A stretch of DNA of 64,000 nt from Acorus gramineus (taxonomy: Eukaryota > Streptophyta > Magnoliopsida > Acorales > Acoraceae). The position numbers and the translations under genes were made by a program. This document shows, one piece after another, positions 1 through 64,000 of this stretch. The notes below the pieces were generated by a model. The model was not told where the DNA came from. It did not search any database and saw only the letters and a program-made list of their open reading frames with translations. The DNA lies in the NCBI GenBank assembly GCA_030737835.1, contig CM060857.1, positions 13,403,496 to 13,467,495 of the forward strand, in the 5' to 3' direction. Every line of letters begins with the position of its first letter. Position 1 is the first letter of the stretch.

Positions 1-446
1 GTACGGCTTATTAGTTTATGAGGGGTATTTTTACAATCAGGATTCTAACAGAGGTATTTCTGCAAATGGGGATCCTAACAGGGGTATATATGCAAAAAAC
101 CTAAAAATTTATCTCATATAACAGTCTCACACAGATTTCAAAAACCGTCACATCTATCAAATCAATCATTTATTTCTCACAATATTCTTAAGGGTATAGT
201 TGTCATTTAAAAAGTCATAAACTCTTATTCATCCCTCATTAATCATTTATCATCACTTTATCTAAGATGAACTAAACAACAAAAAAATCATTTTTACGTT
301 TTTCAATGAGAATAACAGAAAATGCAACCAAACAAAAAATTTCTTATTCAGTCTGAATTGTTATCTATTCTAGTATAGCTATCAGGAGCGAATAACTCAA
401 TGTCACACCCCATACGGCGGGCGATAGAGAATATAATCCACCTTAA

Positions 447-1252
447 CCCCCCGTTTGGATTGAGTAATTGAATTATTCTGCATAAATAACTATACCAGTA
501 TGGATAACAATTCTACAGGAATAAGAGATTTTCTGTTTGGTTGTGTTTTTTATTATTCTCATTGAAAAACGTAAGAATAAGAGTGGGGTTGTTTGGTTGA
601 TAAAGAATAAAATATAAATAAAGTGTAAAAAAATTGATTTGACATGTGGATCCTTTGATGTATAAGAGATATTGATAGGTGATTTGACGTGATAATGTGT
701 AAAAAGTTAATTTGACATGTGGGCCCATGAGAATAAATAAACTGAGTATAGCTTATCCTAAGGGTTACTTAAGGGTCCGTTTGGAAACACAGATTGAAAA
801 GTAGCTTTTGGAATAAAGCTGCTTTTTAAGATGATTTTAGACCTTGACTTTTTTAGGATGCTTTTTTTAAAATCAGGAATCAATATTTGAAAGGAGTTTA
901 ATGTTTGGCAGAGAAAGTTGTTTTTCAATTCAAAAAATCAATTTCGACCAAAAAGCGTTGTTTTTGAGCTTTTTAAAACACAGATTTCGAGGGAAAAATT
1001 AAAAGGAATCCAGCTTCTGATTCTGCAAAAAGCTGCCCCGTTTGGCTGCACGATTTTAACTTTTCAGCTTTTCAAAAAGCAAAAGCACGTCCAAACGCGC
1101 AACCAAACAGGGCCTTAGAATTGTTATACTCTCTTATACTCGTTTAAACTGACTTAGTAATACCAAGTTATAGTCTGCAAACAAACAGTCATTTTCTCTA
1201 TCCATTGTTATACCACCCTTATCCGAGCTTAAACCGTTATCCAAATAGGGGC
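447..1252. mobile_element. Tourist/PIF-Harbinger-like MITE with another nested inside
   Basis: The left end CCCCCCGTTTGGATTGAG and the inverted right end (read on the other strand GCCCCTATTTGGATAACGG) form terminal inverted repeats. TAA flanks both sides (444-446 and 1253-1255), the 3-bp target duplication expected of PIF/Harbinger MITEs. A second element (772-1114) is inserted inside. Confidence 0.55.
772..1114. mobile_element. nested Tourist-like MITE (GTTTGG family)
   Basis: It begins AGGGTCCGTTTGG and ends CCAAACAGGGCC, giving inverted termini, with TTA on both sides (769-771, 1115-1117). The same sequence recurs at 61054-61734, confirming a dispersed repeat family. Confidence 0.65.
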
Positions 1253-1255
1253 TAA

Positions 1256-3248
1256 ACGAATAAGGAATAATTACACTAGAATAAGTCAAGAATAGGGGGG
1301 AGAGTCACATCAAAGTCGGGGTAATGCTTATTTTGAGATTTGCAGCCTCGGACCAAGCTTCTAACAGATTATAAACGTTCGAGGAAGAGAGTCCAACTTC
1401 TTTCGGCCCATATGAAAAGAAGAAGATTCACTCTCAACAGTGGGTAAGTCTCAATGCAATTCCACAGAATACACACCAACTGATCAATGTTGTTAATGGC
1501 TCGGAGCATGAAGTGTAGATCATGTGGATATCCACACTTTACTCTCACAAAGATCAAAGTAGTTTAGTAGTTTGTGTTTTTTTGCATCTGTATCTGACAA
1601 TACTTGTCATTGACTATTGAATCTTAATTGGATTTGGTAGAAGAATAGAGCCAAACAATCACAGACCACCAAAGCTAATTTCAGTCACAAACAACTTCAG
1701 AGGAACAAGATATCCATCCCTCTTTTTTATTTCTTGTCAAAAGAAACCAGTCCACCACCACCTCCACCTCCACCTCCACATGACCAAGAAGAGAAGTAGA
1801 ACACCACAAGCTCCATAGCACGTCTCCTCCCTTTCTCAATATGTTTAATTGATTCAATAATTAAAAAGCACAGAGAAGATATACAAAATTGAGAATTCAC
1901 AGCAGACATGATCAACTTTATCACTAATACTGAATCTCCTGCTGAAGACTCTGTTACTCTCTATTGATATCACCATATCACTCAAGATCCACAGAAGTCA
2001 TCTACGCCAGATAACACTAACCCTCTGGAAAAAAAGATTATATAATATACAAATTATAAACTAAATGGACCAATAAATAATATTACACAGCTCACCTAAT
2101 GAATAACAGAGGCACTGCAGGTTGTTCATGACATACAAAGTGAATCGAATTCATAAAAATATATAGAGTTATAATGATTGGATTGGATACCATTGAAAGT
2201 TCATGGGAATTGTAACTGTCTAGAGGCATACAAATACGAACAATATCAGTATTTGAATAAATTAGTAATAGCATATCAGAATAATATCAGTATTTGAACA
2301 AATGAGTAATAACATATCAGAATATTCATATACACAGATATAAAATACACAAGCAAGTCAACAAAAATAAGTCAATAGACATGTCTAGGAGTTTCAAAGA
2401 TAAGATAGCAAGATATATGTTATGCGGCTCAATGCGTCCAAGGAATCAAGCAATTAAAACATATAGGATAATTTTTTCTCATAATAAAGATTTCTAGAAC
2501 CAGGTACAAGTTTAAAATCTAGTGAAAGTGAAATCAATAGAATGATGGACCAGAGCAAAAGTTGCTGGCTTAGGCATCACCTTAGGATCATATAAATAAA
2601 AAAAATCAGAATCCAAGGTCAAGAAAGTAATTTAAAGACCAATAAAATATGAGCTTTTGATTCGACTATCTAAGACATAAGATGGCATTAGGGTTAGAAA
2701 GTAGGGACTAATATTATGAGACTTATACATACTGGTACTGAACTAACCTATTTAGAATAAATTAGTTATGAAATCTAGAATTTCAAATCAACTCCTACAA
2801 CAAAAAACATGAATCAGAGAAGAACTGAGTATAACTTTCAATATATAACTCCAATATGCTTGATTAAAAAAGCCATAAAAAAAACACTCAAAGATCTAAA
2901 GTTTTCATTCTTATGCAAAAAATCATTTCAGAGACCAAAAATATCAAAACCATAACCATCCAAAATTTACAGTGTTTAGTCCCATTCAAATTATGATCTT
3001 AAACATTACCAATCAAATTGGGAATCTAAGAATTTAACAAAGACGTTTGGCACTATAAAAGCTTAATTAGAACTCCAAGGATATTTTACAGTACATCTAA
3101 TTTAAATTAAACAAAAAAATAAACTATGGATCATCATATTATTGATGTAATATTGAAAGCCACTGCATCACTACTCAAATTATTCAGTAAAAGCAACAAT
3201 ATATTGGAAGGTTGGCCCCATATAGTCTAAACAACGTCCACCAGACTC
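1256..3248. other. intergenic, no supportable gene
   Basis: AT-rich DNA. A short (CCACCT)n-like tract lies at about 1745-1782. The only frames are short ones without family resemblance. I see no coding signal. Confidence 0.5.
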
Positions 3249-3334
3249 TTAGACCACAACAGCAGGTGGAAAGTCCTCAGGCAGGTCCACAGAAATACCA
3301 AGCCAGACAGGTCCCCCCATTCTATGGTCCACAT
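3249..3334 (-). other. possible orphan terminal exon of an unidentified gene
   Basis: On the minus strand an acceptor-like AATAG at 3335 is followed by an open frame reading DVDHRMGGPVWLGISVDL, then PEDFPPAVVV and a stop at 3249-3251. The first codon would be split with an upstream exon. The composition looks coding and is more GC-rich than its surroundings. I found no convincing partner exon between here and PHT1, so it may be a relic or a chance frame. Confidence 0.25.
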
Positions 3335-4156
3335 CTATTGCAGTTAACAAACCATAGCTAGCTCATTGAGACTAAAAACAGATGACAAATGCTATTTAAA
3401 AATCTACATCTGTCTGGATTATATTATAGGTGCTGACACACACCGATTTAACCTAGTGTATACTAGTTTTTTACTAGCATATAAATTTCTTTTTCTTACA
3501 AAAAAGTATTAGATGTGTATACATTACAAAAATCAAAACATGTTAGACTGCAAATGAGATTACAGAAATCAAAACATGTTAGAGACCTGCAAATGAGATT
3601 GCAATGGGCCTGTCCCTATCATTATCCAGATATTGTACTCAATAGAAAACAATGATGGACAAAATGAACAAGATCGCTCTAAATAATATTTCAAGTGGGA
3701 TAATATACAAACAAATAATGAGTCTACCTAAAGAGTCAAACCCAAGACAGGAGTCAGAGACTCAAAGAACTTCCCAATCAACAACCAACCAACCACGGAT
3801 TAAAAAACAAACAACCAAACAAATACAGGATTATAATAGTACTATCGTGAAACATAAGAGTTTGTTAGGTGAACAATAAACAACTGCGGAACAGAGATTC
3901 AATCACAACTTCGATTCGGTCCTGCAAGGCCTGACTCCTGAAAGCTATATGCAATTGCAACCCAAAACACAGAAAGCTGATAGCATAACACACAGAACTT
4001 CATCAACTAAAAACTATTAAGAGAGATTTCAAATATCAACAACACTTGGAACTTCATTAACCAGAAATCTGATAGCATAATATGCAGAATAGCTTATGTC
4101 ACTACCCAAATGGGGCTAAAGAAACACCAAAACAACACATCAAACAAGAAGTGATG

Positions 4157-5767
4157 TTAAACAGGGACCGTCCTAGCATAACTCGGCTCACTTGAGACCA
4201 CCTCGATCTCCCCCTCTTCGTTCTCCCCCGACATCTCCTCCAGCGACTTCCCCTTTGACTCCGGCACAAGCAGCGTGAACAGGAATCCCAAAGCATTGAC
4301 GGCCGCCAGCACGAACAGAGAGTTCCTCACCCCAATCCCCGCCGGGTACCCATGATCCGTCTTACTCTTGTCCTGGTTCTGCGCAGCGTAAAGGAACCCA
4401 AATGCGCCAATGATCGCCCCCGCCTTCCCCGACGCCGCGGATATCCCGTGGCAGGTGGACCTCAGCCTCGCAGGGAATATCTCAGCCGGCACGATGAATG
4501 TAGTACTGTTTGGCCCGAAGTTGGCGAAAAAGAAGGTGAAAGCATACATCACCAGAAACCCAATGTGGTTCTCCGTCCAGTGGTGGTAGGGGAAGGCGAG
4601 CCCGAGCATGAACACCGTCATGAAGAAGAACCCCATCAGCTGTATCTTGAACCGCCCGACGATATCGATCAACCCGACGGTGAACCAGTACCCAGGCACA
4701 GTCCCGCAGAGCGCGATGAGGGTCTGGGCCCTGGCGATGCGGAACACCTCCTCGATCGCGCTCATGGTCTCGGGCTTGGGTATCCACCCGATCGCACCGA
4801 AGATGTCCTTCTGGAAAAGGTTCTGGCTGTAGAACGCAATGTCGAGGAGGAACCAAGTGGAGGCCGTGCCGAGCAAGTGGACCCCGTGTCGGCGCATGAA
4901 CTCGTGCGAGAAGAGCCCAAAACTGTTGGCCTCCGACTTGGTGAGCGCCTCAACCTTCTCCTGCTCCGCCTCGATCTCCACCTGGAGCACCTTCGCCATG
5001 TCAGAGGCCGCCTGTTTCGCGTTCTTCGCGACGAGGGCAGTGTAACGCGCGGTCTCGGGCATCTTCATCCGCGAGTAGTACGTCATGGCCGCGGGGAGCG
5101 CCCCGAACATGAGGATGAGCCTCCACACGTAGTCGGCCTGGGGGACCGTCGACGCGATGGGGTCGACCGAGTACGGTGGGGCCTTGTAATGCGATTTGAA
5201 GGCCACCGACACGATGATCGCGACCATCCCACCTGTGAGGATGCCGAAGCCCTGCATGGCGAAGACGGCGGCGATGAAGGCCCCGCGCGTCTTCTTGTTG
5301 GCGTACTCGGACATGATGGTGGCGGAGAGTGGGTAGTCGCCGCCGATGCCGAAGCCAAGCCAGAAGCGGAAGAAGCAGAGGGTGGCTATGACGCTCGTAG
5401 GGGACTTGCCGAAGGAGAGACCGGACGCCACGGAGCAGATGACCATGAGCATGAGAGTCATGCCGTAGACGCGCTTGCGGCCCATCTTGTCGCCGAGCCA
5501 CCCGAAGAAGAGCTGGCCAGCGAGGGTGCCGCAGAAGGCAACGCCGGTGACGGCGGCGGAGACGTTGGGGGGGAGGTTCCCGGGTTTGGGGCTGCCGTCG
5601 ACGTGGTAGTAGATGCGGCCGAGGAGTTTTGTGACGAGGGAGATGCAGAAGAGGTCGTAAGCGTCGGTGAAGAAACCCATGCCGGCGATAACGATGGCCG
5701 TGAAATGGTACCATTGGGTCTTCGCGACGTCGAGTGCGTTCAGCACCTGAAGCTGATCGTTCGGCAT
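4157..5767 (-). CDS. PHT1: PHT1-family high-affinity phosphate:H+ symporter
   Basis: A complete uninterrupted 536-residue frame, the usual PHT1 length. PHT1 proteins are plasma-membrane H+/phosphate symporters of the major facilitator superfamily, used for root phosphate uptake and internal redistribution. Seen here: an N-terminal FFTDAYDLF motif (residues 32-40), the first MFS loop GDKMGRKR (92-99), the PHT1 signature [13 protein letters not shown] (142-154), a long charged central loop (about 240-295), WFLLDIAFY (305-313) carrying the conserved transport Asp, and [15 protein letters not shown] (427-441). Twelve hydrophobic segments fall in a 6+6 pattern. The acidic Ser-rich tail (510-536) is where family members are phosphorylated. 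The start is the first ATG after a splice acceptor. The coding sequence is strongly GC-rich against AT-rich flanks, which also creates long antisense shadow frames. The paralogue number within PHT1 cannot be assigned by eye. Confidence 0.96.
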
Positions 5768-5780
5768 TGTTATCTGAGCT

Positions 5781-6342
5781 CTGTAAAGAAAATCGAGAGA
5801 TCAAACCTTCATACACCCCGTTCTTCAAAGAGAAATTTGTTAATCTTTGCATAATAGGTTAATATATTATATTTGATTGTTGGACTTCACAATTATTAAA
5901 AAAAAAGCGTACATTGGAAGATCTGGCAATCAATATAATAACAATGTGAAACTTGAACATTAAAAAAATTGCTTTGAATATTCCGAGAACAGATTAACCA
6001 AAATTAAAAAAAAAATCCAACAAATCGGGAAGGATTAATAAAAAAAAAGACAAATGAAAGATCAAAGAAAAAGCCAAACGACACCGCAATATTAAAATTG
6101 GCGGAAAACGGTCCCACGTGATGACGATATTTGATACGAAGAGAATAAAAGAGAGACCTTTGCAGGTGGCGTTTAAGGTTTTATATGATTCTTAAAAAGA
6201 ACAGGACAAAAAATTACAAAAAGGGCTCCATAGTTGCAGGAACCCAATAAAAAAAAAAACAAAATTCTAGATCTTTCTCCACTCAAATCTTTTAAAATGA
6301 AATCAACAACATTCCAAGATGAACAACAACAAATCACATTAC
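5781..6342 (-). other. 5'UTR intron of the PHT1 gene
   Basis: On the minus strand a donor (CAG then GTAATG, intron from 6342) and a polypyrimidine acceptor (TTCTTTACAG, ending 5781) delimit a 562-base intron. It ends 13 bases before the ATG. PHT1 genes commonly carry an intron in the 5' leader. The sites were read directly; use of the intron is inferred. Confidence 0.75.
5976..5983 (-). promoter_or_regulatory. second P1BS-like element inside the PHT1 leader intron
   Basis: GAATATTC also fits GNATATNC. It lies in the 5'UTR intron. The motif is AT-rich and can occur by chance, so this site is weaker than the promoter-proximal one. Confidence 0.4.
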
Positions 6343-6480
6343 CTGATCGAAGGAAAACGAAGAGTCCCTTCTCTCTTTCTTCGAATCCCTCTCACGATTT
6401 ACGATCCTTGAGAGAGAGAGAATAGAACAGAAGAGAAGACGTGGAGTTGAACGAGCGAGTCGAGGAGAAGGGGAGGCCCT

Positions 6481-6487
6481 GTTTATA
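6481..6487 (-). promoter_or_regulatory. TATA box of the PHT1 promoter
   Basis: TATAAAC on the minus strand, about 140 bases upstream of the 5'UTR intron donor, so transcription should start near 6450. It sits in a locally GC-rich stretch before the first exon. Confidence 0.65.
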
Positions 6488-6517
6488 AGGGCGAGCGATT
6501 AAACGGGATCTCTAACG

Positions 6518-6525
6518 GAATATGC
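6518..6525 (-). promoter_or_regulatory. P1BS (PHR1-binding) element upstream of PHT1
   Basis: GAATATGC matches the palindromic P1BS consensus GNATATNC bound by PHR1-type MYB-CC factors under phosphate starvation. It lies about 30 bases upstream of the TATA box, a position compatible with direct control of PHT1. Confidence 0.65.
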
Positions 6526-6559
6526 TCTCTTTTTTATTTTTTGATTGTCAACGCTGGCA

Positions 6560-7530
6560 CTCCGTCACGGATTTGGTTCCGTTTGTCCACGTGGACGGAG
6601 GTGGTGTATTTATTTAGATTTTAATTAATGAGAAGAAAAAAAATTCCCTGGTAATATTCCGGGTTTAGCTGTTTATTTTGGAAATAGTTGTCATTTGTTA
6701 TTGGATTCTAATAATAGCGTTAACTGAAATAAGAATTTGTTTAAAATTAAATCACCTTAGCCAGGTTACTTTCTGAAGACAGATTATATTAGGCATTTGA
6801 ATTATTTTTTATATCTATATCTATGATAACGAATTATATTAGATTTTTTCAATTTTTGTTATGTTTGACAATTCAAAATTTTAATTTAGTTTTTATCCTT
6901 AAATTTTAATGATCTAACATCTTTATTGAATTTTAATTTTATATTATTTGAAAAATTAAATATACATATTTTAAAACTGCTTAACTCGTATCATTATCTA
7001 CTTCGAAATTTCAATATCACTGTATTTAAAATATAATATTAGATATTCACCAAAAAATTATTTCCACAAAGTCCTTAAATTACAAAATTTAATTTTATAG
7101 AAAACGTGGTTATAATACATATGAACATGATTTAACTAATTTGTTTAGATTAATAGATATCATAAATGAAATGATCCTATATATACTTTCATTTAAACTT
7201 TTCGGGGATTATTTTTTAATTTTAAATTTTTCTTTCTTTTAAAAATTCATAACAAACTCAGAGTATTTAGTTGGGATACGTTTTTTTATTTAAATATAAA
7301 TCATTATTTGTTTATATATAATATAAAATGTTATACCACAAGTTTTAGTACTATAAACTAGTGTGGATATTAAATATGATAAAATTTTAACATTAATAAA
7401 AACAGACGCCAGATTTTTAGTACTAAAAACAGAGTTTAGTCCCCTATGGGCAACCCTGATAAAGTCCAAACTAATCTTATCTCGAATTTAAATTGATGTT
7501 TCTTACATAGATAATGTTACATAAAGCCTT
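6560..7530. other. AT-rich intergenic region upstream of PHT1
   Basis: No gene, tRNA or clear transposon boundary was seen. Any distal PHT1 promoter elements would lie here. Confidence 0.45.
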
Positions 7531-7534
7531 TTTT

Positions 7535-7790
7535 TTTTAGCACTAATCGAGTCCACATATATTTTGAAATTTTAAAAAATACATAAGCATCGGCTACATG
7601 CTTTTTATAAAAAAATAAAACATATATTCAAATGAATTGCTTGGGTGCATTTATAGAGAATATGAAAAATTTCTTTCGAGACATTAATTAATGTGAGTAT
7701 ATAATTCAGTGATTTTTCTATTGATGCATATAAAATTGAAATTGAAGCTGAAAAAAAAACTGTACATGTGGAACAACACTCTTCTTATAG
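7535..7790. mobile_element. MITE family M3 copy
   Basis: A roughly 250-base AT-rich unit running from an AGTCCACA-type start to an AACTGTACATG...ACAACACTCTT end. It shares its internal order (TTAATGTGAGTA, then GAAATTGAAGCTG-like) with copies near 41.0, 44.3, 46.9, 49.1 and 58.4 kb. Boundaries are approximate. Confidence 0.5.
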
Positions 7791-8104
7791 TATACCAAAT
7801 AAATTTATATGTTATTTTAGGTTAATATTGCAAGAGTGATTAGATTATTAGTTATTAGAAATCATATCAATTTCAATTTTATACATGTCATCCTCTTGGG
7901 GTCAAATCAGTTATTTTTTAACAAAGAGTGCGGTCTGTTTTTTTAGCCCCGTAAGCCTGGTTTGGTATGGGGATAAGAAGTTGGGATAAGAAAAAAATTG
8001 GATTAAATCACTTGTTATCCCATATGGTCAGTTGCAGAGCCACCAAGGGACGAGGGGGGGGGGGGGCATGTTGCCCCCCGTTATTTATTTATTTTTTGTT
8101 GGAG

Positions 8105-8385
8105 AATGTTATGTCCTGTCCCAATTACAACCCTAATTACAGTTCACATCAGTTTTCTTTTTTTTAAAAAATCATATACTCTCCAATTGAAGTGTAAACA
8201 GTTATATGAAATGAAATATATACTGAGATACACTGGTGTATTTTTTTCGCGTTAAAAAAATGATAATTGTTTTGCGCTATACACTATGATAGATTCTCAT
8301 ACACCAGTATATACTATATTATCATAATGTATAGGGCTGCAAAATGGACTAAGTGTATCAACGCTCTTTTTTTTATTTCTAAGAT
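8105..8385. mobile_element. MITE family M2 copy nested in the hAT element
   Basis: Shares a start of the type CCCAATTACAACCCTAATTA, a middle GAAATATATACTGAGATACA and an end GACTAAGTGTATCAACGCTC with the copy at 52837-53108. Its position makes a three-layer nest: M2 in hAT in Tourist. Confidence 0.6.
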
Positions 8386-9029
8386 CTTTTTTTTTAGAGC
8401 TCATAACATATAGGCCATAGATCATAAGCACTACAACTCAAGAGCAATAACAATAACCTATTTTTTATGTATCTAGAAAATCAGAAAATCAAGGAACCCC
8501 CCCCCCCCCTTTATGAAGATGAAAACTCTATAAAATCTCTTAATCACAATAAAAATTCATACAAGCTCTCCATTTATTTTATTAACCACTGCACGAATAA
8601 ACTGATGATGAAGATGATGGAAAGAGTGTGAGACCCTCCCAATATCACCAAAACCCAACAATTCAACACCGAATAAAGTAAATAAATGATTCGTTGATAC
8701 ACTAACATATAAAGAAAATTCAAGATATGAATAAGCACCTTAAATACAAGCACTAGGTATCTGATTTATTCAGTGAGATTGTTGGATTGATAATGATAAA
8801 TCATTCAACATTTTCAGAATATGAAAACTCCTCAAGGTCAAATTTAAATGTATGCATTGCTTATTAGATTTACGTTTAAATTTTTTTTGTGAATCTTCAA
8901 TATGAAATTAGACATATTGCTTTAAAATATGACAATTATCTTTTAGAATTACTCAGTGATATATTTCATATGAATATCTTCATTTCATTTTATACATATT
9001 CATTTTTTAATCTATGCTATTGAAATTAA

Positions 9030-9031
<2 letters not shown>

Positions 9032-9075
<44 letters not shown>
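9032..9075. repeat. (TA)n microsatellite
   Basis: About 44 bases of uninterrupted alternating A and T. Confidence 0.9.
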
Positions 9076-9077
<2 letters not shown>

Positions 9078-9564
9078 GATTTAACTTTAGAAAATATTTA
9101 CATGAGTTACATTAGGCACCCACTTTATAAAAATCTTGACTCCTCCACTGCATATGGTATATATAAAAAAAAGGATAAAGTATGGACAATTGTTCACATT
9201 TTGAGATAAAAAATGGTGATAGTTTGTTTTAGGTAAAAGATGGAATAAATTTTGTCCCAATTTTTTTATCCCTTTTTTGTAAAATTGGGATAACATTTAT
9301 GACTACCTTTCCAAAAAAAAAAAAAAATGTGTTACACTAAACAAAATTAACGCCTCATTAATAGGAGGGTAGATTTGGTATTTTTAAAAAAAATTGAAGC
9401 TATCTCATATTTGATCCAAAAGCAAGATTGAGGATAAGAACACAAAAAATGAGGATAATAAAAAGCATTAACAAATGTAAATCTGGATAAAAATAGTTGA
9501 TTTTTTTATCTTTATAAATTATGCTAACTTATCTTAAAAATTTATTTATTTACCAAACTAGGCC

Positions 9565-11570
9565 ATAAGGTTTTACCATAGTATATAATATAAAATAAAA
9601 AAGAAAAATATATTATTGCATCTCAGTATATACTTCACTTTATATAACAAAAATCTACTTCAATAGAACGATATATAATTTAAAATAAAAAATAGTATGA
9701 ATTGTAAATGGGACTGCACAAGGGGTTGGACATATAAGACAAAATAATGTACTAGTATTATAATAGAAAATAATTTGTGATATTGGACAATGTAAGAGGG
9801 TGATTTCCCTTGGAGAAAACGTTATAATAGATGTGATATTTTTTTTTCCTTGTGACATTATAACACAAATACTTTCTGTTCAAATTCATTAATGAAATAT
9901 ATATTTTGTTAGATGAAATATATAATTTTATTATTTATAAAAATAGATATAAAAATTTCATTAAAACATTTTTTTTATGAGTGTTAAAATTGAGAATACC
10001 TTTAAAAATCAAACCACGTGAGACATGTAAAGCTGCATGTAATCCCTAGCATTATCTATTTTCGTCTCTAAGTCTTGGAGTAAAGCAATTGATATAAAAG
10101 TGAGTGAAGTAAAGGTACACAGAGAAGATCATTAGTCTTTTAAGTAATCCCTTTCTACTAGCATATTCATATTATCCTGTTGGCAAATTATTTCTATGAT
10201 TCCATTTAAGAAAATATTAGAGACAATAATTCATGCAACCTTTATTTTTCCGTAAGATAGTATATATTAAGTTAGATCAACATATATTTAGGTAGGATAG
10301 TATTCAATTTAAGTATAAATTTTATTTTCTCCATAAATATATACTTCACTAGATATACATACATTTCTTTTAAAAAATTTAAAACATAACTAGTAATGAT
10401 TACAAAAAGATCAAATGTTAAAGTGTCATATCAATATTTTATACCTTAACTACACCCTCATTTATTACATCCCTATTTAGTTGTTGTTGTTCAAATGAAC
10501 TAACTAGATAAACTAACAAAAAATAATAGTGGGCGCGCCTCTCTACTCATTCAACCTTTCAAATATTTTTTTTTTAATTATTTAATAAGAACAATCAGGT
10601 AAGTCCCACATCTGGATAGCTAAAACACTAGCCACAGTTAGCTTGAAAGATAACATTTGATAGGTGAGGCTCACATTTAGTTTCCTCTTAACATCTCTAT
10701 TGGAAAAATATCTTTACATGTTATGTAACATTTTAACACTAACACGATGGTTAACATATTCATGTGAGAACTCTTAAGTCAAAGAGTTATGATCAAAGAG
10801 CATATTAAAAAAAAATTTAGATATGAAAAAATAGATAGTATTTTTAAATTGAATAACATAAATATAATGTTACACACAAACTGTATGTATAACTCTTCTT
10901 CATTAAACAAACAATGCATAGTAGTGTTTTAGAGAAGGTTCCCTGTCTCTCAAACAAAACTGCGTAAAGTTCATTAATATATCTGGCTGGAATTTCTGTC
11001 ACGATTGCTGATGGAGAATAACGCCGCACTTGTTACTGGATTCGTGTTCTTTTCCTTCTTTTGGTTGTGAAAGGTTTTATAAGCAATAAAGAAAAAGGTC
11101 TACCATATGAATACAGAACATCTATTAAATGAGTGCCAGCCAAATGTAGGGTCCTGTGGTATCAGCTGACTTGAAGGACACTGGGTTAGATAAAATTGGG
11201 CAGCCAAACGTATTAATATGAAAAAATTAAAATTTTTGATGTATGATTCGTGTTCATATGAATACCACACGTCTATATTAATTAGGAAATTTTTTCATAT
11301 TAATATGTAATGATGAGTTTAGTGCATATTTTGATGTATGATACGTGTCCATTAAAGAATTAAAAATCTTTTATTAATTAAAAAATTATTAATAAAATTC
11401 TCATTGATACACTTTAATACGTGTAATCCATTCAAACACGTACTAAACAGAATTTCATCAGTACATACTGATATGAAAATTTTATGGGGATTTTATTTAT
11501 TTTAATTGATTTCCAAATAAATCATGAATTTTTTATATTTTTTCATTCATTTTATCTCTCATCATTTTTT
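9565..11570. other. AT-rich intergenic region with MITE fragments
   Basis: An inverted M2-family fragment lies at about 9565-9735. The stretch at about 10930-11190 recurs in diverged form at about 16430-16620, part of an old local duplication. No supportable gene. Confidence 0.45.
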
Positions 11571-12312
11571 TTAAGGTTTTGTTAACGAGTGCGCTCAGAG
11601 CACTGGTTAACCCATATTAATTGCTCACTTTTTAAGGGTTAACGAAAATGAAAGATTTTTTAAAATAACAACAACACCCCTAATAAATTCACCACATTTT
11701 CTTCACCCAATTTTTCCCTCCCTCATACAATGTTTTAAAAAAAAAATGTTACAAGCATAAATAAAATATTTTTAGGAAAAATGTCCTATATATGTAAAAA
11801 AAAAAATGTATGTATACCAATCAGTTGAACAATATTTTTTTTTGTATATAAAGTTAATTTTTTTATATATTATTTATGAGTAACAAGATATTACAACGCT
11901 TACAATAGAGAAAGATAGACATACCAAAAATATAAAATTGTTTCATCAGTGTTTTATTGAAGAAATTGGATTCAGACCCAATTTGAAGTCACTTTTTTTC
12001 CTAAATCTTTTGTAACCTCTTTCTTCATTTTTTTAACATTATTTGATGGAACACCATCTTCTCTCTCCAGACATGTGGTGGCCCATTTGGTTTAGAAGTT
12101 TGAGGACACTCAACAAAATCTTGTGGCAAAGGAAAGCAAGTGGAGGGAAAAAATAAAGTATGGGAGAGAAAAAAAAAAATGGTGAATTTATTATGGGTGT
12201 TGTTGATATTTAAAAAAAAATTCACTTTTTATATTCATATCATAATTAATTTATTGGATTACCTAAAAAGATAATAATAAATGTGGGTTAATAAGTGCTC
12301 TCAACAAAATCC
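11571..12312. mobile_element. MULE-like MITE with long inverted repeats
   Basis: The left arm (GGTTTTGTTAACGAGTGCG, later ACAACAACACCCCTAATAAA) is matched in inverse order at the right end (TTTATTATGGGTGTTGTTG, later AAGTGCTCTCAACAAAATCC). This gives arms of roughly 100-150 bases around an AT-rich centre. No target duplication could be fixed. Confidence 0.55.
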
Positions 12313-13030
12313 TTTTTTTATTATTTATTTTTCTTTCTTCTTGTGTGATTGAGATTTGTTTTTGTTAAACATAGATGTTCAATTTTTTTTGTGACAAGAA
12401 ACATAAAAATATTTTGTAAATAGGGGGTCCATTTTCGAAGCATGTCTGGGTCCCATCTCGCCATACAAATCTCAAGATCGACTCTGTCATAATTAAACTA
12501 AATAGGTAAAAAAAAATGAAAATTATTTTTATTGGACATATACACCGGCTTTTTATAAGTAAAGAAATCTTTTTAGTTTTCCTTCATTTGCAGTTAACAT
12601 GTTCAATGTGAAAGTATTTAAAAAATTATTTAATTGTTTAACGAAGCGCACACTTTTTTACCAAAACAAATTAATTCTCTCTCTCTCTCTCTCTTAATTA
12701 ATTATTTAACTATATATCTTTTCATACTTTTTTTAAACTAATTTTATATATTATCCGAAGGTCTAATTTGATATTGGGATAAAAAGTTGAAAAAAAGAAA
12801 TAATTAGATTAAGTCAGGTTATCTCATATAACATAAGAATAAGAAAAATGATAAAGCATGGACAATTGTCCGTATTTTGATAAATAAAAAAAAGGATATT
12901 TTGTTCTAGATATAAGGTGGAATAGATTTTATTCCTATTTTTTAACCTCATTTTATAAAACATGATCAACATTTATGACTGTCATTCCAAAAAAAACAAA
13001 AAACAAAAACAAAAAATTTCATAAAATCAA

Positions 13031-14973
13031 GGGAAAATGACCAAAAAAATCTCGAAATACCCAAATCAGCAATTTTTTATAATTATACCTAAAAAATCTC
13101 ATTTCACATTTTTGAAAACACAAAAGACTAATCTGCCCTTATGTAATTAAATATTTAATATCCCTTTTTGTTCCACACTAAAAAACTATTTTTCTTACAA
13201 AACAACAATCTCTCTGTAAATCAATCCTCTTAGAGGTTTTGTTATTATATATCATACTGTGTGTTTCTTATATCAATAATGATTCCCAAGCCCCAACTTC
13301 ACAGGCCCCATCAAAGGCCCCATGAGGTGGCATGTGTCTAATACCTGTTATACCCTTAGTTAATTTTTTTTTTTTTTTTGATAACTGATCCCCACAAAAT
13401 AAGGAGACAATTATGATTGATTAAATAAAAAATAAAAAAATATCTTTAAATAAAAAAAAGTGAAGGTGAGTCTGGACGGACACAATTTTCTTTCGAGTAA
13501 ACTCTTTTTAATCAAAATTCTATTGAGATGGTCTCTTCTCTTCCAACCTAAACTTTCCAAAGATCTCCCAAAAAAAAACCCAACTATGCAAAAGAAGTCA
13601 ATTATAGGCGGTGATCAGATCAACATAGAAAGGAGGAGATGATAAAAATGATGGAGGATGCTACAAAGCGTTTCAAGATCCTCTGTTTCTTTGTTCTATT
13701 ATTTCTAAGGTTAGTTACATTTAATTTATATATGATTTGTATGATGTTAATGTTACATTTCTGACATCGAATAAATGTAACAGTCTGAAATGTAACATTT
13801 ATTTGTGTATTGTATTTGTTTAAATGCATGTAGTAATTTATATTTGTTACATTTATTAATGTAATAGTCAAATACATATATTTATTAAATGTATCACACA
13901 ACAAAAAAAGTGTTTGACATTTTCTATAAAATGTAACTGACTATTGAAAATAGAATCTGTTTATAAATTGTTTAAATGTAAATGTAACAGTTTTTATGTA
14001 AATGTAACAAATCGTTGTGAGAGATATAAATATTTAAGAAATGTACTTGATGTAACTGCTTCATATAGTAACTATATATGTTTTTTTATTTAAATTTGAA
14101 TACAATAAATACCTGAATTTTTTAATGTTCAGTTAATAACATTCTTAAAAAAAAAATTTAATGTGTATAATAAGAATATAAGTTTGAAGAAGAATTTTGA
14201 TTAAAACAATTTAGATAATTTTTTGTGTAATTTAATTTTAATTGTAATTTAGGTAAGGATTTCAAAATTCAAAATGGATAAATGGATTTCAAGATTCACT
14301 CATAACCGAATAGAGAAAATGTGGGGATTTGGGTTAATGGGATAGATTTCTACCCTTTTTGAAAAGTCAACAAACCAATTAATAAGAACCAATAAAATAA
14401 TGACACCTCATGGGGTCTATGAGTGGGGCTTATTTTTTGGGGCCTGGATATCACCACTGTCTTATATATATCTTACATGATATTTTTTATCATTTTTTAT
14501 TGTGTATAATTATAATATGTAATTTAAATATGTGTTGTGCCCCAATAGAACAGATGATATTTTAGTATGCTAAATTTTTATTCACATTTTTCATATTTTA
14601 GCTATTTACATATTTTTATGATATCATTAGTACATATCCATTTAAAAAAAACATCAATATTTAATGGAATTCATCATAAAAAACTCAAATTATATTGGTA
14701 TATATTTCACAAAATCCACCTAATTACAAAGAATTTACAATTAAAAAAAATTGATCTACATGAAAATGTGTGAAATATATTAATAAAATTAAGAGGATGA
14801 AATATTTTAATAAAGTTAAGAGATATGTAATGTATTAAGGTTTTAATTGTATAAGGGTAGATTAGTCTTTTGTGTTTTCAAATTTGTAAAATGAGACTTT
14901 TTTAGGTATAATTTAAAAAAATGATCGATTTTGGTATTTCTAACTTTTGGACGATTTTTTTAGTCATTTTCCC
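13031..14973. mobile_element. non-autonomous Mutator-like element (MULE), perfect 9-bp TSD
   Basis: A 1943-base element starting GGGAAAATGAC and ending GTCATTTTCCC. The terminal inverted repeats are over 120 bases (ACACAAAAGACTAATCTGCC on the left, its inverse on the right). Similarity extends inward to paired stretches containing CCCCATGAGGTG. The 9-bp duplication TAAAATCAA is exact on both sides (13022-13030, 14974-14982), the MULE hallmark. There is no transposase. The interior includes many repeats of the ATGTAAC word and a short hydrophobic frame from 13650 that ends at a splice-donor-like AAG/GTTAG. That frame could be a captured exon. Confidence 0.85.
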
Positions 14974-14982
14974 TAAAATCAA

Positions 14983-15494
14983 AACCAATAATATTAATGT
15001 CCCTTTAATAGAAAGAGTAGACTTCAATTTTTAAATTTTTTTTAAAGTTATCTCATATTTTACATTAAATAATCCAAATACAAAATTAATGTTAAGAACA
15101 AAGAAAAATAAGGATAATAAAATACATTATTAAATATAAATATGAATAAAAATAATAATTTTTTTATTATTATAAATTAGATTAATTTAACTTAAATATT
15201 TACTCTCTCATCAAACTAAATTGAAGTATATATGAAAAGGTGGAGACTGTTAAACGAGTACAAGAAAAATCGATTGCATCGTACGTTACAAATAATAATT
15301 GATTGCTTTGCATTGGTTTTCAAATCGCATTAAATGATATAATATATATAATATGTATGTGTAGTTTTAAGTTTTAATGAGTCTGAAATCTCCACGCGAT
15401 TGTCAAGGTCTTCGGTAGTCTTAACTACTGATGTCGATGTTGGTGTGGTCCTGACTCATGTAGGGAAGGAACGGCGCAATGTTGCTTTTATTAA
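14983..15494. other. remainder of the Tourist-like element plus old duplicated sequence
   Basis: Sequence up to about 15225 completes the Tourist-like element broken by the MULE. The stretch 15235-15470 (with GGTCTTCGGTAGTC) has a diverged second copy at about 17815-17970. Confidence 0.4.
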
Positions 15495-15502
15495 CATATA
15501 GG

Positions 15503-15976
15503 TAGGGGTGTCAATAAGTTGAACTGAGTCGAGCTTTGACCTGCTCAGGCTCGACTCGTTTAGTATCAGGCTTTGCTCGGACTCGGCTATGCTCGGAAAC
15601 GAGTTTCATTTTGTGTTCAAGCTCGGCTCGTTGGGCTCGTGAAAAGCTCGGTTAAAGCTCGGCTCGGCTCGGGCTCGTTTAGCTAAAAAAAATCTTGTTT
15701 AGCATTTAAGAAGTCACATTTCATAAATCACAACACCTTATACATGTGAAAGTAACATAAGTTCGGGCTCGGGCTCGGCTCGGGCTCAGCTCGTTAACCT
15801 TTTTCAGTTAAGTAAATGAGCTCGTCTAGGCTCGAACTCGGCTCGATTCGTTTACAAATCGAACTTTAAAAATTGTTCAAGTTCAGCTCATTTGCCTAAT
15901 CGAACGAGCCTGAACGAGCTTTAACCGAGCCGAGCACGAGCCGAGCCCGAGCTGCTCGGCTCATTTACCAGCCCTA
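15503..15976. mobile_element. hAT-type MITE rich in GAGCTCGGCTCG words, 8-bp TSD
   Basis: A 474-base element starting TAGGGGTGTCAA and ending TTACCAGCCCTA (inverted TAGGGCTGGTAA). The 8-bp duplication CATATAGG is exact on both sides (15495-15502, 15977-15984). The interior is a low-complexity series of CTCGGCTCG/GCTCGGGCTC words in inverse arrangement. Confidence 0.85.
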
Positions 15977-16642
15977 CATATAGGTACTGTTTGAATGGAT
16001 ATATAAATTATTATAATGTTTATACATATATAAATATATAATTTTATTAATAAAATATGTAATTTTTAATTATGTTTTTATTTATTTTTATTGAAAAATA
16101 TAATAATAAATGTTAGAGTGTTTGGTTAAAGATGAATAAGATGTAAATTAAATAAAAATAAAGTTATATTTTTCTTTATGATTATTTTACCCCCACATTG
16201 AAAATGTGTTTTTTTCAAATAAAAATAATATAGATTTCAAGAGAAGTGAAGTAATTATATAGATTTTGTCAATTTACATTGGATCATATAGATTTTTTTT
16301 AAATAAAAATCACATAAATATTTATTGATAGACACGTGTCATTCATATGATAGGATTCCATAAAAAAACATACCATGTAAATTTTTCCCCGTAGAACTCT
16401 TTATAAGGGTTTTTGGAAGGCTCCTTTTCTTTTTCTCGAAATGGTATAGTTTTCATTAATATTTCTGGCTGTCACGACTGTGATGGAGAATCGTCTTTTT
16501 ACTTTTTTTTTTTTTTTTGGTTGTGAAAGGTTTTAAAGGCAATGAAGAAAGGGTCTCACAACAGAACATAACTTACATTTAAAGGAGTACTGCCAACAAA
16601 ACATTGTATCATCTATCAAACTGACTCAAAAGGAGAGACTAA

Positions 16643-17093
16643 GCACCCCCTTTGGATACACAATATAACTTATATTTAGGTATATAATTATTTCAATACG
16701 AATGAGTATAAATAAAGATAAAGTGATTTTATGTTTGATTGTATTTTAAATTATTTTTATTGAAAAATGTAAGAATAAAATTTTTGTTATTTGAGTAAAT
16801 GTAAATAAATTGTGGATAAATATTTATAAAAGGTGAAAAAATAATGATAGTTGATTGGACATGTGATTTATTAGAGGTGATGATAATTGATTTTATAGTG
16901 GGCCCACATATTTTTTGGGTGGAATACCTGGAATAACTTTAATTTCAGGGGTTGATTGGAATCCATATACCACTTCATACTAGCTTATTCTGCATAAGAT
17001 ATCCCAAGATATATTAGGCATCCAAACATGTTAAAACCCATATTTCAATCAATATCACTTTATTCTAGGACTTATTCTCAAAACAAACAGGGC
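16643..17093. mobile_element. Tourist-like MITE with TAA duplication
   Basis: Left end GCACCCCCTTTGGATAC, inverted right end GCCCTGTTTGTTTTGAG, flanked by TAA at 16640-16642 and 17094-17096. The interior resembles the element at 447-1252 (ATTGAAAAATGTAAGAATAA-like). Confidence 0.6.
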
Positions 17094-17204
17094 TAAGTCT
17101 ATTAATGCTATAAACTCCATTCAGAGAGTGCATGCATGACTACACATAGAGATGTGAATTACACACTTTTGTAAAAAGCCTCTTTTGAAGGCCTTTATTA
17201 TGAG

Positions 17205-17525
17205 GCTGGATCCAGTCAAAACTGGATTCGATCAATTCGGTCAGTACCGAACTGGACACTCCTTTAATCGAACTGCACAACGTATAAATCGAACTGCATA
17301 ATCAATTGTTGAGCATATATTTCATTCTCTTATTGGATTCAATCAGTTATTGGAGAAAATATGAATTCATGAGTATCATCAGTATCTAATAGGAGAGTGA
17401 AATATATATTCAATAATTGATTGTGCAGTTCGATTTATACGTTGTGCAGTTCGATTAAAGGAGTGTCTAATTTAATACTGATCGAATTGACCGGATCTAG
17501 TCCTGACGTGATTCGGTCTCCTTAA
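17205..17525. repeat. fold-back inverted repeat (palindromic MITE)
   Basis: Two inverted arms of roughly 130 bases. The left contains CTCCTTTAATCGAACTGCAC and AACGTATAAATCGAACTGCA; the right contains their near-perfect complements, around a short centre. The transcript would form a long hairpin. Confidence 0.75.
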
Positions 17526-17999
17526 TTAACCCAGCCTTTTAGAATGCGTTTTGTAACACTGTTTAACTTTCTGTTTAATTAAAAGCGTAATCATTTTTTA
17601 AAACCGTTTTCAAACGAAGTTAAGTCATGTTAACCTTGAATTAAAGAAAATGATCGAAATGGTGAATTAGATTTTAAATATGTTTATAGGGGTTATTTGG
17701 ATTTTGAAAGTTTACATGGTGTTATCTGAATTTTCATATCTTTACTGGAATTTATTTAAATTTTTTTTTATTTTTAAAACTAAAATATTAAGAGAGAATG
17801 TACAAATAATAATATGGACGTTCTTCACTAGCCTTGGATTGATTGTCAAAGCGCATTAAATGATATGCAGTTCTTAATAACGAGTGTGAAATTCCAGTCT
17901 CAACGCGACTTCGTGGCCTAGGTCTTCGGTAGTCTAACAACTACTGATTTGGGTGTGGCCCATGTTTGGAAGTCCCACAAGTGGGAAACAGAGAATTTG

Positions 18000-18730
18000 G
18001 ACTCCTTTGCCATGAATATTGAATAGAGCTATAGATGGACAGACATTCATTTTCAATAGGATTCTTTGAATGCATCATGAGTCAAAGTCATCTATACTGA
18101 TGATCTTGTTATTATTTATTTATAAAAAAATGTTAAAACTAAATCATTTTTATTAATTAAAACTCAGACTACACGTGTTATTATTTTTTTATAAATAGTA
18201 AACATTATGAGGTATATGTTTTAGTAAAAAGTGTATATTGATTTATTTCGAGTTGAATGAACTCATTTTTAGTAAGTGTAAGAAAAAATTTAACAAGGTA
18301 TATGCATCATCTAACAGAGTATATGTTTTATTGAATTTGTAATGAGGTATATAGGACTGCTTTTTTTTTTGTTTTTTAGAATGGTACTCCCGGGATTTGA
18401 TCATTTAACATATTTCACAGAGGTGAAAAGTGTTTGTCAGACTATATTTTAGACTGTAAAATAAATTAAGTATAACAGTGACTGTATATTTATTTATTTG
18501 TTGATTCGGTGAAAAGATAAAGCCCATAGAAATCAACTCTTTTTTTGTTTTTTTTTGTAAGCCTATAATTTAGAATTCCGTTGTTGAAAAAATCATGAAT
18601 ATTGAACACTGTTACAAATGGAGAAAACACTTTCATTTTCAATGCGATTTTTAGGATGTATGATGAGTCATCTTATCATCGAATCGGAATCATCTATATT
18701 AATGATGGTTTTTACTATTTTTTGTCTAAC
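18000..18730. repeat. diverged direct repeat pair (about 18.0-18.1 and 18.6-18.7 kb)
   Basis: A stretch containing CATTTTCAATNNGATT and GTCATCTATACTGATGAT near 18050-18105 is repeated in diverged form near 18645-18705. An M1 MITE (about 18125-18385) lies between the copies. Confidence 0.45.
18125..18385. mobile_element. MITE family M1 copy
   Basis: Shares AAAACTCAGAC, AGTAAACAT, GAACTCATTTTTAGTAAGTG and GAGGTATATAGG in the same order with the well-bounded copy at 29170-29445. Ends are approximate. Confidence 0.55.
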
Positions 18731-19254
18731 ATTTTTTTATTAGGTGAAAACATTAGCTGTCATCGGAGAAAATTTAGAAATCACTTTTTTTTGTGAGATT
18801 AGTTCAGGAATCATTTTTTTGAATATAATGATGGAGAATAATTCAGAAGGATAACAATTTGTTTTGCTTTTATAAAAATAACTTTTTTTTTTCTATATTG
18901 ATCAAAAAATATCAAATCCCAACAAAAAATATGATTTTAGGATCATTAATGCATAGATCTCAAATCTCATTTTATATATTGGATTTAGAACCATATTTTC
19001 TTAATCTCATCCAAATATATTTAATTTAGGACCAATCCATGATTGATCTCTCAAATCAGAACAATATATATTTAATTATGAAACTTCAATGATTGATTTT
19101 TCAATCTTAACAATGTATATTTTAGATTTGCAGCTATTAATAATTCATTCTAGATTCTGATAATATATGTTAAACTTGAAAACATTATTAATTGATTTCT
19201 AAAAATCACAAACAAAATATGTATACGACCGATTGTTCAAATCTCTAAATACAC

Positions 19255-19525
19255 ATAGATTTGATCACCTAAATCATTTATCTCCCCCCATCGTTCGTTC
19301 GGATGAGGAGATGGATAGAGCACTATAAATAGGAAACTGATTTTCCCTATTAAGATATGTTAAAAATATTTTTCTATAGAACTTCATATTGGGCATTGAT
19401 TGACTTGAGCGTTCTGCAGGTCACTCCCACCTCATTTCCACAAAGAAGAAGAAGGATTGCCGACAATTTTGTTGAACTCATAGGAAGAGAACTCGTCGGA
19501 GGAAGCGGAGTGAACAGATCGTGTG
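19255..19525 (+). mobile_element. possible LTR-retrotransposon remnant (solo-LTR-like)
   Basis: A TATA box (CTATAAATAGG, 19323-19333) is followed by GATTGACTTGAGCGTTCTGCAGG, here read as two short pieces ATTGACTTGAGCG and TTCTGCAGGTCA. That wording is typical of the R/U5 part of plant Ty3-type LTRs. No internal coding domain and no second LTR were found, so this is tentative. Confidence 0.3.
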
Positions 19526-19529
19526 ACAC

Positions 19530-20300
19530 AGGATCCGGTTTGTATTTTTTGTCCTGTTTAGACGTCTAATGGCGTCAGTGTATGTTTTCTTTTTTTTGTT
19601 CACGGTATACGGCAGGTAGAGACTGGAATTTTTTTTTTTTTTAAATGAACTGGATTTTTTGTTGTGTCTCTTATAAAGGTAGTTTTGTAAGTTGTTTAGC
19701 TCAAATAAAGAAATTGGCTTTATAGCTTTTCCAACAAAAAATAAAAAAAATAAAAAAAGAAAAGTCGAGTGTTAACCACTGATTACCAATTTTTTCATGA
19801 TCATTGCATGGTTATTTCATTCCATCGATTATTTTTTCAAAATTTAGATTCCCAAATCTATTATACCAATAAACATATATTAATACGAGGGTAATACTAT
19901 CATTTTGAAAAGTATAAATTCTTACCCTCGTGCTATTCACAATCTATTTACATTTTATTACAACTAGAATAATCATCTTTTTCAACGAAAATAACTAAAA
20001 ACACAACTAAAAAAAAAAAAACACGTATTCCATTGATATAGTTATCTAATCCCAGAATAGTCATAAAAACACCAAATAAAACCCGACAAGTTGGCAAGTT
20101 GATTCCAATTGAGCTTCTCAAACCCAGGATAGCTGGATTGGGTTTCGGTTGAGTTTCTCTAATCTCGAGTTGAGTTCGGATTGAGCTCCAACACAACCCA
20201 ATTTCACCTTTAAATTCAATAGAAACAATATATGGGAAATAAAACCTCTGAAAGCCAGCGCACTGATTCCCCTTTAACTACCATAATTTTTTCTCCCTTA
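19530..20300. other. intergenic, 3' of the transketolase locus
   Basis: Low-complexity A/T runs. The stretch at about 20085-20215, with repeated GAGTTT/GAGCTC and CAACCCAA words, resembles common hAT MITE interiors, but no ends were fixed. No gene seen. Confidence 0.35.
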
Positions 20301-23300
20301 CTAGCACTGCAGTAAGGACCTCGCTATCTTCACAACATTCTCCACTGTAAATCCAAACTTCTTTAACGTATCCATATAAGCCCCACTAGCACCAAAGCTA
20401 TCCACCCCATGCACGATGCCATCCTCTCCAACGTACTCCCCCCAACCCACCGGCGATCCAGCCTCGACGCTCACTCACTTCCTCACGCTTCAAGGCAACA
20501 CGTATTCCTTATATTCTTTCGACAGCACGTCAAATAACCTCCAACACACAAGCGAAACCACCCTCACCCGCCGCCCTTCGTTTCTAAGCTCCCCACTCGC
20601 CTCGCATAGACAAAGCTCGGATCCGGTCCGGATCAATATAATTTCAGGCAAACCACCATCACCTGAATTGTCGCTCACGATGTACCCGCCTGTCTTGACT
20701 CCATCACTTGATGTGCCCTCCATGTTCGCCGCCACCTTTTGCCTCGACAACACAATCACGCTCGGTGCTTCTCTGTTCCTTATAGCAACCCTGTATGCCC
20801 CTGCTGTTTCATTGCCATCAGCGGGCCTGAAAACAAGCATATGTGGAATGGCACGAAGTCCACATATGTGCTCCACGGGCTGGTGAGTCGGTCCATCTTC
20901 GCCTAAACCGATGGAGTCTTGCGTTAGAACATAAACAACACCAGCATCGCTTAATGCTGATAGCCGCATTGCGTTCTTCATGTAGTCGGAGAAAACAAGG
21001 AACGTGGCGGCAAAAGGTATGAGGCCGCTCCCATGCCGTGCGATGCCATTCGAAATCGTGGCCATTGCGTGCTCGCGCACTCCATAACGGATGTTGCGAC
21101 CCTCTGGAGAGTGAGACCGGAAATCTTTGTATCCTTTGAGGTAGACTTTGTTTGAACTCGCGAGGTCTGCACTGCTGCCTATCAAGCAGGGGAGAATTTT
21201 CATCAAATGGTTTAAGCATTTCTCGGAGTAACCACGTGTGGCATCAACCGCATCGGACATAGACCATACCTGATTGATTGAGATACAATGTTGGTGTCAG
21301 AAGTTTTACATGGGATGTGCTTTAAAAAAATATCAATATGTTAATAGCATTCAATCACCGGTAATGAATCTTCCCAGCTTGGGGGCAGGCCACCATTGAG
21401 GAGGGTTCTAAATTCCTCTGCTTCTTGAGGATATTTTCTACGAAAGTAGTCCTGAGTGGCATCCCAGTTTCTTTCTAGGTTTTCTGTTTGTTCTGCCTTG
21501 TATCCAAACTCTCTGCCATAATTTAAACCCATCTCACTTAGAATGATGAGGTATAATTGAAAAACAAAACGTGTACCATGATGTATTGTTTTGTGACATG
21601 TTTTGGATATTTATATTTGGTTTTGCGACAAATTTTGGACATAAGACTAACCCACAAGGGGTTGACTTTTGAGCCATTGGTTTGCTTCCTATATATCATG
21701 TGTTCAAAACTTCAAATTCCCTCAGACTAACCTGATCTATGCACATGGTTTATGAGTATTGGGGTGCAATGCTAGGTTGCCTGGTCACAAAATATATTAA
21801 TAAGATTTCATCAGAGTTTTTATACGTAATAAATCATTTGATATTTTTAGCTTCTTTGAAGTGAACTTGTTGATGTAATTGGGTATGAGTTACTGTTCCT
21901 CAGATTATTGTCAGACGAGAGAATGAATTTTATGACTGATTTGTAATGGGTGTGCAATTCAATTCTACCTTTAGCACTAATGGAAAATAGATTTATGTGA
22001 TGCATACCTGTAGACCAAAGGAATGACATGAAATGGTTCTCGATCATTCCACTTGACTTTATCTCTAATACTTTGGTAATCATCCTCATCAAATGTGCCA
22101 TGGTGAGCTTTAGATGTTCCTTCCTTTCTTGACAATTTTCCTATCAGTGTTTTCACCTGGAAGGGGGAAAAATGCAGGGTTATTAGTTTCCTGTTCAACA
22201 AAATCTCAACTCAGTATTTTCAAAAGGAAAAAGCAAATGAAAGACAAGAAGATCCTTTCCTTTATGAATGTTGGCTTTTCAGTCTCACTGAAAGCCGAAT
22301 GAAGCGCTTCTCTGAATGATCCCACATTCTCATGTACATTCTCTACATTAATTGTATTCCAACCGAGAGCTTTGAAACGAGCAGAGATGTCCTCCGAGAA
22401 AGCAAGAGTTGTATCCCCATCAATAGTATTCTTATTATCATCATAGATCACAACAAGCTTATTGAGCCTCCAATGCGCAGCTAAAGCAGCAGCTTCATTG
22501 GATATCCCTTCCATGGCACATCCATCTCCCATGATGCAAAACCTGAAAATAAGCTGAATAAGAAATGACCAACTATTGAGTACTTCAGACCTCCAAAATT
22601 TATCAAAGGCTGGCTATGTTTATCATATATATCAACTCTGTTTAAAACAGATCAAATTTATAAATATTGACAGCCCCACCCCATAAATCATGAGACTAAG
22701 GTGACATTGGAAACGAGTTTGAAAAGAGCTTTTCACTTGAAGCCGATATGCTAATATTGAAATTAGATTCATATGAAACATACTTTTGTCAGATTCCTGG
22801 GAAGCCCTTTTTGTCGATGTTTGCAACTAAAAGTTGTTATTTACTTTCTTCAAGGACCAAGACCACTTAGGCATCTGGAAACATGTTTGGGTTAAGTATA
22901 ACCCTGAAAAAGCAGGATAATCCAAATACATTTCCAAACACCACCTACAGACACAACATAACTCTTATGGATGGAAGAGTTAGCTCATGAGTGGTTACTT
23001 GTGAAAATGGATTCAGAGATGAGATAAATGTAATTGGTAGATCTGTACAAGAGTGAAGAAAACAGAAGTGGAAAACATGAAAAACATGTTCTAAAAAGGT
23101 TTAGTTTGCACAAAATCAACTATGCACATGAAGATCATGGTTCATGACAACTTACGTGCGATGATCAACAACAACTGCATCAGGTTTATTAAAGCGTGCA
23201 GATAAGTGGGCTTCGGCTAGGGCAATACCAACTGCATTGGCTACACCTTGTCCAAGTGGGCCTGTTATGAGGAAGTAAGCATAATTAGTCTAGATATACA

Positions 23301-24403
23301 CCCAAATAATGCAAGAAAATGAGGATCAATGGCACTGAAGATGCACCAGTTGTGACCTCGATTCCATCAGTAATAGTGTTCTCTGGATGACCAGGGGGGT
23401 TTGACTCCCTAGCTTACATAGTTGTTTCAAGTCTTCAATCTGAAAAATTCACTATGTCAATCATTTTTGCAAATAGATCAATCATTCAAAAGAAATGCGT
23501 CGCGTTCCACCTATTGTTTTATAAATTCACTTACATCAAATAATACCGATATCATTATATAACACACAAAATAAACATAGAAGCATATAAGAACTTAGAA
23601 ATGCATGCTTATGCAAAAACAGTTGCCTAATAAAGTTCTACATTCCATTGATTAATTTGGGTCCAAAAGAAACCTATTAACATGAACCAACTCAGAGACA
23701 GAAATTTGTAACATGAAATCTAATGTATACACCAACACTAAGAAAATGCCTCACAAATATGTCTATCATTCACTTGGCAAACAAATATTTAAAAATAAGT
23801 AATAAATCATGACTCACATTGCGCTCATCTGATCCCAGGCAAGAAAACAAAACCTCATAAATTCTGAAACATAAACAAACCAACACAAGACAATTGAAAC
23901 CCAAGATATTAAACCTGAACCGACTGAAACCCGGCGAGATGAAGACAGACATACTGAAGCAGGCACCCATGCCCGGAGCTAAGCACGAACCGGTCCCTGT
24001 TAAACCACTTCGGGTTCTTCGGATTGTACCGCATCACATGTCGGTAGAGATGATAACCCACCTCGGCCATGCCGAGGGCCATCCCCGGGTGCCCCGCCTT
24101 GGCGTTTTGCACGGCATCGACGATGAGCATCCGAACATTGTCGACCGCTCTCCTATCGATGCATTCCTGGAAAAAGGCGTCGTCTTTGTCGATGTTTTCG
24201 AGGTTCTGGTCGGACCCATATGCGATTTTGAGCTCCTCCTTCCATTGAAGCTTGTGGCCTTCATAGGGAGAGCTGGTTTTGTTGTTGGGTTTCAAAATAC
24301 ACGTCGGAGGTTTGGCAGGGAAGGATTTGCGGTTAGGGTTGTGGAAGGGTTTTGAATGTTGAAAGGGTTTGGGAGAGTGGAAGAGAAGGGAAGTGATCGC
24401 CAT
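20301..24403 (-). pseudogene. divergent chloroplast-type transketolase gene, apparently decayed
   Basis: Seven exons, sites read directly: 24403-23915, 23439-23347, 23261-23156, 22542-22260, 22156-22008, 21536-21359, 21269-20301; about 754 codons, near normal plastid length. Transketolase moves two-carbon units in the Calvin and pentose-phosphate pathways using thiamine diphosphate. Seen: a Ser/Pro/Lys-rich N-terminus like a plastid transit peptide, [78 protein letters not shown] and RPADGNETAGAY. Exon 5 (VKTLIGKLSRKEGTSKAHHG) departs strongly from the canonical VTTTIG...NSYSVHG but keeps the His-Gly. Lesions: the C-run in exon 2 shifts the frame by +2 (codons otherwise fit TPGHPEN); the exon 4 donor is GA instead of GT at 22259-22258; exon 7 has TGA at 20492-20490 and 20477-20475, after which readable homology (VGWGEYVGEDG, VDSFGASGAYMDTLKKFG) continues to TAG at 20301. 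Confidence 0.85.
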
Positions 24404-24619
24404 TAGAGACGGAGATTCGTGTGTTTGTCCTGTGAAGGAAGAATTAAAACAGAGGAGGGCGAGTGGACGTTTCTTGAAGTTTTGATGCGGTTCTTCGCTT
24501 TATGTTATTCATCGGTTTTTTGACAAATAAAGGCGTCGTCATCGTTTGTGATGGTAAGGGTCAGTGTAAGTTACTACCACCGGGAGGTGAATTTATGTAT
24601 GAAAGAAGACGAAGGATGC

Positions 24620-26740
24620 GTTTGGTTGCGCGATTTCAAAACTGATTCTCCAGGAATCTGAGTTTCACTGATTATGTTCACTTTCTCAACTTTTTGAAAT
24701 CGTAACTTTTAGACACTATTTATCCTGTATCTTTTTTTCATTTTTTTATGTCTTTTCCCTAATAATCTAATTATATTTTTTGAAAAATTAAGATACATTT
24801 TCTGAAAAATCAAGATACATTTAAATTTTAAATATACAATAATCTAATATTGTTGTTTTATCTCCCAGAAGTGAGCCATGTTTCATCTTTTTTTGGTTTA
24901 AGTGAATGATTAATTTGTTATGTTAGCTATATAAGTTTCAGCTGCATGTTAAAATTTTGAAAACTCTGTTGCATTAAAAATTTAGTTATAATTAAATTTA
25001 GATACAACATTCTAGATCTAGTTACATTCCATGAAATCCATATCCAGATACATTTTGTAAACTCAATTGCATTGAAAATTCAGTTACAATTAAAATTCAG
25101 ATACATTATTCTATGAAATCTATATCAACTAATGTTTTCAATGCTATAATGATGTTATTCTATCTGTTTTTACTCATTAATTAATTACTAATATATTAAT
25201 TTTATTATATAGTCTAGTTATAGTAGCTATTTTGCATTTGACAATGTGTTTTTGGTTGTTTAATTTGATTAGTTTTTTACTAAAATCCAGATACCTTTCA
25301 TTGATTTAACTTTAAAACATTCAGCAAAACCAAATGATTGCTCCCCCTTCAAATTCAATTACATTGAAATTTGATTTATAATTTAAATTCAGATACATAG
25401 TGCCAGATCAAGTTACATTATATGAAATGCAGATACATATATAATTTGAAAACTCAGTTACATTTGAAATTCAGTGATACTTGAAATTTAGATACGTTGT
25501 TTCAGATCCAGTTACATTCTTTTAATCAATTTTTTTTCTAAAATATTCATATACTCTTTATAATATTGTTTTAAATTTAAAAAAAATTCAGTTACATTTC
25601 CATTTTGTAAACTCACTTCCACTGGAAATTCAGCTATATTTAACTTTTAAAATGTATAGCAAAACCAAATGATTGCTCCCCTTCAAATTTAATTACATTT
25701 AAATTCAATTTATAATTTAAATTTAGATACATAGTTCAAGATCAAGTTAAATTCTGTGAAATGCATATACATATATAATTGGACAAATTAGTTACATTTG
25801 AAATTCAGTGATACTTGAAATTTAGATATATTTTTTCAAATCCAGTTACATTCTTTTAAATGTATATTTTTTTTTCAAAATAGTAAGATACTTTTTACAT
25901 CATTGTTTTCCTAGTTAACATTACATTCACCTCTATAATATATATGGATTGAAAAGAAATATGACTCGGTTGAAAAGATATTAAAAAAAACAATGCAATT
26001 GCTGTCGTTTTGCATAAAAACACATAAAAAAAAATGTCTGCTTCAAGGCTGGGTTTTTTTGAATTGAAATAAATATATTTGGATTTGAAAAGAAGAAAAA
26101 AAAAAACCATCAAGGCAAATTACAATCATCGTGAATCCAATAAACATCGAAAAATATTTCCATTACTCAGATTTAATTAATTAATTCAAAAATTAAAAAA
26201 AAAAGATATTTACGCTTTTTGGCCATGGTATGTTTTTCATTGGCGAAGGTGATCGATCTAACATTCAATCAAAACAAAATAATCAGATTTGTTAATTTTT
26301 TTTTTATTGAAGAAGAATGTGTGTTGTCTATTGTTTTAGACTTTCAAATCACACATATCTTGCATTGCTGAGAGAGAGAGAGAGAGAGAGAGAGGACGAC
26401 AGAGGAGTTGTGTATTTATGCACAATGACTGATGAGCATCAGATAATCGATTTATTGATGTTTTTTTTTAGAATTTGAAAGCACGGGAAATCACATACGA
26501 GAGGTGAGGAGGTGGGACTGATGGAATGAAACGTGGGTTTTCTTTATAAAGGTGTTTAGGTAATTTATTTTTTCAATGTTTTTTAAAACTCAAACAGATA
26601 GCTAATTACATTGGAACATTTAATGGGGTTTACAAATAGGGGTTATAATTTGGGGCCATATAACAAGGCTCTTTTTTTATTGAGCTCTGGACTGATTTAT
26701 GGGCCATGCATATTTAAAAAAAATAAAAAATAATAGATAC
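24620..26740. other. AT-rich insertion-like region between transketolase and peptide gene 1
   Basis: Full of imperfect repeats of the words CAGTTACATT and AGATACAT. It has no counterpart in the duplicated unit B, so it was probably inserted in unit A or lost from B. It also carries a (GA)n tract at 26370-26394. I found no clear element ends and no gene. Confidence 0.45.
26370..26394. repeat. (GA)n microsatellite
   Basis: About 12 uninterrupted GA units, followed by GGACGACAGAGG. Confidence 0.9.
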
Positions 26741-26789
26741 ATGTAACATTCATTGCGGTCTCAATTATAGTTTATTTTATTTTATTTTT

Positions 26790-27010
26790 ATAAAATTATA
26801 CACTCACCCTTTCAAATGCATTCTATTATATAGAATGAAGTATATACTGAGATACATTAATATATTTTTTATAGTAAAAAAAAAAATGGACTGCAGTATA
26901 TATTATGATAGTATAGTCTACACTATGATAGTGTAGCATGTACTATGTTATTATAGTGTACCGGTTGCAAAACGGAATGTAAAAACGCATTGCATGTATC
27001 AACATTCTAA
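26790..27010. mobile_element. MITE family M2 copy
   Basis: Shares GAATGAAGTATATACTGAGA, ATTATGATAGTATAG and TGCAAAACGGA with the copies at 8105-8385 and 52837-53108. Boundaries approximate. Confidence 0.5.
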
Positions 27011-27949
27011 AAGAAAATTTAATTTGTTCTTATATATCATTTTCTTTTAAGTTATAATATTATTATAAAATTGATATTGGTGTTCCAAATAAAAAAAAGA
27101 TTGAGAATGAAGGTTAAACTAACCCCAAATCTCTCGTTGAATTCATAACCCGTTAAGTCCCTTTTGATTTGCAGCTCCCTAACGATTTTGAATTCCTTTT
27201 TTATACGACTCCAGATCACTCAACACATATAAATATTAGTTTTCTTAGAAAAATTTAATGAATTTGGTAAATCTTCTCGTTCTTTTATTGTTGGAGCGCA
27301 CAGGGAAAAAAAAAACTGTTCAAAATCTTTCACTCGTTTGAACATTCACGGGCCATCGAGACAAAATCCATTAATTCTTTCTTCATTTTTCTCTCTTAGG
27401 CTACGATTTGGTTGCACCACTATAAAATTAATTTTAAACAAAAATTGAATTTAAAACTGATTATGCAGGAAGTTGTATCTCCACATCTTCTAAAAAAAAT
27501 TCAGATTTTAGGATATTTTTTTACTTAAATCTGTTTGCAACTTTTAACCTTAGTTCTTTTTATTTGAAAACATATTTGAAAAAATAGCTTCATGCAAACT
27601 CAAAAGCTGTTCAAATCAAACGGGTCCTTATTCACAAAAATTAGATTCCTAAAAAAAGAATAAAACTAATTTTGCGTTAACAAACTGATCTTTAGACCAC
27701 AAAATCTCAAACCAACCCACACAGCCATATCTCATCACTGAATCTGATGCATCAGCACCTACACAACACTACTTATATTAATTAATAATTAACCACATAT
27801 CACCAGAGAATAATCAAACACAAAGCCATAGAGCTTCTACCACAACACATAGCTGCCATTCACAAGATACATTTATTCATAGCCATCTTCAAACGGCTGT
27901 TATTTGGTTTCTTGTGCATGCACACATATCATAACAGACCAAGCACACA

Positions 27950-28210
27950 CTACGGCTGGTTATCTTGCTTAGGATGATTTATGAGCCAGTTTCTTGCATC
28001 AGTGGAGTGGTGTGTGCCCACACTCGCTAAACGATAGTCACCGCCACGGCCGCCACTGTAGTTGCTAGCACTAGCAGGATCAGCATTGCCATCCATGCTG
28101 TTTAACTTAACCGCATCGTCCGTTCCTCTCTCTCCGCTTCCGTTCTCCAGCAGAAGACGTCCATCGACTGCGATCAAGGTCATGAACAAGACCAGGGCCA
28201 GGAGCTTCAT
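27950..28210 (-). CDS. secreted HH-motif peptide precursor, gene 1
   Basis: An 86-residue precursor. Residues 1-17 (MKLLALVLFMTLIAVDG) are a clear signal peptide, so the product should be secreted. RLLLENG follows the cleavage site. The propeptide is variable. The C-terminal core reads DYRLASVGTHHSTDARNW, ending LINHPKQDNQP. It fits the cluster motif Tyr-x7-HH-x6-aromatic. DY is a classical context for tyrosine sulfation. The coding exon is unspliced. A 76-base 5'UTR intron (28298-28223, TTG/GTAAGA to TGTCTAG) ends 12 bases before the ATG. It is the tandem-duplicate sister of gene 2. I do not recognise the family. Secretion is inferred from the signal peptide, and a signalling role from the small size and single conserved C-terminal core. 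Confidence 0.8.
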   Translation of the reverse strand: MKLLALVLFMTLIAVDGRLLLENGSGERGTDDAVKLNSMDGNADPASASNYSGGRGGDYRLASVGTHHSTDARNWLINHPKQDNQP

Positions 28211-28358
28211 GGTTTAATTCACCTAGACAAACAAAAAAAATTATATGTTATCCTTAGATTTGACATTATATAATGTGATTTGGCTTTCTAGTTCTTACCA
28301 AGTGGAGACTAGAGAGAGTGGTGGATATATATGGATTTGTTACATGACCAAAGGTGTG

Positions 28359-28366
28359 TTTATATA
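28359..28366 (-). promoter_or_regulatory. TATA box of peptide gene 1
   Basis: TATATAAA on the minus strand, about 60 bases upstream of the 5'UTR intron donor. The surrounding GAATTGGCC context is conserved in gene 2. Confidence 0.65.
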
Positions 28367-29169
28367 GGCCAATTCATATAATTGCATGTTAATGTTTATT
28401 TTTACACTGATTGTAATTTTTTGAGGCTTTTCAGAGATGCATTAATCCACTCTCAGAGTGGAAGAACTATTGCTATCATCACCAATGCTCAATTATTTTC
28501 ATCTCTGTGAACTTGTTGAGTTCCAAGCATTTGAGTAGGCAGGCTATAGGTGCCTAATTGGTCTGCCACAACAAAATGTTAAAACTCTTGTACTCTAGGA
28601 TTTTCCATTAAATAATAAATTATGATTTAAACATGTTGAACATTGTTAGTGCTTGCAGGGACTAGACCTATGGCACCCAGTGCAGGTGTTATGATGCTCA
28701 AGTCGACTGAGGTTAGTGGTGATTCCAATTTTACGTTTGATTAACAAAAAAGTGCAGGAAAACAAACTTTTCTTTGTTGGGATTACTGCTTAACAAGTTA
28801 ACATGCTTGTCAAAATAAATAAATAAATATTGCATTCATTGTTGGCAGACAAATTAATTACCTTTGTTTGTGTTTTTTAAGCTTCAGAAGAATTCCCTGC
28901 TTAACATGTTAATGTTTGATGAATAACTTTTTATTAAAATCACAATTTTTTGTGAGTTTTTGATGTTTAAGTGTGTCTAAATTTTATTATAAACAAAAAA
29001 ATTGAACATATATGATAAGCTTTAAAACTCTACAAAGTCCATGATCACTACAACTTCTATTGTGGTAAACATGCACTTAGCTTGCAATTTGTACTCAAAT
29101 AATAGAGTACCCTGTTCAGGATTCAAGGTCTGTTATTTGAAGAGTGAAAGGGATCAAGCATTGGATTAA

Positions 29170-29445
29170 GGAAAATGATAAACGCAGTCATGTTCACCAA
29201 CTAAAACTCACACCTCACATGTTTTCATTTTTTTTAAATAGTAAACATCATCTAATGATGTATATACTTTGATAAAAAGTGCATATCGCTCAATTTTGAG
29301 TTAAATGAACCCATTTTTAGTAAGTGTAAGAAAAAATTTAGTTAGATATATACAACATTTAACAAGTATATGTTTCACTGAATCTGTAACGAGGTATATA
29401 GGTCTGTGTTTTGGACTGAAAAAAAAACTGAGTGTACCAGCACTC
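29170..29445. mobile_element. MITE family M1 copy with 9-bp TSD and a known empty site
   Basis: Starts GGAAAATGATAAACGCAG and ends GTGTACCAGCACTC. The 9-bp duplication TTGGATTAA is exact (29161-29169, 29446-29454). The duplicated unit B carries a single uninterrupted TTGGATTAA near 34695, so the element entered unit A after the duplication. It is non-coding and internally AT-rich. Confidence 0.85.
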
Positions 29446-29974
29446 TTGGATTAATGTAATACTCTTGAATTAGGGGATTCTGCACATTTACTTATTGTGA
29501 TGCGCATATCATCCAAACAAAAGGTGAATAATATTGTAAATTTGTCCAAGTACATTTAAGATTACATGTTAATGGCAAATGTAAGTAAAGTGGACCAACC
29601 GAGTAGATGATTAAGATTAAAGGTTATGCTAATGCATAGGAAGGGATTTGTCCTTGAATCATGGAAGAGGAATTCAACTAGAGAAAGTGTGATTACAGAC
29701 TGAAAGCCTCAAGCAAGGGGTGATTTGATCAAATGCTTGATACCATTCAAAAGACCATGAGAGTCACGTCAAAATTTCCTTTTCAATACAGATGAAATGT
29801 GTATTCTTATATGTAAATGGCAGATCTGTACAAGAGTGAAGAAAACAGAAGCGGAAAACATGAACATGAAAACCATGCTCTAAAAAGGTTTTAGTTTGCC
29901 TTACAAATTATACACACCAAACTATTCCACAAAATCAACCATGCACATGAAGATCATGGTTCATGCCAACTTAG

Positions 29975-31763
29975 GTGCGATGATCAACAACAACTGCATC
30001 AGGTTTATTAAAGCGTGCAGATAAGTGTGCTTCGGCTAGAGCAAGATCAACTGCATTGGCTACACCTTGTCCAAGTGGGCCTGTCATGATTCATGAAGAA
30101 GTAAGAACAATTTTAGTCTAGATATAAAACCAAACAATGCAAGAAAATGAGGATAGATGGCAACGAAGACACACCAGTTGTGACCTCGATTCCATCCGTA
30201 ATAGTGTTCTCTGGATGACAAGGAGTTCGACTCCCTAGCTTATGATTGTTTCAAGTCTTCAATCTGCACCGTCAATCATTTTTACAGAAATAGATCAATC
30301 ATTCAAAAGAAATGTGTCAAGTTCCACCTACTGATTTATAGATTCACTTGCATCAATTTTTACTGAAAATCATTCTATAACATTTATAACAAACACAAAA
30401 GTGTAAGCATTTGCCTAATAACACCAGTTCTACATTCTAATGGATCAATATGGGTCAAAAAGAACCCCATTCACATAAACCAACTCAGGTAACATGAAAT
30501 CTAACGTATACACTAACACATATATATTTCTATTATTCACTTGGCATGGCTTAAATTTTTTTAGAAATAAATATTTAAAAATATAAAATAGTCTTTCCAA
30601 CTCGATCGTAACTCTGTAAGAAGCCACGGGGGTCCCTCTCATATATATATAAAAAAGGCTTAAAGACATCTAAGTACTCGCAAACATGGATAATCCCATA
30701 TAAGTCCTTATTAAAGTTGGGGTAGAAGTACAAATCCTTAAAAACTTACAAAAACTCATATACATCCCTGATTTTAACAAAAATTAATCATAACCCAACA
30801 TATCCTACTTAACTTTAACTTATAACCATGAAATGATTAAATTATTATCAAATTTTTTACCATTTTCAAACAATATCTCAATGAAAATGAAGAAATATAA
30901 AAAGTCTTACAATGGTAATTTGTCTTTGTATGAATTAATTTAATTTTATGATTATTTATAGAGACTATAATGTTTACACAATTACATGGAGATAAAATAT
31001 TTTATCAAATTTGAATGAAAATTTAATCCGATGATGATAATTAGATTTTAGTAAGTTTTTAAGAACTCCTGTGTCTGTCTCAACTTTCAAAGGGATTTAT
31101 ATATGATTACCTATGTTTGCAGGACGTAGATGTCTTTAACTTAAAAAAAAAAAAACATTTAAAAATATATATCAAATCATGATCCACATTGCCCTCATCT
31201 GATCCCCGGCAAGAAAGCAAAACCATTAAATCTGCCACATCAAAAGCAATTCTTCATAAATGGTTAAACATAAACAAACCAATTTAAGACAATTGAAACC
31301 CAAGATATTAAACCTGAACCGATTGAAACCCGGCGAGAGAAGACAGACATACTGAAGCAGGCACGAACCGGTCCCTGTTAACCCACCTCCGTATCACATA
31401 TCGGTGGAGATGATAACCCACCTCCGCCATGCCGAGGCCATCCCCGGGTGCCACGCCTTGGCGTTCTGCACGGCATCGGCCATGAGCATCCGGACATTGT
31501 CAACCGCTCTCCCGTCGACGCATTCCTGGAAAAAGCCGTCGTCTTTGTCGATTTTTTTCGAGGTTTGTGTCGGACCCATATGCGATTTTGAGCTCCTCCT
31601 TCCATTAAATCTTGTGGTCTTCGCAGGGAGAGCTGGTTTTGTTGTTGGGTTTCAAAATACACATCGGACGTTTGGCAGGGAAGGATTTGCGGTTAGGGTT
31701 GTGGATGGGTTTTGAATGTTGAAAGGGTTTGGGTGAGTGGAAGAGAAGGGAAGTGATCGCCAT
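29975..31763 (-). pseudogene. truncated transketolase relic (exons 1-3 only)
   Basis: A second, broken copy of the 5' part of the transketolase locus: exon 1 relic 31763 to about 31337, exon 2 relic 30263-30175, exon 3 relic 30080-29975. It starts with the same [11 protein letters not shown] frame. It has a stop at the LQWKEE position (CTTCAA became ATTTAA), frameshifts, a deletion covering the [11 protein letters not shown] segment, a TAG in exon 2 and a destroyed donor after exon 3 (GTAAG became CTAAG). It lacks everything downstream because the duplication breakpoint lies in intron 3. Confidence 0.85.
30660..31139. mobile_element. MITE with about 90-bp inverted repeats, inserted in unit B
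   Basis: Left arm TTAAAGACATCTAAGT..GCAAACATGG, with the right arm its near complement (CCTATGTTTGC..ACGTAGATGTCTTTAA). It is absent from the corresponding transketolase intron in unit A, so it postdates the duplication. About 480 bases, non-coding. Confidence 0.75.
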
Positions 31764-31989
31764 TAGAGACGGAGGTTTGTGTGATTGTTCTGTGAAGAAA
31801 ATACCAATGAAACAGAGGAGGGCGAGTGGACGTTTCTTGAATTTCTGATGCGGTTCTTCGCTTTATGTTATTCGTTCGTTTTTGACAAATAAAAGGCGTC
31901 CGTCATCGTTTGTGATGGCAAGGGTCAGTGAAAGTTATGACCACCGGGAGGTGGATTTATATCTATGAAAACGAAGAGAGTAGAGTTGG

Positions 31990-32830
31990 GACACGTCAGA
32001 GAATCCGTTCGCTTACGGGTGCGTTTTGTCGCGAGATTATACAGTTTTGCGATGGTAAGAAATTGTTTCTTTAATCGTGCAATCAAACAATTTAGTTGTA
32101 ACAATAAATTTTAGACCCAGAATTAAATTTTTTGGTTGAGCTTTAGACCCAGAATTAAATTTTTTGGTTGAGCTCTAGATAAACTTTTAAAATGGTTTTT
32201 TTAAAAAAATGTAGATTGTTAGAATATTACACATAATTTTATTTTATTTTAAGCTATAAATATCACAAAAATGGATACACAATATTATAAAATTATTTAA
32301 ATTACAACCTTCTATATTATTATATTCACATCAAAAGTTATAAAAATAATAAATTCTTAATAGAATGAGAAAATTGTAATAATAAAAAATACAGAGGATT
32401 TAAAATTTAAATTTTATATTGATTGGAGAAATTCGTGGAGGGGAAATATTTCAAGCTTGATGATAAGGATACTAAAGTGAGAGAGTGTTTTGAGATTGAT
32501 GAATTCATTTTTTTATTTATTTGGATCTTACCGTTCATTTTCAAAATTTCAATTGATCAGATGATTGAGGTCCTTCTTGAATGAGCGATTTTACAATCAG
32601 GCAACCAAATGCACCTTTGGTGATGATGAAAGAGAGGAATAGGTTGAAAGAGAGGAATAGGTTGATGACAAGGCGAATTTTGAACCGAATGATTTTGACA
32701 GGTGGACGAGACCACAATACTAACGGCTATGAGTAGTTCAGTCTGATTAAGCGTTTTGAAACAAAAACCGTTGGATCAATAGTATGTTTGGTAAGGTCCA
32801 CAAGATTCTTTTATTCCTCCCAATGTTTAG
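31990..32830. other. intergenic spacer in unit B
   Basis: AT-rich. A short direct repeat (AGACCCAGAATTAAATTTTT) occurs twice around 32110-32165. No gene. It differs from the corresponding spacer of unit A. Confidence 0.4.
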
Positions 32831-33505
32831 GAATGAATATGGGTGTTCCAAATAAAAAAAGATTTTGAGTACCACCAAAAAAATAAAATAAAAAGATTGT
32901 GAATGAAGGTTAAAGTATACCCAAATCTCTCATTGCATTCATAACCCATTAAATCCCTTTTGATTTGCAGCTCCCTAACGATTTTGATTTCCATTTTTAT
33001 ACGACTTCAGATCACCCAACACATATTAAAGATTAATTTTCTTAGAAAAATTTATTGAATTTGGTAAATCTTCTCATTCTTTTACTTTTACTGCTGGAGC
33101 ACACATAAAAAAAATCATGTTTAAAATCTTACACTCGAGTGAACATTCACGGGCCATCGAGACAAAATCCGTTCTTTCTTCATTTTTCCCTTAAATCACA
33201 GAAATTATTTAAATTGGCTTAAGCATAGAATAAAACTAATTAATCTTTGGACTACAGAATCTCAAGCCACCCCACACAGCCATATCTCATCACTGCATCT
33301 GATGCATCAGCACATACACAACACACCTTATATTAATTAATAATTAATCACCACATATCACCAGACAGTAATCAAACACAAGTCAGAGAGCTTCTGCCAC
33401 AATACATAGCTGCCATGCACAGGATATATTTATACAAAACCATCACCAAATGGCTGTTATTTTGGTCTCTTGTGCATGCACATATCATAACAGGCCAAGC
33501 ACACA

Positions 33506-33766
33506 CTACGGCTGGTCATCCTGCTTAGGATGATTTATGAGCCAGGGTTTTAGTCCAGTGCAGTGGTGTGTGCCCACACTCGCTAAACGATAGTCACTGC
33601 CACTGCAGCTGCCGTAGTTGCTAGCGCTAGCAGGATCAGCATTGACATCCATGCTGTTTAACTTAACCACACTGTCCGCGCCTCTCTCTCCGCTTCCGTT
33701 CTCCAGAAGAAGACGTCCATCGACTGTGATCAAGGTCATGAACAAGACCAGGGCCAGGAACTTCAT
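33506..33766 (-). CDS. secreted HH-motif peptide precursor, gene 2
   Basis: An 86-residue precursor, tandem sister of gene 1. The signal peptide (MKFLALVLFMTLITVDG) and propeptide are nearly unchanged, but the core region differs: DYRLASVGTHHCTGLKPW. By my count 17 residues differ between the sisters and 11 of them fall after residue 51. It has gained two Cys residues (GSCSGS, HHC) that gene 1 lacks. The ATG at 33766 is the first true ATG after the acceptor of a 72-base 5'UTR intron (33850-33779). Spacing Tyr-x7-HH-x6-Trp is intact. Function unknown; secretion inferred from the signal peptide. Confidence 0.8.
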   Translation of the reverse strand: MKFLALVLFMTLITVDGRLLLENGSGERGADSVVKLNSMDVNADPASASNYGSCSGSDYRLASVGTHHCTGLKPWLINHPKQDDQP

Positions 33767-33910
33767 GGTATAATTCACCTAGACAAACAAAAAAAAGGTA
33801 TATGTTATCCATAGAATTAACATTATATGATATGGTTTTCTAATTCTTACCAAGTGGATACTAGAGAGAATGGTGGATATATATGGATTTGTTACATGAC
33901 CAAAGGTGTG

Positions 33911-33918
33911 TTTTTATA
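33911..33918 (-). promoter_or_regulatory. TATA box of peptide gene 2
   Basis: TATAAAAA on the minus strand at the place homologous to the gene 1 TATA box. Confidence 0.6.
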
Positions 33919-35124
33919 GGCCAATTCATATAATTGCATGTTAATGTTTATCGATACCCTGATAATTTTTTGAGGCTTTTCAGAGGTGCATTAATCCACT
34001 CTCAGAGTGGAAGAACTATATGTTGCTATCATCGCCAATGCTCAATTATTTTCATCTCTGTGAACTTGTTGAGTTGCAACCATTTAAGTAGGCAGGCTAT
34101 AGGTGCCTAATTGGTCTGCCACAACAAAAGGTTAAAACTCTTATACTCTATGATTTTCCATTAAATAATAAATTATATTTAAACATGTTGAACATTGTTA
34201 GTGCTTGCAGGGAATAGACCTATGGCACCCAGTGCAGGTGTTATGATGCTCAAGACGACTGAGGTTAGTGGTGATTCCAATTTTACGTTTGCTTAACAAA
34301 ACAGTGCAGGATAACAAACTTTTCTTTGTTGGGATTACTGCTTAACACATGCTTGTCAATTAAAAAAAAAAAATTGCATTCATTATTGGCAGACAAATTA
34401 ATTACCTTTGTTTTTTTTAAGCTCTAGAAGAATTCCCTGTTTCATTAATTTGACTATGTTTGATGAATAAATTTTTATTAAAATCACAATTTTTTGTGAG
34501 TTTGATGTTTAAGGGTGTCTAAATTTTATTTATAAACGAACATGTATGATAAGCTTTAAAACTCTACAAAGTCCATGATCACTCTGACAACTTCTATTGT
34601 GGTAAACAAGCTCTAGCTTGCATGTACTCATATAATAGAGTACCCTGTTCAGGATTCAAGGACTGTTATTTGAAGAGTGAAAGAGATCAAACATTGGATT
34701 AAAGTAATACTCCTGAATTAGGGAAGATTCTGCACATTTACTCATTGTCCTGCGCATATCATCTGAACAAAAGGTAAATAATATTTTAACTTTGTCCAAG
34801 TACATGGAAGATTGCATGCTAATGTCAAATACAAGTAAAGTGGACTAACTGAGTAGATGATTAAGATTAAAGGTTATACATAGGAAGGGATTTGTCCATG
34901 AATTATGGAAGAGGAATTCAACAAGAGGAAGTGTGATTACTGATTGAAAGCCTCAAGGGGTGAGTTGATCAAATGCTTGATTCCATTCAAAAGACCATGA
35001 GAGTCATGTCAAAATTTCCATTTCAATGCAGATGAATATAGAAATTAAGTATGTTCAAGCGTCAAACTAGCACAACGCATGACTTGTTCACTTTAAACTG
35101 CCTGGTTGTTCAACTTATCACTAA

Positions 35125-35390
35125 CATGATGCCTAGTTTGGTAATGAAATTAGTCAGGGGGATGAGTAGTAGGGTAAGTGGTTAAAAATGGTTTAATTGT
35201 TATAAAAAAAAATCATGATATAATATTGACAATTGTTCTGATTTTTTATATAAAATGAGAATTTTTTTTTTTTTTTGTTCCTTAGAAAGATTGGCATACC
35301 ATTTATCCCTTCTTTTTGTTCTGATTTGATAAATGTGAATAAGGACAAATTTGATGGACTTCTTTTTTTAACCAAACAACATTGGTTGAT
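35125..35390. mobile_element. Tourist-like MITE fragment (GTTTGGTA family)
   Basis: Begins GCCTAGTTTGGTAATG and ends near TTAACCAAACAACATTGG. The interior carries ATGATATAATATTGACAATTG and CTTATTCACATTTATC-like words also found in the 7955-9563 family. Confidence 0.4.
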
Positions 35391-35797
35391 GTCTAATGGG
35401 CAGAAGTGATGATGCTTATTTTGTTAAATTTTATCATAATCCCTTGATCATATATTAATCTGAATCTGAGCTAAATTTAGTGAAGATGTGAATATTATTA
35501 ATTTACCTCTGGTTAAATTACCCTCCATCTTACTCACAGCATCTCTTTTTGCTCATACGTAAAAATTATATACTTGGACAAAGACACTGGAAAGACTGCA
35601 GAGTACACTATAAAAAAAAAACATCACACTTCATTTTATATCAAACGTAAGAGTACAGTGTAGAAATTACATAAGAACCTATACTAGATCACACCAAAGC
35701 TTGTACAAGTACATAGACACATTGAAACCACCTTATGCTAATACAACTATGACAAGGTTTTATACATGTCTCACAAGGCTGAACTCGCAACACAGTA

Positions 35798-36139
35798 CTA
35801 GTTATTTGGCTTAGGATGTTGGCTCTCCCAGGTCTGAGGATCGATGGAATGGTGACTATCAGTGCTCGTTCCATGATAATCACTTTTTATGCCATTCCAG
35901 TTTATATTAGTGGAATCTCTTGCTTGTTCAAGGTCCATACCCACACTGTTTACCTTCACCATGTCAACCACCATTGTGTGATCAGCTACAATGGTTCTTT
36001 TTACAGGCTCCAGGTTCACATGTTCTTGGTTCACTTGCTGCTTTGCCTTCTGATTAATTGCTCCTCCTTTAAAGGGGTCTCTTGCAGCAATTGTTGATGT
36101 AATGAAATATGTCAGAATGATCAGGGCCTGAAGCTTCAT
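35798..36139 (-). CDS. secreted HH-motif peptide precursor, gene 3
   Basis: A 113-residue precursor with signal peptide MKLQALIILTYFITSTIA, a long charged propeptide (residues 19-85), then the core SDYHGTSTDSHHSIDPQTW and tail ESQHPKPNN. The spacing Tyr-x7-HH-x6-Trp is the same as in genes 1 and 2, and the DY sulfation context is kept. The short tail ending HPKPNN recalls gene 1 (NHPKQDNQP) and gene 9 (MPKPYP). A 5'UTR intron of about 105 bases runs from 36260 (CTG/GTTAG) to an acceptor at 36156 or 36153. Genes 1 to 3 share the minus strand. I cannot name the family. Confidence 0.78.
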   Translation of the reverse strand: MKLQALIILTYFITSTIAARDPFKGGAINQKAKQQVNQEHVNLEPVKRTIVADHTMVVDMVKVNSVGMDLEQARDSTNINWNGIKSDYHGTSTDSHHSIDPQTWESQHPKPNN

Positions 36140-36310
36140 TGTTCATCCAAGTCTGCTGCCATGTCAACAAAAAAACATGTAAGTAAAATTTTATAAGACT
36201 TCAACAGAGTTAGAAGAAACAAGAAATATTTTGATCATATAGACTTGAAAGCATACTAACCAGTTTCCAGTAGTGAAGATGAATGTGCTTAATCAACGAG
36301 GAGTGCATGT

Positions 36311-36319
36311 ATATATATA
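36311..36319 (-). promoter_or_regulatory. TATA box of peptide gene 3
   Basis: TATATATAC-type box on the minus strand about 50 bases upstream of the leader intron donor. Confidence 0.5.
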
Positions 36320-36926
36320 GAGGAGCAGAGTTTTGGGTAAGCTGAAGTAGGTGAAAAGTGTTCTGGTAGGGCATAACTTGTTCTTGAATCAAGAACTTAT
36401 GGAGTACTAACAATCTTCTGGCCCAACTTCAACAGTTAGCAGGGTTTCATGTGTCAATTTGAATAATCGTCATGTTGAAATTGAAACTTAAATCATATTT
36501 TATGGGGTGATTCATTGCTTTTTTAAGAAGGTGGAGCTACCCACTACTAAGTGGAAAAAACTGTTTGTTATCATGGTTTTGATTTTAACAATTTTTCTGA
36601 GTTTTACAAACATGATTGCCTAGAACTTTAGATCTAATTTTAGGACAAAAACAGGATGGCTATCTAACTATCCCGCCCAGTTTATTGTGCTATATGCTTG
36701 ATAAGATTTCATAACATAATTATGGGCCAACAATGGATTTATGCGTCTTAACAATGGCCGACCGATCCACGTTGGTGAAACCAATCATGACAATGATAAA
36801 ATCAACTTGAAGATAGGATTGAAAATCGAAACCTAGCATTCATACTGCACAGTGCACTTCCCCTGATATCTTACAGGTCATGCATTGTTAGAATACTACT
36901 GAGGTAAATTTTATTTTGTTTTACAG

Positions 36927-37007
36927 GAGTCAAATCCTTATTTAACAATAGCCTTTGATGCTCTCACTCTTCAGCATTGTGTAAATGAAACTAGTCCCAT
37001 ACTGTGA
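36927..37007 (+). other. isolated exon-like frame, unidentified
   Basis: After a strong acceptor (TTGTTTTACAG ending 36926), a 26-codon frame contains NPYLTIAFDALTLQHC and then a TGA. The amino-acid sequence looks coding, but no neighbouring exon was found on either side. It may be a relic of a gene broken up before the cluster expanded. Confidence 0.25.
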
Positions 37008-37009
37008 TC

Positions 37010-37980
37010 CCTGGGGTTCCTTTTGAATTTCATATTGTAAGAATTTGAACCCTTTTGAACCTTAACACTGTTACAGACTTCCGAGAATGTTGCTTTCATC
37101 TATTAGTTTTTGTTAAGCTATCATTCTTAAGAAAATGTTTTCAATCAAGGTATCTAAATAATCTGAGTATTGTAGACCATGAATCAATTTACTTTTTTTT
37201 TCTCCTAACTTTAAACCCAATCAACATTTTGTCAGATGTTGCAGTGACCCTATTGCAGAGCCCTTATAATGGTTTTATTAAATCAAGCCACAGTGTTTAG
37301 ATTATAAAAAATATTTACATTTAAGTTGAAATGAAATATTTCAAATATAGATTTCATGAAAGTATATCACACATGAATATTCAGTGACCACAAGATATGA
37401 GATGATCAGACACGTTCAAGGAAAAGATGTTTAAAGAGTCCCTCATTATGGAGGTTAATGTGGGTATGACAGGATCTTGGATGCTACATGAGAAACCGCT
37501 ACAGATAATGGTGAATTGACCATAATTAGAATAGATTATGAGGGAATGAAAGTGAGTACGCTTTGCTTACTAGTCTCCTAAAGAATAGACAGCAAGAAGT
37601 TAATCAACCGTTCCCTTACTTTATATTGCCAACTAGCCTGGCTAACTTTTTTTTCCATTATATCACACGGTTATTATTTCTCATTTCCTCCAATATGTGA
37701 CTCCATAATCAACATTAGGATTGACAAGCCATCGAGAAGATTTGGATTATTAATATTATTTTTGATAATGCTCATTTACATCATTAAGCAATTCCCACAG
37801 GTAAATTTCTGTTTGGGAGCTAATATGGATGGAAACGCATTTCCGACACATCATTTAGTGAAATCATATACCGACCCAACTAAAATAAAGTGTGCATTCC
37901 ACTTAATATTGTCTAATTATGGTGGAGACACAAGGAATAACCCTTTATTCTATTTCCAGTGGTATTACCGTAATTGTTCC
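37010..37980. other. intergenic, upstream of peptide gene 4
   Basis: No gene or element seen. The stretch contains the promoter of gene 4 at its right end. Confidence 0.4.
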
Positions 37981-37984
37981 CCTC

Positions 37985-37992
37985 TATATAAG
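37985..37992 (+). promoter_or_regulatory. TATA box of peptide gene 4
   Basis: TATATAAG, 232 bases before the ATG. A near-repeat AACTCAGGTTCTTCAGCCAA / AACTCAGGTTTTTCAGCCAA lies just downstream, in what should be the leader. Confidence 0.6.
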
Positions 37993-38223
37993 AACTCAGG
38001 TTCTTCAGCCAAAGTTAATAACTCAGGTTTTTCAGCCAAAGTTAATCAAATCCTTCAAGATACAATCACATCCTTCTAGGTTTTTCCTTCACCAGTGGTG
38101 CGTTATTTTTTTCCCTAGTAACTTTGAAATTGATAACTAACTGTGTTTTTAATTCATCATGATACCATGTTGTATTGATTATGAAATTCCTTTTCTCTTG
38201 AAAACAGCAAAAAAAAAACAGGG

Positions 38224-38511
38224 ATGAAGCTAGTTAGCATTTTCCTTGTAATACTTGTGATGGTGAACTGCTGCTTCGGCCAGCATAGAAGGCTACTGGT
38301 AGATAAAGCACATGTTCAGCATCAACAACAAGCAATGCAAAAAGGAACAGATGTTCAGGTGAACAGCCAACTTGGGTACTCCGGTAGCGCCACCAATAAC
38401 CATCACAGCATCCCAAGACAACAATATAGTGGATATAACAATGGTTCCGGACAGCAATCTGGATCAGGAGGGGATGGCGATAACAGTGGTGGTGGTGGTA
38501 CTACTGATTGA
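38224..38511 (+). CDS. secreted HH-motif peptide precursor, gene 4
   Basis: A 95-residue precursor. Signal peptide MKLVSIFLVILVMVNCCFG, then QHRRLLVDK, where the basic-x-LLVD block right after cleavage recurs in genes 1, 6 and 7. The core is LGYSGSATNNHHSIPRQQY, with Tyr-x7-HH-x6-Tyr spacing, and the tail is a 28-residue Gly/Ser/Asp-rich stretch. The ATG follows an acceptor (CTCTTGAAAACAG ending 38207, or the later ACAG at 38221), so a leader intron is likely. The donor could not be fixed. Gene 4 looks closest to the putative ancestral core NHHxIPRxxY. Function unknown. Confidence 0.8.
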   Translation: MKLVSIFLVILVMVNCCFGQHRRLLVDKAHVQHQQQAMQKGTDVQVNSQLGYSGSATNNHHSIPRQQYSGYNNGSGQQSGSGGDGDNSGGGGTTD

Positions 38512-39987
38512 TATCTAATAGCACATCTCTGCCTGAGTCAGAATGTGTATATGGTGGTGTATGTACTGAGACTAGTTAGCATACCTGCCTTGTGTGGATC
38601 TATGCTCCTGAGTTGTAGTACTATTACGTGGAGTTTGTTATATGATGGTAAATGAAGCTAAATGTCAACATAAGTTTGCCGTATTCTAATCTCCGGTGAT
38701 CGGCCTATCTGTTTTTTTTCCTCTTCGAAAATCCTCCTGTTATCCTCATATATCAACATGAAATGAACTGTGCATGAGATGATTATTTTAGGCTAAAATA
38801 TGCCAAATGAAGGGAGATAGCTCTTTATTTGGGAGAGACTACTAGTTCCATGTAGTCATATATCTACATTTTTTTTGTGTGCAGAAGTTCATAATTTGAT
38901 CAGAATAAATTAACAGACCACAGCAATTTCAGCCCAAATCAACTACTGATCAAGTGATGTAATTCAATTAAAGGGGTCTAGAACACTGATCCAGAACATT
39001 TTACTTGGTAATGTTGCAATATAGTAGCAGTTTGATTAAAATGATTCAGGTTTATAAAATTCCTGGTTGATCTGCATATGTGATAGGGAATGATAGACCA
39101 CCAATATATATTTCTTATTGATGATTGATTCCATCAAATAATAGGACATTATTAGATACTGTAAATCAAGAGTGATTAGACTCTATGTTGAAGTATAGAA
39201 CTACGGTATTTTAGAGAATCACTTAAAGTTCTTTATCCACTAAAAATTTCAGGAAGCCTTTGCTTTTCAATCCCAATTTTATCATTGCACCCACTATATA
39301 CTACAAATAAGTAATGCAAATTTTAGAAAGACAGGGATCAAACCACAGGCATCTCTCTTCTTGGAACACAAAATTGACCGTCCAGTGAAGTAGGATGTCA
39401 AGAAGAAACATACAGAGAAACATAAATGGCCACACTATTATCATACCTCCCCATCTACTTGCTTTACATTCATTAAATATAGAATGTCCAAGAAGGTTTA
39501 AAGATGGATTAAATAACATGCAACAGGAACCTCAAAAATATAAGAAAGGTCAATTTCTATAAAATTAGGTAATGAAAAGTCATGGTATCAGTATATGAAT
39601 ACATCTACACTAGAACTACAGACAGAGTTAGTTATCTGAGTCTTCTGCAGTTGACCCTTTAATTTATTTGTGAAATGCTTTATCTTTCCCAAAAGTTCAT
39701 TAGCTCACACTACTCGGATTGGAATGAATTGGCATTTGAGTGCCTACAGGAATGCATTATGAATATGAATGGGCCCTTTCCTTGGCAAGTGGTAACTGCC
39801 TATTAGGGGATACTAGTGAGGACACAAAATCTTCTTTCCGCGCCATCTCTTTAATTATTAAAAATACCAAGTCTGTGGTGATTTCTAGCTAACCACCATC
39901 TATTGATTTGACTTTGGTGGAAAACCCACCATTAATTATTTTTTATATAATCCCTCCCCACTGATTTTTGCCCCCCTGTATCACCCC

Positions 39988-39993
39988 TATAAG
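39988..39993 (+). promoter_or_regulatory. TATA box of peptide gene 5
   Basis: TATAAG about 100 bases upstream of the leader intron donor; transcription would start near 40018. Confidence 0.55.
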
Positions 39994-40176
39994 TAGCTTT
40001 TCTTCTCCTACTTGCAAGAATCTGGGACAAGCAACACAAGCTTTTCTCAACAACTAGATTTGTGTGATTTTAGCTCTAACACTCAACCAGGTAACTATTC
40101 CACCTTTGTTTCAGTCCTCCTCCTTGTTTTTCTAAGGCTTTATTTTTCTCATTCTCATTTTATGTTTTGTAGGCCA

Positions 40177-40425
40177 ATGAAGATCCAAGCTGTACTGTTA
40201 ATGCTTGTGTTGGCCAACATGGTATTTGCTGATGATCAGAGAGAATTGCCGACATCTGATGGATCGAGTGGAGAACAGATGAACATGGATGGCGAGGCAG
40301 ATGCGAAAAACCACCACAACATACCCAGAGAACAGTATGGCAATTGGGAAAATATAGATAACCAGCATAGCCTTGAGGGTGACAATCAGTCCCCACATGT
40401 TGGCAGGGGAGATAATCACAGCTAA
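40177..40425 (+). CDS. secreted HH-motif peptide precursor, gene 5
   Basis: An 82-residue precursor. Signal peptide MKIQAVLLMLVLANMVFA, then DDQRELP. The core is EADAKNHHNIPREQYGNW: HH-x-I and the aromatic at +6 are kept, but the Tyr seven residues before HH is replaced by Asp, so any Tyr-dependent modification is lost. The tail is Asn/Asp/Gly/His-rich. The start is set by an 82-base 5'UTR intron (40091-40172, CAG/GTAACT to TTTTGTAG), ending four bases before the ATG. An apparent in-frame extension upstream crosses this intron and is not coding. Confidence 0.8.
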   Translation: MKIQAVLLMLVLANMVFADDQRELPTSDGSSGEQMNMDGEADAKNHHNIPREQYGNWENIDNQHSLEGDNQSPHVGRGDNHS

Positions 40426-40994
40426 TATGTAATGATTATCATGTATTTAGATTGTCCTATAACTAGCACTAGCTACATAAAGATCCAATAATGACCTCAT
40501 TATGGCCCCCTCGAGTGTTGTATATTTATGTAGATATATGTTTCATCTTAGTGAGAATTGTAAGCAAGTGCTTGAGTGCTTCAGTGAACTTGTACATATA
40601 TATGTGAAGGAGTGAGAGATATATATAATATGTGTTGATTTCCTTTTAATATGTGTAAAGTATATTATTTGAGTTATTAAGTTCATTACTTTCATTATGA
40701 AAAATAAAAGTCCTTTTGTTTTTCTTTCAGTGAAAAAATGACATGAACAGATGAAATTTTTTTTGCAAAGTCCAAGTGAAGCGCGGTCATAAACTGAGTA
40801 AAGTATAAGTTTCAAACAGAATTATAAGTACATACCATAAAACATGGTATTCGATGTTCTTCAATGAATCACAGAAGGAAAATCACCTCCGGAGTACTAT
40901 TATAAATATATGGATAAAAGACAGAAGTTAATGGTTTCCTCTTGTGGTGAACTGCAACAAATATCATCTTCCTTCGTACGGCCTCTTTTTCAGT

Positions 40995-41265
40995 CTTAAT
41001 TTTAGTCCACACACAGTTTTTATTTTTTTAAAAATAATATATACATCATCTAATAAGGTGCATGTTTTTATAAAAATTGAAACATATATTTCAATGAATT
41101 GCATGAATGCATTTATGGAAAATATAAAAAATTTCTAATAAAACATATAACTCGTTAATGTGAGTACTTAATGTGAGTACGTGGCGCTAATGAAACATAT
41201 GAAACTAGAATTGAGACTAGAATAAGGACGGTATGTAACAGCACTATATGTGTGGTGGTTTTCAT
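40995..41265. mobile_element. MITE family M3 copy
   Basis: A unit running TTTTAGTCCACACAC ... TAATGTGAGTA ... GTATGTAACAGCACTATA. A diverged orthologous copy lies in unit D near 46830-47020, so it predates that duplication. Confidence 0.5.
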
Positions 41266-41419
41266 TATTTTTTTTTTCAATTTTGTTTTTGTGGTAGTGA
41301 GGGCCATCGAAGGGCTGTTAAAAATATAGCACCTGTAAAGTGGTATGTCATGGTGATCAAATGGATATGACTTCACACATTAGAAAATGTAATGTATATG
41401 GAATGAAACAAGGATTTCG

Positions 41420-42490
41420 CACTAATAAGAAAGTATCAGATGTGAAAAATTAATAGGATACAAATTTTTTTTTTTTTTTTTTGATATCGGATGGATACGT
41501 ACTCTTGATGAAGCACAAGGACCATGTGAGAGGATACGTACTCCTGATAAAGTCACCATCTTCTCTCCCTCTCTTCCCCACTTTGTCGCTAGTTTGAAAC
41601 CCTAATTTTGTACAAGCACTAACTAGCTAAGCAAAGAAATGAGATGTCCGATTAAAAGAGCATGAATACAAAAATACCTACGAAAGTGATAAGAATAGAA
41701 GAGGTGTATAGTCTATCTCCAAGTAAAAAGAAAAAAAAATTCAATACAAATTACTCTTCAACATATAATCTCTCCCTAATAAAAGCCAGTCACAACCATT
41801 TAATTGACAACAGTCCAAAACGTTCAGAAAATCAATTACAAATGAATGGATTGATGAAAGAATTTAACAATATATTAATTTTTAAGTTCATTTTTCAGTC
41901 ACAATATTAGTTAATTTTTTTTTTTAAATAATATGTTTTTATAAAAAATAAACATATATCTAGTAAAATGAGACTAAAAAAAGAATTGTGTGTAACAATA
42001 CTCTAATTTTAATTTTAAAAATCTGATAGAATATCTTAATCAAATATCTATCTTAAAGGGATAAGATCTAACAGTAACAAGTGTTAGACAATCTAATTGT
42101 CCAACCTACCTGGACCTATCTGCAATGTCCTGAACACAAAACATGAGATGAAATCTATGTTCCTAGACCTAGTCAGATCCAATGAGTTATGTGTGGAATG
42201 ATCTATAGATGAGCCATGAGTGAGATTGGGGAATGGACTTGAGAAAGGATAAAACTAAAAAAAACCTAGTGTGAACGCATCTAAGGGAAGGTAGTCGATT
42301 CAGACTTTAATGATTTTCATAGACATTATTTAATAGTAGACTTTTATAGATTTTATAGGCTTTTACATACTTTTACAAACTTTTAAAGATTGATTTCATA
42401 GTTCTTTTCTTCTTTTTTTCTTTTTATTTGGGGGGGAGGTGGTTACACTAAGCAATATATCGGTCGGACTGTCAGTGCATGGTATCACAA
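41420..42490. other. intergenic in unit C
   Basis: AT-rich, with poly-T and G runs and MITE-like fragments. Matched by unit D without any open frame conserved between the copies, so I see no gene. Confidence 0.45.
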
Positions 42491-42765
42491 GTATACAATA
42501 AAGAGCATTAATACATTCAATTTATTTTATAGTCTCATCTACAGTCTCATACACTGTAATAACACAGTATATGTTGTGCTATCGGGTGTATGAACTTTAT
42601 CATAGTGTATGAAGATTAAATAAAAATAATTTTTTTTTTTAAATATTATTGTACCTCAGTGTATATTTTACTTTTTATAACAATATGTATTTTAATAGAT
42701 AAGTGTATAATTTAAAAAAAATAGTATGGACTGTGGATATGGGACTTCATGCATATCATTTTTCT
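42490..42765. mobile_element. MITE family M2 copy, inverted
   Basis: Carries the M2 words (TACACTGTAATA, GTGTATATTTTACTT, ACAATATGTATTTTAATAG) in the opposite direction to 8105-8385. The orthologous copy lies at about 48010-48300 in unit D. Confidence 0.5.
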
Positions 42766-43204
42766 TACAACAAATCATGTATGAGTGTAGATATATGCCT
42801 TGGCCAACTATGATTGTGGGCACCGGGCCACCGGCCCAAGATAGTTAGTTTAGTGGCCGACAGATTTTCGCCGTTGCTTGCAGCCCTTAATTTTCCCAGC
42901 ACACCTAGCTAGGTTATACTTTTGCAGTCTAATTTGGTTAGAATATTTTTTTCAAAATGAAGAGGTAGTTAAACAACATAATGGATGGAACTATGGAAGT
43001 ATAACCAAAGAACACAACCACTTTCTTCAAAAAAAAAAAAAAAAAGAACACAACCACGGGGCGTGCAAGTCAATATTTTTTCGATCTACATCAATTACTT
43101 GTTGTGTATAATGTGTGATTATGAAAAAAACATTATACTGAATTATTGATTACTTGTTGTATGTTGTGTTATTATGGAAAAACATTATAGTGATTTATTT
43201 AATA

Positions 43205-43618
43205 GATTTTAAGAATATTTTCACACGCCACAAATAAGACAATATTGTTTTATTGTATCCTGGAGATACATACAACCTCAGGATCGATATCACAAAATCT
43301 AGTGGATCAAGGAAAATAACGCTTTAAGTGAAGTTGCTTTGACATTTTTAGCTTATTTAGCGTTCAACAAATGTTCTATTGTCTGTCACTCTAATTGGAT
43401 CCCCAACATGTTTAAGCTTGTCAGTTTGTATGGATGATGTTAAGTTTCTGATTGCAGGTGGTGTTTTGGGACATGCTGTACAAAAATATAATATGATCTT
43501 TGAGCCATAGTGTTGCATGTGAATGCAAATAGGTTTTTCAATAAGGGAGGAGGATTGGCTGGAAGAACTTAGCTTGCTACGTAAAAAGTGCTTGTTTATC
43601 AAAAGAGTGCTCTAATTA
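43205..43618. other. 410-base segment present in unit C but not D
   Basis: Unit D passes directly from the ACAGATTTTAA-like left flank to the ACATGCAGCTTCGTA-like right flank. The segment is more GC-balanced than its surroundings and contains gene-like stretches in several frames, but nothing I can identify. Either inserted in C or deleted from D. Confidence 0.45.
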
Positions 43619-44264
43619 CATGCAGCTTCGTATGCAGTTAAAGATAATGTTTCATTAAATGAAAGATGTATTTTTTTATTTTTAATGTTCGTAAGTGAGT
43701 ATATACAATTCAGAGGAGTAATACAATCATATCATTATTTGCCCTTTGTATGTGACCATGTGACTTGGCCTTTCTTGATTGCTAGTGATGTGTGTTTCTC
43801 AATGCTAGATATTGTTCTGACCGATGGATGTGACGATGATACATGGTAAACAACAATAAATTTTCTGGAACTTTTTATGTTATTTATTCAAGGTCTAAAG
43901 AAGCATTTGGTGACAAGGTCTAGACACGCTTCTGTTTTTTTAATAAATTGAAAAGCACAAATGTATTATTAAACGCTCTTCAAAAAGAGACTTATTTAAA
44001 AAGTTATTTGTCATTTTTAGTACAAAAGATTAATTTTTAAAAAACGCAGAAAATGCGATTCCTAATAATTGAGTTTATTTAAATCACTTTATTCAAAATT
44101 TTATTTTTCTAACGTGTTTTCAAATACTACCTAAGAACAAAATGATATATATGAATAAAAGCTGATTAAATCAATCGAGAGTTTGTTCAGTTTTTCCTTG
44201 AGCTATTGTACACACACACACACGTGTGTATATATATATAAAACATTTTGGGAATATGTTAAGT

Positions 44265-44530
44265 ATAGTTCATTTTTCAAGCCCATTATCTATTCACATA
44301 TTTTAATTTTTTTTAAATGATATAAATAATATAATGAAGTATATGATTTTACAAAAATAAATAAATATATATAGTCCAATAAATTGTATAGTAGATCTAT
44401 TTATAAAAAATGTGAAAAAAATTGAAACAATGTATATTTTTTTGTTAATGTGAATATATGAAACTAACGATGTATAAGAGACTAAAATTAAAATTGAAAA
44501 AAATATTATTTGTAGCAAAACTCTAAATTT
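44265..44530. mobile_element. MITE family M3 copy in unit C
   Basis: Same order of words as the copy at 49085-49360 in unit D (AATCTAATGAAGTATATGATTTT-like, then GTTAATGTGA, ending in TAGCAAAACTCT). Confidence 0.5.
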
Positions 44531-45153
44531 TTATAAACGAGCTAAACTGGAAAAAAAAAAAAAATTATAACTACGTGGTAGCTGAGTTCCCCAAATCTAC
44601 CCTTGAAGGTCAGCTACTCTCAATCTTCCCAATTAAGAAAATCATAAAGAAATTAAAGATCACTGATAGACAATCAATTTACATGGCCAAGCAGGGTTTT
44701 TTTTTTTTTTATGTACATCTACAATATAATAGTACAATGATATATATAGTACATATTCAGTGTACTGATCAACATAATGAATAATGTGGATACTTCCATG
44801 AAGCTATTAAAGATATACTCACTGATCTCCAAAATTACCAAGGTATTAAGAGTATAGCCTTTTTACTGTAACATGCAAATATTTGACTTTCGTTTATCCA
44901 CATATAGTCATCCGATAAATACATATTGAGTTTTTTTCCCCTTCTCCATGGGATGATGAAGTCATGAAAATAAATCAATCGAGTCCTAGGCGAATCACAT
45001 GCACAAACATTCAAGCTATAACTGCAATGCTCTGATTTATTTACGTAAGATCTGCATAGCATTAGCTACATAACAGCACATCCCCATCTCATACTAAGTA
45101 CACTACTGGTCCAAAGCAGTTGTGCATGCATCATGTACTGCATAACACACTAG

Positions 45154-45426
45154 CTAATTTTTACCAGCTTTATCACCACCATCATTTCCACTCCCATTTC
45201 CCCCATTTGCCCAATTGCTAAAGTCATGCCTGTTTATTATGTGGTGGTTAATAGTAGAGGTCCCTGAGTATCCAGACCTTCCTTCCCCCTCAGTAATGCC
45301 ACCTCCTGTTCCCTCCTGCCCGAAGCTTTGTCCAGAAACTTCGTCGACCAAAACCTTCCAGTTCATCGCCAAGCAAGAGCTCACCATGAACATCATGAGT
45401 AGAACTGCTGCCACCTTCATGTTCAT
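45154..45426 (-). CDS. secreted HH-motif peptide precursor, gene 6
   Basis: A 90-residue precursor. Signal peptide MNMKVAAVLLMMFMVSSCLA, then MNWKVLVDEVSGQ, a Gly-rich propeptide, the core SGYSGTSTINHHIINRHDF and a Gly/Asn/Asp tail ending DKAGKN. Tyr-x7-HH-x6-Phe is intact. The start at 45426 is the first ATG after the acceptor of an 80-base 5'UTR intron (45519-45440, GTAG/GTGAGC to GGTTCCAG). Longer upstream frames cross this intron. It is a tandem sister of gene 7. Confidence 0.8.
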   Translation of the reverse strand: MNMKVAAVLLMMFMVSSCLAMNWKVLVDEVSGQSFGQEGTGGGITEGEGRSGYSGTSTINHHIINRHDFSNWANGGNGSGNDGGDKAGKN

Positions 45427-45601
45427 ACTAATTAGTGCACTGGAACCAAAAAAACATATGTTCACAGATAGTGATACTATAAATGAGAAAAATCTTATAA
45501 ATAAAATTCATTGGCTCACCTACTAAATGTGGAAAGTCAAAGTGTGTAGGAGGTGGAGGACTTCTTGGAGTTGGTTTGTTTTGGGGGGATGGAATATGAG
45601 C

Positions 45602-45609
45602 TATTTATA
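45602..45609 (-). promoter_or_regulatory. TATA box of peptide gene 6
   Basis: A canonical TATAAATA on the minus strand, conserved in gene 7. Confidence 0.7.
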
Positions 45610-48009
45610 GAGTGGAAAATGAGAAGGTTACATGTGGCGCTTGAAATAATTAAAACAGTGTTTTATAATGGATTTTCCACCATTTTGAGAAAATATTAGG
45701 TGGGGGGCACAAATAATTAGCAAAAGTAAATTTTTTTAATAATGTTGAATGATGAGTTGAAGGAAATATTATTGATTCCACATTAGCAGTTTTCATGGAG
45801 AGTCACCTGTGCCTATGCTGAATGATGTAAAAGCATTATCGTTGTGAGAGCTTTCGCCGAAGCTTGTAGATAATTCGCTATTTTTTTGGATGATTTATAT
45901 TTTAAGTGGTAATTATCCAGAACAATCTATGAATTTGTAGTGATCTCCTTGCCCGAATGAAGTTTGAGATTATTTTCACTTGAGAATATGTTATATAATG
46001 TTGTATATATATTGAGAGACATATAAACATTGTGATTTATCAGTGGATGATATTAGCTGTTTAACAAAAAGACAAAGCTTTAATATTTTCTACCACAAAC
46101 TCCATGTCTTTTGTAGACTTTAAAATCAGAGAAATTGAAATGACAGCCCAAAGAGTAGAAAAACACAAACTACTCAACCATCCACTGATTCAGGTCTGCG
46201 CTTGTTTGTTGGATTGAGTTGTTTCTTTGTTTTAATGAGCAAAATTAAAGTACAACCCATATAAATTTCACATCACCTAGTAAGTTTGTTGGACATTTTT
46301 AATTTGGGGCTTAGCCCTGAAAACTGGATCCCATTTGAGAACTATATATATATGAGAATATAATTCTAATCTACTGTTTGCTCTCTTTGGCCCATATGCA
46401 TGCATGCTTTTATTGAAACCTGATTATGCATGCTGGATGTTTTAGACCACATTCATTTTCATTATTGTTATCTCTGTTCGACCAACTTTTAAGTTTCAAA
46501 TATCACACTCCTATGTACGTGCCTTTGGAACTGATAATTTGCTCAAGCATAAGAATGCAGACCAAAAATGTCATGGACCACTAAATAGGTTTAGTGATTG
46601 GGGTATCATATTTGGACTTAAGAATTACATAAGCCATTATAGTCATATCATATGAAGCTTCTCGTACCGACGTTGATCTTGATTTAACTGTCAGAATAAA
46701 CCAGGTTTAAGAGAAAAGCACAATGTATTCTAAGAAGATAATGGTTTTCTCTTATATATTGTAAACTGCAACTAATATCTTCTTCCTTTCTATGTGGATA
46801 ATGTTGTGTAAGCCCAGCCCCTTTTTTCAGCTCTACTATTAGTACATGTTTTTAATAAAAATTGAAACATATACTTTAATAAATTATGTGAATACATTTA
46901 TAGAAAATATAATTTTTTTTTTAATAAATCATATATTTCGTTAGTGTAAGTATAAAACACAAACAAAATATATAAGACTGAAAAAAAAACTGTATGTAAC
47001 AACACTATATGTATGGAGGTTTTCATATATTTTTTTCAATTTTTTTTGTGGTAGTGAGGGTCATCTAAGGATTGTTAATAAAAAAGCACCTGCAGCGTGA
47101 TATGTCATGGTGATCAAATGGATATAACTACATACATTAGAAAATGTACACTGTATGGAATGAAACAAGGATTTCGTACTCATAATAAAGGATCATATGT
47201 GAAAAAAATTAAAATGCGTTGGGAGGTTAGGTACTCCTGATGAAGCACAAGGACCTGACCATGTGAGAGGATAAAATTAAAGTCACCATCTTCTCCCCTC
47301 TCCACTTTGTCTCTAGTTTGAAACCCTAATTTTGGTACAAGCCTTCTTGTAACCGTTTCGCATCAAAATTCAAAAAGTGCATCACAACTATCATCCAGCT
47401 GAGCAAGTCACGACCATTTACGACAGCCTAAAACATCCAGAAAATCAATTACAAATGAATGAATTGACACTATCTTAATTTTAAAGATAATATTGTTCTG
47501 TACAGTTATTTTCAATCACAATTTTAGTATACATATGTTTCAAATTTTTTTAAAATAATATATATATCATCTGATGGTATACATTTTTATAAAAAAATGA
47601 AACATATACCCATTAAAATGAGATTGAAAAAAGAACTATGTATAACAATTCTGTAATTTTAATTTTAAAATCTGATAGAATATCATATCTTAATCACGGT
47701 GTCTATCTTGAAATTATAAAATCAGACAATTGCAGGTTTTAGATAATCTAATTGCTCGTTAGACCGCAATGCCTTAAACACAAAACACGAGTTGAAATCT
47801 ATTTTCCGTGATCATATCCAATGAGTTGTGTGTGGAATGATCTATAGATGAGTGAAGATTGGGGAATGGATTTAAGTTCATTCTAAGAAAGGATAACACT
47901 AAAACAATTCAGTGTGAGCGCATTATTAATTATTTTTTTATTTAATTTTTTTTTTGGGGTGGGGGGAGGGGGGAATGGGGGTTGCAATGAGTAATACATC
48001 CTTCGGTGG

Positions 48010-48300
48010 TATCACAAGTATACAACAAAGAGCATTGATATATTCAATTTATTTTACAGTCTCGTTTGTAGTCTGTACTACAATTGCGCAAATGCGCAAT
48101 ATTTATATGTTGTGTCCATCGTAGTATATGGATTATATCATAGCGTATGAAGGTTAAACAAAATTAATTTTAACAAAAAAATATAGTATTGTATCTTAAA
48201 TGTATTCATTTCTTATAACAATATGTACTTTAATGAGTAAGCATATAGTCTTAAAAAAGAAATAGTATAGATTGCGGGTGTGATCGAGTATATCAATTTT
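48010..48300. mobile_element. MITE family M2 copy in unit D, inverted
   Basis: Orthologue of the 42490-42765 copy, diverged in place. Confidence 0.45.
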
Positions 48301-49084
48301 CTTACAACAAATCATGTATGGTAGTGTAATGCTTGGCTAAGTATGATTATGGCACCGGGACACCGGCCAAGATAGGTAGTTTAGTGGCTGAAGATTTCAC
48401 CGTTGCTATATATATACTTTTGGGTAACCACTTGTCTGTTTTGGTTAGAATATTTTCAAAATGAAGAAGTAGTTAAACTACATAATGGATGCAAGTATAA
48501 CCAAAAACACAATCATGGGGCTTAAACCACATTGTACTTGCATGTCAGTATTTTTTCTACATCAATTACTTGTACTGATTTATATGAAAAAGACATTATA
48601 CTGATTTATTGATTACTTATTGTATGTTGTGTTATTATGGAAAAACATTGTTCTGATATATTAATACTGATATATTAACAGATTTTAACTTACATGTAGC
48701 TTCGTAGTTCGTACATAGTTAAAGATAATGTTTCATTAGATGAAAGGTGTATTTTTTGTTTTTAATGTTATATAAGTGAGTATATACAATTGAGAGAGTA
48801 ATACAATCATTTTTTTATCCTTTATATTTAACATGTGACTTGGCCTTTCTTGATAACTAGGGATGTGTATTTCTTAGTGCTAGATATCATTCTCACAGAT
48901 GGATGTGATAATGATGGTAAACAAGTTTGTCAATAAATTTTATGGATATTTTCATGAAATTTATACATGGGCTTTGATGCTTCATCAATATACAACGCAA
49001 ACTACTTAGATCGAACAAGAGTTTGTTTAGTTTTTCCTTGAGCTAGTGACATAAACAATATATTTTTGAAAAATCTCAAATACA

Positions 49085-49360
49085 ATTCTTTTTTTCATCA
49101 CAATTTTGGTCTACAAATATTTTAAATTTTCAAAAAATAGTATAAATAATCTAATGAAGTATATGATTTTATAAAAAAAATAAAAATAAATTAAGAATAT
49201 ACTTAAATGAATTATATAAATCTATTTATAAAAAAAATATATAAAGATATTAAAACAAGATATATATCTTGTTAATGTGATTGATGATAATAAGGTATAA
49301 AAGATTGGAAGGGAATCAGAAGAGAAAAAAATATTGTGTAACAGAATTCTTAATTTTCTA
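49085..49360. mobile_element. MITE family M3 copy in unit D
   Basis: Orthologue of 44265-44530. It contains TTTTGGTCTACAAATATTTT and ends near TGTAACAGAATTCTT. Confidence 0.5.
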
Positions 49361-49814
49361 TAAATGAGCTAAACTGGAAAAAAAAAATTGGTAGATGAGA
49401 GCCCCAGAAGGCCAAAGCCACTACCATTGAAGGTCAGCTACTCTCACTCTTCCCAATAAAATCATAAAGAAAACAAAGATCGCATATAGACAATCAAATT
49501 TGCATGGCCTAACTAGCTTCATTATTCTTTTTTAATTTTTATTTTTTTTTATGTACAACTACAATAGTACAATGATATAGTACTCGGTATAGGATGTCGA
49601 TCTACTCAACATAGTGAACAATGAAATCATGAAAATAAATTAATCGAGTCCCTCGGGAATCACATCCACAAACATTCAAGTTATAACTACAATGCTATGA
49701 TTTATTTAGGTAAGATCAGCATAGCATTAGCAACATAACATCACATCCCCATCTCATACTTTGTACAGTACTAGTCCAAAGCAGATGTGCATCATGTACT
49801 GCATAACATATTAA

Positions 49815-50096
49815 TTAATTTTTACCAGCTTTATAACCATTATCACCACCATCATTTCCACCACCATTTCCCCCATTTGCCCATTTGCCAAAGTCAGGCC
49901 TGTTTATTACGTGGTGGTTATTAGTAGAGGTCCCTGAGTATCCAGACCTTCCTCCCCCCTCAGTAATGCCACCTCCTGTTCCCTCCTGCCCGAAGCTTTG
50001 TCCAGAAACTTCGTCGACAAAAACCTTCCGGTTCATCGCCAAACAAGAGCTCACCATGAACATCATGAGTAGAATTGCTGCCACCTTCATGTTCAT
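49815..50096 (-). CDS. secreted HH-motif peptide precursor, gene 7
   Basis: A 93-residue precursor, sister of gene 6. Signal peptide MNMKVAAILLMMFMVSSCLA, then MNRKVFVDEVSGQ, the core SGYSGTSTNNHHVINRPDF and tail GKWANGGNGGGND..YKAGKN. Against gene 6 the core changes I to N before HH, I to V after it and H to P, and the tail gains three residues. The real start is the ATG at 50096 after a 79-base leader intron (50185-50107, TTG/GTGAGC to GGTTCCAG). The open frame extending up to 50387 is non-coding leader and intron. Function unknown. Confidence 0.8.
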   Translation of the reverse strand: MNMKVAAILLMMFMVSSCLAMNRKVFVDEVSGQSFGQEGTGGGITEGGGRSGYSGTSTNNHHVINRPDFGKWANGGNGGGNDGGDNGYKAGKN

Positions 50097-50266
50097 ACTT
50101 AGTGCACTGGAACCAAAAAATATATGTTCAGAGAGATTGATACTATAAATAGAAAAAAATCTTATAATAAAATTCATTGGCTCACCAACTAAATGTGGAA
50201 AGTCAAGTGTGTAGGAAGTAGGGGACTTCTTGGAGTTGGTTTGTTTTGGGGGAATGGAATATGAGC

Positions 50267-50274
50267 TATTTATA
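50267..50274 (-). promoter_or_regulatory. TATA box of peptide gene 7
   Basis: TATAAATA on the minus strand, at the same place as in gene 6. Confidence 0.7.
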
Positions 50275-50957
50275 GAGTGGAAAATGGGAAGGTTATATGT
50301 GGCGCTTGGAATAATTAACAAGTGTTTTATAATGGCTTTTCCACCATTTTGAGACAATATTAGGTGGGGGGCACAAATAATTATCAAAAGTAATTTTTTT
50401 TAATAATGTTGAATGATGAGTAGAAAGAAATATTGATTCCACATTAACAGTTTTAATGGGGAGGCACCTGTGCCTATGCTGAATGATGTAAAAGCATTAT
50501 CGTCATGAGAGCTTTCGCCGAAGCTTGTAGATAATTTGCTATTTTTTCGGATGAATTAAATTTTAAGTAGTAATTGTCCAGAAAAATCTATGAATTTGTA
50601 GTGAGTATCCTTACCCGAATGAAGTTAATTTGAGATAATTTTCACTTGAGAATATGTTATATAATGTGGTACATAATGAGTGACATGTATAAACATTGTG
50701 ATTTATCAGTGGACGATATTAGCTGTTTAAAAAAAAGACAAAGCTATATTATCTTCTACCACGAACTCCATGTCTTTTGTGACTTTAAAATCAGAGAATT
50801 TGAAATGACAGCCCAAAGAACAGAAAAACACAAAACAGTAATAAACCATCCACTGATTCAGGCCTGGGCTTGTTTGTTGGATTGGGCTGTTTCTTTGTTA
50901 GGTGCGGTTATTACCGCCCTATTAGATAATCAGCTCATCCCTTAAAATATTTATTTT

Positions 50958-51822
50958 TAGAGAAAAAACAATCTAGCTCTCTGACAACTTATCAAAATAA
51001 AAAAAAGTCTCTGTAAAATTGATGAATTCCCTCAGATCCATATCTTGTTAAATAATATTTATTTCAATCCCTATAACTAATCAAATAAATGATTTACCAT
51101 AACCATGTATGGTAAATTACTATTATACCCATTTAAAATTTATTTTATTTGTTAGAAAAAATCGATATAACTATCTGAAAACTTATGAAAATAAAAAAAA
51201 ATCCTTGCAAAATTTCAAAATTCTCTTAACTCCATAAAATCTTCTAAAAATCATAAAAAATCCATACGATTATCTAAAAATATATACCGATTTATTTAAA
51301 TTTTATTAAACAAATTATAGTTTTATAATCAAAGTGTTATGCTTTTTATTGCTAGTAATTGTGAGTTAAGAATGTATTATAGAATTTTGATTTAGTTTTT
51401 AAATTGTTTTCTCTACTGATTTCATAATGGAGTTAATGAAACTGTAATTTCTTTTTGTTCAGTCACTGTAATGAGATTGAGAAGGAAAAAATGTTGAAAA
51501 ATAACTCAATTTTGTAGATCAATTGAGATTCGATGATTTTTTTTTCTTACAGATGAGGATGACATTTCAGGACATGAGAATGTTGAAAAATGATAGGGGT
51601 ATTTTTGTCTTACAAAAGAACTAAATTTGATTTTATAAAGTTTGTAGAGACTAAATCCAATTTAAGTAAGTTTCTGAGGACTTATTGCAATATACTCTTG
51701 ACTGGGGGACTAAATCCGTTAACCATATACACTTTATGGGGATCTAGGATGATTTTCTGATTTTAGAGAGACTTTTTGTAATTTCAAGAAGATTTTATGG
51801 AGTTAAGAAGATTTTCCCCTTG
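50958..51822. mobile_element. element nested in the left inverted repeat of the Pack-MULE-like element
   Basis: Removing it joins the two halves of the left terminal repeat so that they match the intact right repeat (ATATTT..TTTAAAAGTAAACC). Its own ends carry weak inverted similarity around AAAAAGTCTCTNTAAAAT. About 865 bases, non-coding. Confidence 0.5.
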
Positions 51823-51919
51823 TTTTTAATGTTTAAAAGTAAACCAACACCACCCCATCGACAATAGGTGTCGACAAAATGCATTTCTGTCAACAAACGT
51901 GGTGTCGACAGATATTGAT

Positions 51920-52605
51920 TCTACCGACTTCTTTTTCTTCTTCTCTTGTTTTTCTTCTTCTTCTTCTTCTTCTTTCCCCTCCTCCCCGACCAAGCTTCTC
52001 CTCCCACCATGGCACCACATCTTCCTCCTCTCCACAGATCTTTTCCTCCCATCACATCTTCTGTTCTTCCTCCTCCCCCATGGAGATCCTTTTCTCATCA
52101 CCTCTTCCTCCATTAACCCCAAGCACCACATGACCTCTCCCTCCCCCTCTCCCTCCCCCTCCTCCGCCAACAACAACAAGAACACTCACCCCAATAAGCG
52201 ACAACCCACCATCACCACCAACCCATCCCTCTCCATGACCCCCACTAAATCCAACACACTCCATCTCCTCGACCTCCTCCTCCAGTGCACGAGGTCCGTC
52301 GCCATGGATTGCCTCTCCTCCATCAAGTACATCTACACCTACTTCGCGCACGCACTCCACTCCCGCCTTTTACACATCCTCGCATCCAGACCCTCCGTTA
52401 TTGTTGAGTTGGTGAGGCTCGCTGGCATGGGCTCCTCCGTCGTCGAGTACATGACGCTCGTGAGAAATATCAGCAAAGTCGAGGCGTGCCTCACCGTGCA
52501 TGAATCGACATACAACTTATCGATAGAGATGAACTCGATCGACACTATCTCTATCAAATTAGACAACAATCCTTACAGAAAATCTATTATTCCCTTCAAC
52601 ACTTA
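51920..52605 (+). pseudogene. captured host-gene fragment inside the MULE, possibly GRAS-type
   Basis: An open frame, GC-richer than its surroundings, with a Ser/Pro-rich start (TSPSPSPSPSSANNNKNT), then HLLDLLLQCTRSVAMDC and YFAHALHSRLLHILASRP. The LLxLLLQCxxxV ... YFxxALxxRL pattern resembles the beginning of a GRAS domain, but the middle is shortened and later residues do not follow the family. It has no independent promoter or intact domain. Flanked by the MULE repeats, it is best read as transduplicated sequence. Assignment to GRAS is uncertain. Confidence 0.35.
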
Positions 52606-52836
52606 ATATGTCGGTGGAACCAATATCTGTCGACACCCTTATTATCGAACACCATTACAGTAGGTCTCTGGTGACCATCGACACCACATATGTCGACAGA
52701 AATACATTTTGTCGACACACCTATTGTCGATGGGATGGGGTAGTTTGGTTTCCTTCTAAACAGTAAAAAAATATATTTGAAGAGGTGGGGTGAGTATCTA
52801 ATGGGGTGGTAATAATCGCACCCTTCTCTGTTTTAA

Positions 52837-53108
52837 GGAAAATGATACGTACAACCCCTATTACAACCTCCATTGTAATTCACACCGGTTTTTTTTTTAT
52901 AAAAAAATCATATATTCCTCAATTGAAATACATGCAGTTATATAAAATGAAGTATATACTGACATACATTAGTATATTTTTTTCATATTGAAAAAATGAT
53001 AAATTTTATTACGTTATATATTATGATAGAACTCATACATTATGATAGTGCAATACATACTACTCTATCATAGTATGGGACTGCAAAACGGACTAAGTGT
53101 ATCAGTGC
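52837..53108. mobile_element. MITE family M2 copy next to the MULE
   Basis: GGAAAATGATACGTACAACC start and GTGTATCAGTGCTC end, absent from unit C. No clean target duplication was found. Confidence 0.55.
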
Positions 53109-53280
53109 TCAACAAAAATACAAGCCATATAAATTTCAGTTCACATAGTAAGTATGTTGGACATTTTTAATTTGGGGGTTTACCTCTAAAAATTAATCTC
53201 ATGGAATTTTTTTTTCTCCCCGGGTCTCTTTAAACATGCAAATCCACTAACAATGAAGGAATGTTCAACGCAATATATAC

Positions 53281-53345
53281 AAGGGATTAGTTCATTGGAC
53301 TGTCATTTGAGAACTATACACGACGGTTCAAATCCACCGTTTGTT
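53281..53345 (+). repeat. tRNA-like / SINE-head relic
   Basis: An A-box-like TAGTTCATTGG (53288-53298) and a perfect B box GGTTCAAATCC (53325-53335). The T-stem does not pair (two mismatches) and no acceptor stem forms, so it is not a functional tRNA. The unit C counterpart is degraded. Confidence 0.4.
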
Positions 53346-54293
53346 CTCTTCAATTTGGCCCATATGCATGCTTTTATTTTAACCTGATTATGCATGCTGG
53401 ATGTTTTGGAATACATTAATTCTTTTTCATTATTATTATCTCAGTTCAAGTAACTCTAATTTTAAGTTTCAAATATCACACTCCTACGTGCCTTTGGCAC
53501 TGATAAGCATAAGAATGCATGCAGAACATAAATGTCATAGACCACTCAATTAATAGGTTCAGTGGTTTGGGGTATCATGTTTGTTGGACTTGAGTTACAG
53601 AAGGCATTGCAGGCATATATCATATGAAGCTTCTCGTACCGACATTGATCTTGATTTAACTGTTAGAATTAACCAAGTTTAAGAGAGAAAGCACAATGCA
53701 TTCCAAGAAGAACTTTTGTTTCTGCCTCCTATGACATAGATAAAATAAAAACAATACGTGCATCCAACAAGCAAGTTATACAGTACGTTGTTGGCTTAGA
53801 ACAGTAAAGATATATGGAAATAATGGTGTGGTATAATCCCCAATACTGTACCATCTGAATCATCTTGTTTAAGAAAATGTAACTACATATCGATGGCATT
53901 CGGTTCGCATGAATAGAAATGGAACTTGGAAAGCAACTAACAATCTAACTTTAGTACTTTCAGATGCATAACAAAGAGATTGTACATGTTTCCACCCAAT
54001 AACACCAGAAACTATGATTTTCTTTTATAACTAGGCCTTCCATTAATGCATATCTAAAGAAACAGTATGCACATAAGATCATACATTTAGTGCTATTGTG
54101 CAACATATAATGCAATAAGCAACATTATTTATTAACTTAAAATTCAATGCCTAATGCCGCTAGTCTTCGTTGCATTTGAAGGCTAATCATATGTCGACAT
54201 ACTAATTGTCATTTCTCATTGGGCGCATTCATGGTGCGCATAAATCATCATGATCAACTCGATCGCATTATCAGGTGTATGAGGTCAGTTCCC

Positions 54294-54300
54294 TATAAAT
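54294..54300 (+). promoter_or_regulatory. TATA box of peptide gene 8
   Basis: TATAAAT about 65 bases before the leader intron donor at 54361. Confidence 0.6.
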
Positions 54301-54461
54301 TAGTGTCCTTCAAGCCTAATTCCCACAAATTATGTCCTCTAAGCAAACAGTCTGGTCTGGGTATGAATTCCATCTTTGTTCATATATCATCATAATTCTC
54401 TCATTTGACTAAGAAGTTCTCATTGATGCCTAAACTATTCTCATTACAATGCAGGATAAAG

Positions 54462-54824
54462 ATGAAGATTTCACTTGTGCTTCTCATCTTTCTCATTTCA
54501 AGCATGGAGGTTCCTAAAGCCTATGCAGAAAGTGGGGGAAATGAGGTGCGTGATCCAAGTTTCACTCCACAAGTGGGTACAAATGAAAACTTAGATCTGG
54601 GCCGCAAAGTCCAAGGAGTTAACAAAGGTGGTGGAATGATCGAAACAAACATAAATGTTGATCATAGCAGCAACAACAACGATGATCACGTGAAGGAAAG
54701 CAATGCTGATCCTCAATTAACTGATAGCAAGCTCTCCACCGAATCGCATCATCAGATACCAATAAAATTGTTCTGTGATATATGGGGGAAAGGGAAAACT
54801 CGAGCTGCGTGCGTGCATGCTTAA
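54462..54824 (+). CDS. secreted HH-motif peptide precursor, gene 8 (atypical core)
   Basis: A 120-residue precursor, the longest of the cluster. Signal peptide MKISLVLLIFLISSMEVPKAYA, then a long Asn/Asp-rich propeptide. The core is DSKLSTESHHQIPIKLF, with HH-x-I-P and Phe at +6 conserved. Asp replaces the upstream Tyr, the Arg of IPR is Ile, and the tail (CDIWGKGKTRAACVHA) has two Cys and four basic residues instead of a Gly- or Pro-rich end. The start follows a 94-base leader intron (54361-54454, CTGG/GTATGA to AATGCAG). It may have been re-purposed; alternatively the tail was recently acquired by frameshift. Confidence 0.7.
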   Translation: MKISLVLLIFLISSMEVPKAYAESGGNEVRDPSFTPQVGTNENLDLGRKVQGVNKGGGMIETNINVDHSSNNNDDHVKESNADPQLTDSKLSTESHHQIPIKLFCDIWGKGKTRAACVHA

Positions 54825-55921
54825 TTAGTACTGTAGTGATGGGAAGTATGTGTGGTATATATCCATGTCGAGTGATGGATATGTAGACCCTTGGGCCAAC
54901 TGTAATATGTATTAGTAACTGTATGAAATAAATATCCATGACTGGCATGGCTTTATGTTAAAAAAGTATATATATGTTGTCTTTGGGTTATTCTATGTTC
55001 AGTGGATTAGGGCTTTTGGATAAATTGCAACCTGCCTCTCATGGTGTGCATGCATGAGTGATGTAGTTTCATGTGCATTGATTATAGAGGTGCTTTTACA
55101 CATGTTATCCAATTCACTCTTTAGAGCTAGGAGACTGAAGGATCAAGTTAAGGTCACAATAACCTCCAAATTCAAGCTAGATGTATCATACACAATGACT
55201 TTGGAGGAATTACTAGGGTGTGATATGATTTAGATTGTTTCAGTTTACGGCTTCCAATAAAACTTTAGATTAAGAATTGACATCTCAATGCATATGATTT
55301 TGTTTTTATATATTGCTAGATACTTGAGAAATGTGCCTCAAGACTTTCTGAATTGTGTGAATCCCTAACTGGAGGTTGCAATGATATTCTTTTGAACCAA
55401 TTCTGGTGAGATGGTTAAGTGATCTTCAGTTATATAGAACAAGTTCCTATTAAATGTAGGGGGTTCCCATGTGAAATTCTTTGGATTAGCCAATTTATTT
55501 TCTGCTTATAGCTTCTTTTTTTTAGTCTTGCCATTTATATTAATCTGTCCATCACCAGTTGGTGAATATAATGCTTTTGTGGCAACATTTTCACAAAAAA
55601 AAATGGTCACCTTATGTGATTGTATCCATGATATGCCTTGGATTTGGTTATTTTTTTATTACTAGATAAACACAAGATGCCTAACCTATGCTGAAAAATG
55701 TATTGCATTGCTAGAAGATGCCCCTACATCGATCAAATCAGGAATATCGAAGTCTTTTACGCACTCAAACGCAGCTTAATGCGCCATAAACCACCTGATT
55801 TTTTATCGGCGTGCCATAGTGCGGGTAGTTTGTCGCCCACTAACAAGATTAGCCCTCCTTAAATGGGTGATGTTGAAGTTAATCAATCACTTGGAGTTGG
55901 CTCTAGCAACCAAAACACTTG

Positions 55922-56029
55922 GTATGCTCATCTCTTCTTCTCCTCTAACTTCTAATTCTTCATCGATAACAATCAATTACCAAGTATATGTCTTCCCTGA
56001 TCAATAATTTTATCTATCTATATATGCAG
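55922..56029 (+). other. 5'UTR intron of peptide gene 9
   Basis: Donor TTG/GTATGC and acceptor TATATATGCAG give a 108-base intron ending 12 bases before the ATG, the same architecture as in the other cluster members. Confidence 0.65.
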
Positions 56030-56041
56030 CAAATTAAAGAC

Positions 56042-56371
56042 ATGAAGATTGCTCTTTTTATTTTCATTGCTCTTACTTCAAGCATCATAGTTTTCAAGAC
56101 ATGCGGAGAGAGTACAGATCATCTTGTTCGTAAAGAAGATGGAGGATCTAAAGTTGGAAATACAATCAACTCTAACAGCCTTGAAGTGACTACCATCAAG
56201 GACTCCATGAATCCCATCTTTGCTAACACTATCGGGTCCAGAAACAACGATAACCACAACAACGACGAAGTAGTCCTTCCCAATCGTGCATCATCTACTG
56301 ATAGTCATCACCAAATAAGCATTGCTGAGTACAGGCGAATGTTCCATGATATGCCGAAACCATATCCTTAA
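56042..56371 (+). CDS. secreted HH-motif peptide precursor, gene 9
   Basis: A 109-residue precursor. Signal peptide MKIALFIFIALTSSIIVFKTCG, an Asn/Asp-rich propeptide similar in texture to gene 8, and the core NRASSTDSHHQISIAEY followed by RRMFHDMPKPYP. HH-x-I and Tyr at +6 are conserved; the upstream Tyr is Asn. STDSHH is shared exactly with gene 3. Gene 8 is its closest neighbour in position and propeptide style. No clear TATA box was found upstream of the leader, unlike the other eight genes. Function unknown. Confidence 0.72.
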   Translation: MKIALFIFIALTSSIIVFKTCGESTDHLVRKEDGGSKVGNTINSNSLEVTTIKDSMNPIFANTIGSRNNDNHNNDEVVLPNRASSTDSHHQISIAEYRRMFHDMPKPYP

Positions 56372-56639
56372 TTAAGACGTGGTGCAACCGATGATCTATA
56401 TGGAGGCATATTATCAGTCCAATCTGGTGATTGTGTGTGTTGATGCTTCAACATATGTTTGAGGCGTTTATGTGTGTTTATGCTATGTGTATGTTAAGGT
56501 CAATCTTATATGGTGGTTTCATGTTGTGTGGTGTTAATGTTAAGTTTGCCTTTGCCTGTAAAAGAAACATTATGAACAAACTTCAAGGACTGGTGTATTT
56601 TCCTATAACCTTTTATCATAACAAATTTTAGGTGAAATG

Positions 56640-57264
56640 AATCTCACCAATTTATTATAGTAATTTCTTTCTTAAGGCGAATGAAAGATTTTTATGAACT
56701 TGAAATCTTCTCTAAGAAGAAGAAAAACACATAAGGACTCTCAAGCAACAGCCTTAAAACAATATTTCTAAAAGACCATGATCACATTCAAATCAGAAAT
56801 GATTTCCTTGACTACAAAAGAGTGGATGATGAACAATGACAGCATTATGAAGATTTATTCATTTAAATAAAGAGAGGAATCTTTGTCTTTATATTAGGGT
56901 TTAGATTTGATACTCTTAGGGCAAAAGAATTTCGCATATGTGCAAGAACATGCCTACCTTGCTGTTTTATCATGCAAAATCAGAGTCTAAAACCTAATCT
57001 ATGATAGGGGGAAATGATTTCCATCTAATTTAGATACACTTATGAATTTAGAGCCGTCCAGTTCTTGGCTTCTCTCTCTCAACATGCGTGTTTTTCTTAT
57101 TTCCTATTTTGTTCAATGGGATTTTGAATCAATCTCCAATATCATATCAATATTTCTTGTTGTTTGAATTGCAAATCAAGAATTTGTTTGCTGGACCAGT
57201 TATGAATATTGAGATTATTGAAATATTTTCAGGTATACAAACTAAATGGTTTTAGTAATAAATG

Positions 57265-57299
<35 letters not shown>

Positions 57300-57725
57300 G
57301 TGAATTATGATATTAGAGATAGTCTTGTATCCAAATTTTTTATAGTTCCAATCCAATGTTTTTTTTTTTTTAAATATATGTATTTCATGTAATGAAAAAT
57401 GTTTAGTATTCATTTTTCTGTTTTATATGAACAATATACCACTAAAAAAATGTATCTTTATAAAACTGAAGTATGTATTATGTTACATTGTATATAATTT
57501 ATATAAAAATTAAAATCACATTTTCATTTAGTCAAACATATGTATATCTCAGTATGTATATAATATAGAATTGTATATAATAACGCTTTAAAAATATAAG
57601 ATATTGATCACTCAATCATTCTTATAGTCATCTTGCAATCCTAACCAATTATGTAAAATATGTGATGGAACATACACTAGGTTAAAAAAATTCAAGAATG
57701 TGTAATTTAGTTTTGAAAAAAAATA
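56640..57725. other. intergenic downstream of the peptide cluster
   Basis: No gene seen. An (AT)n tract lies at 57266-57295. Confidence 0.45.
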
Positions 57726-57729
57726 ATTA

Positions 57730-58210
57730 GAGGTCTTTGTGATCACCCATTTATTATTTTTAGGTCCATGAAAATTTTTAAATTTTTTTAGGTCTCTAAG
57801 GCATTGAAAAATGTTTAAGTCCCTTCAGCCGGATGTTCAAAAATACCAAAAATGTCCTCGTCCAATTATACAAATATTAACAATATACTGGGGAGTATTA
57901 ACAGTGCACTTGAATTACTTAACAATACCCTGAGAAGTGTTTACAGTGTACTAAAATAATTGGACGAGGGCATTTTATGCGAATGTTATAATGTACTGAG
58001 AAGTATTAAAAGTGTACTGGAGATGCTTAATAATGTACTGTAGAGTATTAACAGTGTACTAAAATAATTGTGTGAGGGACATTCATGGTATTTTTAAAAA
58101 ACATCTGGTTGGAGGGATTTAAAGATATTTTTTACCACTTTATGGATCAATAAAAAACTTGAAAAATTATAGGGATCTAAAAATAACATATGGGTGGCCA
58201 CAGGGACCCC
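57730..58210. mobile_element. MITE with about 100-bp inverted repeats and internal minisatellite
   Basis: Left GAGGTCTTTGTGATCACCCA, inverted right end GGGGTCCCTGTGGCCACCCA, flanked by TAATTA on both sides (57724-57729, 58211-58216). The interior has four or more imperfect copies of AGTATTAACAGTGTACT and two of AATAATTGGACGAGGG-like sequence. Confidence 0.65.
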
Positions 58211-58429
58211 TAATTAATTTTTCCTTTATTTTTTGTGATGCATTTTTTGTTAAAAAACATAAATCTTTTAGAAAAATTAAAACATGGTTGTATCGTAAAA
58301 ATGGATCGACAAATGATTATTCCTGACATTTTTTAAAAGGGCGTTGTCACACCCAGATTTGTTTTAAAGCCCAATTCCAACGTTATATGCGTTAATAGAA
58401 AATTAACGACGCATATGCTCACGTTAACA

Positions 58430-58620
58430 AGACATATAATTCAAAAGAATTTTTTATATTTTCTATAAATGCATCAATGCAATTCATTAAAGTATATGCT
58501 TCATTTTTTATAAAAAAATATATACTTCATTAAATAAGGTATACTATTTTTAAAAAATTTAAAACACATGTAAATTAAAATTAAGATTGAAAATAAGGGG
58601 ACGTAACATTATCTTTTCTA
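58430..58620. mobile_element. MITE family M3 copy, inverted
   Basis: Contains M3 words in reverse (TATTTTCTATAAATGCAT, AATTCATTAAAGTATATG). Ends approximate. Confidence 0.4.
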
Positions 58621-59339
58621 AAAATATATCATGTTCCCCAACAGCTTGCGTGACCTATTGGACTCGATGACAATGAGCTTAACATTCACTCTGTACATGT
58701 TCTAAGATGATATATGATGGTAGTGAAGCATGCTTCATTGGGCCTCCAATCACTATTGATCTCCCTCGCATAACAACGTGGATATTTTTATGAAATTGGG
58801 ATGCAAGTTTTCATCATCTCTTGCCCACCAAAAACGACGATTGATTAGTTTTTTTTATTATTATTAAAATTCATATTGAACATAGTGGTAGTCTCTAAAA
58901 TCCATCATCCTTTCAAAGCAGAATTTAAAAACAAGTTTTAATAGATTTAATTTATTTTGTTTTTCAAGAATCATACAACTTCAAATGAGGTCTATGCTTT
59001 GAAATATATGTTTTCAAGAATCATACATCTCTCGCCCTTATTCAATTGGAGAGTATTGAAAAAATCTCAAATGTAATGCTTATTATTTTATTTTATTTTA
59101 ATTAATATACATCTTTTGATGAGGTGTATATTTTTTAAAAATATATATATACTTTAATGAATTATATGGATTTAAAATATATTACTCAAATTCATGCAAT
59201 TCATTACTGTAAGTACAAGTGGCAAGTGGCTAATGAGATATGTGACTGTAGAATAGAGTGGGGTGAAGTGTGTAACAATGCTAATGCACTAAACATGTGT
59301 CCATTGGGCACCATATGTCATAGACTGACTGGGATATGG

Positions 59340-59795
59340 TTTGGTGAATGTTTAGTGGGCCTTTATTGATTGGAATAGAAAATAGATGGGCCTTCCTTCT
59401 CAACTCTAGAAAACACCACAGATATGTATTTCTATACAACTATTTTGTAAAAAAAAAATGTTTGATTCAATTATTTTTATACTTTAAAACTCAGATCACA
59501 TGTTTTTATTTTTTTTAAATAGTGAATATTGTCTGATAAGATATATTCTCTGATGAAAGTGTATATCGATCCATTTTGAGTTGAATGAACTCATTTTTAG
59601 TAAGTGTAAAAAAATGTAATGAGAAATATATATCATTAAATGATGTATATATTTTATTGGATTGTTAACGAGATATATAAAAATGTATTTTATCATGTAA
59701 AATGGTTTATAGATTACTTGTTGACTAGATTTCTAGCATCACAAGGAAAATCTCACCAAGTTCCCATAAATGGTGTTTGGCCACGATTCCCCTTC
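59340..59795 (+). repeat. partial copy of the NATA1-like gene's upstream region
   Basis: AATGTTTAGTGGGCCTTT, GGGCCTTCCTTCTCAACTCT, TACTTGTTGACTAG and CTCACCAAGTTCCC / GTGTTTGGCCACGA match, in order, 62998-63215 just upstream of the acetyltransferase. The copy stops before any coding sequence and is split by an M1 MITE at about 59455-59700. Confidence 0.65.
59455..59700. mobile_element. MITE family M1 copy
   Basis: Shares AAAACTCAGATCACATG, GAACTCATTTTTAGTAAGTG and AACGAGATATATA with 29170-29445. Confidence 0.55.
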
Positions 59796-59854
59796 CCCAC
59801 TTTTTTTTTTTTTGGAAGCAAGAAAGGCCCTATGAGCAATAGTAGGGCATGTTG

Positions 59855-59945
59855 TCCCGAGGCCTTTGGCCTAGTGGTGGACACCACCCCTTTCGGGGTG
59901 ACTATCCAAGTTTCAATCCTTGCTGAGCAAGGTTGAAAAAAATGC
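59855..59945 (+). repeat. tRNA-derived SINE-like head
   Basis: A-box TGGCCTAGTGG (59867-59877) and a B-box-like AAGTTTCAATCC (59908-59919) at tRNA-like spacing, with a CACCCCTTTCGGGGTG hairpin between them. No intact tRNA cloverleaf. Typical of the Pol III head of a plant SINE; no clear tail boundary. Confidence 0.5.
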
Positions 59946-60000
59946 CAATACAGCCCATCTGGGCTGATTTTAGTGGCCTGGCCCACAGTTTATGTGAAAA

Positions 60001-60260
60001 GGAAAATGATACACTCAATCACATTTTTCAATCAAAACTCAGACCTCACATGGTTTTATTTTTTTAAAAATAGTAAACATCATCTAATAAGATATTTGCT
60101 TTGATAAAAAGTGCATATCGCTCCATTTTGAATTAAATGAACCCATTTTTAATAAGTGTAAGAAAAAATTTAGTGAAGTATATGCGTAACTGAATCTGTA
60201 ACGAGGTATATAAGTCTGTGTTTTGGACTGAAAAAAAAAAAACTGAGTGTAGCAGCACTC
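60001..60260. mobile_element. MITE family M1 copy with imperfect 9-bp TSD
   Basis: Starts GGAAAATGATACACTCAAT and ends GAGTGTAGCAGCACTC, the same ends as 29170-29445. The flanks ATGTGAAAA and GTATGAAAA match at 7 of 9. Confidence 0.65.
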
Positions 60261-61053
60261 GTATGAAAAAGATCCATGTTGGGTCTGTTGTATCACCCTG
60301 TCCAAGCCTTTGTACTACCAAAAAAAAAAAAAAAAAAAACAGTAGGGCATGTTTACTATTTATATTTTACACCACACCATTTCTCTGGGTTATGCTATTA
60401 TATGCTTAACCTTCAAAATTCTATACACAGCCTTGCAGACTACGCCAAACAGGTTGCAATAGGCTCCTGAATAGGGGGGTCCTCAGATCATGTGTTACTC
60501 CATCCGCGGATCCGCCTTGTGCATGCGAGCATAATTGGCGAGTACCTCTGCTCCACGAACAGGTTGTTGTCAGGTGGCTCTATATGCCCCCCTCTAAAAT
60601 AGTTGCACCCCTGTATATAAGAGTTCATTTACTTTTGTTTGTTTCTCTCTCATTTACTTTTGTTTTTTTCACCAACCCTCGTCTCCTTGAATAATCTCCC
60701 CAAAAAATATCTTCCCATCCCCATCCCCAAAGAATTCCCCTCGAATAACATTTTCTCCGTCGTCATTCTGATCCCCTCGTGGTCAGCCTCGGGTTATGTG
60801 GTGGTTGGCCTCGGGTTGTGTGGTCCGCGGCTCCATTTCTCTCCCCCTCTCATCAAATGAGAGATGACATTTTTTTTCCTTCCCAGATTTCCCTCTCCGT
60901 CACCAGTTTATATGCATTGTTCAAAAAAATATGCGCGACACTGCATATGTGGCCAAAATTCAATTTCATCAGCATCCTTGGTGTCGAACGGCATGAATTA
61001 AATGGGCAAAATTTTGACCTAAGCATGTCGACCAATGACTGTGGCGAGACTTA

Positions 61054-61734
61054 GTGTCTGTTTAGAAACACAGATTGAAAAATAGCTTTTATAATAAAGC
61101 TGTTTTTTAAGATGATTTTAGACCTTGACTTTTTTAGAATGTTTTTTTTTAAATCAGAAATCAATATTTGAAAGAAGTTTAATGTTTGGCAGAGAAAGTT
61201 GTTTTTCAATTCAAAAAATCGATTCCGACAAAAAAACGTTGTTTTTTAGCTTTTTAAAACACAGATTTCGAGGAGAAAATTAAATCCGTTTGGAAACACA
61301 GATTGAAAAGTAGCTTTTGGAATAAAGCTGCTTTTTAAGATAATTTTAGACGTTGACTTTTTTATGATGTTTTTTTTTAAATCAGGAATCAATATTTGAA
61401 AGGAGTTTAATGTTTGGCAGAGAAAGTTGCTTTTCAATTAAAAAAATCGATTCCGATCAAAAAGCGTTGTTTCTGAGCTTTTTAAAACACAGATTTCGAG
61501 GGAAAAATTAAAAGGAATCCAGCTTCCGATTCTGCAAAAAGCTGCCCCGTTTGGCTGCACGCTTTTAGCTTTTCAGTTTTTTAAAAAGCAAAAGCGCGCC
61601 GAATCGCGCAACCAAACGGGAAAAGGAATCCAGCTTCCGATTCTGCAAAAAGCTGTCCCGTTTGGCTGCACGATTTTAATTTTTCAACTTTTCAAAAAGC
61701 AAAAGCGCGTTCAATCGCGCAACCAAACGGGGCC
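61054..61734. mobile_element. compound Tourist-like element, three head-to-tail partial units
   Basis: The same family as 772-1114, with the phrase GAAACACAGATTGAAAA present at about 61065 and 61291 and GAATCCAGCTTCCGATTCTG present twice (about 61515 and 61627). Flanked by TTA at 61051-61053 and 61735-61737. It appears to be one insertion carrying internally repeated units. Confidence 0.6.
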
Positions 61735-61737
61735 TTA

Positions 61738-63000
61738 GATTGGTCGACAGATCAAGTGTCACAGATCATATTGTCTCCCCCAGCTTTATTTGGCTTCCAT
61801 CTGTATGATTCGACAACTACTGTGTCGGCATTGTTTCTAATTCATCGACATCAAAAGTGTCGTCATTTTCATGAACTGTCAACAGTGGTAGTGTGGAAGG
61901 ACCTTCTAGTACTCTTTCATATTGTCTTGTTAAAAAGTCCACCATGTACAAAGCTTACAATTTGGTTTAAGCATATGTTACTGTGATCAAATGGGACTTC
62001 TTTAATGTGAATCAGGTCCAATGGAAACTTTTACTGTGTTCTTTTTCCCTCACATACCATATAGGTGCAGATTGTGAAACAACGAGGCTTTTGGGGGAAA
62101 TTTTTCAAAATATGTGCAAAACAGAGCAATTGAGTTGAAGCAGACTCAGAGGTTTTGTATCGATTCCATGAGCTTCCATGTTTGTAGAACTAATTTTTCA
62201 CCAAGGCTAACTCGTAATAGTCCACCAAGGCCACCGCCACCTTGATTTCATCAAAGCATCACCGTCACTGTCGTCATCATCATCGCCGAGTACTCCACAT
62301 CATTCTCCATGGCTCCCCACATATAAATAGATCATGTTTACAAATTAGAGGGGGTGTAACTTATCTATATATAAATGAATCTTGTTTTCAAATATCCATA
62401 CAATGAGGGGTGACGGATCCAGATCTAAGCCAAGTCCGTGATCACCCCCTTAAACCTAATTCTACATATCCAATAGTTCCATCTCTTCTCCTTCTCCTTA
62501 TGTCTACATGTATAGCGTTCATTTATCAATGCATGAGTTAAGATCCTATGAATTCCGTTATAATTAGACATGCACATGTTAGGGAGAGATAGAAGCGGAG
62601 AGAAAGAAATGGAAAATGGGGATAAGAGGGATAAATAAACGGAGAGAGGGAGAGAGAGAGGAGAAAGAGGAGAATGAGAGATTAAGAGAGAGAAAATGGA
62701 GCGTCGAGGGGTTCGGTGTTGGGGAATGTGAAAATGAGAAGTCTCACTTTTTTTTTCTTTCATTAGTTTGTTGTGGGTAGTGGCTAATGGTGAGTGATCC
62801 GCTGGATTTAATGGGTTTTGGGCATGGGTACTTGGATAGTGGATAGTCTAGGATTGGTTCGTGGAGTTATACGTGTTGGGTTAGATTATAAACATAAAAA
62901 GTCAGTTTAAAATTGGATTGAGTCCACTTTGATCTGATCCGTTTTGATAATTGAATCTACCTTTCATCGGGTCGAATAGGAAGATGGGAATCGATGAATG
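61738..63000. other. intergenic upstream of the NATA1-like gene
   Basis: A purine-rich GAGAGAGGGAGAGAGAG stretch lies at about 62640-62700. No supportable gene was seen. Confidence 0.4.
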
Positions 63001-63138
63001 TTTAGTGGGCCTTTCTTGGTTGGAATATGGATGGACCTTCCTTCTAAACTCTAGATGGTACCATGGATATTCTATACAATTATTTTTGTATAGAAAATGG
63101 TGGATAGATAACTTGCTTGTTGACTCCTCGTTTTCTGT

Positions 63139-63159
63139 CCCCCCCCCCCCCCCCCCCCC
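63139..63159 (+). repeat. 21-base poly-C tract
   Basis: An uninterrupted run of C, 160 bases upstream of the acetyltransferase ATG. A second C run lies at 63291-63300. Confidence 0.9.
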
Positions 63160-63303
63160 ATCAGCACCACCATGTCTCACCAGGTTCCCTTTAACGCTGT
63201 TTGGCCACTACTTAACCACTAATTCCCAAACTGCCACTCCAAAACCCTACAATCTTTCCCCTCTCAGAAAACCAAAAACAAAGCCGCCGCCCCCCCCCCC
63301 TAA

Positions 63304-63984
<681 letters not shown>

Positions 63985-64000
63985 GGCTTTTGGAGGGGCG

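What the first reader, a model, noticed from the sequence alone, without database searches (positions are those of the whole stretch)
27950..56371. Nine-gene cluster of an apparently uncharacterised secreted-peptide family
Nine small genes in 28 kb each encode a signal peptide and one conserved C-terminal core. Aligned by eye, HH is followed by an aromatic residue (W, Y or F) after exactly six residues in all nine, and the residue two after HH is Ile in seven and Thr in two. Outside the core the propeptides are almost unalignable. That is how plant peptide-hormone precursors (CLE, CEP, RGF, PIP) behave, but the core matches none of those I know. The cluster could be an undescribed signalling system.
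Basis: partly seen in the sequence, partly recalled or inferred. Interest (0 to 1): 0.92.

Follow-up and report, generated by a model that had tools for sequence, protein, structure and literature searches.

The report
Unnamed plant secreted-peptide gene family
A plant genome region carries nine neighbouring small secreted-peptide genes with a short conserved "double-histidine" core, relatives of which also occur in banana and apple; it looks like a peptide-hormone family without a name, but its function is untested.

Summary
Nine ORFs in 28.4 kb each have a hydrophobic leader and HH-x-[I/T]-x4-[W/Y/F]: 9 of 38 ATG ORFs of 75 aa or more, against one in 30 shuffles. The host is very likely Acorus, an early-branching monocot. 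New here: (1) a splice-acceptor-like site lies 4-16 nt before a shared MK (MNMK in two) start in 9 of 9, suggesting a common 5'-UTR intron; four ORFs have an earlier, probably unused ATG. (2) g1/g2 and g6/g7 are segmental tandem duplicates. (3) The family reaches beyond the cluster: a profile of g4-g7 and one A. calamus orthologue finds banana and apple proteins, E 2.7e-7 to 8.8e-5. No Pfam model reaches its cut-off, nine named peptide-family motifs fit 0 of 18 proteins, and five motif text searches gave no relevant paper. Best reading: an unnamed angiosperm family of secreted peptide precursors, amplified in Acorus. Signalling is inferred. Membership is strong for g3-g7, weaker for g1, g2, g8, g9. 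Expression was not testable.

The parts
27950..28210 (-). g1, 86 aa precursor, core HHSTDARNW, DY ending eight residues before HH
33506..33766 (-). g2, 86 aa, core HHCTGLKPW; segmental duplicate of g1
35798..36139 (-). g3, 113 aa, core HHSIDPQTW, DY ending eight residues before HH
   Evidence: E 6.4e-6 to the HMM of g4-g7 plus homologues
38224..38511 (+). g4, 95 aa, core HHSIPRQQY; A. calamus orthologue P0001 (91 of 95 identical)
   Evidence: E 2.8e-15 to an HMM of the five non-Acorus proteins
40177..40425 (+). g5, 82 aa (likely start), core HHNIPREQY; A. calamus orthologue P0004
   Evidence: E 2.1e-4 to Musa P0007 alone
45154..45426 (-). g6, 90 aa, core HHIINRHDF
   Evidence: E 5e-10 to the HMM of the five non-Acorus proteins
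49815..50096 (-). g7, 93 aa (likely start), core HHVINRPDF; segmental duplicate of g6; A. calamus orthologue P0003
54462..54824 (+). g8, 120 aa (likely start), core HHQIPIKLF
   Evidence: E 0.17 to the HMM of g4-g7 plus homologues
56042..56371 (+). g9, 109 aa (likely start), core HHQISIAEY; A. calamus orthologue P0002
23025..29796 (.). duplicated block A, matching pieces at 29808-35036; carries g1 (copy: g2) and a transketolase 5' exon
   Evidence: self-BLAST
41058..46231 (.). duplicated block B, matching pieces at 46842-50899; carries g6 (copy: g7)
   Evidence: self-BLAST

Best explanation
The nine genes are paralogues of one unnamed angiosperm family of small secreted peptide precursors. Each is probably transcribed with a 5'-UTR intron ending just before the ATG, enters the secretory pathway, and is proteolytically trimmed to release a peptide centred on [S/T]-x-x-H-H-x-I-[P]-[R]-x-x-[Y/W/F], possibly starting at the nearby Tyr, which acts on a cell-surface receptor, most likely a leucine-rich-repeat receptor kinase. 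In Acorus the family grew by tandem and segmental duplication into a nine-gene cluster whose precursor arms diverged while the key core residues (HH, Ile, aromatic) stayed fixed. Shown here: ORFs, core, duplications, acceptor-like sites, homologues in banana and apple. Inferred: expression, splicing, processing, receptor, signalling.
For: Motif far above chance. Anchored columns: H0 and H1 7/7, I+3 6/7, aromatic +8 7/7, S-4 and T-3 5/7. Acceptor-like site 4-16 nt before the MK/MNMK start in 9 of 9; scores shifted above those of all window ATGs, Mann-Whitney p 1.3e-6. Homologues in Malus (2.7e-7, 4.2e-6, 8.8e-5), Musa (7.7e-6) and an unlabelled near-copy of the Musa protein (3.0e-5). An HMM of only these five, run over 1249 ORFs in 224 kb, ranks g4, g7, g6, g3, g5, g8 as the top six (E 2.8e-15 to 0.6, the last three above 0.05). 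The HMM of g4-g7 plus homologues gives g3 6.4e-6, then g8 0.17 and g1 0.42. Profile-profile comparison of {g1,g2,g3,g8,g9,P0002} with the rest aligns exactly 13 core columns, probability 75.9, pairwise E 2.3e-5. Four A. calamus orthologue pairs differ at 4-7 sites each, never at HH, the Ile or the aromatic.
Against: No transcript, peptide or receptor evidence. dN/dS of the recent duplicates is about 1 or more (g1/g2 0.110/0.104; g6/g7 0.049/0.035, few changes), so purifying selection on them is not shown. Between orthologues the 13-residue core as a whole is not quieter than the rest: 5 of 52 core sites against 17 of 327 other sites differ over the four pairs (summed); only the key residues hold. 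An HMM of g1, g2, g3, g8, g9 and P0002 does not score the homologues convincingly above their own shuffles (9 of 500 shuffles reach the real score for Musa P0007 and for P0008, 36 to 390 of 500 for the other six). g1 comes far down the list (E 19), and g2 and g9 are absent, with the non-Acorus HMM. The acceptor matrix was an approximation recalled from general plant acceptors, duplicated genes are not independent, and g4's site is weak (16% of all ATGs score as high).
Confidence: 0.65

Rival explanations
1. Secreted glycine/asparagine-rich small proteins (GRP-like) with a structural or antimicrobial role, not ligands.
For: g4, g6, g7, Musa and Malus share Gly/Asp/Asn-rich tails; one A. calamus orthologue (P0003) is named 'Glycine-rich protein' by a source.
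Against: g1, g2, g3, g8 and g9 lack the Gly tail but keep the core. The C-terminal parts have net charge -6 to +2, unlike classical cationic antimicrobial peptides (general knowledge). Pfam GRP (PF07172) matches g4 only at E 1.6, below its cut-off.
Confidence: 0.15
2. A divergent branch of a known tyrosine-sulfated family (PSY, RGF/GLV, CIF, or the wheat DYY family).
For: Tyr eight residues before HH in 6 of 9 genes, preceded by Asp in 3. Relative to that Tyr the second His falls at +9, where the PSY motif DYxxxx[AP]NxxHxP (PMC7913133, passages) has its His, and g4 and g7 have Asn at +6. Wheat has an unassigned DY family called DYY (PMC9532867, passages).
Against: 0 of 18 proteins fit the PSY, RGF or CIF pattern. 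Tyr is preceded by Gly in Musa and Lys in Malus, and its distance to HH differs in Malus. Ile stands where PSY has Pro. DYY sequences are only in a figure, so that link is untested.
Confidence: 0.12
3. Only g3-g7 belong to the angiosperm family; g8/g9 and perhaps g1/g2 resemble it by convergence or chance.
For: g9 and g2 are not listed by the non-Acorus HMM, and the group-B HMM does not clearly separate homologues from shuffles.
Against: Same 28 kb cluster with none found in the flanks, same MK start plus acceptor-like site, same core spacing, g8-g9 E 0.018, g1-g3 E 0.15, core-only hhalign E 2.3e-5.
Confidence: 0.1
4. The HH pair is a metal-binding site of a small apoplastic protein.
For: HH is the only pair of residues identical in 7 of 7 lineages.
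Against: No further His or Cys is conserved in the columns examined, and Ile and an aromatic at fixed spacing are conserved too, which fits a receptor contact better than a metal site (inference).
Confidence: 0.05

Closest known systems
PSY (plant peptide containing sulfated tyrosine)
   Same: Small secreted precursor, short C-terminal core after a Tyr, divergent precursor arms; in 6 of 9 genes the second His falls at +9 from the Tyr, as in the PSY motif.
   Different: 0 of 18 proteins fit DYxxxx[AP]NxxHxP; Ile instead of Pro, D before Y in only 3 of 9, and the Tyr-HH distance varies in Malus.
SCOOP (serine-rich endogenous peptides)
   Same: Works-like model: a multigene family of small secreted precursors with short C-terminal cores (50 putative Arabidopsis members, PMC11756074 passages; clustering recalled).
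   Different: No SxS core (1 of 9 genes by a loose test, in its tail); SCOOPs are Brassicaceae-restricted (recalled), whereas this family is in Acorus, Musa and Malus.
RGF/GLV/CLEL, CLE, CEP, PIP
   Same: Precursor architecture: leader, variable arm, conserved short core near the C-terminus.
   Different: None of their core motifs (recalled patterns) is present in 18 proteins.
Wheat DYY family (PMC9532867, passages)
   Same: Monocot peptide family of unknown function with a DY start.
   Different: Its sequence is given only in a figure, so not compared; DY occurs in only 3 of 9 genes here.

Membership tests
PSY | DYxxxx[AP]NxxHxP core (PMC7913133, PMC11641228, passages) | tested here: not met
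   0 of 9 window genes, 0 of 9 homologues
PSY | sulfated Tyr after Asp | not testable with these tools
   DY present after residue 25 in g1, g2, g3 only; sulfation needs mass spectrometry
CLE / CEP / RGF / PIP / IDA / CIF / PSK / CTNIP | family core motif (patterns recalled) | tested here: not met
   0 of 18 proteins for each
SCOOP | SxS in the C-terminal core (recalled) | tested here: not met
   only g4 and its orthologue P0001 match a loose pattern, in the Gly-rich tail outside the HH core
Any Pfam-A family | score above curated cut-off | tested here: not met
   0 of 9 genes, 0 of 8 homologues scanned, P0002-P0009
Plant small secreted peptide precursor (the kind) | short protein with N-terminal hydrophobic leader | tested here: met
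   82-120 aa with the likely starts; hydrophobic 10-mer 2.3-3.5; SignalP not available
Plant small secreted peptide precursor (the kind) | conserved short core near the C-terminus, variable rest | tested here: met
   between paralogues; core in 18 of 18 proteins (the homologues were found partly by that core). Between close orthologues the core as a whole is not quieter than the rest
Plant small secreted peptide precursor (the kind) | processed, secreted, receptor-binding | not testable with these tools
   needs peptidomics and binding assays

The most novel reading that the evidence does not exclude
HHxIPR-type peptides form an undescribed peptide-hormone family that predates the monocot-eudicot split, has its own receptor, and has been amplified to nine tandem genes in the sister lineage of all other monocots, with the precursor arms and the variable core positions diversifying after duplication.
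Probability: 0.4. Interest if true: 0.72.

Novelty: new member of a known kind. Interest (0 to 1): 0.52.

Why it matters
Plant genomes hold many orphan receptor kinases and many unassigned secreted peptides (general knowledge). A core shared by Acorus, banana and apple gives a concrete peptide (for example GYSGSSVDNHHSIPRDQY from the banana protein) that can be synthesised and matched to receptors, and the Acorus cluster supplies nine natural variants showing which residues may change.

Tried and rejected
PSY membership was the most tempting (Tyr, Asn at +6, His at +9) and was rejected on the published motif. Sulfated-peptide reading in general: only 3 of 9 genes have DY, and the Musa and Malus proteins do not. 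Acorus-only family: my reading, which returned only Acorus hits; overturned, when a narrower profile found Musa and Malus.

Further members: none in 80 kb on each side, and none judged a member in the 40 kb scanned at each of two other transketolase loci (two ORFs there matched loose patterns, a 214-codon one on C10 and a 64-codon one on C4, and were dismissed on reading). One weak g8 hit on C11 (E 3.1, three stops) was read and dismissed. Whole-genome searches with six of the nine genes (g7, g4, g9, g3, g8, g5) found only cluster members apart from that hit; that tool scores only its best candidates, and even g4 missed most of the cluster, so distant paralogues elsewhere are not excluded. Searches with g1 and with the banana protein did not complete; g2 and g6 were not used as queries. 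Rfam, tRNA, NCBIfam and PDB scans gave nothing relevant. Motif text searches returned no paper; one search returned ten, all unrelated judged by title and start of abstract. The shuffle control was flawed, because decoys built from P0002 kept a leader used in training; it was redone without P0002.
Full report
WHAT IS THERE. The window is plant DNA. Its own genome is 398.6 Mb in 137 contigs, with the window at C11:13403496-13467495. The closest proteins found are from Acorus calamus, 91 of 95 and 102 of 109 residues identical for g4 and g9. Acorus gramineus is diploid with a 391.63 Mb assembly (PMC10282084, passages), and A. tatarinowii has about 415 Mb of contigs (PMC9300462, passages), so a diploid Acorus is the likely host (inference). 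They are 9 of 38 ATG ORFs of 75 aa or more; 30 dinucleotide shuffles gave one such ORF in total. A motif-plus-leader scan found no tenth member within 80 kb on either side.

GENE MODELS. Each gene has a conserved MK[I/L/V/F] start (MNMK in g6 and g7). A splice-acceptor-like site lies 4-16 nt before that start in 9 of 9, and the scores are shifted above those of all window ATGs (Mann-Whitney p 1.3e-6). Caveats: the matrix is an approximation recalled from general plant acceptors, g1/g2 and g6/g7 are not independent, and g4 is weak (16% of ATGs score as high). Donor-like sites lie within 1.2 kb upstream of each of the nine, at a like place in g1/g2 (AAG|GTAATT, 639-651 nt) and in g6/g7 (371-380 nt) (no control was run). 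The four A. calamus orthologues, themselves gene predictions, begin at the same starts. So g5, g7, g8 and g9 probably begin at 40177, 50096(-), 54462 and 56042, and the genes encode 82-120 aa.

EVOLUTION OF THE CLUSTER. Self-comparison shows two segmental tandem duplications: 23.0-29.8 kb to 29.8-35.0 kb, carrying g1/g2 and a transketolase 5' exon, and 41.1-46.2 kb to 46.8-50.9 kb, carrying g6/g7. dN and dS are 0.110 and 0.104 for g1/g2, and 0.049 and 0.035 for g6/g7: no sign of constraint between recent copies, on few changes. Orthologues in A. calamus bear A- and B-type gene names: P0001 and P0003 have consecutive numbers on B21, P0002 and P0004 are two apart on A09, so the cluster appears to predate the species split (inference from gene numbers).

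THE CORE. Counting one of each recent pair (seven lineages) and the first H as 0: H0 and H1 7/7, I+3 6/7, aromatic +8 7/7, S-4 5/7, T-3 5/7, Y-8 4/7; among the ungapped columns -25 to +21, none outside -8 to +8 exceeds 3/7. Between species the four orthologue pairs differ at 1-2 of 13 core positions each, never at HH, Ile or the aromatic; but summed over the pairs 5 of 52 core sites and 17 of 327 other sites differ, so the core as a whole is not quieter than the rest at this short range.

RELATIVES. A profile of all nine and a core search with g4 returned only Acorus. A profile of g4, P0001, g5, g6 and g7 returned 8 proteins among 341 candidates: three from A. calamus, three from Malus domestica (2.7e-7, 4.2e-6, 8.8e-5), one from Musa troglodytarum (7.7e-6) and one unlabelled near-copy of the Musa protein (3.0e-5). 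The Musa core region reads GYSGSSVDNHHSIPRDQY, one Malus region KYPGSSLNSHNIDNHHNIPRQYY. Reversed test: an HMM built only from the five non-Acorus proteins, run over 1249 ORFs of 224 kb, ranks g4 (2.8e-15), g7 (2.4e-10), g6 (5e-10), g3 (0.057), g5 (0.079) and g8 (0.6) as the top six; g1 is far down the list (E 19), and g2 and g9 are not listed. The Musa protein alone gives g4 6.4e-16 and g5 2.1e-4. Adding g4-g7 and their orthologues to the HMM gives g3 6.4e-6, g8 0.17, g1 0.42, g9 4. hhalign of {g1,g2,g3,g8,g9,P0002} against the rest aligns only 13 core columns, probability 75.9, pairwise E 2.3e-5. Against: an HMM of that group does not score the homologues convincingly above their own shuffles (9 of 500 at best, 390 of 500 at worst). 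So g3-g7 are firm members; g1, g2, g8 and g9 rest on core, linkage, start and acceptor.

KNOWN OR NOT. No Pfam family reaches its cut-off for 9 genes or the 8 homologues scanned. PSY, CLE, CEP, RGF, PIP, IDA, CIF, PSK and CTNIP patterns: 0 of 18 (all but PSY recalled). Text searches for the motif found no relevant paper. A 2025 review of plant peptide hormones has no word beginning NHH, HHSI or HHNI in the part held (PMC11756074, passages). PlantSSP's uncharacterised families are shown only in figures and supplements (PMC4526923, passages and one section), and the wheat DYY family only in a figure (PMC9532867, passages). The present family could be among them; that was not testable.

HOW IT PROBABLY WORKS. 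By analogy with plant peptide hormones: secretion, trimming to a peptide around the HH core, and perception by a receptor kinase at the cell surface. Only the architecture is shown. A Gly-rich structural or antimicrobial role is the main rival.

VERDICT. A real, apparently unnamed angiosperm family of secreted peptide precursors, expanded to nine clustered genes in Acorus; new as a family, ordinary in kind; function open.

Noticed in passing
20490-24596 (-) and 31254-31960: A transketolase gene borders the cluster, 61-62% identical to two other transketolase loci of the genome on C10 and C4; its 5' exon was copied with the g1/g2 block, and the frame I translated in the copy holds two stops, so the copy looks broken.
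   Followed up: partly
4157-5800 (-): Single-exon 547-codon ORF with Pfam Sugar_tr at 2e-50, resembling a PHT1 phosphate transporter (name recalled).
   Followed up: partly
63304-63984 (+): GNAT acetyltransferase ORF, PF00583 at 1.2e-17.
   Followed up: no
767-1123 and 61049-61742: A repeat about 92-94% identical between the two ends of the window, itself tandem near 61.0-61.7 kb.
   Followed up: no
33506-33766: g2 differs from g1 at five of the six residues between HH and W (STDARN to CTGLKP, Thr kept), while HH and the aromatic stay fixed.
   Followed up: partly
38224-38511 and P0005, P0007: A basic stretch right after the leader (RRLL in g4, RRAML in Malus, RHKL in Musa) resembles subtilase SBT6.1/S1P sites (recalled); not tested.
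   Followed up: no
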